A stretch of 39,067 bases of DNA, taken from Ignavibacteriales bacterium (GTDB lineage Bacteria; Bacteroidota; Ignavibacteria; Ignavibacteriales; Melioribacteraceae). Positions 1-39,067 of the stretch are shown in pieces. How positions within the stretch are numbered: position 1 is the stretch's first letter; the number at the start of each line of letters is the position of its first letter. The notes below the pieces were generated by a model, which made no database searches, was not told the origin of the DNA, and was given only the letters and a program-made list of their open reading frames with translations. The position numbers were made by a program, and so were the translations under genes. The DNA lies in NCBI GenBank assembly GCA_020061355.1, contig JAGUYK010000029.1, forward strand, positions 1 to 39,067, given 5' to 3'.

Positions 1-1
1 A

Positions 2-1111
2 CCGGGAATGGAGAAACATTTCCGTCATAAAGCTTTTTTTATTGGCGGCAATACCCGTGCTGCTGTTAACGAAGGAAGAGCGGAATTTATTCCTATTTTT
101 CTTTCGGAAGTTACCATGCTTTTTAAAAGAGGTGTTTTACAGGCGGATGTTTCATTAATTCATATATCGCCGCCTGATGAACATGGTTTCTGCAGTTATG
201 GAATTGATGTAGGTAATATTAAAACACCTGCGGAAAAATCAAAATGTATTATTGCTCTTGTTAATAAACAAATGCCGAGAGGGTTAGGTAACAGTTTTAT
301 TCATATTAACAAGATAGATTATATCGTTGAGATAGATAAACCGTTACTTGAATTACCGCAAATAGATCCTGATGCTACTACCGAGATGTTAAAAATATAC
401 GATCAGATTGGAAGTCATATTGCCGGTATGATTGAAGATGGTTCAACTCTTCAGATGGGAATTGGTGCCATCCCGGATGCAGTGTTGAAATACCTTCATG
501 ATAAAAATGATCTCGGTGTTCATACTGAAATGTTTAGTGACGGTTTGATTGATCTTGTTCAGGAAGGTGTTGTAAACGGTGAAAAGAAAACTCTTCATGC
601 AGGAAAAATTATTGCCGGTTTTGTTTTGGGGACAAAACGTTCTTATGATTTTATTGATAACAACCCGATATTCGAATTTCACCCCCAGGAGTATGTCAAT
701 GATCCGTTTCTGATTGCCAAGAATAATAAAATGGTTGCTATCAATTCCGCAATTGAAATTGATCTAACAGGTCAGGTCTGCTCTGATTCAATAGGGACAA
801 GGTTTTACAGCGGTATTGGCGGGCAGGTAGATTTTGTTCGCGGTGCTGCACATTCAGAGGGTGGAAAACCGATTATTGCACTTCCATCTGCAACCAAAGA
901 TTTGAAATATTCTAAAATTGTTCCCACTCTTAAACCCGGAGCCGGTGTGGTAACTTCCCGCGGCGACGTTCATTATGTTGTAACCGAATATGGTGTTGCT
1001 GATTTGTTCGGTAAGACAATACAGGAACGTGTTAAATCTTTAATAGAAATTTCGCATCCGGTTTTTAGAGATCAGTTAACTGAATTCGCCAAAAAAACTT
1101 ACTACATTTAA
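2..1111 (+). CDS. Acetyl-CoA hydrolase/transferase family protein (4-hydroxybutyrate CoA-transferase-like), 5'-truncated by window edge
   Basis: This enzyme family moves CoA between acyl groups (acetate, butyrate, 4-hydroxybutyrate or succinate) through a glutamyl-CoA intermediate, in the cytoplasm. The frame is open to the left edge, and the first residues visible (GMEKHFRHKAFFIGGNTR) match the region about 60-70 residues into family members of about 430 aa. The visible ATG at 8 is therefore probably internal. The motif GVHTEMFSDG carries the likely catalytic Glu, and SGIGGQVDFVRGA is the glycine-rich CoA-site loop. C-terminal motifs RGDVHYVVTEYGVADLFGK and ISHPVFRDQL are also typical. The next gene starts 10 bp downstream, so the two are probably co-transcribed. 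The family is clear; the exact acyl substrate is not. Confidence 0.9.
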   Translation, partial: PGMEKHFRHKAFFIGGNTRAAVNEGRAEFIPIFLSEVTMLFKRGVLQADVSLIHISPPDEHGFCSYGIDVGNIKTPAEKSKCIIALVNKQMPRGLGNSFIHINKIDYIVEIDKPLLELPQIDPDATTEMLKIYDQIGSHIAGMIEDGSTLQMGIGAIPDAVLKYLHDKNDLGVHTEMFSDGLIDLVQEGVVNGEKKTLHAGKIIAGFVLGTKRSYDFIDNNPIFEFHPQEYVNDPFLIAKNNKMVAINSAIEIDLTGQVCSDSIGTRFYSGIGGQVDFVRGAAHSEGGKPIIALPSATKDLKYSKIVPTLKPGAGVVTSRGDVHYVVTEYGVADLFGKTIQERVKSLIEISHPVFRDQLTEFAKKTYYI

Positions 1112-1121
1112 TCGAATCTAT

Positions 1122-1811
1122 ATGGTTGCTGTTATTGGAGATATACATGGTTGCTTCTATACATTAGAAGAACTTTACAAAAAGATAATAAGGAATTATC
1201 CTGGAATTGAGGTTTATACCGTTGGTGACTTGGTTGACCGCGGAAATCATAGTTATGAAGTAGTTAAGTTCATTATTGAAAACAATATTATTTTTACTCC
1301 GGGTAATCATGATTACATGTTTCTGCACTTCTTTAAAGATCCTTCTAGTGTCTTTGCCAGGTCCTGGTTTTTCAATGGCAACGAATCAACTTTAGAATCT
1401 TATGAGAATCATCAGGAGGAAATGTTTATTCATCTCGATTACATTAAAAATGCCGAGTTATATTACAACCTGAATGATTGTTTCATCTGTCATGCAGGAA
1501 TATCCTCCCAATATGAAAAATATTTATCTCCGGATTTTCGTATTAATCTGGAAATACTCGAACCTTATATAAGGAATGATATTAAATCAGACAGGGGAAT
1601 AATGTGGACCAGGGACCCACTTCTTAACCTTGGTAAACTTCAAATTGTAGGGCATACAAAGCAGCAGGAAATTACACTTGTAGAAGATTCCAATTCGGTT
1701 TACCTGGATACAGGAGCATGTGTTGGTAATAAGCTTAGTGCAGTTATTGTTCATGATAGTAGCATTATTGAAACCATTGACGAAAAAACTCACTTAAACG
1801 ACATCATTTAG
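1122..1811 (+). CDS. Metallophosphoesterase, PPP-type serine/threonine phosphatase-like
   Basis: This is a 229-aa calcineurin-like phosphoesterase that coordinates a two-metal centre. The family motifs appear in order: GDIHG (Asp7, His9), GDLVDRG (Asp36, Asp39, Arg40), GNHD (Asn62, His63, Asp64) and a late GHT (His178). There is no signal peptide or membrane segment, so it should be cytoplasmic. The length fits the bacterial PrpA/ApaH-like branch, which includes protein phosphatases and dinucleoside polyphosphate hydrolases; the sequence alone does not choose between them. It follows the CoA-transferase gene by 10 bp, which suggests one transcript, though a functional link is not evident. Confidence 0.88.
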   Translation: MVAVIGDIHGCFYTLEELYKKIIRNYPGIEVYTVGDLVDRGNHSYEVVKFIIENNIIFTPGNHDYMFLHFFKDPSSVFARSWFFNGNESTLESYENHQEEMFIHLDYIKNAELYYNLNDCFICHAGISSQYEKYLSPDFRINLEILEPYIRNDIKSDRGIMWTRDPLLNLGKLQIVGHTKQQEITLVEDSNSVYLDTGACVGNKLSAVIVHDSSIIETIDEKTHLNDII

Positions 1812-1918
1812 AATTACCCTGAATATTTTTTTTAAAGGATTGCATTAAAGTAAAATTTTAATAATTTTTGATCGCCTAATTTAAGGGAGGTTCGATAGAA
1901 TACTTTATACTTTAGTTA

Positions 1919-4900
1919 ATGCGAATAATTGATAGGTCTACTATTTTTTCTGCACCCAAAAATACTTCGAAACCGGGAATCAAATTATTTTTGCTTCCCT
2001 TTTTTGTTGCTGTTATTATTTTCTCTTTCGGATTCACAATTTATGAGAATCCGGGGTTTAATAGGGAAGCTCTCTTCGATGCTTGTCTTATTAATTTAAT
2101 GACGCAATTCAATAATGAAAATCGAATTGAATTAAAGCAGACTGTAATCCCGCAAAATTCCTTTAAGCAAACTGAATATTTCAATTCAGTTTTTACTAAT
2201 CCCGATTCAACCGTTAAAAAAGACTCCATTGCAATTCAGGATACAATTGCAAAAGATACCATAACTGTTCATGATACAATTGCTGTAAAACTTACCAGAA
2301 GCGATTCAATAAAACTTATTGCTAAACAAGATTCGCTTCGAAGGGTGGATTCTTTGTCCCAGGATTCAACGGCTCGTATTAAACATTTTACATATGTTCG
2401 AAAAGATAATTATACTACTGAATTCAGACCAAAGAGAATTTCTTCTTTATTATTAAAACCCTCCCTAGCAACTCTAACAAGAATTGTTCAACTTGATTCA
2501 AGCGGTACTAAAGTCATTATAAAAGAATCAATTGGTGGACAAATTACCCGTCCCATTCTTGAAATTCCTCTTGAAGAATATATCAAACTTAGAATGGAAG
2601 CAATATCGCGAAAACTCTGGGAAGAAAAGGGATATGAGTACAAATTAAAAGAAGATAAGAGAGACCTGAGTCAATTAATTACCGATATAACTAATATTGA
2701 GATACCATTACCAAGCACATCGTTCTTAAGTATTTTTGGTCCTCCAAGGATTAATTTAAAAATAGCCGGTGCAGTTGATATTCATGGTGCGTGGCGTAAT
2801 GAGACAACTACTGGTATTACTACTTCAGCTTTAGGCAATACACGCAATGAACCCGATTTCAAACAGCAAGTCCAGATAAATCTTAGCGGAACAATTGGTG
2901 ACAAGCTGACTATATCTGCCGATTGGAATACAGAGAGGCAATTTCAGTATGAAAACCAGCTAAAGTTAAAATACACCGGTTATGAGGATGAAATAATTCA
3001 AACAATTGAAGCCGGAAACGTTTCATTGCAGACTTCTCCTTTAATTGGAGGTAGTGAAGCTCTCTTTGGTGTTAAAGCACTGATGAAGATGGGACCATTC
3101 AGTTTGACTGCTCTTGCATCTCAAAAGAAAGGTGAGGTACAGGAAGTCTCAATAAGCGGCGGAGCTAAATCTCAAAAGTTTGAAATCAGAGCTTACGATT
3201 ATTCACCGAATCACTTTTTTATACATGAAGTATATACAGATCCGCGGCTGAATATTTTTAACAATTATTATGGTCAGCCTCTACCGCGCATAGTTGATTC
3301 ATTAAGAGTTAAAGATATCCAGGTTTGGAAGACAATAACCGGTTTGGTAAATCCAAACGAGAGGAAAGGTAACGCATATATCGATTTAAGAAGAAGAAGT
3401 AGAAATGTGCTTTATAACGATTTACGTGATAGTACAGCCCAATCAATTCCCGGTAAAAGAGAGATTGATAGAAGATTTATTCTATTGCAGCTTGGAGTTG
3501 ATTACGAGATTCATGAAGAGACCGGTTATATAAGTTTTAAAACTACTATTCAGGATCAGGATGCAATTGCTGCAGCATTTAGATTGGAAGGTCCAACATC
3601 TTCACCGGATGATGATGTTTATTATGGTGAATTTCTTACAGATGTTGGTAGAGATTCTACTGCACGAATAGTATTACGACTAATAAAGCCGCCTAATTTG
3701 CAACCTCAATTTAAAGAAGCATGGAAACTTCAATTAAGAAATATTTATCCCATTGGCGGCAGGGACATTAAAGAGGAAGGATTTTTATTCGATATTAAAT
3801 TTCAGATTGAAGGTTCTGAACCGCAAAATGAAGTTAATGGCAGCAAACTTTTACAGGTCTTTGGTCTTGATAAAACTGACAAGAGCGGAACTGCTGCGCA
3901 ACCCGATGGAATATTCGACTACTTCCCGAACAGAACAGTATTCCCAAATACAGGTGAAATTGTTTTTCCTCTGCTTCAACCATTTGGTGATGATTTCCCG
4001 ACACAATTAGATCAATCACTTAAATATGATGCAATTTATGATACTACCGTAACATTTGCCAAGCAGGAACGTACTAAGGATAAATTTATTTTTGCCGGCG
4101 AGTATTCCGCGGCTGTTTCATCTGTTTATAGTCTCGGATTTAATGTAGTTGAGAATTCAGTTAAGGTTTTGCTCGGTGGTAATCAATTGAAAGAAGGAGT
4201 TGATTATACAGTTGATTATAATCTTGGACAAATTATAATCCGGAAGGATGAAGCATTAGTACCTGGTGCGGATTTAAGAGTAACCTTCGAACAGAATGAT
4301 CTTTTTCAGCTTGCTTCTAAAACATTACTTGGATTGAGAGGACTTCTTGAGATTAATAAGGAAACGACACTTGGTTTTTCATACCTTAATTTGAATCAGC
4401 AAACATTAAGCGACAAAGTCCGGATAGGTGAAGAACCTCTGAACAATACAATTTTCGGAATTGATTTCAACACACGCATAGATTTACCGTTTGTAACAAA
4501 AGCTTTAGATCAGGTTATTTCAACCAGTACTCCTTCAACATTTTCACTTACTGCAGAATATGCTCACATGAGTCCGGATCCTAATACCAAAAAAAGTACA
4601 ATTACAAGTGATGGTGGAAGAAGTATTGCTTATGTTGACGATTTTGAAGGTGCTAAAAGGATAATTCCACTTGGTATGGCATATGGTTCATGGCGCGATA
4701 TTAGTGTTCCGACAAGTTTACCATTTATAAGTAATCTGCCTTTATTCAACAATCCGATAAATCCGCAACCTCAGAATGCACAGATGAATTACAAAGCTAA
4801 AACTTACTGGTTCAACGTTACTCCATCCGATGTAACTGTTAAACAAATCTATGGGGATAGGAAAGAAGCAACACCGGAAGATAATCTTGTATCAGTTCTA

Positions 4901-7900
4901 GATTTCAAATTTTTACCGAATGAAAAAGGCGCTTATAACTGGTATCCGGATCTTAGCGATAAAAGAAAAAACTGGGGCGGTATGATGAAAGTTCTTTCAT
5001 CAACTGCAAATAATCTGATTGAAGAAAATATCGAATTCATCGAGTTCTGGGTACAGGTTGTAAAAGCTCCGCCTGACTTTAAGTTGAATATTGATGTTGG
5101 ACAGATTAGTGAAGATGTAATTCCAAATGGACGACTTGATTCAGAGGATAAGAATCAGAATGACCTGGTTGACGACGGTGAAGATACCGGAATTGATGGA
5201 TGGGTCGATTCTGAAGAACCGGGTTATAATTCGGCAACAAACACTGATCCGAGTAATGATAATTATTCATTTCAGCTAACCGCAAATGCCGATTATTCCC
5301 GAATTAACGGCACGGAGAAAAATGCTCAGTCGTTAGACCTTGGGAGATTACCCGATTCGGAAGATCTTAACCGCAACTTTACACTTGATCTTGTGAACAG
5401 CTACTTTAGATATGAAATACCTATGGATACCAACAGAGTAAACAATCAATTTGTTCAGGGTGGTGGAAATAACAGATGGTATCTATTTAAGGTTCCTTTA
5501 AAAGATTTTGTGTATAAAGAAGGCAGTCCAAGTTTCTCGGTTGTAGAATTTATTCGTTTCTGGGTTTCAGATACAGAAGAGGATGTACATTTAAGATTTG
5601 CAGAGATGAATCTGGTTGGAAATCAATGGCAAAAGGTTCTTAATTCAAAAGTAACTGTTGATGATGAAGTATTAACAGTATCAACAATCAGTTATGAAGA
5701 GAATCCGGAATATGAATCGCCTCCTGGTGTATTAAGGGAAAGGGATCGGACGAAACCGGATTACCAGATTTATAAGAATGAACAATCACTTGATTTGATT
5801 TTAAAAAATTTGGAAGATGGAGACAAAAGAGAAGTAGTACGATATCTTTATCGCCCATTGGATGTATTCAACTATAAAGAAATGAAATTATTCGTTCATA
5901 CAGATGAGAATGAACTGGAAGGTTCTGTTTCATATTATAAAGATGTCAATGATTACGGATCGGAAGTTTACATTAGATTTGGTGCAGATAGTACAAATTT
6001 TTATGAGTATAGACAACCTCTTAAACCGGTTCCACAGGATCGGAATTGGAATGAAATTAGTATTCCATTTGCATTGTTGACTGCTATTAAACAACGGCGC
6101 GACTCAACTGATATAAAAACGATTTATAGAGTTTCGGTTGATGATAAAGAGGGTCATTCATATGGTGTATTTGGAAATCCAACTTTAACAAGAATTACAT
6201 TCTTTACAATTGGAATTGTAAATCCTAACAACAAGGGGACGCCCGGTTCAACTGTATCCGGAAGTGTGTGGATTAATGAACTGCGTGTTCTTGAAGCGGA
6301 CGATACACCGGGTTGGGCTTATAGTGCTTCCTCTTCTTTGACACTGGCAGATTTAGCAAAAGTTAATTTTAACATTAGCCAGACAAATCCATTTTTCCAT
6401 CGGCTTGCAGACAGATTTGGAAGCAGGCAGGATAATTTGAATTGGGGCGTAACTGCAGATCTTGATGTGCTAAAATTATTGCCGGTGAATTTACCCGGAA
6501 GTAATCTGCGGATTAATTACACTCGACAAGAGCAATCAACCAATCCAATCTTTTTACCCGGCACCGATATTAAGGTTGAAGAAGCTCAAAATGAATTACG
6601 CAAATCTCTTATAGATCAGAATATTGATCAGCAAGAGATTGATCAAGCTGTAGAAAATCTTAAGAGTGAAACTCAGTCAATTTCTGTTTCCGAAACCTGG
6701 ACACTGTCAAATATCAGAATAAAGATTCCAACTGATGCATGGTATATAAACGATTTATTTAATAATCTGAGCTTTGGATTTAATTACAATAAAACTGCTG
6801 GAAGGTCCCCAACTATTGAATCCAACACAAGCTGGATTTGGAATGCCAATGCTAATTATTCTGTTGCCTTAAGCAGGGATCTTTACTTTAAACCTCTTGA
6901 TATCCCTTTGATTGGTGATTTACTTAGCATTTTTACAGACTATAAAGATGTAAAAATTTATTTTGCGCCTCAGTCAATCAATGCCTCATTAACAGCAAGC
7001 AGAAGAAGGAGCTTTACTCAAAACAGGTTGTTTGCAACCAAACCGAATATTACGAGAGATTTTACCTCTTCGAGGGGTGCAGGATTTTCTTGGACATTTA
7101 CTGAGGGCGGATTTTTAAATCTTGCTCTTACATATAATTTTGATGTTTCTTCAACTCTTGCATATCTTCTTGCAAATGATGATTTAGAAAAATCTGAAAG
7201 TGAAATATGGCGGGAGATCTTTAGTGGGGCATTTTTCGGAAAGGACTACAACTTTAAACAGAACTTTGATCTGAGAGCTAATCCCAAACTTCCGTCAATC
7301 TGGGATCTTAACCGGTACATTAGTTTAAATGCTTCCTATGGTGTTTCATATAACTGGCAGAATAATTTTCAACAGGAAGAACTGGGAAGAAGCGCAGGAT
7401 ATTCTAATAGAATCAATACAGGGCTTACGATTAGATTAAAATCTATTTTTGCGCCTATATTCCAGGAGGCTGCTCCTGTTCCTCAAACTCAACAACCACG
7501 AGAAGGAGGAAGGGGAGGACGGCGTAGCCAGGTTCAAAGAACAGGAATCGAGCTGGAACGCCCAAGTGATGAAAAGCGCGATGTTGCTGCTATTAGCGAC
7601 TCTGTTGCTATTAGCGATTCAGCTGCAATAAAAGATACAAATAAAATATTATCCGAAGATGTTGAGGAAGAGGATGATTCACCCGGTACACTTGCTGTGG
7701 GTTTGGAATTCTTGAAGTTGGGTGTTAAATGGATCTTCTTCGATTATGATCAAATTTCTATTAACTTCTCTCAGAATTCTTCTTTTACAGGCGGAGGTTT
7801 AGCCGGTGAAGGAACCGGGTTCAATAATTTCTGGGGAGTTAAACAGGTTACATCAAAAGGTCCTTCAAGATTATTCATGCTTGGACTCTCAAATAATATT

Positions 7901-8938
7901 GGAGAGAGAGCACCGCTAGGGAATTTATCTGATGCATATACACATAAAAATGATCTTGATTTAAAGACCTCCCGACCTTTATGGGAAGGCGCTCAACTCG
8001 ATCTCACTTGGAAAGTTGGATGGGGTTTGAATAAAAATACTACGTTGCAGACAGACTCTGTAGGTTTTGTTAGTGTAAATAACCTGGTCTCAACCGGGAC
8101 TATTGATAGATCGTTCTTATCGTTACCACCGGTATTCTTTCTTTCATTCCTGGATAATGGGATTAAAAAAGTAAGTGAACTTTACGATAAAGGTTCTCTG
8201 AATCCAAGTGCTAGTTTATCCGATGCTTTTGTTAAGGGATTCGAAACTTTTTCAGTATTTTCTAAAATTCCAATACTTTCTAAACTTGCAAAATATATTC
8301 CCCGACCGAATTGGAATTTTAACTGGACCGGATTAGAAAAATATCCATTACTTAGTTTTGCAAAACGTGTATCAATTCAACATACTTACTCCTCTAGTTA
8401 CAGTGAAGGGTGGAAAATTAATCCTGACGGATTACAGGAAGTACAATCGCAGAGAATAGATTACGGATTCCAGCCATTAATTGGGATGAATATTCAATTC
8501 GACCAATTGCTTGGGGGTATATTCCAGAGCACAATAAGATACTCCGCCAAATCCTCTTTCAGTCTGGGAGTTTCTACGCGGAATATTACTGAATCGTTTA
8601 ACAGGGATATTAATATTTCTGCAAGCTATAGTAAATCCGGATTTGAACTCCCCCTATTTGGGATTTCATTAAAGAATGATTTGGAAATTTCTTTTTCATA
8701 TACAAGCGGTAAAACATCCAGTTTAATTTACGAGATGGATGATTTTAAGGAAGAGGGAAAACCGCAGGAAGGGAAAACGAATACAACAATTGAACCTAAA
8801 ATAAAATATGTTATGAGTTCAAGGGTTACTCTTTCAATATTTTACCGAAGAACAAGTATTGAACCGGAAGGTGCATCCCGTATTCCACCAACGGTTACTA
8901 ATGAAGCCGGAATTGATGTTCATATCGCCATTCAGTAA
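1919..8938 (+). CDS. sprA: SprA-type outer-membrane translocon of the type IX secretion system
   Basis: SprA (Sov) is the giant outer-membrane beta-barrel through which type IX cargo proteins cross the outer membrane. At 2339 aa it is close to the family length of about 2400. The N-terminus has a signal-type hydrophobic stretch (residues about 22-41). A Ser/Asp-rich linker follows (about 100-155), then long stretches of amphipathic beta strands alternating with large loops. Residues about 1068-1110 are an acidic Asp/Asn repeat (NGRLDSEDKNQND, DDGEDTGIDGW) of the kind that binds calcium and is recognisable in SprA proteins. A low-complexity Gly/Arg/Asp-rich insert sits near 1850-1895. An in-frame stop at 1913-1915 rules out an earlier start. 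The strong purine run AAGGGAGG at 1883-1890 is about 28 bp upstream, too far to be its ribosome site. porX follows 25 bp downstream. Confidence 0.95.
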   Translation: MRIIDRSTIFSAPKNTSKPGIKLFLLPFFVAVIIFSFGFTIYENPGFNREALFDACLINLMTQFNNENRIELKQTVIPQNSFKQTEYFNSVFTNPDSTVKKDSIAIQDTIAKDTITVHDTIAVKLTRSDSIKLIAKQDSLRRVDSLSQDSTARIKHFTYVRKDNYTTEFRPKRISSLLLKPSLATLTRIVQLDSSGTKVIIKESIGGQITRPILEIPLEEYIKLRMEAISRKLWEEKGYEYKLKEDKRDLSQLITDITNIEIPLPSTSFLSIFGPPRINLKIAGAVDIHGAWRNETTTGITTSALGNTRNEPDFKQQVQINLSGTIGDKLTISADWNTERQFQYENQLKLKYTGYEDEIIQTIEAGNVSLQTSPLIGGSEALFGVKALMKMGPFSLTALASQKKGEVQEVSISGGAKSQKFEIRAYDYSPNHFFIHEVYTDPRLNIFNNYYGQPLPRIVDSLRVKDIQVWKTITGLVNPNERKGNAYIDLRRRSRNVLYNDLRDSTAQSIPGKREIDRRFILLQLGVDYEIHEETGYISFKTTIQDQDAIAAAFRLEGPTSSPDDDVYYGEFLTDVGRDSTARIVLRLIKPPNLQPQFKEAWKLQLRNIYPIGGRDIKEEGFLFDIKFQIEGSEPQNEVNGSKLLQVFGLDKTDKSGTAAQPDGIFDYFPNRTVFPNTGEIVFPLLQPFGDDFPTQLDQSLKYDAIYDTTVTFAKQERTKDKFIFAGEYSAAVSSVYSLGFNVVENSVKVLLGGNQLKEGVDYTVDYNLGQIIIRKDEALVPGADLRVTFEQNDLFQLASKTLLGLRGLLEINKETTLGFSYLNLNQQTLSDKVRIGEEPLNNTIFGIDFNTRIDLPFVTKALDQVISTSTPSTFSLTAEYAHMSPDPNTKKSTITSDGGRSIAYVDDFEGAKRIIPLGMAYGSWRDISVPTSLPFISNLPLFNNPINPQPQNAQMNYKAKTYWFNVTPSDVTVKQIYGDRKEATPEDNLVSVLDFKFLPNEKGAYNWYPDLSDKRKNWGGMMKVLSSTANNLIEENIEFIEFWVQVVKAPPDFKLNIDVGQISEDVIPNGRLDSEDKNQNDLVDDGEDTGIDGWVDSEEPGYNSATNTDPSNDNYSFQLTANADYSRINGTEKNAQSLDLGRLPDSEDLNRNFTLDLVNSYFRYEIPMDTNRVNNQFVQGGGNNRWYLFKVPLKDFVYKEGSPSFSVVEFIRFWVSDTEEDVHLRFAEMNLVGNQWQKVLNSKVTVDDEVLTVSTISYEENPEYESPPGVLRERDRTKPDYQIYKNEQSLDLILKNLEDGDKREVVRYLYRPLDVFNYKEMKLFVHTDENELEGSVSYYKDVNDYGSEVYIRFGADSTNFYEYRQPLKPVPQDRNWNEISIPFALLTAIKQRRDSTDIKTIYRVSVDDKEGHSYGVFGNPTLTRITFFTIGIVNPNNKGTPGSTVSGSVWINELRVLEADDTPGWAYSASSSLTLADLAKVNFNISQTNPFFHRLADRFGSRQDNLNWGVTADLDVLKLLPVNLPGSNLRINYTRQEQSTNPIFLPGTDIKVEEAQNELRKSLIDQNIDQQEIDQAVENLKSETQSISVSETWTLSNIRIKIPTDAWYINDLFNNLSFGFNYNKTAGRSPTIESNTSWIWNANANYSVALSRDLYFKPLDIPLIGDLLSIFTDYKDVKIYFAPQSINASLTASRRRSFTQNRLFATKPNITRDFTSSRGAGFSWTFTEGGFLNLALTYNFDVSSTLAYLLANDDLEKSESEIWREIFSGAFFGKDYNFKQNFDLRANPKLPSIWDLNRYISLNASYGVSYNWQNNFQQEELGRSAGYSNRINTGLTIRLKSIFAPIFQEAAPVPQTQQPREGGRGGRRSQVQRTGIELERPSDEKRDVAAISDSVAISDSAAIKDTNKILSEDVEEEDDSPGTLAVGLEFLKLGVKWIFFDYDQISINFSQNSSFTGGGLAGEGTGFNNFWGVKQVTSKGPSRLFMLGLSNNIGERAPLGNLSDAYTHKNDLDLKTSRPLWEGAQLDLTWKVGWGLNKNTTLQTDSVGFVSVNNLVSTGTIDRSFLSLPPVFFLSFLDNGIKKVSELYDKGSLNPSASLSDAFVKGFETFSVFSKIPILSKLAKYIPRPNWNFNWTGLEKYPLLSFAKRVSIQHTYSSSYSEGWKINPDGLQEVQSQRIDYGFQPLIGMNIQFDQLLGGIFQSTIRYSAKSSFSLGVSTRNITESFNRDINISASYSKSGFELPLFGISLKNDLEISFSYTSGKTSSLIYEMDDFKEEGKPQEGKTNTTIEPKIKYVMSSRVTLSIFYRRTSIEPEGASRIPPTVTNEAGIDVHIAIQ

Positions 8939-8963
8939 AATTGATTATTAAATTTAGGTTAAC

Positions 8964-10535
8964 ATGAAACGAAATAAGATTCTCTGGGTTGATGACGAAA
9001 TTGATTTGTTGCGTGCACACATCATTTTTCTTAATGAAAAAGGGTATGAAGTTGATACCGTGACAAATGGTGAAGACGCTATAAGTGAAATTAGGAATAA
9101 ACAATATGATCTTATTTTTTTAGATGAAATGATGCCCGGTCTGGGTGGGCTGGAAACTCTTCAGCAATTAAAAGAGATCTCCCCTAATATTCCGGTTGTT
9201 ATGATCACTAAGAATGAAGCAGAATCTTTAATGAATGATGCTATCGGAAGTAAAATAAGCGATTACCTCATTAAACCGGTTGTCCCTTCACAAGTCTTAA
9301 TGGTTTGTAAAAAACTTCTCGAAAGCAGAAAAATTTCTGAGGGTTATGTTGCTAAAGACTACTTAAATGATTTCAATGAAATTTCTAAGAGACTTTTAAT
9401 GGGTCCTGACCATGATGATTGGATTGAAATATATTTGAAACTAGTAAGTTGGGACATGGAACTCGATATTCATCCCGAAATTAATCTTCGTCAAACTCTT
9501 ATTGATCAAAAACGTGAATGTAATCAGGAATTTTCTAAATATATCGAAAAGAATTATATAAGTTGGATCAATTCGGTTGGTAGTGATGAAACACCAACAC
9601 TTACAACAGAGATAACAGAAAAATATGTGCTTACTCATTTAAGTAAGTTCAATGGGCCTCTTTTCTATATTGTTATTGATTGTTTACGTTTGGATCAATG
9701 GTTAGTTATGGAAAAACACTTAATTGATCTATTCACTATCAAAAAAAACTATTACTATTCAATTTTACCAACGGCTACTCCTTATGCAAGAAATGCCTTG
9801 TTTGCAGGTCTTTTCCCATCCGAGATTGAAAAGTATTATCCAGATTTATGGGTGTCGGCAACAGATGATGAAAACAGTATGAATAAATATGAGAAGGAGC
9901 TTCTTCAATTTTTATTGAGCAGAAAAAAGATCCAGCTTAAAAATGAATTAAAGTATGTTAAGATCATTGATCCGGAAGTCGGCCGTTCATTTGAACAAAA
10001 TGTTCTTTCACATCGCAAGACTCACTTCATGGCAGTAGTTGTTAATTTTCTTGATATGATTGCGCATGGTAGATCGGATTCACAGATTCTTAAAGAAATT
10101 GCTCCGGATGAATCGGCTTTCCGTTCTTTGACAAATAGCTGGTTTCAATATTCTTATCTCCTTAATACATTCCGGGCAATAGCAACAATTCCAAATGCCA
10201 GGATTGTTGTTACAACTGATCATGGAAGTATTAGAGCAATGCGCGGTGCTAAAGTATTGGGTGACAGGGAAGCTTCGCCTAATTTAAGATTTAAATTTGG
10301 ACGCAATCTTAAAGCTGATGATAAGAACGCAGTTTTTATTAAGCAACCGGCAGATTACAAACTTCCCAAACATGGTTTAACGATAAGCTATATAATTGCC
10401 AAGGAAGATTATTATTTTGTCTATCCAACGGAATACCATAAGTATTTAAGTTATTATAAAGATAGTTTTCAGCATGGCGGAATTTCAATGGAAGAGATGA
10501 TATTGCCTGTCATTACAATGGAGAGTAAAGCTTGA
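8964..10535 (+). CDS. porX: PorX-type response regulator with PglZ/alkaline-phosphatase-like effector domain
   Basis: PorX is the response regulator that links PorY-type sensing to type IX secretion; its effector is a phosphodiesterase-like domain. Residues 1-120 are a receiver domain with acidic pocket D10/D11, phospho-acceptor D54 (IFLDEMMPG), T82 and K104. A helical linker follows. The PglZ domain (about 190-520) shows VIDCLRLDQ (metal ligand Asp239), Thr272 in TPYARN at the position of the catalytic Thr, FLDMIAHGRSD and TTDHGS. All key residues are present, so it should be active. It lies just after sprA, placing a regulator beside the translocon gene. Its TGA stop overlaps the TTG start of tsaE (TTGA). 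Confidence 0.93.
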   Translation: MKRNKILWVDDEIDLLRAHIIFLNEKGYEVDTVTNGEDAISEIRNKQYDLIFLDEMMPGLGGLETLQQLKEISPNIPVVMITKNEAESLMNDAIGSKISDYLIKPVVPSQVLMVCKKLLESRKISEGYVAKDYLNDFNEISKRLLMGPDHDDWIEIYLKLVSWDMELDIHPEINLRQTLIDQKRECNQEFSKYIEKNYISWINSVGSDETPTLTTEITEKYVLTHLSKFNGPLFYIVIDCLRLDQWLVMEKHLIDLFTIKKNYYYSILPTATPYARNALFAGLFPSEIEKYYPDLWVSATDDENSMNKYEKELLQFLLSRKKIQLKNELKYVKIIDPEVGRSFEQNVLSHRKTHFMAVVVNFLDMIAHGRSDSQILKEIAPDESAFRSLTNSWFQYSYLLNTFRAIATIPNARIVVTTDHGSIRAMRGAKVLGDREASPNLRFKFGRNLKADDKNAVFIKQPADYKLPKHGLTISYIIAKEDYYFVYPTEYHKYLSYYKDSFQHGGISMEEMILPVITMESKA

Positions 10536-10960
10536 TAAATCTTCCTTTTACTGTAATAGTCGAAAGTGAAAATGAAACAGAAAAAATTGCAAAATCCTTT
10601 GCCGAAAATTTAATACCCGGTGATTTGATATTATTAAATGGTGAACTTGGAAGCGGTAAAACTTTTTTTGTTAAAAGTGTTTGCAATAACTTCGGTATTA
10701 AAAATGTTGCAAGCCCAAGTTTTACAATTGTGAATGAATATTCTGGTGATAAAAAAGTTTATCATTTTGATTTTTACAGAATAAAAAAAGTTAATGAACT
10801 TTATGACTTTGGCTTTGAAGATTACCTGAACGATATTAATACAATCAAATTTATTGAATGGGCAAATTTATGGAAAGAGGTAATCCCTAAACATTTTTAT
10901 GAAGTTAACATTGATTTTGTTAACGAAAACGAACGCAAAATTACTATTTCTAAACAATGA
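10532..10960 (+). CDS. tsaE: tRNA threonylcarbamoyladenosine biosynthesis ATPase TsaE
   Basis: TsaE is the P-loop ATPase that works with TsaB and TsaD to put the t6A modification at position 37 of ANN-decoding tRNAs. The 142-aa length is typical. Walker A is GELGSGKT (residues 37-44), and the motifs SPSFTIVNEY, VYHFDFYR and FIEWANLW are characteristic of the family. The start is TTG, read from a TTGA overlap with the porX stop; no ATG fits near it. The end overlaps the tsaB start by 4 bp (ATGA). These tight overlaps indicate translational coupling through porX-tsaE-tsaB. Confidence 0.95.
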   Translation: MINLPFTVIVESENETEKIAKSFAENLIPGDLILLNGELGSGKTFFVKSVCNNFGIKNVASPSFTIVNEYSGDKKVYHFDFYRIKKVNELYDFGFEDYLNDINTIKFIEWANLWKEVIPKHFYEVNIDFVNENERKITISKQ

Positions 10961-11613
10961 AAAATATTTTTCCGATACTTGGCATTGAAACCTCCGGGGA
11001 GTTGTGCAGTGTTGCATTGATGCTGAACGAAACAACATTCTACGAATTTAATATTCTGGAAAAGCATATCCATTCAAAGAAACTTTTGGAAATGATTGAT
11101 AACTTATTGAAAAGTGCGGAGATTGAATTGAAAGATATTTCTCAGATAGCCGTTTCTATTGGTCCGGGCTCGTTTACAGGTCTAAGGATTGGTCTTACTG
11201 CTGCAAAAGGGTTGGGTCTTGGTGGTAATATTCCATTAACGCCTATCCAAACATTTAATGCAATGGCTTTAAAGATAAGCGAATACTTGCAAAAGGATTC
11301 ACGATTCATAATACTGCGCAATGCAAGTATAGAAGACTTATATTTTGCAGAATACCTATATGATGGGAATGTTTGCTCTCCGTTATCGGAAGTGTTTCTA
11401 TTAAAAAAAGATGAATTGAATAAAAAATTAGTTGGGGGCAATCTTATATTCAGCGATTTGGAATCAAATAATGGGGTTAAGAAAATAGTTAGTACGGGCG
11501 CAGCTCATATTTGCAAATATGCTTATTTATTTGGACAGGATTTGTTAACTTTTGACTACGATTATCTGGAACCATTTTATTTAAAACAATTTATTGCCAG
11601 GGTAAAAAAATGA
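10957..11613 (+). CDS. tsaB: tRNA threonylcarbamoyladenosine biosynthesis scaffold protein TsaB
   Basis: TsaB is the inactive ASKHA-fold partner that dimerises with TsaD in t6A synthesis. The N-terminal phosphate motif LGIETSGELCSVAL and the signature SIGPGSFTGLRIGLTAAKGL are clear. The 218-aa length fits; the C-terminal half is poorly conserved, as usual in the family. It overlaps tsaE upstream (ATGA) and the DUF1573 gene downstream (4 bp), so it is in the same coupled unit. tsaD is not in the window. Confidence 0.93.
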   Translation: MKNIFPILGIETSGELCSVALMLNETTFYEFNILEKHIHSKKLLEMIDNLLKSAEIELKDISQIAVSIGPGSFTGLRIGLTAAKGLGLGGNIPLTPIQTFNAMALKISEYLQKDSRFIILRNASIEDLYFAEYLYDGNVCSPLSEVFLLKKDELNKKLVGGNLIFSDLESNNGVKKIVSTGAAHICKYAYLFGQDLLTFDYDYLEPFYLKQFIARVKK

Positions 11614-12332
11614 AATCCAATATTTTAATTGTTTTTTTTGTTATTGTTTCATTTTCATTTGCACAGAAGTCGGCACCAAAAATAGCAGCGGAAAAACCGG
11701 ATCATAATTTCGGAGAAATACTAGAAGGACAGATCGTAACACATAACTTTGAAATTATTAATACAGGAACTGCCGACTTGAAAATTGAAAAAGTTCAAGC
11801 CTCCTGTGGTTGTACAGCAGCTCAACCAACCAAGAAGCTTCTGAAACCCGGTGAAAAAACCAGTATTCGTGTTGAATTTGATTCAAGTGATAGGATGGGG
11901 ATTCAACAAAAATATGTTTATGTTTTTTCTAATGACCCCGCTTCTCCTCAACTGAGATTATCTTTCTCAGCATTGATAGTTGATAAAATATCCAATCCCA
12001 CCGGTAAAGTACCTAAATTGATATTAGAAAAGAATCAGATCGATTTTGGTAACGTGGAAGAAGGTAAAATTGTAATAGCAAAAATATCATTTCGGAATAA
12101 TGGTAATGGAATTTTGGAAATCCGGGATGTTAAATCTACTTGCGATTGCACTGCAGCACTTCTTAGCAGTAAAAAACTTGAGCCCGGACAAACCGGCACT
12201 TTAAGAATTGAACTTGATACAGCCGATCGTTCAGGCAAATTAACAAGGACAGTATCTTTATTAACAAATGATCCTTCACAGCCAAATCAAACTATAACAA
12301 TAATTGCTAACATTGATAAGAAAAAACAATAA
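11610..12332 (+). CDS. DUF1573 protein with two tandem domains, exported
   Basis: This 240-aa protein has a signal peptide (MKSNILIVFFVIVSFSFAQ) followed by two tandem DUF1573 immunoglobulin-like domains, about residues 27-130 and 133-237. Each carries the signature of the family: DHNFGEILEGQ / IDFGNVEEGK, then a Cys-x-Cys-containing strand (ASCGCTAAQP / STCDCTAALL). DUF1573 proteins are common exported proteins in Bacteroidota; the biochemical role is not established. It overlaps tsaB upstream, and its TAA overlaps the accD ATG by one base (TAATG), so it is translationally coupled to housekeeping genes on both sides. Confidence 0.9.
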   Translation: MKSNILIVFFVIVSFSFAQKSAPKIAAEKPDHNFGEILEGQIVTHNFEIINTGTADLKIEKVQASCGCTAAQPTKKLLKPGEKTSIRVEFDSSDRMGIQQKYVYVFSNDPASPQLRLSFSALIVDKISNPTGKVPKLILEKNQIDFGNVEEGKIVIAKISFRNNGNGILEIRDVKSTCDCTAALLSSKKLEPGQTGTLRIELDTADRSGKLTRTVSLLTNDPSQPNQTITIIANIDKKKQ

Positions 12333-13171
12333 TGGGTTGGTTTAAAAGAAGTAAAGAAAATATATCTCCGGACAGTATAAAAACTGATATACCCGATGGG
12401 CAGTGGTCTAAATGTGCGGACTGTGGGGAAATAATTCATAATAAACAGTTAGAAGTAAATATATGGGTTTGTCCAAAATGTAATTATCATTTTAGAATAG
12501 GAAGCGATCAATATATTTCTGTTCTGTTTGATAAGGGTAGTTTTAAAGAGTATGATAAAAAGATGAAGTCCGGTGATCCACTTGAATTCAGCGATACAAA
12601 AAAATATTCTGAACGAATAAATGCAACTATTAAAAAATCCGGACTGAATGACGCTGTAAAAACCGGTACAGGTAAAATTGAAAACAAAAAAGTTGCTTTA
12701 GCATGCATGGATTTTGGTTTTATCGGTGGAAGTATGGGTTCTGTAGTGGGCGAAAAGATTGCAAGAATTATTGATGTTGCTTATCAGGAAAGATTCCCGT
12801 TAATTATAATTAGTCAAAGCGGCGGCGCCCGTATGATGGAAGGTGCATTTTCATTAATGCAAATGGCTAAAACAAGTGCCCGGCTAGCCCGTTTAGCTGA
12901 TGCAAAAATTCCATTTATTTCTGTATTAACAGATCCTACAACGGGAGGAGTTACAGCAAGTTATTCAATGCTTGGTGATGTCATTATCGCTGAACCGAAA
13001 GCATTAATCGGATTTGCCGGGCCGCGTGTTATCAAACAAACAATTGGCAAAGACTTACCTCAGGGATTTCAGAGATCGGAATTTTTATTAGAAAATGGTT
13101 TCGTTGATTTTATTGTTAATCGAAAGCAGCTAAAGGAAAAAATTTCTCAGTTGATCGATTATTTGACCTGA
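12332..13171 (+). CDS. accD: Acetyl-CoA carboxylase carboxyltransferase subunit beta
   Basis: AccD carries the zinc-ribbon half of the carboxyltransferase that makes malonyl-CoA, the first step of fatty-acid synthesis, together with AccA. Four zinc cysteines are visible at 28, 31, 47 and 50 (KCADCG, VCPKCN). The crotonase-fold core shows GFIGGSMGSVVGEKI, SQSGGARMMEGAFSLMQM, TDPTTGGVTASYSMLGDV and AEPKALIGFAGPRVI. The length of 279 aa is normal. accA is not in view. Its stop directly abuts the stop of the convergent nifS gene with no intergenic base. birA, whose product biotinylates the partner BCCP subunit, is close by on the other strand. Confidence 0.96.
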   Translation: MGWFKRSKENISPDSIKTDIPDGQWSKCADCGEIIHNKQLEVNIWVCPKCNYHFRIGSDQYISVLFDKGSFKEYDKKMKSGDPLEFSDTKKYSERINATIKKSGLNDAVKTGTGKIENKKVALACMDFGFIGGSMGSVVGEKIARIIDVAYQERFPLIIISQSGGARMMEGAFSLMQMAKTSARLARLADAKIPFISVLTDPTTGGVTASYSMLGDVIIAEPKALIGFAGPRVIKQTIGKDLPQGFQRSEFLLENGFVDFIVNRKQLKEKISQLIDYLT

Positions 13172-14326
13172 TTATTTCCTGATTTTTTTTGTGAGTTTGT
13201 TGAGCACATCTAAAGTATAATTTACCTCTTCCAAAGTGTTCTGTGCCGAAAATGAAAAACGAATAGTTCCTCTTGCATCTTCTTCCGAATACCCACTTGC
13301 TAAAATAACATGGGAAGGTTTAAAAGTTCCTGAGGTGCATGCGGCACCATTCGATACTGCAATACCATGGATATCTAAATAAATCAGCATCGCTTCTGCA
13401 TCATTACGATAGAAATCAGAAATAAAAGTAATACTTAATATATATGGGATTGCATCCTGTCCACCATTAATTCTAATTCCGGGTTGATCAATTTCCTGGA
13501 TACCTTTAACGAATGCATTCTTAAGATTCTTTACATGTTGATAATTATCGCCCATTTTCGATTCAGCAATTTTAATTGCTTCAGCAAATCCGGCAATCGC
13601 AGCTACATTCTCCGTCCCGCCTCTTCTATTCCGTTCTTGAGAACCGCCATAAATTAATGGAATAATTGGAGTTCCACTTTTAACGTAAGTAAATCCAATT
13701 CCCTTTGGCCCATTGATTTTATGAGCGGATGCGGTTAACGAATCTACATTCATATCTTTTACATTAATTGGAATCTTTGCCAGACTCTGCACAGCGTCAG
13801 TATGAATGTAAATATTATTTTTCTTTGCTTTCTCGGCAAGAGAAGCAATCTCATTTATTGATCCGGTTTCGTTATTGATATGAATTAATGAAATTAAAGA
13901 AGTGTTGTCATCCAATAAGTCATCTAATTTGTTTGCATTTACTTTGGTAAATTTATCAACTCCAACAAATTCCGAATCAAAGCCCTGTGAATTTAATTCT
14001 TCTGCAGCATCATAAACACTATGATGTTCGGCTTTTGATACAATTATTTTGTTTCGTTTAGACTCTGTGAAATTTGCTTTTGCAATTCCAAAAATGGTAA
14101 AATTATTTGCTTCTGTTCCGCCGCTGGTAAAGTAGATCTCGCTTGGATCAGCCCCAATAAAGTTAGCTATAATATCCCTGGATTCTTCAATTAACACCCT
14201 TGTTCTACGTCCAAATGAATGAATGGATGAAGGATTACCGAATTCTTCAGTAAGGTATTTATTTATTACTTCAATTACTTTTGGATGGATTTGAGTGGTG
14301 GCCGCATTATCAAAATATACTTTCAT
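13172..14326 (-). CDS. Cysteine desulfurase, NifS/IscS family
   Basis: This PLP enzyme takes sulfur from cysteine as a persulfide for Fe-S clusters and thio-modifications. The 384-aa protein shows the PLP-site Lys203 in SAHKINGPKGIG, His102-region AEHHSVYDAA, TSGGTEANN for the phosphate, and active-site Cys330 in VSNGAACTSG. The N-terminus VYFDNAATTQIHP is classical. An ATG at 14326 is preferred over a TTG one codon earlier. It lies 22 bp downstream of birA on the same strand and probably shares its transcript. No iscU/nifU is adjacent, so a general housekeeping sulfur donor is as likely as a dedicated Fe-S or tRNA thiolation role. Confidence 0.94.
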   Translation of the reverse strand: MKVYFDNAATTQIHPKVIEVINKYLTEEFGNPSSIHSFGRRTRVLIEESRDIIANFIGADPSEIYFTSGGTEANNFTIFGIAKANFTESKRNKIIVSKAEHHSVYDAAEELNSQGFDSEFVGVDKFTKVNANKLDDLLDDNTSLISLIHINNETGSINEIASLAEKAKKNNIYIHTDAVQSLAKIPINVKDMNVDSLTASAHKINGPKGIGFTYVKSGTPIIPLIYGGSQERNRRGGTENVAAIAGFAEAIKIAESKMGDNYQHVKNLKNAFVKGIQEIDQPGIRINGGQDAIPYILSITFISDFYRNDAEAMLIYLDIHGIAVSNGAACTSGTFKPSHVILASGYSEEDARGTIRFSFSAQNTLEEVNYTLDVLNKLTKKIRK

Positions 14327-14348
14327 CAACAGAATAATTCCTTTCTTT

Positions 14349-15116
14349 TCATCTTAGACTTACATCGCCGAAATGAATTTTTTCTATTTTGTCGGCAATT
14401 TTGAGTTCCATAAATCCATAATCATCAATGTCGATAAAAATTCCGGCTTTCACTTTTTCTTCATCAATAATTTTAATTCGCTCACCAATCATCTTACACC
14501 GGTTACGCCAATCATTTAAAATTTTATTGGGTTCCTTTTTCCAAATATCGACCATATCTTCAAATAAATTTAATATTTCACTTAATAATCTTTCTCTGCT
14601 AACTATGGATTTAAATTCTTTACGTATTGAAGTGGGTTGAATGTCAAACTTACCTGGATAGTTCGGTTGATTAACATTAATTCCGATTCCAACTACAATT
14701 CTGTTGATCTTATTTCCTTTTGAAGTTGATTCTAGTAGAATTCCTGCTATTTTTTTCTTTGCAACTAAAACATCATTTGGCCATTTTAATTCAATATCCA
14801 GTTGAAATAAATTTTCCAATGCCTGAGCAACAACAACCGATGAGCCCAGATTTATCAAATTAATCTTATGATCCTTGAGATCACTTTTCAATAATATTGA
14901 AAACGTAAGATTTTGTCCGGCATTACTTATCCACGTCCGATCTTTCCTACCGCGTCCTTTTGTCTGATGTTCGGCGAGCAAAACAGTTCCATTCTGATTG
15001 AATTCTTTGCTCGTTAATAAAAGTGAATTGGTTGATTCAACTTCATCAGAATAAATAAAATTTCTACCGATAAATTCGGTATCAAGTTTAATATCAAATT
15101 CTTCAATGTTGAACAC
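14349..15116 (-). CDS. birA: Biotin--[acetyl-CoA carboxylase] ligase, class I (no DNA-binding domain)
   Basis: BirA activates biotin with ATP and attaches it to the BCCP lysine of acetyl-CoA carboxylase. The catalytic core is clear: the biotinyl-AMP loop GRGRKDRTWIS, LKWPNDVLVAKKKIAGILLES and VVGIGINVNQP. There is no N-terminal winged helix, so it cannot act as a repressor in the E. coli way. The start is set at the GTG at 15116 because a perfect GGAGG lies 5 bases upstream; the longer frame from a TTG at 15128 would translate through that ribosome site. The protein is then 255 aa. nifS follows after 22 bp. Confidence 0.92.
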   Translation of the reverse strand: MFNIEEFDIKLDTEFIGRNFIYSDEVESTNSLLLTSKEFNQNGTVLLAEHQTKGRGRKDRTWISNAGQNLTFSILLKSDLKDHKINLINLGSSVVVAQALENLFQLDIELKWPNDVLVAKKKIAGILLESTSKGNKINRIVVGIGINVNQPNYPGKFDIQPTSIRKEFKSIVSRERLLSEILNLFEDMVDIWKKEPNKILNDWRNRCKMIGERIKIIDEEKVKAGIFIDIDDYGFMELKIADKIEKIHFGDVSLR

Positions 15117-15275
15117 TGTAACCTCCAAAACTTTTGAAAAATAGTCGATTTGTCTGCCATAAAAGCATTAAGAGGCTGACTTTATGTCAATCTTTCGGCA
15201 ACTTAAAAGCATTCTCGAAAATTGTAAAAAGCATAACTACTTATAATATAATAACTTACTCGAATCATCATTAAC

Positions 15276-15290
15276 TGGCACAACGCTTGT
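15276..15290 (+). promoter_or_regulatory. Candidate sigma-54 (-24/-12) promoter of hsp20
   Basis: TGGCAC, five bases, then TTGT matches the sigma-54 consensus TGGCAC-N5-TTGC with correct spacing and one mismatch in the -12 element. It lies 48 bp upstream of the first hsp20 start, inside a 222-bp intergenic region. No CIRCE element is present there. The match is read from the sequence; use by RpoN is inference. Confidence 0.5.
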
Positions 15291-15337
15291 AATTTATAAG
15301 TAAAAAAATAATGTAAAAAACTAAAAAGGAGGTAAAA

Positions 15338-15772
15338 ATGACACTCATTAAATTTGAACCCTTGAGAGAATTAGAAAGTATGCATGACAGAATTCAGAGA
15401 TACTTCGATGACTTCTCAAATTTCGGATTCTCTTTCACAGATAGTTTTAATCCGAGAATTGATATTTCAGAAGATGAACAATCATTAAATATTGTTGCTG
15501 AAATTCCCGGAATAAAAAAAGATAACCTTAAAATCACATTACAAGATAACATTTTAACAATAGAAGGGGAAAAGAAAAAAGAAGATGAGGTGAAAGAAAA
15601 GAATTATTACAGATCAGAGAGAGTGTTCGGCAGTTTTAAAAGATGCTTTACGCTTCCATCTGAAGTTGATTCCGAAAAGGTTGACGCAAAATTTGAAGAC
15701 GGTATTTTAAAGATCAATCTAAAAAAACTTGAACCAAAACCAAAAAATGAAAAAGTAATAGAGCTGAAGTAA
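15338..15772 (+). CDS. Small heat shock protein, Hsp20/alpha-crystallin family
   Basis: This is a 144-aa ATP-independent holdase chaperone. The alpha-crystallin domain spans about residues 38-130 (PRIDISEDEQSLNIVAEIPG ... GILKINLKKLEPK). The conserved AEIPGIKKDNLKITL, YRSERVFGSFKRCFTLP and a terminal I-x-I/L-type tail are present. A strong AGGAGG lies 8 bases upstream of the ATG. The gene opens a heat-shock cluster with dnaK and a second hsp20. Its stop codon sits in the loop of a 10-bp terminator hairpin. A sigma-54-like promoter precedes it. Confidence 0.95.
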   Translation: MTLIKFEPLRELESMHDRIQRYFDDFSNFGFSFTDSFNPRIDISEDEQSLNIVAEIPGIKKDNLKITLQDNILTIEGEKKKEDEVKEKNYYRSERVFGSFKRCFTLPSEVDSEKVDAKFEDGILKINLKKLEPKPKNEKVIELK

Positions 15773-15788
15773 TTTCTTCAGCTCTTTT
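15759..15788 (+). terminator. Intrinsic terminator overlapping the end of hsp20
   Basis: AGAGCTGAAG (15759-15768) pairs perfectly with CTTCAGCTCT (15775-15784) around a 6-nt loop that contains the TAA stop, and a T run follows. The last four codons of hsp20 form the left arm. It should separate hsp20 transcription from dnaK or reduce read-through. Confidence 0.85.
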
Positions 15789-15820
15789 TAATTTTATCAA
15801 CTTAATCAAAAGGAAAGCAA

Positions 15821-17761
15821 ATGGGAAAAATTATAGGAATCGATTTAGGCACAACAAATTCTTGCGTTGCAGTAATGGAAGGTAATGAACCGGTTGTAAT
15901 ACCAAATTCCGAAGGTGGAAGAACCACTCCTTCTGTTGTAGCATTCACAAAGACAGGCGAAAGATTAGTAGGTCAACCAGCAAAAAGACAGGCAGTAACT
16001 AATCCCAGAAATACAATATTCTCTATTAAGAGATTCATGGGCAGAAGGCTTGATGAAGTTGATACAGAAACAAAAGAAGTTCCATATGAAGTAGTTGCTG
16101 GGGATAATGGCTCGGCTCGTGTAAAGATTACAGACCGGCTCTATTCCCCTCCGGAAATTTCTTCAATGATTTTACAGAAAATGAAAAAGACCGCCGAAGA
16201 CTATCTTGGTCAGGAAGTTACCGAAGCAGTTATAACTGTACCAGCTTATTTCAATGATGCACAAAGACAGGCTACAAAAGATGCCGGTGAAATTGCAGGA
16301 TTAAAAGTTAAGAGAATAATAAATGAACCAACCGCAGCTGCACTCGCATACGGATTAGATAAAAAACATAAAGATCAAATAGTGGCTGTCTATGATCTCG
16401 GTGGCGGTACATTCGATATATCAATCCTACAAATTGGTGAAGGTGTTTTTGAAGTAAAATCAACTAACGGTGATACTCATCTTGGCGGTGATGATTTTGA
16501 TCAGCGATTAATCGACTATTTAGCAGATGAGTTTAAAAAACAGGAGGGTATTGATTTAAGAAAAGATCCGATGGCATTGCAAAGATTGAAAGAGGCAGCC
16601 GAAAAGGCGAAGGTCGAACTTTCATCTTCAGTACAAACTGATGTAAATCTTCCTTTTATCACAGCAACACAGGACGGTCCAAAGCACTTAAATATCATGC
16701 TTACCCGTTCTAAATTTGAACAGCTTGTTGATGATCTTTTCCAGAGGACCGTTGATCCTTGTGAAAAAGCCATTAAAGATGCCGGATTAACAGCTTCTCA
16801 AATTGATGAAGTGATTTTAGTCGGAGGTTCGATTAGAATTCCAAAAGTACAGGAACTTGTAAAGAAAATATTTGGTAGAGAACCGCATAAAGGTGTTAAT
16901 CCTGATGAAGTTGTTGCCGTCGGTGCAGCTATTCAAGGTGGGGTTCTCGCTGGTGATATAAAAGATGTATTACTACTCGATGTTACTCCGCTATCACTCG
17001 GTATTGAAACTCTTGGCGGTGTAATGACTGTCTTAATTCCTTCAAACACTACAATCCCAACAAGAAAGAGTGAAGTTTTTTCTACAGCATCGGATAATCA
17101 ACCGTCTGTAGAAATCCATATTCTTCAAGGTGAAAGACCGATGGCAGCAGATAACAGGACGCTCGGACGTTTCCACCTGGATGGTATTCCACCGGCACCA
17201 CGCGGTATTCCACAGGTTGAGGTTTCATTCGATTTGGATGCCAATGGAATTTTGAATGTATTTGCAAAGGATAAAGCAACTAATAAGGAGCAAAGTATAC
17301 GAATAACTTCTTCAAGCGGATTATCCAAAGAAGAAGTTGAAAAAATGAAACAGCAAGCCAAAGAACATGCTGCTGAGGATAAGAAAAAGAAGGAAGGTGT
17401 TGAGATAAGAAATAATGCTGATAATTTAGTCTTTCAGACTAAGAAACAGATTCAAGAACTTGGAGATAAAATTCCCGCTGATGCTAAAAGTAGACTTGAA
17501 AGTGAAATCACAAAAGTTGAAGATGCACTTAAAACAAATGATGCAGATACGATTAAATCAGCAACAGAAGGTTTAACAAAAATCTGGAATGAGATATCAC
17601 AGAATTTGTATCAACAGCAAGGTGCTCCAACTGGTGATCAGCATACTACCGAACAACAACCAGGTACAGGCGCTGAACAGCAACAGCAACAATCTCAAAA
17701 GAAAGATGATAACGAAGTTCAGGATGCGTCTTATGAAGTAGTTGATGACGATAAAAAATAA
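15821..17761 (+). CDS. dnaK: Molecular chaperone DnaK (Hsp70)
   Basis: DnaK is the ATP-driven Hsp70 chaperone. The 646-aa protein shows the full set: [16 protein letters not shown] at the N-terminus, the phosphate-2 loop [14 protein letters not shown], the adenosine motif [11 protein letters not shown], the interdomain linker [15 protein letters not shown], the substrate-binding domain, and a helical lid ending in a Gln-rich disordered tail with EVVDDDKK. The adenosine motif reads GGSIRIP where most DnaKs have GGSTRMP, a conservative change. grpE and dnaJ are not adjacent; instead hsp20 genes flank it on both sides. The start ATG has AAAGGAAAGC upstream. Confidence 0.98.
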
Positions 17762-17801
17762 GTTATTAAATAAATAAACAAATAAATAAATGGAGATAGT
17801 T

Positions 17802-18194
17802 ATGGTACAAAATAAAGAAGCAGTTGAAGTAAGACCCTCAAGAAACTGGGATGAAGCTTTAGAAAAAGAATCATGGATTGCTCCTTCAATAGATATTTAT
17901 GAAACTGCAGATGATTATTTTCTAACTGCATTCTTACCTGGCGTTACAAAAGAAAATGTTAAGATTAAACTTGAGGATGGTAATCTTGTAATCATGGGTC
18001 GTGTCGATTACGATTCCTTGATGAATCGTAAATACATCCTTAAGGAAATGGAAGTCGGTAATTTCTATAGAAGATTCAAAATATCGGATAGTATTGATGA
18101 GTCTAAAGTAGATGCTAAACTTGAAAATGGAACCCTGAACGTGAAACTTCCGAAGCATGAAAGAGTTAAACCGAAGACCATTGAGATAAAGTAA
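17802..18194 (+). CDS. Small heat shock protein, Hsp20/alpha-crystallin family (second copy)
   Basis: A second holdase chaperone of 130 aa, divergent from the first copy. The alpha-crystallin domain covers about residues 27-122 (PSIDIYETADDYFLTAFLPG ... LENGTLNVKLPKHE), ending with the typical basic tail KPKTIEIK. The start is placed at the ATG at 17802, which has GGAG 6 bases upstream; an in-frame ATG at 17790 overlaps that ribosome site and is less likely. The 40-bp gap after dnaK is an AAAT-repeat run without a terminator, so it is probably read with dnaK. A strong terminator follows. Confidence 0.93.
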   Translation: MVQNKEAVEVRPSRNWDEALEKESWIAPSIDIYETADDYFLTAFLPGVTKENVKIKLEDGNLVIMGRVDYDSLMNRKYILKEMEVGNFYRRFKISDSIDESKVDAKLENGTLNVKLPKHERVKPKTIEIK

Positions 18195-18203
18195 CAAAAC
18201 AAG

Positions 18204-18230
18204 AACCCCGATTGAAAAATCGGGGTTTTT
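18204..18230 (+). terminator. Intrinsic terminator after the second hsp20
   Basis: AACCCCGATT (18204-18213) pairs with AATCGGGGTT (18218-18227) around GAAA, followed by T residues. It ends the heat-shock cluster and touches the left attachment repeat of the mobile element. Before integration it may also have lain just downstream of the tRNA gene on the opposite strand. Confidence 0.9.
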
Positions 18231-18277
18231 TGTGGGCCCAGAAGGACTTGAACCTCCGACCCGCTGATTATGAGTCA
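18229..18277. repeat. attL: 49-bp direct repeat, tRNA 3'-end copy
   Basis: Identical over 49 bp to 38969-39017. It carries the discriminator, acceptor, T-arm and anticodon-loop part of the CAT tRNA on the minus strand, but the 5' part of the tRNA is absent, so this copy is a non-functional remnant. Identity stops at 18278 (C against G on the right). Confidence 0.95.
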
Positions 18278-18324
18278 CACAGAATTGCATTTTTCAGCGA
18301 TTTTCAAAGGATTTTTGATGGAAC

Positions 18325-18340
18325 TCCATACTGTCCATAC
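18325..18340. promoter_or_regulatory. Candidate integrase arm sites, left (2 x TCCATAC)
   Basis: Two TCCATAC copies start at 18325 and 18334, 9 bp apart, between attL and the integrase gene. The same heptamer is repeated five times next to attR, in the same orientation. Paired repeats flanking both core sites are what lambda-type integrases use as arm-binding sites. Confidence 0.65.
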
Positions 18341-18357
18341 AATAAAGGAGTTCTGCT

Positions 18358-19401
18358 ATGTTTATAACAAAAAACAACAAATCCAGATATTTCCAATTAG
18401 TCTATTTTGTAAATGGTAAAAGAACAACTATCTCAACTAAAACAGAAGATGAAAAACAAGCAAATGAATTTCTGTTTAAGCTCAAGTACAACCTCTTAAA
18501 GAAACCTCAAAGAATAATACCTCAAAAAGAAACTCCTTCGGTTGAACAGCTTATAACTTTATCTCAATATATGGGAGAATACCTTAATCATATAAAACCC
18601 ATAAAATCCCCACGCTATGCAACCTCAATTTCTCTTTCTTTTCGTCAATTGATTTTGTTCTGTGGCGATATAGTATTAAACTCTGTTAACTCAAAAATTG
18701 TAGATCAATTTATAACATCTACTTTTACAAGAACTCAAAGAGGTTCACATCTCTATTATCGCACACTCAAGGCAGCTTTTAACAAAGCGATAGGGTGGGG
18801 TTATATCTCGGTTAATCCATTTACTAAAGTAAAATTTCCTAAAGTATCAAAATCATTTCCAATATTTATTTCAGAAGATGAATTTCTAATAATCCTTGCA
18901 AATTGTCGGCAGCAGTTTTTACGCGAAATTTTCATCGTTGCTTTTTACACCGGCTTAAGAATAAGTGAAATCCTAAATATGAAATGGCACTGGATAAACT
19001 TTTTCCAGAATCAAATCACTGTTAAATGCTCGGAAGATTTTATCACAAAGAATAAGAATGAAAGGATTATCCCAATGTCAGTAAAGGTTAAAAATATTCT
19101 ATTAAATCGTTTTAACTCTGCTTCTCACAATCCAAATGAAGTTGTATTTTATCAAAAAAAGGGGATTAATTTATTACCTAATTTTGTCAGCAAACAATTT
19201 AAAAACTCTGTCCGTAATTCTAACCTAAGCGAAAAAATTCATTTTCACACTTTACGTCATTCGTTTGCTTCTTTGTTAGCTCAGAAGGGAGTTTCTCTTT
19301 ATATCGTTAAAGAATTATTAGGGCACGAAGATATTACCACTACTCAAATTTACAGTCATTTACAACAAAAGAATTTAAAAGATGCAATAAATTTATTGTG
19401 A
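18358..19401 (+). CDS. int: Tyrosine recombinase/integrase of the element
   Basis: This 347-aa site-specific recombinase should carry out integration at the tRNA and excision. The catalytic set is complete: Arg201 (TGLRISE), Lys near 231, His297 and Arg300 (HTLRHSFA), His323 (LLGHED) and the nucleophile Tyr332 (IYSHL). An N-terminal arm-binding-like region precedes a SAM-like core-binding domain (about 65-160). AAAGGAG lies 7 bases before the ATG. It begins 80 bp inside attL, with two TCCATAC repeats between, the classic int-att layout. It is clearly related to the second recombinase of the element (shared YYRTLKAAFNKA, VSLYxVKELLGH). It converges on the NYN gene, with 6 bp between the stops. 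Confidence 0.93.
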   Translation: MFITKNNKSRYFQLVYFVNGKRTTISTKTEDEKQANEFLFKLKYNLLKKPQRIIPQKETPSVEQLITLSQYMGEYLNHIKPIKSPRYATSISLSFRQLILFCGDIVLNSVNSKIVDQFITSTFTRTQRGSHLYYRTLKAAFNKAIGWGYISVNPFTKVKFPKVSKSFPIFISEDEFLIILANCRQQFLREIFIVAFYTGLRISEILNMKWHWINFFQNQITVKCSEDFITKNKNERIIPMSVKVKNILLNRFNSASHNPNEVVFYQKKGINLLPNFVSKQFKNSVRNSNLSEKIHFHTLRHSFASLLAQKGVSLYIVKELLGHEDITTTQIYSHLQQKNLKDAINLL

Positions 19402-19407
19402 AATATT

Positions 19408-20028
19408 TTAAGGTAACATCTTTGCAATTCGGTGATCAGAACAAGCCTTTAATAAGATTCTTTTCACGCCACTCACTGTTCTTGTGACCAAAATAATTTT
19501 CTTTTTTTTCTGGCGTGCCGATTCAATTGCTGGTACAAAGTCTGAATCTTTAGTGAAAATTAATATGCCATCAATATATGGTTTTTCAGCTAATCTAACC
19601 AAATCCACCCCAATCATTATATCTGTTCTTTTTTGAACAAAATTAGGTTCAAAATCTTCGTCTTGTAATTGTCTGCAATGATTTCTCAATTCTAATAATT
19701 TATCATTTCTAATTTTCCAACCTCTAAACTCTAAGGTTCCAAATCTTGTTTTAATATCACCATCTTTCTTAATCTCATCCAATTTTTTTGTTGATGTTCG
19801 AAATACATCTGTATCTGCAAAGTTAAATGGTTTAAGAGAAATTGGTAAATTTTGAATTTTACCATAAGGATTACAATCGTAATAATATATGGAGACTATT
19901 TTTTCATTTGGGAGTATATTTGAATTACAAATATTCTTAATTTTTACAGCTGAGATACCGAGTCCCGTTAATTCTTTAATTAAAATTCTAACATAATGCG
20001 CATCTAAAATTATTGTTATGTTTTCCAT
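19408..20028 (-). CDS. NYN-domain (PIN-like) ribonuclease family protein
   Basis: NYN/LabA-type proteins have a PIN-like fold with metal-binding acids and usually act as ribonucleases. The 206-aa protein has the first acid in IILDAHYVRIL, the motif RTDIMIGVDLVRLAEKPYIDG and the hallmark FTKDSDFVPAIESA, followed by KKIILVTRT. The early position has His-Tyr where many relatives have DxxN. I start it at ATG 20028 rather than an in-frame ATG-like codon at 20061 because the upstream extension would translate through a perfect hairpin (20040-20071). It lies between the integrase and the candidate origin, a usual place for cargo. A defence or RNA-decay role is inference. Confidence 0.82.
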   Translation of the reverse strand: MENITIILDAHYVRILIKELTGLGISAVKIKNICNSNILPNEKIVSIYYYDCNPYGKIQNLPISLKPFNFADTDVFRTSTKKLDEIKKDGDIKTRFGTLEFRGWKIRNDKLLELRNHCRQLQDEDFEPNFVQKRTDIMIGVDLVRLAEKPYIDGILIFTKDSDFVPAIESARQKKKKIILVTRTVSGVKRILLKACSDHRIAKMLP

Positions 20029-20039
20029 ATTTAAAATTC

Positions 20040-20071
20040 GAAACCCTTTGCGTATCCACACAAAGGGTTTC
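20040..20071 (-). promoter_or_regulatory. Perfect hairpin in the leader of the NYN gene
   Basis: GAAACCCTTTG (20040-20050) and CAAAGGGTTTC (20061-20071) form 11 perfect pairs around 10 nt, 12 bases upstream of the NYN start. A second small hairpin GCCGT-CCTA-ACGGC lies next to it (20074-20087). There is no T run, so an operator or a translation-controlling or RNase-target hairpin is more likely than a terminator. Confidence 0.55.
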
Positions 20072-20254
20072 TTGCCGTCCTAACGGCGTAACGGATATTC
20101 ATATAAGGAAAAACTTATTAAAAACTGTAAGCAATCTATTCTATTATTTATATTTTGTCAAGTGAATTATTATTTAAAATTTTGTATAACTGTTAACTTA
20201 ATATAGTTATTTAAGTTTTCTAAAATGAACTATATCCAAAAATTATTTTTTTGT

Positions 20255-20306
20255 ATAAATCAGTAACATAAATCAGTAATATAATTTAGTAACATAAACA
20301 AGTAAT
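20255..20306. repeat. Four tandem 13-bp iterons, candidate replication origin
   Basis: Four head-to-tail units start at 20255, 20268, 20281 and 20294. The first two are ATAAATCAGTAAC and ATAAATCAGTAAT; the last two are diverged (ATAATTTAGTAAC, ATAAACAAGTAAT). A very AT-rich stretch (about 20100-20250) lies on one side, and the 3' end of the unknown 262-aa gene is 13 bp away on the other. Iterons plus an AT-rich region beside a rep gene is the usual origin layout. Confidence 0.55.
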
Positions 20307-20318
20307 ATATAGTGAACA

Positions 20319-21107
20319 TCAACTGGACAAATATTTAACATCTGTGTGTTCTTTAACTTTCCTACCTAATCGATATATTTTCATGTGGTTTTCTCTTTGT
20401 TCTTCTAATCGTTTGTCAATCATATTTGATAATTCGATATGTTTTGTTTTTAAGCGCATCTCTTGTCTCCTTAATTTCATTTCCATAACCAACTCTGCTA
20501 ATTTTTCTATAGATTCTAACTTAGTTGAATAATATGTCTGTTTTCTATGATATGTGTATTTTACAAAGAATTTCTTTTGATGTAATAAATCCGCAATTCT
20601 ACCGATTGTCCAATCAGCCGGTGGTTTAAGATTGCCTTTTTCACCTTTTCGGAAATTATCTTTCGATTTATATCCTATCATTGCATAACTCAATCTCTCT
20701 CTTGAAATTTTTTTATACGCACATGTTTTCCCTAAAATAGAAGATAATCCGCACAAAAAAGCAAAATGCTCGTATCTAAACTTGCCTTCAATTGTTTCAA
20801 ATAATACATTTTTCCCAATTCTGCAGTATGGCTCAGCTCCAGTCTCTTGAATTCTTTGAGCAAACAAAACGTTCAACAACTTGTATTTATCAAACGCAAG
20901 ATCATAATTTCCAATCTGACAATTGTATTCTTTTGCTATTCCAGCAATTCTTTCATTCAAGTCAATTTCTTTATTTGATCTATAAGCACACTCAATTAAA
21001 TAGAAAATAATAATATCATTTAGTCTTTCAGGTTTTCCGCCAACATAAATTAAAAAGCATAATGGAAACTCAATAAATTTTCCATCAAATTTTCTCTTTC
21101 TAATCAT
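20319..21107 (-). CDS. Unrecognised 262-aa protein, candidate DNA-binding replication initiator
   Basis: I do not recognise a named family. The protein is basic and soluble, with no signal or membrane segment. The middle (about 105-165) reads like a winged-helix unit: FAFLCGLSSILGKTCAYKKISRERLSYAMIGY, then a second helix pair with WTIGRIADLLHQKKFFVKYTYHRKQTYYS as recognition helix and wing. The C-terminus (about 190-245) is a charged helical region rich in Glu, Lys and Arg. Its ATG overlaps the stop of the recombinase upstream (ATGA), so the two are coupled. Four 13-bp iterons lie just past its stop. A Rep role is inferred from position only; a transcription regulator is the alternative. Confidence 0.6.
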   Translation of the reverse strand: MIRKRKFDGKFIEFPLCFLIYVGGKPERLNDIIIFYLIECAYRSNKEIDLNERIAGIAKEYNCQIGNYDLAFDKYKLLNVLFAQRIQETGAEPYCRIGKNVLFETIEGKFRYEHFAFLCGLSSILGKTCAYKKISRERLSYAMIGYKSKDNFRKGEKGNLKPPADWTIGRIADLLHQKKFFVKYTYHRKQTYYSTKLESIEKLAELVMEMKLRRQEMRLKTKHIELSNMIDKRLEEQRENHMKIYRLGRKVKEHTDVKYLSS

Positions 21108-22060
21108 GAATCCTTTCCATCTAATTTCTTTACTGCTTCTCTTAATGATTCCACATTCAAATGACTATAAATCTCAGTCGTACTTATCGAACTATGTCCG
21201 AGCAACTCCTTAACTACATAAAGCGATACACCTTTCTGCACCAGGTTGGATGCAAACGAATGCCTAAGCGAATGAAAATGTATCCCTTCATCATTCCCCA
21301 ATGTCCTACAAGCATCCTTAAAGCATTTAGAAGCATAATCTCCGGTATATGCACTTCCATCAGGTTTGCAAAACACAAATCCCTCATTTACCTCTTGCCT
21401 CTCGCTTAATACCTTTAAAAGTTTAATCAACTCTTCGCATATTGGTACGCACCTTTGCTTTTTACTTTTTGTCGTAAAATGTTCATCGCCAACAATTATC
21501 AATCTTCTTTCAAGGTCAATATTATTCCACCTCAAATTCACAACCTCATTTAATCTCAACCCGGTATAAAATGCAGTCTTAATAATCGCTCTAACAAATT
21601 CATTATTAATCTTTTCACATATAACCGACAAACGATCACCTGTTACATACTTCGGTGCTACTCTCTGAACTTTCGGCAATTTCACCTTAACAAATGGATT
21701 CTCACTAATGTAATCCCACTCCAAAGCTTTATTAAATGCAGCTTTCAAAGTCCGGTAATAAACTCTATAACCCCGTTTCGTTTTCCCCTGAAGCCAAATC
21801 ATAAATTTTTCAGCATCTTTTAATTTTATCTCCGAAATTACTTTTTGTATTCCTAAAAAATTATTAAGATGAACAAATGAACTTTGTATTGAACGTACAT
21901 AAGAAGGGGAGAGGTTTGCTTTTACATAATTTATATACTCATCTTCAAAAATTCTAAGTGTAATTACTTCCTTTCTATTTACCTCATTAAATAGAGTAGC
22001 AAGCAATTTGAACTTCTCAATATCCCGTTCGCTTATATTTTTAAGTAAACTTGTATCCAT
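21104..22060 (-). CDS. Second tyrosine recombinase
   Basis: A 318-aa recombinase with a complete active site: Arg169 (TGLRLNE), His263 and Arg266 (HSLRHSFA), His289 (LLGHSS) and Tyr298 (IYSHL). The core-binding domain is about residues 35-130. It is a close relative of the integrase at 18358, sharing YYRTLKAAFNKAL, ISxNPFxKVKLPK and VSLYVVKELLGH. It is translated in a minus-strand unit after an excisionase-type HTH gene and before the candidate Rep gene (4-bp overlap). No second pair of attachment repeats was seen around it. Possible roles are dimer resolution, a second recombination partner, or a relic of a nested element. Confidence 0.9.
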   Translation of the reverse strand: MDTSLLKNISERDIEKFKLLATLFNEVNRKEVITLRIFEDEYINYVKANLSPSYVRSIQSSFVHLNNFLGIQKVISEIKLKDAEKFMIWLQGKTKRGYRVYYRTLKAAFNKALEWDYISENPFVKVKLPKVQRVAPKYVTGDRLSVICEKINNEFVRAIIKTAFYTGLRLNEVVNLRWNNIDLERRLIIVGDEHFTTKSKKQRCVPICEELIKLLKVLSERQEVNEGFVFCKPDGSAYTGDYASKCFKDACRTLGNDEGIHFHSLRHSFASNLVQKGVSLYVVKELLGHSSISTTEIYSHLNVESLREAVKKLDGKDS

Positions 22061-22135
22061 TATTCCTCATTTATTCCTTCTTTCCATTATTCTCAATTTC
22101 TGTTTCACTTAAATTATTTAAAGCATTCTTTCTCA

Positions 22136-22411
22136 TTAAGATTTTTGCTCCCTAATTATTTTTGAAAGTCTAAACCTCTTTTCTTGTTCAACAATTTTTT
22201 CTACCTCTTGCAACTTTGATTCTAATACCGAAACTACTTTCTCAGCATCTTCTAAATTTTTTATTATTGATTCTTTATTACTATTCCCAAATGGTCCATT
22301 AAAAATTTGAATATCTTCATGTTCCTTTGTAATAAAACTTTTCCGTAATAATTCAAATCGGTAAGCCATGTTTCTTATGTCATTTACTATTTCTCTTACA
22401 TTATTTTCCAT
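22136..22411 (-). CDS. Small coiled-coil protein, unknown function
   Basis: A 91-aa, highly charged protein; residues about 50-85 (KNLEDAEKVVSVLESKLQEVEKI...) have heptad-like spacing typical of a coiled coil. No recognised domain. Its ATG overlaps the end of the upstream HTH gene by 11 bp, so it is translated with it. About 75 bp separate it from the recombinase downstream. Conserved position in the excision/replication unit suggests an accessory or partner role, but nothing in the sequence proves it. Confidence 0.6.
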   Translation of the reverse strand: MENNVREIVNDIRNMAYRFELLRKSFITKEHEDIQIFNGPFGNSNKESIIKNLEDAEKVVSVLESKLQEVEKIVEQEKRFRLSKIIREQKS

Positions 22412-22688
22412 ATTTATTACCTCTGTTTGTTTCTTTTTTATATTTATTCTGTGTTTTTAATCCATATCTTCCTTTTATCCACTCATCCAATTCATTTTTA
22501 TAGAAAAATATTTTTTTCCCGGATGGTTTGTAGCATGGAATTTTTTTTAGTGCAGTTAACTTATAAAGGTAACTTGGTCTTAATCCTAAATATCTGCATG
22601 CTTCTACAAAAGTAAAAGGGGATTCACTTCTGTCAAGTATTAGTGATTCTATGTTGTTTAGTTTTTCAATGATTGGATCTTGTTGCAT
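22401..22688 (-). CDS. Excisionase/AlpA-type helix-turn-helix protein
   Basis: A 95-aa protein with a MerR-like winged HTH of the excisionase class (HTH_17): FTFVEACRYLGLRPSYLYKLTALKKIPCYKPSGKKIFFYKNELDEWI. Such proteins bend attachment DNA in excision or activate integrase genes (AlpA). The start is set at ATG 22688 because AGAAGG lies 8 bases upstream; a GTG at 22721 would add 11 residues without a ribosome site. The C-terminal tail is Lys/Asn-rich. It heads the minus-strand unit that includes the second recombinase and candidate Rep. Confidence 0.82.
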   Translation of the reverse strand: MQQDPIIEKLNNIESLILDRSESPFTFVEACRYLGLRPSYLYKLTALKKIPCYKPSGKKIFFYKNELDEWIKGRYGLKTQNKYKKETNRGNKYGK

Positions 22689-22763
22689 TGTATTTGCCTT
22701 CTTTTGTTTTTTACTTACCACAAAAAAAGCAAATAATAGAAGGGATTGTTACCTATGTTTTGT

Positions 22764-23510
22764 CTACTTTTTATCTACAGTTACATCATTTAATACAGCA
22801 TCAATTTCTGAACTCTGTCTATTGTCTCTGTAAACATTGTTTATTTTTGAAATTAAATCTGTCAATTGTCTTTCGGTTTTTTCTTCACCCTCGATATAAA
22901 AATGCCTCAATATATCTTTATAGCCCTTTCTTAAAAATCCTTTCTTTATTAGTTTGTCAATCAAAAAAGCGAAATCAGTAAATGTCCCAAACCAATTTAA
23001 TCTAATTGTATTCGTTTCTTCATTATTTAAGATATTTGTAAATTTTAATAATTTTTCTTTGTAATAATCTCTTTCAATTTCTAATAATCGGCAGAACCCA
23101 TCTAACTGCTCAATTATTTTTATTTTTTCTCTGTATTTTCTTTTGTATTTAATTTGTTCATTTTCTTCCAGCCATTTAACTTCTTTAACTGTACCAACTT
23201 CTCCAAATATGTCTGAACTTAAATTATATACAAATTCACTTGCATAAGTTCTTCTCATAATAAATCCTATTTCATCCATTCTCGGATTAGTCTCATTAAC
23301 AATATTTTCTTCAATACTTCTTATTTCTATTTCAAGTTTCTCAAGCTCAAATAATATTTTTTGAAAAGAATCTTTTTCGTTGATGATTTTTTTAAGATAC
23401 TTGGAAGTATACTTAAATCCACTAATATCTTTATCCTTATGTAATTCTTTATATTTAAGTTTTCTTGTCTCTTCATCCATATGCTGATCGGTATAAGTAA
23501 CCCTGTTCAT
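22764..23510 (-). CDS. 248-aa coiled-coil protein with an RteC-like C-terminal region
   Basis: No firm family. Residues about 50-95 are Glu/Lys-rich and likely coiled coil (FQKILFELEKLEIEIRSIEENI). The C-terminal 85 residues, beginning RLNWFGTFTDFAFLIDKLIKKGFL and continuing FYIEGEEKTERQLTDLISKI, have the pattern of the C-terminal region of RteC-type and related Bacteroidota mobile-element proteins (W-x-G-x-x-x-D-hydrophobic). That resemblance is from memory and should be treated as a hint. Its ATG overlaps the stop of a 48-aa membrane-peptide gene (ATGA). The pair is divergent from the toxin-antitoxin operon. Confidence 0.65.
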   Translation of the reverse strand: MNRVTYTDQHMDEETRKLKYKELHKDKDISGFKYTSKYLKKIINEKDSFQKILFELEKLEIEIRSIEENIVNETNPRMDEIGFIMRRTYASEFVYNLSSDIFGEVGTVKEVKWLEENEQIKYKRKYREKIKIIEQLDGFCRLLEIERDYYKEKLLKFTNILNNEETNTIRLNWFGTFTDFAFLIDKLIKKGFLRKGYKDILRHFYIEGEEKTERQLTDLISKINNVYRDNRQSSEIDAVLNDVTVDKK

Positions 23511-23653
23511 AGTATCACCTTATAAATCTCAAATACCCATATCCATATATTCAGTGCAATCCCAATAATAACGATTAACAGAAACAACCATTTCCTTTTT
23601 ATATAGTCCATTACATTTTTAAATTTGTTTTTGTAATTCAGTCTAAATTTCAT
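23507..23653 (-). CDS. 48-aa single-pass membrane peptide coupled to the 248-aa gene
   Basis: A short frame read directly from the sequence. It has a basic N-terminus (KFRLNYKNKFKNVMDYIKRK), then one strongly hydrophobic segment WLFLLIVIIGIALNIWIWVF (residues 22-41) and a short tail. The predicted topology is N-in with one transmembrane helix. Its TGA overlaps the ATG of the 248-aa gene (ATGA), and AAAGGTGAAAGAAGGG precedes its start. Coupling supports a real gene. A membrane anchor or toxin for the coiled-coil partner is speculation. Confidence 0.6.
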   Translation of the reverse strand: MKFRLNYKNKFKNVMDYIKRKWLFLLIVIIGIALNIWIWVFEIYKVIL

Positions 23654-23740
23654 CCCTTCTTTCACCTTTTATTTGCAAAATATAATTTCATCTTTTTTTG
23701 GTAAATAATTTCGTTATTTTAATCAAAATATTCTCATTTT

Positions 23741-23861
23741 ACTTTTTAGTTAACAAGAATATAGTTTGAAAATGGATTAATATTTTTCAGTTAATCAATA
23801 AATTCAACTTAATAGTTGTATATTATCTTTTATTTCATATTATTCTCAACTTTTTAGTTGA
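23741..23861. promoter_or_regulatory. Repeated dyad operators upstream of the toxin-antitoxin genes
   Basis: CAACT-TAAT-AGTTG at 23805-23818 and TCAACT-TTTT-AGTTGA at 23846-23861 are perfect palindromes with the same arms, their centres 42 bp apart. A weaker copy, ACT-TTTT-AGT, lies at 23741-23750. E. coli MqsA binds a similar palindrome with AACCT and AGGTT arms around a short T-rich spacer. They are well placed for autorepression by the MqsA-like antitoxin. Confidence 0.65.
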
Positions 23862-23890
23862 CTATTACGATAATATTTAAGAACTTTGCA

Positions 23891-24250
23891 ATGAGAAAAA
23901 CAACAATTGATGATGTGTCGGCTTTTTTAAGCGATTTCTTTACAAAATTTGATATTTATGACATTATATTTGAAAGGCGAGACAAAAATGACCAAGCATT
24001 ACTCGACCTTGAGATTACACCTTCCCAACGAAAAGAAATTATTAAAAAACTTGTACCCGTAGATTATCTATCTGGCCCTAATCCTGATGAGAACGATACT
24101 TCCCGTCCCGATTATTGGGAATTTGGTATTAAAGTACGTAATGTTTTCGTTTATATAAAAATTAATATTGGTAAGAAAAGTAAACCTGTAATTTGTATTT
24201 CTTTTCATATTGCTGAATACAAAATGAAATTTCCTTTTAGAAAAGGATGA
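23891..24250 (+). CDS. MqsR-like toxin of a type II toxin-antitoxin pair
   Basis: A 119-aa protein resembling the Bacteroidota branch of the MqsR-like (RelE-superfamily, mRNA interferase) toxins. The N-terminal region is VSAFLSDFFTKFDIYDIIF. The family-like run LDLEITPSQRKEIIKKLVPVDY is followed by SGPNPDE, a WEFGIKVRNVFVYIKINIG strand pair, and the C-terminal ICISFHIAEYKMKFPF. The ATG at 23891 matches the family N-terminus better than a TTG at 23858. It precedes an MqsA-type antitoxin by 4 bp, the toxin-first order usual for mqsRA. Family from recognition; RNA cleavage not proven. Confidence 0.75.
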   Translation: MRKTTIDDVSAFLSDFFTKFDIYDIIFERRDKNDQALLDLEITPSQRKEIIKKLVPVDYLSGPNPDENDTSRPDYWEFGIKVRNVFVYIKINIGKKSKPVICISFHIAEYKMKFPFRKG

Positions 24251-24254
24251 TAAA

Positions 24255-25256
24255 ATGAAACTCATATTAGATTGTCCATATTGCGAGAGTAAAGCTGAAT
24301 TAAAAATTGATAAGCAAACCAGAACATTCAGAAAAGAAGAATTCCATGTGTTTTCATATTATTACAAATGTAAAAAATGTGGTAAAGAATTTACAACAAC
24401 AGAATTGGATGAAGTGAATGTTCACCAAGTCTATAACCAATATCGTGAAAAATATTCTATTCCATTTCCTGAACAATTAACCTCCATTCGTGAACATTAT
24501 GGTTTATCTGGTGCTAAAATGTCAGAAATACTTGGTTTTGGAACTAATCAATTTCGTCTTTACGAAAGTGGTAAAATGCCAGAAGGTGGCAACTCCACTG
24601 TTTTAAGTCTTATTGTCAATCCGATGTCTTTCAAAGAAATTTTAATTAAAAATTCATCTCTTGTGTCTTCAAGAAAATATGATGAGATAATTCAAAAAAT
24701 AGATAAAGATATTAATGACAACTTTACTATATGTTTAGAACAATCTTTATTCCCTCAAAATAAAATACCAAATAAATTTACCGGGTATTCGATTCCAGAT
24801 TTTGAAAAATTTGCTAATATGGTTCTGTTTTTAATAAGTAATGCACCGTTCAAAGTTCGCTTGAATAAATTGCTATTTTATGCGGACTTTGCACAGTACA
24901 AATATTCTGGTCGTTCAATTTCTGGTTGTAAATATGCTGCAATCGATATGGGTTCGGTTCCAGATAATTACAGTCTTATATTCGGTTTACTTGAATCTAA
25001 GGGCTATTTAACAACAGAATTAGTTACAATAAAAGGAAAAGAACATGATAAGTTTGTTCCGTGTAAATTATTTGATAAAAAATTGTTTGATGCTTCTGAA
25101 ATCGAAATCCTAAATTCTGTTCTTCATAAATTTCATTCCAAAACCACAAACGAAATAAAACTTATTTCACATGATGAATTGGCGTGGATCAAAAACGAAA
25201 AAACAAAATCAATTATTGATTATTCATTTTATGCACCTCAGCTAATTGCGCTTTAA
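24255..25256 (+). CDS. MqsA-type antitoxin with zinc ribbon, HTH and C-terminal Panacea (SocA/DUF4065) domain
   Basis: A 333-aa fusion antitoxin. Residues 1-50 are a zinc ribbon with two Cys pairs (CPYCES, CKKCGKEF). Residues about 72-110 form an Xre-type HTH as in MqsA (LTSIREHYGLSGAKMSEILGFGTNQFRLYESGKMP). Residues about 185-333 are a Panacea/DUF4065 domain (FANMVLFLISN ... VRLNKLLFYADFAQYKYSGRSISGCKYAAIDMGSVP). Panacea domains are known as promiscuous toxin-neutralising modules. The HTH should bind the dyads at 23741-23861. It lies between the toxin and the type III methylase, with gaps of 4 bp on each side. Confidence 0.85.
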   Translation: MKLILDCPYCESKAELKIDKQTRTFRKEEFHVFSYYYKCKKCGKEFTTTELDEVNVHQVYNQYREKYSIPFPEQLTSIREHYGLSGAKMSEILGFGTNQFRLYESGKMPEGGNSTVLSLIVNPMSFKEILIKNSSLVSSRKYDEIIQKIDKDINDNFTICLEQSLFPQNKIPNKFTGYSIPDFEKFANMVLFLISNAPFKVRLNKLLFYADFAQYKYSGRSISGCKYAAIDMGSVPDNYSLIFGLLESKGYLTTELVTIKGKEHDKFVPCKLFDKKLFDASEIEILNSVLHKFHSKTTNEIKLISHDELAWIKNEKTKSIIDYSFYAPQLIAL

Positions 25257-25260
25257 TACT

Positions 25261-27756
25261 ATGTCTAAACTTACCAAACAAGAAAAAGAATTTTTAATCA
25301 ATCTTATTGAAGATAATAAACCTATTCCTTCAAATTATAAAAGAAAACTATTTGCTTCTGATGATTCTGAATTTATTGAAGTAACAAAAGATTATAAACT
25401 TGTTTATCAAGGAAAGGAACAAAAACAAAATATTATAGCAAATACTCCGGTTGCACCTTTCCAAGAAGTCCGTCGATTTAACTCCGATAATCCTTCACCG
25501 GATGGTTGGAAAAACATGCTCATCTTCGGTGATAATCTTCTCGCACTAAAAACTATATATGACGATCAGCGCGATAAAAATATTTATGGAACAAAAAATA
25601 AAATTAAACTAATCTATATAGACCCGCCGTTTGCAACAAAGCAAGACTTTATGAAGGATAAAGAAAAAGCTTATCGCGATAAAGTTATTGGATCTCAGTT
25701 TATTGAGTTCTTAAGAAAACGATTAATATTACTTCGTGAAATTCTTGCTGATGATGGCTCTATTTATGTTCATCTCGATTGGAAAAAGGGGCATTACATT
25801 AAAGCAATTATGGATGAGGTCTTTGGCGAATTTAACTTTTTAAATGAAATTATTTTTCAAAGTACACCTGGTCATCATCTTTCAGCTGGTCTTGATAATA
25901 TGATTTCTAATATTTATTACTATAAAAAAATTAGTAATCCTTGCTTTAATCAACCTTATCAAGGTCTAACACAACAAGAATTACTCCAAAAATTTCCCTA
26001 TATAGAGCAAGAAACCGGTAGACGGTTTACACACGAAAAATTAGAACAATCTTCAAATGTTTATAGTGCCGGTGAAACTCGTATTATACAAGGTAGAAAA
26101 GTGAAATCTGATATTGGTTGGAGATGGACTCAAAAAACATTTGATAAGAGGATAAAAGAAAATCCTTACATTATTTTTTGGACAGAAAACAATAGGCCTC
26201 GTTATAAAAGATACCTTGATAATTACGAGGGGCGTAAAATCGGTAACCTTTGGGATGATTTACCTTTAATAGCATCCAATTCTAAAGAATCTACTGGTTA
26301 TCCAACTCAAAAGCCCGAATCACTTTTAGCGAGAATTATTGAAACTTCATCCAACAGTTGTGACATTGTTTTAGATGCATTTGCTGGTAGTGGTTCATCT
26401 ATTGCGGTATCAGAAAAACTTGGCAGAAGATGGATCGGCATTGATTGTGGGAAGTTAGCTATTTATACTACGCAAAAAAGGATGTTAAATTTGACTACAC
26501 AAATAGGTGCTATACTAAATGATGTTCGCCCTGTCTATGAACGTGTATCTGATTTTGATGAACATATTAAAAATAAAAGCCAAGCACTTTTTATACTCTC
26601 TGAAAAAATAAAAAATGGTGATCTTTTTGTTACAGATAGTTTTCTTAAAGATTTAGCAAAATTTATTCAAGCATATTTTACTACTAACAAAGAAAAAGAA
26701 TTTTCTCTTATACTGCCAGAAGATAAGCTAAAAATAACTTCTCTAAAAATATTAGAAAACGATAACGATTATTCTGCTGGTGTTTATATAATTAAAGTTC
26801 ATGGTGTTACCTTTCTTATTTCTTTTATTCAACCAAAAGAAAAAAGCGAAAAGGAAAAATCATTAAAAGCAAAAGAGTTTATTCTTTATAATGCTGGTAT
26901 TTATGATAATGAGAAGATTAAGGAAATGAATTGGCAAGAATACAAACCTTTTGTTATGAAACTATTTAATGTAAGAGAAGCATCTCAAAAAATTCATGGT
27001 TTGGATATTGACGGCTATATAGGTACAGATTTAGCTTATGTATGGAATTACCCGCAACAGAAAAAACTTACTATTGATGAAGATTATGTTCAATCATTAC
27101 ATAATGCAATTAGAGGAAAAGGCGGTGATAAATTTTATATAATAGCACCTGTTACAGCAATGGGTTTTATGATGGATGAAATCAAAATTGGTACAACTAT
27201 TTATTGCTTTTTGAAAGTTCCTATTTCTGTAATAATGCGTTTACTTAATAGCAACGAAGCCGGTGCACTTAGGCAACCTATAAATGAAAATGATGTTAAT
27301 GAAGTTATTGACGCCGTTGGTTTCGATTTTATTTCGCAACCAATTGTAAAAGCAATTTATAAGAGAGAAAAACCTGAAAATTTGGATTTATTGAATTCAC
27401 GTAAAAAGGATTTTGTAATTAAGCTTAAAGAATTCCGTTCAAAAACTTTAGCTTCTGATCCTAATGATTTTGATAATTTTGAAACTCTTTCCATGGTACT
27501 TGTTGATACAGATTTTAATGATGATGTTTTTAATTTTTCAAAAGTATTTTGGGCTGAAGATTTAGTAAAAGAAGAACTTCAAAGAAATGAATCTCAAAAT
27601 GTAAAAGAAAAATATGAAGAGAAATTAAAGCTTTGTAAGAATCTTGATATTAGGATTCCTCAAGATGAATTTACTACATCTAAAATGATGGTTATATATA
27701 TTGATAAATATGGCAATGAAAAGAAAGAAGTTCTGAAAAAAGGAGATTTCAAATGA
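25261..27756 (+). CDS. mod: Type III restriction-modification system DNA methyltransferase (Mod)
   Basis: Mod methylates one strand of an asymmetric site and gives specificity to the complex with Res. The 831-aa protein has catalytic DPPF at residues 121-124 before the AdoMet motif DAFAGSGSS near 372. This beta order of motifs is that of type III N6-adenine methylases. The target-recognition region lies between these motifs and in the long C-terminal half. The ATG at 25261 is chosen over a TTG at 25246 that overlaps the antitoxin gene. It ends overlapping the res ATG by 4 bp (ATGA), so the two are translationally coupled. Confidence 0.93.
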   Translation: MSKLTKQEKEFLINLIEDNKPIPSNYKRKLFASDDSEFIEVTKDYKLVYQGKEQKQNIIANTPVAPFQEVRRFNSDNPSPDGWKNMLIFGDNLLALKTIYDDQRDKNIYGTKNKIKLIYIDPPFATKQDFMKDKEKAYRDKVIGSQFIEFLRKRLILLREILADDGSIYVHLDWKKGHYIKAIMDEVFGEFNFLNEIIFQSTPGHHLSAGLDNMISNIYYYKKISNPCFNQPYQGLTQQELLQKFPYIEQETGRRFTHEKLEQSSNVYSAGETRIIQGRKVKSDIGWRWTQKTFDKRIKENPYIIFWTENNRPRYKRYLDNYEGRKIGNLWDDLPLIASNSKESTGYPTQKPESLLARIIETSSNSCDIVLDAFAGSGSSIAVSEKLGRRWIGIDCGKLAIYTTQKRMLNLTTQIGAILNDVRPVYERVSDFDEHIKNKSQALFILSEKIKNGDLFVTDSFLKDLAKFIQAYFTTNKEKEFSLILPEDKLKITSLKILENDNDYSAGVYIIKVHGVTFLISFIQPKEKSEKEKSLKAKEFILYNAGIYDNEKIKEMNWQEYKPFVMKLFNVREASQKIHGLDIDGYIGTDLAYVWNYPQQKKLTIDEDYVQSLHNAIRGKGGDKFYIIAPVTAMGFMMDEIKIGTTIYCFLKVPISVIMRLLNSNEAGALRQPINENDVNEVIDAVGFDFISQPIVKAIYKREKPENLDLLNSRKKDFVIKLKEFRSKTLASDPNDFDNFETLSMVLVDTDFNDDVFNFSKVFWAEDLVKEELQRNESQNVKEKYEEKLKLCKNLDIRIPQDEFTTSKMMVIYIDKYGNEKKEVLKKGDFK

Positions 27757-30350
27757 GCATCACCTTCAAAAATTCAGACTTTGTTCTTAAAGTAAATGAT
27801 AATACTGAGCAAATTTATAGTATAATCAATAAATATGATGCTTATCTGGATGTTCTATGTTCAGATAAATATTATTTTCTTCGAAATGCAGTAAAAGAAG
27901 TAATAAAATTTTTCTTTTCTGATAAGTATCGAACACTTGAAGAACTTGCGATAGATAATTATAATAACAACGAAAAGTTGAGACAGAAATTTGAAAATGT
28001 TGCTGCTTATCTAAACCGCTTTGATCTTAAAGAGAAAAAATCTGTTTCGCTTGATCTTGCTACCGGAACTGGTAAGAGTTGGGCAATCTATGGTATAGCT
28101 CAGATAATGCTTTCTGAAGGTCTCGTTGATAAAGTTTTAGTTCTATGTCCTTCATTAACTATTGAAGAAGGTCTGAAAGATAAGTTTAATCGTTTTAGCG
28201 GCGATCAAAATTTACAATCTATTCTTAAAGAACTCGGTGCTATTTATCCTAATCCAGCAATTAAAAGTGCTAATGATCCTATCCTTGAAGGTGATATATG
28301 TGTTGAAAATATTCATGCCGTTTATGAAAGAACCGGTTCATCAGTTTATGATAGCTTCAAAGGAAAAGGAAGAAGAGTATTGGTTTTAAATGATGAAGCA
28401 CATCATATTTACAGCGGTATAGATAGTGCTACAAAAAAATGGCTGGAATTTCTAAATAACGAAGAATTTGGTTTTTATTATATCGTTGGTTTATCTGGTA
28501 CTCCTTATATCGAAGACGACTATTTTTCTGATATTATTTATCGTTTTGGTTTGAAACAAGCAATAGAAGAAGGTGTTGTAAAAAAAATAGATTATAAACT
28601 TGAAGAAGAATCTCAAAAAGAAAAAGGATTTTATGAAGCTCTTGAAAACCATCGTCAATATCAAAGTAAATATGAAAGTTTATTAAAACCAATTACTATT
28701 GTTATAACAGATAAAATAGTTTCTTGTATTAAAGTATGGAAAGAACTTGTTGAGTTTATTTCTGAAAAAGAATCTCTTTCATTTGATGAGGCAAAAAAGA
28801 AAGTAATTTGGATTACTTCAAGTATTCCCGGTGGCAATGATGGAACTACTATCAATGGTATAATCGAAAAGCCAGAAAAAATAAGGAAAGAAAATTTAGA
28901 GCTTCTTAAAACTGTAGATGATTTAGACAATCCAGTTGAATGGATCGTTTCTGTTAGTATGCTTACAGAAGGATGGGACGTTAAAAATGTTTTTCAAATT
29001 ATGCCACACGAAAATCGTGCATTCAATTCAAAGTTACTAATTTCTCAAGTATTAGGTCGTGGTTTAAGAATCCCACCTAATATTAACCCTCCGATATTAG
29101 TTAAAATTAATAACCACGAAAAGTGGACACCAAATATTGAAAACATTTATAAAGAAGTATTAGAAATTGAGAATACTCTTTCTTGGGGTTTTTATGAAAA
29201 AAATAATGCATTTCTTTTCCCCCTTTATAATTTGTCTTATAAATCTTCACTTCAAACAGTAGAAACTAAAAAGAAAAAAGCATCAACACCTGAAAATATA
29301 TCACTTAGCCCTCAATCAAAAGAATGGATTGAAACGAGTATTTATTTATTAAGCGGTTCAGTCGAGAGTACTATTGAAAACAAGGATATTATTTCTATAG
29401 AATCCGCTGCAAAACAATTGAAAATATTTCTAAATGAAAAAGACTCAAGTATTTCTGAAAAATGGACTAATAAAAAACTAAAACTATTTATTGAAGAAGC
29501 ATTAAAAAGAAGTGGCAATGATTCAACTTATATTTCCAAAGATAACCTTGTTAAAATTCAGCAATCGTTTGGTCCTATGTTTAGAAACATAGATGAAGAG
29601 AATCCAAGATATAAACTTGAATCAGATAATGTTTTTGAATTAAAAATTGAAAATATTGTTAGACAATCCTTCAGTGAAAGCTCTCTTAAAAATAATGGTT
29701 ATTTATTTTATTCCTTAGATTCCTCAGATAGTTTTGTTTATGAAGAAAAGATACTATTTAGTAACTTTCTTAAACTAAAAGAAAATCTAAACCAAGTAAA
29801 AGAATTGACCGCTGTTTCTTCATCATTAAATGATGAATTAAAATTTCTTGATAAAAATTTTATATATGTAGAGCGGGGTAACTTCAGATCTCCATTAAAT
29901 GTTTTATACGTAAAAGACACACCTGAATTCAAATTCACTCTAAGTCTTCTTCAATATTCAAATCTATTTGATTCAATATTAAAATCTCCTGATAAAGGTT
30001 TTTATCAAGTTCCATATTCTTATAAACCTTCAAAAATTGCAAAATCTCATGTAAAAAATGAAAACTTCAATCCTGATTTTTTCATTAAAATTAATAATAG
30101 AAATGAAATCCTTGTTGTAGAAATTAAATCTGATTCAGACGATAACAACAAGAATAGAGCAAAACTTAGAGATGCATCAAAACACTTTGAAGAATTGAAT
30201 AATAAACTAAAAAGTTCTTCTATTGCATGGAACTATTTTTTCTATTTCCTATCACCACAAGATTATACAGATTTCTTTACAGCAATTAGAGAAAATAGAC
30301 ACCCTAAATGGAAATCAAATTTGATGAATCAACTTTCTAAAGATGATTAA
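27753..30350 (+). CDS. res: Type III restriction endonuclease subunit (Res), helicase-nuclease
   Basis: Res is the ATP-dependent translocase and nuclease that cuts unmethylated DNA together with Mod. The 865-aa protein has Walker A TGTGKS (residues 104-109), the DEAH box from Asp214 (LNDEAHH), motif III LSGTPY, and helicase C-terminal motifs SMLTEGWDVKNVFQI and QVLGRGLRIP. The C-terminus has a PD-ExK nuclease: Asp775 in NPDFFIK and Glu790-x-Lys792 in VVEIKSDSD. All key residues are intact. It is coupled to mod by ATGA. The run of toxin, antitoxin, mod and res has no gap above 40 bp and reads as one unit. Confidence 0.93.
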   Translation: MSITFKNSDFVLKVNDNTEQIYSIINKYDAYLDVLCSDKYYFLRNAVKEVIKFFFSDKYRTLEELAIDNYNNNEKLRQKFENVAAYLNRFDLKEKKSVSLDLATGTGKSWAIYGIAQIMLSEGLVDKVLVLCPSLTIEEGLKDKFNRFSGDQNLQSILKELGAIYPNPAIKSANDPILEGDICVENIHAVYERTGSSVYDSFKGKGRRVLVLNDEAHHIYSGIDSATKKWLEFLNNEEFGFYYIVGLSGTPYIEDDYFSDIIYRFGLKQAIEEGVVKKIDYKLEEESQKEKGFYEALENHRQYQSKYESLLKPITIVITDKIVSCIKVWKELVEFISEKESLSFDEAKKKVIWITSSIPGGNDGTTINGIIEKPEKIRKENLELLKTVDDLDNPVEWIVSVSMLTEGWDVKNVFQIMPHENRAFNSKLLISQVLGRGLRIPPNINPPILVKINNHEKWTPNIENIYKEVLEIENTLSWGFYEKNNAFLFPLYNLSYKSSLQTVETKKKKASTPENISLSPQSKEWIETSIYLLSGSVESTIENKDIISIESAAKQLKIFLNEKDSSISEKWTNKKLKLFIEEALKRSGNDSTYISKDNLVKIQQSFGPMFRNIDEENPRYKLESDNVFELKIENIVRQSFSESSLKNNGYLFYSLDSSDSFVYEEKILFSNFLKLKENLNQVKELTAVSSSLNDELKFLDKNFIYVERGNFRSPLNVLYVKDTPEFKFTLSLLQYSNLFDSILKSPDKGFYQVPYSYKPSKIAKSHVKNENFNPDFFIKINNRNEILVVEIKSDSDDNNKNRAKLRDASKHFEELNNKLKSSSIAWNYFFYFLSPQDYTDFFTAIRENRHPKWKSNLMNQLSKDD

Positions 30351-30798
30351 TATCCAACCAACCTTATGTATGTGGTCTTACCTCATCAAAAGAAATTTGA
30401 CAGCCAGTTTTACATAAGTAACTTTATGTTCAAGTTGAAGCAGTCCCAACATTTTATTAGTAGTTCTATCTTTTTTACATAAAGTTGTCTTATGTAAACT
30501 CGGCACTTTACCTTTTCACCTCATCATCGCTCATTCGGGTCGTGGCTTTGCCACACACCCTCATTCGCTTACATTTGATTCTGTCGTTCGCCTACGTTCG
30601 CCGTTCCGGCACAACTTCGGCTCACTCCATTCTATTTTCTTTTTACCTCTTACCTTTAACGTTTCACGCTTTCAGTCATCTCAAAATCTCCATCTGTCAG
30701 GCTTGTCCTGAATCCCGATTTATCGGGATGAAGGATCTATTCTATCCATAAGTTCAAAATCCGTATCGTTAAGGCTTGTCCTGAGCGGAGCGAAGGAT
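30351..30798. other. Non-coding hairpin-rich gap between res and the portal gene
   Basis: I see no convincing gene. It holds a long inverted repeat just past res (arms 30409-30429 and 30477-30498, about 21 bp, one indel, 47-nt loop), a short hairpin around GTGGC-TTT-GCCAC near 30542, a CG-rich run TTCGCCTACGTTCGCC, and partial copies of a repeat of about 73 bp that also covers the end of the portal gene. Confidence 0.7.
30409..30498. repeat. Long inverted repeat downstream of res
   Basis: The left arm TTTACATAAG-TAACTTTATGT pairs with the right arm ACATAAAGTTG-TCTTATGTAAA with a single-base offset in the middle. It would form a stem of about 20 bp in the res transcript. There is no T run after it. 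It could stabilise the 3' end, stop convergent transcription, or be a small non-autonomous insertion. Confidence 0.5.
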
Positions 30799-30831
30799 CT
30801 ATCTTATAAGTTCAAAGTCGTTATCGCTTAG
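30681..30831. repeat. Three partial repeats (about 58-73 bp spacing) across the portal stop codon
   Basis: TCAAAAT.. starts at 30681 and 30754, and TCAAAGT.. at 30812; the AGGCTTGTCCTGA core recurs at 30699-30711 and 30772-30784, and GAAGGATCTAT at 30730 and 30794. The third copy is the last codons of the portal gene (FELIR). The insert CTGAGCGGAGCGAAG matches the hairpin family seen elsewhere in the element. Confidence 0.65.
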
Positions 30832-31965
30832 ATTATATCGTTTTTTGAAATATTCTTTAGTGAACTTCAAGCCTATTTCAGAAAGTATTCTATCCCTCTC
30901 AGCACTCTCTTCAATTACAGCTTCTTTCTTTGTCATCTTTATTTTCGGACTTTGAACATTTCCATAATTCAATTGAATAAAATAGTTAATCAGTGTATTC
31001 AATGATTTTTCAACTAACTTTTTATCACTAACGCCCAGGTACTCAAGCATATCTTTATGGATCTCTGCTGCCTTGTAGCTTCCCGTTTTTCCAACCTCGG
31101 TAGTAAGGGTAACAGTTAGCACAGCTTTCGATATTTCTTTATTATGAAAATCCACCAATATCTGGTATAGCTGCCCAACATCATATTGTGGACTCTCTTT
31201 CAACTCAATCCCTAATGTATTTTCAAAAATTGTAACGTTATCCTGAACCATTAATTTAAGTTGCTCAATAAATTCATTCTTCTGTTCTTCAGTATATCCA
31301 GTAGGGTATCGTCCCATAAGAAAAGGCATTCCATAACGTTCCATCATCATTTGCCAATACTCTATTCCGGCTCTCTTAAATATCACTGGCCAGTAACATT
31401 TGCTTAACACTTTCTGTCCGTATGGATTTGTATATGTTGGGTTGTATTGAGTAAGTATAAATTTATAATCCGGCAGCTCCAATCCTTCTTCAAACAAATA
31501 AAATCCATTTTTCTTATTCCGTAATTTGATTTTATTCTCATTATCAAATATGAACCACTCTTGCGGCTTCCCAATCACATTCACCGGCACAAACCCTGTC
31601 CCGTGTTTATCGTGGGTCCATTCAATTTCAGCAATAGAAAATCCGTAGAAGATCGCATCTAATATATCACTCATTATATTACTCAATGGTAACTCTCTGA
31701 AAACATCTATAACTCTTTCTTTAATACTCTTATCACCTTCATAATTTATTTCCCAGCCCATCTGCATTACTTGCATCTTTCTCTGTTGTACAGTCGCCAT
31801 CAAATGAGGGTCATTCAATAAATCGCGCAATATTCCATAATCATAATTATTCTCTTTAAGTATAACATCCGGATCGGGTAATGCTTTATAAATGCTCTGA
31901 AGTTCATTCGCTCTTTTTCTTGTTGCATATTCTTGAAGCAGTCTATTTCGCTTATTCATTTTCAC
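30799..31965 (-). CDS. Phage portal protein, DUF935 (Mu gp29-like) family
   Basis: The portal forms the ring at the capsid vertex through which DNA is pumped. The 388-aa protein has the DUF935 pattern: PDPDVILKENNYDYGILRDLLNDPHLMATVQQRKMQV, then WEINYEGD, LDAIFYGFSIAEIEW, PQEWFIFDN and GIEYWQMMMERYGMPFLMGRYP. The ATGA overlap with the large-terminase gene upstream shows coupling. The length is somewhat short for the family, which is often above 450 aa, and the stop codon lies inside a repeat that continues past the gene, so the C-terminus may have been shortened. The start is ATG at 31965, two codons before another ATG. Confidence 0.88.
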   Translation of the reverse strand: MKMNKRNRLLQEYATRKRANELQSIYKALPDPDVILKENNYDYGILRDLLNDPHLMATVQQRKMQVMQMGWEINYEGDKSIKERVIDVFRELPLSNIMSDILDAIFYGFSIAEIEWTHDKHGTGFVPVNVIGKPQEWFIFDNENKIKLRNKKNGFYLFEEGLELPDYKFILTQYNPTYTNPYGQKVLSKCYWPVIFKRAGIEYWQMMMERYGMPFLMGRYPTGYTEEQKNEFIEQLKLMVQDNVTIFENTLGIELKESPQYDVGQLYQILVDFHNKEISKAVLTVTLTTEVGKTGSYKAAEIHKDMLEYLGVSDKKLVEKSLNTLINYFIQLNYGNVQSPKIKMTKKEAVIEESAERDRILSEIGLKFTKEYFKKRYNLSDNDFELIR

Positions 31966-33284
31966 CCCCTTAAACTTTTTATTCTTTTCAATTTATTTCT
32001 TATCGTAAACCTTCGTGGTATATGTACTATAGATTTAAGATTTGGTAGAGTATCTTCTTTAACACTATTCAAAAATTGACTCAATGTATCAACAGCATCA
32101 TCATATTCACCATTAGGAAAGTCCTCACATTCATTTACAAACTCTTTCACCCAATATTTATCCTTTGGCAGATAAACTTTCCCGGCTTCAACTAATGGAG
32201 TAATAGAATGCACTCTTGCAACCTTATCACTTGTAGCTTGCACCTTTAGAATTGGTAATCTCGTTTCCCGCTGAAGTTCTTGTATTAAACTTTGTCCGCT
32301 TGCTTTATCTTCAACTAATATTTCATTCGGCTTATAAACATCATTTAATTCTATAACTTTTCTTTTCAATTCCGGGAATTCAACTCTTCCTTTCCACATA
32401 TCCAATAAGTAATATCCATTCTGTGCAACTTTCCATGTAGTACAAACCGAATAATCATTCTCCTCATTTTTCTTAAATGCCGTATCCCAGCTCTGAACTA
32501 CCTTGAATACTCTTAAAGTATTTAGCTCATGTTCTAAATAATAATTCCACCAATCATTTTTAATTATTCCAAAATCTTTATCATCAGTGAACAATCCATA
32601 AATTTCCTGGTCTCTCAATGCCGGTGAAATATCTTTCGCCAGCTCATCAATTTCTAATGGATCAATCAATGGATTATCATAAGATGAGAAGTTAAACGCT
32701 TCCCAATTCTTAATTCTGTCGTCTTCCGTTTCACCTTTCACGTTTTCCGTTTCACATTTCTCATACAACTCACAAAACAAATGCTTCTCATTACTCTTTT
32801 TAATTCTTTTCCCTTTCGGTGTCCCGCCGATTATAACTTTAGCTTTATAATCCAGGAGCATCGGTCTAATGCTTTCTTCCCACAACCTTCTATTCTTTAG
32901 AATTATTCCAGCTTCATTCAGAATTATTAAAGCATATCCGAACCCTTCAATATTTTCAGGTTTATCCGCACTTCTAAAATCACATACGGCATTTAATAAT
33001 TTCAGATCATTTCTATTGCTCCTGTACTTCCAAAGATTCCTCGGCACATCTCTAAGGACCGGTAGGAAATATCTTTCAATGTATCGTTCAATATTTCCAT
33101 ATATCGTATCCACCCATAGAATAGGGGAAACATTATCAACCATATTCTCAATTACATAATTTGCTAAACCTCTGGTAAGCCCAAACCTTCTGCCTTTGGC
33201 AACTACCTTAAATCTCGCATTCGATTCAAAAAATATCTTCCTCTGATTCTCATGGTAGCTCAACTGTAATTTAATTTCTTTCAT
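31962..33284 (-). CDS. Phage terminase large subunit
   Basis: The large terminase is the ATPase-nuclease that packages DNA into proheads. Near the N-terminus KVVAKGRRFGLTRGLA stands in for Walker A, as in other Terminase_6-type proteins, and ALIILNEAG is the Walker B region. The coupling motif appears in KVIIGGTPKGK. The RNase H-like nuclease begins with QSWDTAFKKNEENDYS (first Asp) and includes VEDKASGQSLIQEL and the late acid pair DDAVDTLSQF. With the ATG at 33284 it is 440 aa; a TTG at 33299 is the alternative. It overlaps the portal gene by 4 bp and follows the small-terminase gene. Confidence 0.92.
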   Translation of the reverse strand: MKEIKLQLSYHENQRKIFFESNARFKVVAKGRRFGLTRGLANYVIENMVDNVSPILWVDTIYGNIERYIERYFLPVLRDVPRNLWKYRSNRNDLKLLNAVCDFRSADKPENIEGFGYALIILNEAGIILKNRRLWEESIRPMLLDYKAKVIIGGTPKGKRIKKSNEKHLFCELYEKCETENVKGETEDDRIKNWEAFNFSSYDNPLIDPLEIDELAKDISPALRDQEIYGLFTDDKDFGIIKNDWWNYYLEHELNTLRVFKVVQSWDTAFKKNEENDYSVCTTWKVAQNGYYLLDMWKGRVEFPELKRKVIELNDVYKPNEILVEDKASGQSLIQELQRETRLPILKVQATSDKVARVHSITPLVEAGKVYLPKDKYWVKEFVNECEDFPNGEYDDAVDTLSQFLNSVKEDTLPNLKSIVHIPRRFTIRNKLKRIKSLRG

Positions 33285-33341
33285 ATTCTCAATGCTCAAT
33301 TTACCCGTAGTCTTTTTGGCGGGTTCTCAATTCTCAATTAG

Positions 33342-33644
33342 TTATATGTTTTTTCTCTCTACCATAATCTTATATTCACCACTTTCCTCAATCTTTTCAG
33401 CTTGACCTAAATATTGTTTTCCTAACCATATAAGCATTGTAACATTTCCTTGCATTGCAACTTGTATCTGTTTCCGCTTTAATCGCTCTTTGAGATTTGC
33501 TCTCCCTTTTATAAGAAAAATCTCAAAATTCCTTTTGAGTGTATTTTCATCATACCCTAATGCCTCCGCAATCTCTTTGTTTGTTAACCCGCATTTCGCG
33601 AGTCTCTCAATTATTATTTCATCTTTATTTTTTTCTTTTTTCAT
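33342..33644 (-). CDS. Putative terminase small subunit (HTH protein)
   Basis: A 100-aa basic protein with an N-terminal HTH (IIERLAKCGLTNKEIAEALGYDENTLKRNF), the type found in small terminases that recognise the packaging site. The C-terminal half has AMQGNVTMLIWLGKQYLGQAEK, a sequence pattern common in phage small-terminase proteins. GGGGGAGAT lies about 10 bases upstream of the ATG. It is the first gene of the leftward packaging unit (small terminase, large terminase, portal), directly divergent from the capsid unit. Confidence 0.78.
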   Translation of the reverse strand: MKKEKNKDEIIIERLAKCGLTNKEIAEALGYDENTLKRNFEIFLIKGRANLKERLKRKQIQVAMQGNVTMLIWLGKQYLGQAEKIEESGEYKIMVERKNI

Positions 33645-33870
33645 TTTCTTTTATCTCCCCCTTTCAGAAATATTGTCACACTACATTATACATCTAATAT
33701 TATTTTTACTCACCTCACCCAACTTGATTTTCTTTTCTCTTTTTTTCTCTTCTCTTCCAAATAGTTATTCCAATTCCAAATCATGCAACACTAATACAAC
33801 ATTAATTGTATATTACTTATAGGACTCATTAGTGAAGTTCTAAATGAATTATTATGGGGGGAATATTTTT
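33645..33870. promoter_or_regulatory. Divergent promoter region between the packaging and capsid units
   Basis: A 226-bp AT-rich, pyrimidine-rich stretch separates the starts of two oppositely transcribed head-gene units, so promoters for both must lie here or read through from outside. I cannot assign -35/-10 boxes with confidence. GGGGGGAA at 33856-33863 is the ribosome site of the protease gene. Confidence 0.5.
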
Positions 33871-34848
33871 ATGGATTTTGAAATCTTTAAAATTGGCACT
33901 CATACTTCAGATATGGGTATCACAAAAGACTATTGTCTTGATGACCTTAATTTTATCGCACACTCTTATGATCCTAAAACTCTCGAAGCTCCCATCGTTG
34001 TTGGTCACCCAAAACATGATTCTCCGGCTATGGGATGGATTGACTCACTCAAAGTTGTGGGGGACAAGCTCATCGCCTCAGCAAAACAAATCATCCCGGA
34101 GTTTGTCACAGCAGTAAAACAAGGTCTCTACAAAAAAAGAAGTATATCGCTCGATAAGGAAGGCAAACTTCGCCATGTCGGTTTCCTTGGTGGTGCTATA
34201 CCCGCTGTAAAAGGTTTAGCCGATATTCAATTTGCAGAAGGGGAGTGTACTACTTTTGAACTCGATGATGGAGATTTATCTTTTACAGAAGAAGAATCTG
34301 CATTTTCAGAAAAAGAAAATCAGTCTCAAATGCAACCGGAGCTTTCTCAATTAATTAACGAACTCTCAAATGTTAAGGATGCTCTACTTGCTCTATCTCA
34401 AAACTTTTCAGAGGATTTATCTAAACGCAATGATTTTGAAAATCTTTCAAACAAAATATCTGCTCTTGATAACAAAATTAATTTATCATCATTCACAAAA
34501 TTATTGGATGATAAAGTTTCTTCCGGTTCTCTTACTCCTGCTATGAAAAATAAAATCGAATCAATTGTGGATTATGTTACTACTCAAAATTATTCGTCGG
34601 TTGATTTAGTAAAATTTCGGAACGACTTAACCCGGCTCTTTTCTGAATTTGTTAACTCAGTTCCAAAATTTCTTAACTTCCAAAACTTTGCTGAAAAACA
34701 AGAACACATTGAAAATCTTTCGGAAAAATTTCGTTTCGCTGAAGTAGATCCCCGTTCCAGAGAGGTCCATAGCAAAGCATCGCAATTAATGAAATCACAA
34801 AATCTTTCTTACTTATCTGCAGTTCAAAAAGTAATTCAAAATTTATAA
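33871..34848 (+). CDS. Phage prohead protease fused to scaffold domain (Mu gpI-like)
   Basis: Head maturation proteases of this type cut scaffold and capsid during prohead assembly. Residues about 1-130 resemble the Mu gpI-like protease: APIVVGHPKHDSPAMGWIDSLKV, then LIASAKQIIPEFVTAVKQGLYKKRSISL and FLGGAIPAVKGL. The His in GHPKHD and the Ser in RSISL are plausible catalytic residues. Residues about 140-320 are Glu/Asn/Leu-rich and helical (ELSQLINELSNVKDALLAL), as in a scaffold. The ATG at 33871 has GGGGGG 7 bases upstream; an ATG at 33844 would read through this site. It is 325 aa and opens the rightward capsid unit. Confidence 0.8.
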   Translation: MDFEIFKIGTHTSDMGITKDYCLDDLNFIAHSYDPKTLEAPIVVGHPKHDSPAMGWIDSLKVVGDKLIASAKQIIPEFVTAVKQGLYKKRSISLDKEGKLRHVGFLGGAIPAVKGLADIQFAEGECTTFELDDGDLSFTEEESAFSEKENQSQMQPELSQLINELSNVKDALLALSQNFSEDLSKRNDFENLSNKISALDNKINLSSFTKLLDDKVSSGSLTPAMKNKIESIVDYVTTQNYSSVDLVKFRNDLTRLFSEFVNSVPKFLNFQNFAEKQEHIENLSEKFRFAEVDPRSREVHSKASQLMKSQNLSYLSAVQKVIQNL

Positions 34849-34860
34849 AAGGAGTAAACA

Positions 34861-35787
34861 ATGCCAGATCGTTTATCAAATTTACGTGTAGTAGATGAAG
34901 TCCTAACAAATGTTGCTCGCGGTTTTTCTAATGCTTCATTTGTCGGCACTAATCTATTTCCTCTTGTTGAGGTTAATAAAGAAGCCGGAAAAATTCCTCA
35001 GTTCCCGGCTGAAGCTTTCAAAGTTTATAATACTGAAAGAGCAATAAGAGCTAAATCAAATCGGATTAATCCTGAAGATAGAACAACAATTGATTATATC
35101 CTTACTGAACACGATTTAGAGTATCCTATCGACTATCGCGAAGCAGAGGAAGATATTTATAACCTTGAAATCTATGCAACTTATGTTGTTTCAGAAGGAA
35201 TAAATCTCCGACTCGAAAAAATGGTTGCTGATTTGTGCCAAAATTTATCTAACTATCCAACCGGTAATAAAGTCACTCTTTCAAGTGCTGATAAATTTAC
35301 TACTACAACTTCAAATCCATTTACAATATTCAGCACGGCTAAAAATGCAGTCCGTTCTAAGATTGCAAAATATCCTAATACTTGTATTCTTGGTGCCTCT
35401 GCTTTTAACGCACTTAAAGAACATCCATCTGTTACTGATCGGATAAAATATACTGAGCACGCTGTTGTAACAGAGGAAATACTCAAAACACTTCTTGGTT
35501 TTGAAAATTTATATGTTGGTAATGCAGTCTATGTAAACGATTCAAATGCTTTCAATGACATTTGGTCAGATAATGTAATTGTAGCTTATGTACCGCCCAA
35601 AAAATCAGATATTGAAAGAAATGTTTATGAACCTGCATTCGGCTATACTTTACGCAAAAAGAATAATCCGGTTGTTGATAAATATGATGAAGGTGGTAAA
35701 GTCCATTTTGTTCGTTCAACAGATAATTTTATCTCAAAGATTGTTGGTTCCGATGCCGGCTATTTAATTAACGACACTAATACATAG
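34861..35787 (+). CDS. Phage major capsid protein
   Basis: A 308-aa shell protein. The N-terminus LSNLRVVDEVLTNVARGFSNASFVGTNLFPLVEV and the region FKVYNTERAIRAKSNRINPEDRTTIDYILTEHDLEYPIDYREAEE are typical of the HK97-fold capsids of Mu-like and related phages. The C-terminus contains a strand-rich domain (VIVAYVPPKKSD, EPAFGYTLRKKNNPVVDKYDEGGKVHFV). It follows the protease-scaffold by 12 bp with AAAGGAG before the ATG. The gene order protease, capsid, small gene, cement protein is that of many phage head modules. Confidence 0.85.
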   Translation: MPDRLSNLRVVDEVLTNVARGFSNASFVGTNLFPLVEVNKEAGKIPQFPAEAFKVYNTERAIRAKSNRINPEDRTTIDYILTEHDLEYPIDYREAEEDIYNLEIYATYVVSEGINLRLEKMVADLCQNLSNYPTGNKVTLSSADKFTTTTSNPFTIFSTAKNAVRSKIAKYPNTCILGASAFNALKEHPSVTDRIKYTEHAVVTEEILKTLLGFENLYVGNAVYVNDSNAFNDIWSDNVIVAYVPPKKSDIERNVYEPAFGYTLRKKNNPVVDKYDEGGKVHFVRSTDNFISKIVGSDAGYLINDTNT

Positions 35788-35839
35788 TGAGCATGTCAAA
35801 CTTTATAGTGAGTATGTCGAACTATGCATAATCAAAAAG

Positions 35840-35883
35840 TCCCTCTCCGTCAGGCTGAGCAACGTCGAAGTCAAGGAGAGGGA
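35840..35883. repeat. CTGAGC..GTCGAAG-type hairpin between capsid and 115-aa genes
   Basis: TCCCTCTCC (35840-35848) pairs with GGAGAGGGA (35875-35883). The loop carries CTGAGC-AAC-GTCGAAG (35855-35870), the same core as at 38173-38187. Just upstream, AGTGAGCATGTCAAACTT and AGTGAGTATGTCGAACTA (35786-35825) are a near-identical direct pair. Confidence 0.65.
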
Positions 35884-35897
35884 TTTAGGATGAGGTC

Positions 35898-36245
35898 ATG
35901 TACTACAAAATAATCAAATCCGATCTTTTCATTAACGGTAAACTCTTTCCCGAAGGTGATTTAATTTCTATGGACGCTCCTCCTGATGATTCTATTATCA
36001 GCTATTTAGAATTAGTCTCAGAAAGAAATTCTGATTTTGATAACGATAAAAAAGACCACACTTATTCCGTAAATGCTGTAGGAAGGCAATTTGTTATTAC
36101 ACCATCTGTAACAGAAGACGCATTTATGGATGTTTCAAAAAGTTTTCACACACCCGTTGTTAACGAAATAGATCCTTTACAAACAACTGAAATTATGCAA
36201 TCAATCAAACAAAAAAAGAAAAACAAAAAGAAATTGATTAACTAA
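35898..36245 (+). CDS. Small protein of the capsid unit, unknown function
   Basis: A 115-aa protein not recognised as a named family. The N-terminus MYYKIIKSDLFINGKLFPEGDLISMDAPPDDSIISYLELVSE looks like a small folded beta unit; the C-terminus ends in a Lys-rich run (QKKKNKKKLIN). GATGAGG lies before the ATG. It is between the capsid and cement-like genes on the same strand, so a virion accessory is likely, possibly head completion or joining, but this cannot be shown. Confidence 0.6.
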   Translation: MYYKIIKSDLFINGKLFPEGDLISMDAPPDDSIISYLELVSERNSDFDNDKKDHTYSVNAVGRQFVITPSVTEDAFMDVSKSFHTPVVNEIDPLQTTEIMQSIKQKKKNKKKLIN

Positions 36246-36265
36246 AATCTTATTGGAGATAAAAA

Positions 36266-36601
36266 ATGAAAACTGAACAGCCACTATTAATTACATCTAT
36301 CTTAGCACCTGCAGACCATACATCAAGTAAAAATAAATTTATTGGCTTCGATGGAAATCTTTGCGGTGCTAATTCTAAATCACTTGGCGTTTGCAATGCT
36401 AATACAGCCATTAATAATCAAATGCCGGTTATGTCAAAAGGTATTGCTCTTGTCTTATCAGGAGCCGCAGTTTCAGTCGGAGCTAAAATAGCTTCCGATG
36501 CAAACGGTAAAGCAGTTACTTATTCATCTGGAGAACATAATGGATTTACTCTCGATTCCGCTTCCGGTGCTGATGAACTTATTCGTGTTCTCTTATTGTA
36601 A
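36266..36601 (+). CDS. DUF2190-like capsid cement/decoration protein
   Basis: A 111-aa protein with the Gly/Ala/Ser-rich beta pattern of DUF2190-type head proteins: FIGFDGNLCGANSKSLGVCNA, VMSKGIALVLSGAAVSVGAKIASDANGKAVTY and a terminal LDSASGADELIRVLLL. These proteins sit on the outside of phage heads and stabilise them. GGAG lies upstream of the ATG. It is placed two genes after the capsid, as in other head modules. Assignment is by resemblance. Confidence 0.7.
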   Translation: MKTEQPLLITSILAPADHTSSKNKFIGFDGNLCGANSKSLGVCNANTAINNQMPVMSKGIALVLSGAAVSVGAKIASDANGKAVTYSSGEHNGFTLDSASGADELIRVLLL

Positions 36602-36611
36602 GAGGTCAGCC

Positions 36612-37862
36612 ATGCGAAAAATAAATTCTTTTCTAAAATCTAATAGCTTACAAGCTAATCGTGTCGTCCAATTTCCATTTGACGATATTCATACGTTCGC
36701 CTGGGGTGAAAAAGCATTTCGGATATTTGTTGATGCAAACAATACAAATTCTATCCAAGATGGTAAATCTTGGGAAACCGCCTTTACATCTCTTCAGCAA
36801 GCACTAAATTATTTACCCGATAATATGATGTATTATAATGCATTTATTCTCGTAGCCGGAGGAAATTATTCCTTACCAACTATTACATCAAAGAAAAATG
36901 GAATTATTTTCTTAGAGTATATTGGTGATACCTGGAATAATGCAAATGACCCTGATTTTCTTACACTTGGTAAAACATTCACATCAAATCCGGCTCTACT
37001 TCAACAAAGTTCATCTATCGAGCTTGGTGGTCGCAATTTTGAGATCCATTTTCGCAGTCGTAATCCTGCATGGATTTATGTTTATAACGGTTGGCGGGTC
37101 AAGATCATGCCTAACTCAACTTTTACCGATGCATTCACTTGTCATAGTGATGTTTTTATTCTTGTTACAAATATGGTTCTTGATGCCACTGATGCGACTT
37201 ATACTAACTTCAGAACTCTATTTAGATTCATAAATCCTACCTCATCACTTTGTGGTCTTCTTATTGATTCATTTTCTGTCATTGGTCGCGGTAATGATGC
37301 CACAGATGAATGGAAGGGTATAATAGCAATCCACGATAATACAAATGTCATTCGTCTTGATATTGGTTCTGGGTATTTCCCTGGATGGGCTTCTGGGAAA
37401 ACTTCACCAAACTCTAAAAAGTTTATCTTCAATAATCTTAAAAAATTCTTTACAATGGCTCCCGTTGCCAGTTCTACAGTTCCAAGAATGAATATTGATC
37501 TAACAAGTATTGATTTCACAGCCGGGGATACCGGTCAAACTCAAATTAAAATGAGTATTAATCAATATCATTCTGGCGGTAAACTTAAGATTGATGATTC
37601 ATTAGTCGATTTAACAGATAATAGCGGTAAAATAACTGAACTAAATAAAACCAACTCCGGTACAGTTACCTGCTATATAGGCAAGGGGATTAAGTACAAT
37701 ACTAACATTCCAGTATTTTCAACAAATAATTCAGTTCCAGCAGATTCATTACTCAGTAATAAGGACGTTACATTCTGGATTGATGAAACAAATAACAAAC
37801 TTATGTTCAAGCTTAAATACAACTCCGGAACAGTCAAATCCGGTGAGCTTGCAATAACTTAA
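36612..37862 (+). CDS. Putative parallel beta-helix (pectate-lyase-like) protein of the capsid unit
   Basis: A 416-aa protein starting at ATG 36612, with AGAGG before it; longer readings overlap the upstream gene. The segment FRIFVDANNTNSIQDGKSWETAFTSLQQALNYLPDN is the entry motif of right-handed beta-helix proteins (DGKSWxxAFxxLQxAL), followed by repetitive short-strand sequence to the end. The C-terminus (LLSNKDVTFWIDETNNKLMFKLKYNSGT) resembles a trimeric tail-spike or fibre tip found in phage structural proteins. In an element without tail genes it may decorate the capsid or a borrowed tail, or act on surface glycans. Not membrane-bound; no signal peptide. Confidence 0.7.
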   Translation: MRKINSFLKSNSLQANRVVQFPFDDIHTFAWGEKAFRIFVDANNTNSIQDGKSWETAFTSLQQALNYLPDNMMYYNAFILVAGGNYSLPTITSKKNGIIFLEYIGDTWNNANDPDFLTLGKTFTSNPALLQQSSSIELGGRNFEIHFRSRNPAWIYVYNGWRVKIMPNSTFTDAFTCHSDVFILVTNMVLDATDATYTNFRTLFRFINPTSSLCGLLIDSFSVIGRGNDATDEWKGIIAIHDNTNVIRLDIGSGYFPGWASGKTSPNSKKFIFNNLKKFFTMAPVASSTVPRMNIDLTSIDFTAGDTGQTQIKMSINQYHSGGKLKIDDSLVDLTDNSGKITELNKTNSGTVTCYIGKGIKYNTNIPVFSTNNSVPADSLLSNKDVTFWIDETNNKLMFKLKYNSGTVKSGELAIT

Positions 37863-37906
37863 CTTTATATTTATTAATTTTATTATTATATTTATTTGTA
37901 ATTCTG

Positions 37907-37951
37907 TGTCCATCCAAGGGAACCTGCCCTCTCCCGGGATGGACATTTTCT
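37907..37951 (+). terminator. Terminator hairpin after the capsid unit
   Basis: TGTCCATCC (37907-37915) pairs with GGATGGACA (37937-37945), with a smaller inner stem AGGG/CCCT, followed by TTTTCTTT. It is placed 45 bp past the last head gene. Confidence 0.65.
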
Positions 37952-38576
37952 TTAACTAAAAGTCTTTGTTTCGCAAAATAATTTGTCGTTTCGCCTTCGG
38001 CTCATTCCAAACTTTTTTGCTCATAAAACATTATAAAAAGATTTTGCTTCATTCCGCTGAAGCTTCATTTTGCAAAAACTTTTTAGGTTTTGTTTCGCCT
38101 GCCTGCCGGTAGGCAGGTTCGCAAATAAAAAATGAAAAACTTTTTTACTTGCTCACTCATTTTTTGCCTGCACTGAGCTTGTCGAAGTGCAAATTATTCG
38201 TTTGTCTTTTGCTCACAATTTTTGTGGCATTGCCATTTCTACGTAAGTCAAAAATCTGTGCCAAAATCCAAACTCATAACTTGCTTTATTACCACCCTTC
38301 CTGAATCAGCATTCTTTTTTTATTGTTTGTGCTCTCCCGCTTTGCGGGTTCGCACTTCATTAAAATCATAAATAACGCCAGCATTTTTCAATTTAAGCCG
38401 ATAAAGGAATCCGTCACGCAAGGGTATACAAGCGGTTTTTGCTTCGGTTTTTATTAGTCGCTTCGCTCCTTAAAAACAGCAAAAATCCGCCCTTGCGTGC
38501 CACCTTTACGGCTTTTTGGTTCGCTTCGCTCACCCTAAATGTTTAGCTGGCGTTATTTTAATTTTTTTGGAGTGCT
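37952..38576. other. Non-coding right-end region rich in imperfect palindromes
   Basis: No convincing gene. Visible hairpins include AAAAAG-A-TTTTGC with GCAAAA-A-CTTTTT (about 38035-38088), CCTGCCT-AGGCAGG (38098-38117), TGCACT-AGTGCA around CTGAGCTTGTCGAAG (38169-38191) and a 189-nt nested structure (38370-38558). Phrases such as TTCGCTTCGCTCACC recur in the loops. Confidence 0.7.
38370..38558. repeat. 189-nt nested imperfect palindrome, attC-like
   Basis: Outer arms AAATAACGCCAGC and GCTGGCGTTATTT are perfect over 13 bp. Inner arms are AGCCG(A)TAAAGG with CCTTTACGGCT (one bulged A), CACGCAAGGG with CCCTTGCGTG, and GCGGTTTTTGC with GCAAAAA(T)CCGC (one bulged T). AAC and GTT at the outer ends and single extrahelical bases are features of integron attC sites, but the RYYYAAC/GTTRRRY boxes match only in part. 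Confidence 0.5.
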
Positions 38577-38819
38577 ATGCTCGGTCGTGTCGTTATTCGC
38601 TCGAAATTTTTTAATGGATGGTTAATTCGGTTGATTCTTTTTAAGACATCATTATTTGTAAATGTTTTTAGTCCAAATGGTGGTTTTTATTCCTGGAATT
38701 TTGGCTCAATTGATAAAGCAATTTTGTTTTATAATTTCTTACTAAAATCTATTAAAAGAAAAAATAAAAAATATTTAGATCGTGCAGAAAATTTTTTATC
38801 TTTAACCAACAATAAATAA
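38577..38819 (+). CDS. Possible 80-aa cassette-like gene, unknown
   Basis: An open frame of 80 codons beginning 18 bp after the large palindrome, with GGAG 4 bases before the ATG. The N-terminal half is hydrophobic and basic (WLIRLILFKTSLFVNVF); the second half reads like a real protein (GGFYSWNFGSIDKAILFYNFLLKSIKRKNKKYLDRAENFLSL). No family recognised. Its place right after an attC-like hairpin is what an integron cassette gene would have. It could also be a chance frame. Confidence 0.4.
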   Translation: MLGRVVIRSKFFNGWLIRLILFKTSLFVNVFSPNGGFYSWNFGSIDKAILFYNFLLKSIKRKNKKYLDRAENFLSLTNNK

Positions 38820-38846
38820 TCTATAAACCGAACTGATATGGCAAAG

Positions 38847-38897
38847 TCCATACAAAAGTCCATACAAAAGTCCATACAAAGTCCATACACTCCATAT
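38847..38897. promoter_or_regulatory. Candidate integrase arm sites, right (5 x TCCATAC/T)
   Basis: TCCATAC starts at 38847, 38859, 38871 and 38882, and TCCATAT at 38891. Spacing is 12, 12, 11 and 9 bp. The same heptamer in the same orientation is doubled beside attL with 9-bp spacing. The array lies 72 bp inside attR. Confidence 0.7.
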
Positions 38898-38931
38898 AGT
38901 AAATCATCAGGAATAACTCTCTCCATAAAAG

Positions 38932-38968
38932 CAAAAAAGCCCGAATACATTTTATATTCGAGCTTTTC
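38932..38968 (-). terminator. Terminator downstream of the tRNA, supplied by the element
   Basis: Read on the minus strand, AAGCTCGAATA pairs with TATTCGGGCTT (one mismatch) and is followed by six T residues in all. It lies just past the tRNA 3' end on the element side of attR, so the element replaces the tRNA terminator lost by integration. Confidence 0.75.
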
Positions 38969-39017
38969 TTTGTGGGCCCAGAAGGACTTGAACCTCCGAC
39001 CCGCTGATTATGAGTCA
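38969..39017. repeat. attR: 49-bp direct repeat within the tRNA gene
   Basis: Identical to 18229-18277. It covers the tRNA from about base 30 (anticodon stem) to the discriminator plus 4 bp, so the element restores the full tRNA when it integrates. Confidence 0.95.
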
Positions 39018-39046
39018 GCTGCTCTAACCAACTGAGCTATGGGCCC
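38973..39046 (-). tRNA. tRNA with CAT anticodon (Met or Ile2)
   Basis: The 74-nt gene folds perfectly: acceptor GGGCCCA with TGGGCCC, D-stem GCTC with GAGC, anticodon stem GCTGA with TCAGC around loop CTCATAA (anticodon CAT), T-stem GGAGG with CCTTC and loop TTCAAGT, discriminator A. CCA is not encoded. A CAT anticodon means elongator Met or the lysidine-modified Ile2; the lack of a C1-A72-type mismatch rules out initiator. I cannot decide between Met and Ile2 from the sequence. It is the integration target of the element. Confidence 0.95.
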
Positions 39047-39067
39047 AAAAAAGTGATGCAAAAATAG

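Follow-up and report, generated by a model that had tools for sequence, protein, structure and literature searches.

The window, a whole 39,067-bp contig from an Ignavibacteria genome, holds at 18229-39017 an integrated mobile island bounded by an exact 49-bp direct repeat; the island is probably an intact, integrative member of an Ignavibacteria-type lineage of capsid-forming phage satellites, to which a helper phage would supply neck and tail. The preliminary description had already taken the element for a capsid-forming satellite, and architecture, att repeats, tree and purifying selection support that reading, with the lifestyle read from sequence. We infer that the element borrows the tails of other viruses and depends on a helper. 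That is, INT1, INT2 and the HTH protein would excise the element from tRNA-Met; replication would come next, by a PrimPol-type protein in six relatives and by a shorter replication-type protein here; a Mu-type procapsid of the element's own would be built from portal, protease, major capsid protein (MCP) and cement, and presumably filled by its own terminase; neck and tail would come from the helper, as would lysis in the case of this copy; finally, the particle would deliver the island with its putative defence cargo.

Borders and gene content

The right copy of the repeat overlaps the 3' part of a tRNA-Met(CAT) gene (38972-39046, minus strand), and on a contig of this length just 50 bp remain beyond it. 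With the whole window compared, the runner-up among repeats with copies more than 8 kb apart was only 17 bp long. The features are as follows.

18229..18277, no strand: attL, a 49-bp copy of the tRNA-Met 3' part; exact repeat of 38969-39017
18358..19401, plus: tyrosine integrase INT1 (PF00589 3.5e-35); same position in the three att-complete relatives
19408..20061, minus: NYN-domain protein (PF01936 2.1e-11; PADLOC HEC-09 5.5e-7)
20319..21107, minus: replication-type protein (cluster c10, with the PrimPol protein of relative G059)
21104..22060, minus: second tyrosine integrase INT2 (PF00589 5.9e-37)
22136..22411, minus: small ORF (no Pfam match)
22401..22721, minus: excisionase-type HTH protein (HTH_17 6.6e-11; excisionase phrog_66 3.9e-6)
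22764..23510, minus: 248-aa protein (no Pfam match; unnamed phrog_32856 9.5e-4)
23858..24250, plus: 130-aa ORF ahead of the antitoxin-like gene; possible toxin, by position only
24255..25256, plus: MqsA-like/Panacea antitoxin-type protein (PF13274, SocA/Panacea, 62 bits; PF15731 30.5 bits)
25246..27756, plus: type III restriction-modification Mod (PF01555 4e-40; PADLOC MTase_II 1.4e-75, MTase_III 7.8e-46)
27753..30350, plus: type III restriction-modification Res (PF04851 2.3e-17; PADLOC REase_III 5.2e-13)
30399..30506, no strand: 108-bp conserved inverted repeat/hairpin between cargo and portal
30799..31965, minus: Mu-type portal (PF06074 2.7e-89)
31962..33299, minus: terminase large subunit, TerL (PF17289 5.7e-21)
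33342..33644, minus: probable terminase small subunit, TerS (phrog_309 6.9e-6; homologue at the same position in many relatives)
33844..34848, plus: head maturation protease (phrog_976 1.7e-57)
34861..35787, plus: MCP (PF03864 6.4e-12; phrog_1005 2.1e-102; PDB 3bjq 1.5e-53)
35898..36245, plus: small head-module protein, matching small proteins at the same position in some relatives
36266..36601, plus: cement protein (PF09956 9.6e-10; phrog_673 2e-21)
36612..37862, plus: beta-helix-like protein, candidate adhesin (72% identity to a protein of the own genome's second element; start codon inferred)
38009..38573, no strand: conserved structured non-coding stretch, 565 bp (74% to own-genome contig C44, 72% to G002)
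38969..39017, no strand: attR overlapping tRNA-Met; exact repeat of 18229-18277

Much of this had been anticipated. The integrase and att sites then proposed are borne out, by profile (integrase families PF00589/PF13102) and by the exact repeat; to the one integrase then counted, a second at 21104-22060 is added. The excisionase-type HTH is matched by HTH_17 and phrog_66, and the portal, protease, capsid and cement proteins by PF06074, phrog_976, phrog_1005 and PF09956. From the proposed terminase pair TerL stands, whereas TerS, for all its homologues in relatives, is only probable: an unnamed PHROG family scores equal to phrog_309. As cargo, type III restriction-modification (RM) and the NYN protein hold by profile, Mod being assigned to type III because Res adjoins it; the MqsRA naming does not, as the antitoxin is MqsA-like at threshold only (30.5 against 30 bits) and the best family match of its 130-aa partner, no better than 0.4, leaves MqsR unconfirmed. 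A candidate origin was also dropped: the repeats of 22060-24300 are few and weak, with no iteron-type origin among them.

The element thus carries, with TerS weak, the set of terminase, portal, protease and MCP seen in capsid-forming PICIs (cfPICIs). All its head-gene frames are open, unlike the broken frames of a decaying prophage. Among its matches there is no convincing transposase, DDE or MuB, of the kind found in Mu-like transposable phages, its integrases being tyrosine recombinases; nor is there a convincing HNH packaging nuclease. In the 20319..21107 protein neither a Pfam match nor a primase domain was found, and on our reading it of the sequences probably corresponds to the C-terminal part of the G059 PrimPol protein. 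Only this shorter member of the PrimPol cluster is present here; the six relatives with PrimPol proteins comprise two by profile (G059 and G066) and four by homology, and a 734-aa protein at the replication-gene position of G058 has no PrimPol match. At the right end, the product of 36612..37862 has a fold that we take to be beta-helix-like, and a PDB sequence search with it found nothing significant (E 0.15 and 0.41). The non-coding end beyond, once suggested as a possible mark of deletion, holds instead the conserved 565-bp stretch, shared with a further element of this genome (fold z = -7.3 and -7.6 on the two strands; no Rfam match near a gathering score) and no obvious scar.

Relatives and the tail-less clade

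Three relatives are likewise complete: G059 (22.5 kb, 48-bp repeat, tRNA-Thr), G058 (31.2 kb, 44-bp repeat, tRNA-Asp) and G062 (39.4 kb, 48-bp repeat, tRNA-Met), the last of a size that counts against the satellite explanation. All four att-complete elements have one gene order: INT1(+), INT2(-), cargo, head module, a few variable genes, att; and in all four the head module sets portal-TerL-TerS (minus) facing protease-MCP-small protein-cement (plus). The cargo of the three differs from that of the element, and no tail is recognised in any. The preliminary description had proposed a search of related genomes for the same gene set at tRNA sites without tail genes; these three fit, with att repeats intact. 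It had also named what would tell against it: relatives in which a full tail and lysis module follows the beta-helix gene on its right. No such tail module was found in the clade; the lysis part fared less well, as some members do have lysis-like genes in the late region: L042 by profile, L068, L074 and L102 by similarity to the L077 endolysin and, presumably, own44 and others, only weakly and by a motif. Such genes are unusual for satellites and count against the satellite explanation. Cargo was RM or a Snf2-type helicase in 6/6 elements tested, G059/G066 and G067/G083 being alike in type. In L042, TerL is split across two ORFs; L070 has no portal beside TerL, a portal fragment lying at one end of its contig.

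Other chromosomal sites were read for integration. Beside hsp20 no tRNA adjoined in 19/19 relatives' loci read, so that this gene is uninformative as an empty-site test. At pfkA, tRNA-Asp was present in 26/30 loci, with an integrase adjoining in one (L260); emptiness is not claimed for the other 25, as three of them (L295, L299 and L311) bear hairpin stretches.

The lack of tail, baseplate and lysis genes claimed for the element is upheld by PHROG profiles and phmmer, and the tail and lysis modules of a complete temperate prophage are thus missing; of head-tail joining genes, none was recognised. Among the PHROG families listed for 18 element proteins at E up to 1 (25 of 28 families for TerS; Mod and Res were searched in Pfam only), none is a tail, baseplate, neck or lysis family. 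A set of 83 tail, neck and late-gene queries (phmmer) gave 0 matches in the window, G059, G058 and G062, and 0 also in G065, G066, G067, G069, G080, G081, G083 and own44. The same queries matched 12/12 tailed control loci, nine of which had lent no query; the sensitivity of the set is limited: for control L104 only gpF and gpG matched, and for L109 only gpF, gpG and one gpJ-type query. In a PHROG scan of the three complete relatives, no tail name occurs among the families listed (25 of 28); it took 47/86 ORFs of at least 70 aa and left aside those already assigned, long ones that were mostly cargo, and those truncated at the end of a piece. That neither a gpJ/neck homologue nor gpF was recognised by profile or phmmer counts against the helper-tail explanation.

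On a tree of MCP, TerL and portal, the 31 rows without a recognised tail form one clade (95/98), and tail state changes once. They are 30 distinct loci, g21 and L039 being the same contig; 19 are fragments or unclear, labelled 'no tail seen' only, and besides the att-bounded window at least 7.5 kb lies right of MCP in only 10. Tailed labels were set by the authors from gpF, gpJ or tail matches or long late ORFs, those of outgroup rows L079 and L094 from neck-type genes and neighbouring ORFs. The sister phages L077/L078 count as tailed from their gene content, a weak tape-measure match (8e-4) and a T7-type fibre domain that stays below its cut-off (5e-5); their matches in the 83-query search are self or near self and lend no independent support. 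Their long branch joins the outgroup, a join that the tree program warns may be false, and on a tree of MCP alone they fall inside the clade and the tailed label needs three changes. Selection was measured on author-chosen pairs among relatives other than the window element: head genes have dN/dS of 0.02-0.19 in 34/35 comparisons, as under purifying selection and unlike the relaxed selection of a decaying prophage, with the protease pair L029/L032 saturated and 3/35 lines duplicates (L031 and L066 are near-identical). As far as sequences can tell, these data indicate a lineage that is old and still maintained, and not a broken virus.

Other accounts of the missing tail

A different perspective supposes that the particles function with no phage tail at all, the beta-helix-like protein binding the host from the head. 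This seems unlikely, although it would explain why no connector, neck or tail gene was recognised in the clade loci examined, why several members have lysis-like genes of their own, and why none of the three tail and portal families with which a helper was sought (PF10145, PF04984 and PF04860) is matched in the genome that hosts the element, an absence that also counts against the helper-tail explanation. The beta-helix-like proteins of that genome's two elements are moreover 72% identical, against 52% for portal and 67% for MCP, as expected for a host-specific adhesin. Yet the beta-helix gene is not universal (G059 and L035 have none); to our knowledge, such portals and terminase motors occur only in tailed particles, and we know of no precedent for tail-less delivery by them. 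Much less probable still is a tail that is encoded and too diverged for any profile. Tail genes evolve fast and can escape profiles, many late genes of the sister phage G078 lack a family match, and some tailed controls were matched only via head or neck genes; but in the late region of the window just three products stay unassigned (proteins of 115 and 416 aa and an ORF of 80 aa), all too short for the usual tape measure, and between cement and att G059 has nothing longer than ORFs of 52-82 aa. The 115-aa protein is a possible head-tail connector.

A prophage whose tail genes were lost recently is a shade more improbable again. Tailed Mu-like phages do have a homologous head module (MCP identity 40-45% for the five nearest records); a recent deletion is nevertheless unlikely because four att-complete elements at three kinds of tRNA have the same architecture with no recognised tail, the tail-less loci are a single clade, and head genes are under purifying selection, while the right end is a conserved stretch without obvious scar. 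Least probable of all is domestication, in which the host would have taken over the head module, for instance to make particles like gene-transfer agents. In its favour, the head genes of G007, apparently one and the same genome as G061 (BRH_c32), lie on C19 and C31, TerL and portal stand alone on C35, and PF00589 is unmatched on all three contigs; against it, integrases and att repeats are present in the copy studied here and in three relatives, and the near-identical head modules of L061 and L062 go with different cargo.

Known satellites and sibling islands

The founding description of cfPICIs is said to be that of Alqurainy et al. 2023. As described in PMC10690885 and PMC11389934, these are integrated islands with capsid, protease, portal and terminase genes and without tail genes; the element is likewise integrated, equipped with these four and tail-less. 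It differs in the Mu-type head module in divergent orientation, in its two tyrosine integrases and Ignavibacteria-type hosts, and in having no recognised connector or convincing HNH packaging nuclease; the likeness is one of description, with head genes uncompared. The Streptomyces satellites MulchRoom and MiniFlayer (PMC10690885) also encode terminase, portal, capsid and scaffold; they have no primases, have direct terminal repeats and, unlike the element, in which none is recognised, encode a head-tail adaptor. MulchRoom has an integrase and no tail genes of its own; MiniFlayer attaches to its helper's neck. The earlier statement that such satellites come mainly from Proteobacteria and Firmicutes therefore needs amending (PMC10690885). 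Among Mu-like phages, Escherichia phage PhiKM and Pasteurella phage AFS-2018a, for example, have MCP 40-43% and portal 30-32% identical, with the protease adjoining MCP. Unlike the element, such phages possess gpF/gpG-type, sheath or tail protein, tube, tape measure and baseplate genes and transposition proteins, and their late genes all run in one direction.

No capsid-forming satellite from Bacteroidota or Ignavibacteria appeared in the literature searched (titles and abstract starts; subscription papers lie mostly outside it). With the element, the range of such satellites would come to include Ignavibacteria-type hosts and another type of head. The capture of phage heads and the loss of tails could be studied on the four att-complete elements, the rooted tree and the family of sibling islands. 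Through its swappable cargo the lineage would also carry restriction systems within a group that has received little study.

P4-like satellites and PICIs have a backbone of integrase and primase. That plan is seen in the sibling island of L297, the best-seen one, to which the element adds a full head module, a resemblance of plan only. The sibling has integrases, PrimPol and HTH in common with the head-module lineage, and a nuclease module replaces the head module; by analogy, head-module island and nuclease-module sibling would parallel cfPICI and PICI. The inverted repeat at 30399-30506, a striking non-coding feature of the element, also marks the sibling islands. One search for copies used stricter filters and passed up to 66 candidates per genome to the scorer; the repeat may be a dif-like site.

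Tentatively, and with somewhat less than even confidence, tRNA-integrated islands of Ignavibacteria may make up one large family. Their common backbone would consist of two tyrosine integrases, a PrimPol-type replication protein, HTH, swappable defence cargo and the 108-bp inverted-repeat site, and their right-hand module would be interchangeable: one branch would carry a Mu-type head that lacks neck and tail, the other a secreted-nuclease module. The parallel to PICI and cfPICI would then have arisen independently, a captured phage head having lost neck and tail before it spread and diversified; the conserved site may be a shared packaging or replication signal. About 4 kb from one copy of that site, in L308, lies a 166-aa portal-like fragment.

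Borders and gene content of the island

The window spans contig G000:C24 from end to end (39,067 bp). At 18229-39017 it carries an island with defined borders, which has genes for a head and for packaging but no recognised tail, and which belongs to a lineage that has been maintained. Its features are as follows.

18229-18277 and 38969-39017: 49-bp exact direct repeat; a full-length tRNA-Met gene (minus strand) overlaps the right copy with its 3' part
Left-hand part, between the repeats: tyrosine integrase INT1, NYN protein, replication-type protein, second tyrosine integrase INT2, excisionase-type HTH, TA-like pair, type III restriction-modification (RM) system
Minus strand: portal, terminase large subunit (TerL), probable terminase small subunit (TerS), divergent from the plus-strand head genes
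Plus strand: protease, major capsid protein (MCP), 115-aa protein, cement, beta-helix-like protein

The last of these is presumably a beta-helix protein, a name taken from its sequence pattern and supported by no profile. The element has a G+C content of 31.7%, against 35.7% for the host part of the window, where the genes at 1919-8938 and 8964-10535 resemble, we assume, SprA and a PorX-type regulator of the type IX secretion system. An 18.6-kb IMG/VR contig (L059) already contains the window's MCP at 100% identity.

Near the right end, a non-coding stretch (38009-38573) is conserved at 72-74% in the other capsid element of the same genome (L016:2722-3245, minus strand) and in genome G002 (L314). 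It folds far better than its shuffles on both strands (z of -7.3 and -7.6), and has no match in Rfam.

Relatives and the search for tail genes

Matches to the window TerL were found in 9 of 58 genomes, the window's own included; scans with the MCP yielded 30 loci on genome contigs and 64 on viral ones. The hosts named for the closest loci are Ignavibacteriales, Ignavibacteriaceae, Ignavibacterium, Melioribacter, Melioribacteraceae and BRH_c32; one record bears the title Sulfuricurvum, and one genome the title Bacteroidetes. Att repeats show three relatives to be complete. These share the layout of the window and have a handful of variable genes separating cement from att.

Att-complete relatives of the element (genome and contig, length, integration site)
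G059 C61, 22.5 kb, tRNA-Thr
G058 C5, 31.2 kb, tRNA-Asp
G062 C101, 39.4 kb, tRNA-Met

Among the matches listed for 18 element proteins against PHROGs (E up to 1) and 20 window ORFs against Pfam, there were no tail, baseplate, neck or lysis families. A further search used 83 queries, drawn from the tail and neck genes of Pasteurella phage AFS-2018a and from the late genes of L076, L041, L038, L118, L094, L046 and G078. These matched no ORF in the window, in G058, G059, G062, G065, G066, G067, G069, G080, G081 or G083, or in the second capsid element of the window's genome; the same queries matched all 12 tailed control loci, at 2-14 ORFs per locus. Nine of these controls had supplied no query, some of them being closely related to query sources. 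The set has limits: control L104 was reached by gpF and gpG alone, and for L109 a gpJ-type query was the one addition to these two. The preliminary description had proposed a capsid-forming satellite, to be looked for in relatives as the same gene set at tRNA sites without tail genes; G059, G058 and G062, each with complete att repeats and no match to the 83 queries, are relatives of that kind. A broader portal scan covered 79 loci: of the 65 that lie outside the clade defined below, 55 have a recognised gpF, against none of the 14 stretches from clade or sister contigs.

In a tree of MCP, TerL and portal (42 rows), 31 rows (30 distinct loci) in which no tail was recognised form one clade (ultrafast bootstrap 95, SH-aLRT 98): four att-complete elements, eight with the common layout, and 19 that are fragmentary or less clear. 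Its sister is the phage pair L077/L078, and tailed Mu-like and Nitrospirae-type phages lie outside; a single change of tailedness suffices in 98% of 200 bootstrap trees. The sister place of L077/L078 is unsure, because the tree program warned that their long branch meets the outgroup. An MCP-only tree (67 rows) likewise groups the Ignavibacteria-type loci together (SH-aLRT 99); there L077/L078 fall within them, and the tailed label needs three changes. The pair encodes endolysin, RecT and DnaB; its T7-type fibre domain (PF03906) scores 5e-5, short of the family's cut-off, and its tape-measure match is weak (8e-4). If these phages too were tail-less, the clade would simply grow. Apart from this pair, the sole matches of clade loci to the 83 queries are single endolysin-type genes (L042, L084, L068, L074 and L102). 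Of 35 dN/dS comparisons among clade head genes, 34 gave values of 0.02-0.19 and one was saturated.

Cargo varies: G059 and G066 have type IIG RM, G083 and G067 have Snf2-type helicases, and the second element of the window's genome has type I RM; in one metagenome, L061 and L062 have MCPs about 100% identical and different cargo.

Several other loci deserve mention. The second element (G000:C44, L016 and L017, 30,965 bp) has type I RM, a histidine kinase and no tail match; its beta-helix-like gene is followed by a weakly holin-like gene and by what we take, from a sequence motif, to be an M15-peptidase-like gene, and an integrase fragment lies at the contig end. In what is apparently one genome (BRH_c32; G007:C19, G007:C35 and G061:C31), parts of the head module occupy three places, one being TerL and portal alone; PF00589 has no match on these contigs. 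Six Pasteurellaceae loci (L052-L055, L057 and L058), one clade in the MCP tree, carry a protease and MCP related to the window's, some with a large primase-like ORF and integrase nearby; no terminase, portal or tail was recognised within the stretches examined.

Lifestyle of the island

Known capsid-forming phage-inducible chromosomal islands make their own head and take neck and tail from a helper, according to PMC10690885 and PMC11389934; the former also places capsid-forming satellites in Streptomyces. By analogy, the island would excise and then replicate, package its own DNA in its own head, and have neck and tail supplied by a helper. A particle that works without any tail is an open rival to this helper-dependent cycle: no connector was recognised, and the window's own genome has no matches to the three tail or portal families tried. 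Among the papers listed on satellites (PMC12324425 included), no capsid-forming example came up for Ignavibacteria or Bacteroidota, and none appears in the titles listed on prophages of Ignavibacteria; no paper was found on prophages and satellites of Ignavibacteria together.

A conserved site and the islands that share it

Between cargo and portal, 11 clade loci (the window's included, at 30399-30506) have a similar stretch of 107-110 bp, containing two inverted copies of a motif of about 30 bp and able to form a 25-pair stem. Across nine sequences, five of the pairs have changes on both sides that preserve the pairing, and five cells are broken. Four single-strand DNA folds were compared with 200 shuffles each: three did better than every shuffle, the fourth better than all except one. 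Candidate roles are packaging signal, origin and recombination site, all of which fit.

A covariance model found the site in 17 of 58 genomes, 11 of them without TerL match. Of 18 such stretches compared, some have, within 4.5 kb to the right of the site, one and the same protein of about 228 aa (11 stretches), a 60-105-aa protein (13) or a secreted nuclease (8), presumably of SNase type; the search for these three in the capsid-element loci came up empty. R3, a small right-end protein, is common to both kinds, and in L308, a site-bearing stretch, a portal-like fragment also lies some 4 kb from the site. Genome G056 has no TerL match; its C16 island, read on both sides of the middle 31 kb, has a 44-bp repeat at tRNA-Lys, with copies 50 kb apart, and INT1, PrimPol, INT2 and HTH whose best capsid-element matches are 48-57% identical. 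The pfkA/tRNA-Asp site is occupied by capsid elements in G058 and, judged by its right flank, L035, with hairpin-bearing stretches alongside in G035, G023 and G027. All this looks like one island backbone with an interchangeable right-hand module.

In the sibling islands L295-L312 (for example L297 and L296, G056:C16), secreted SNase-type, ~85-aa and 228-aa proteins sit where the head module would be, and G056 has two sibling islands in succession at tRNA-Lys. Beside a copy of the site in L302 (G039), a 53-bp direct repeat of tRNA-Phe sequence (at 9532 and 16280, 6.7 kb apart) possibly delimits a small element.
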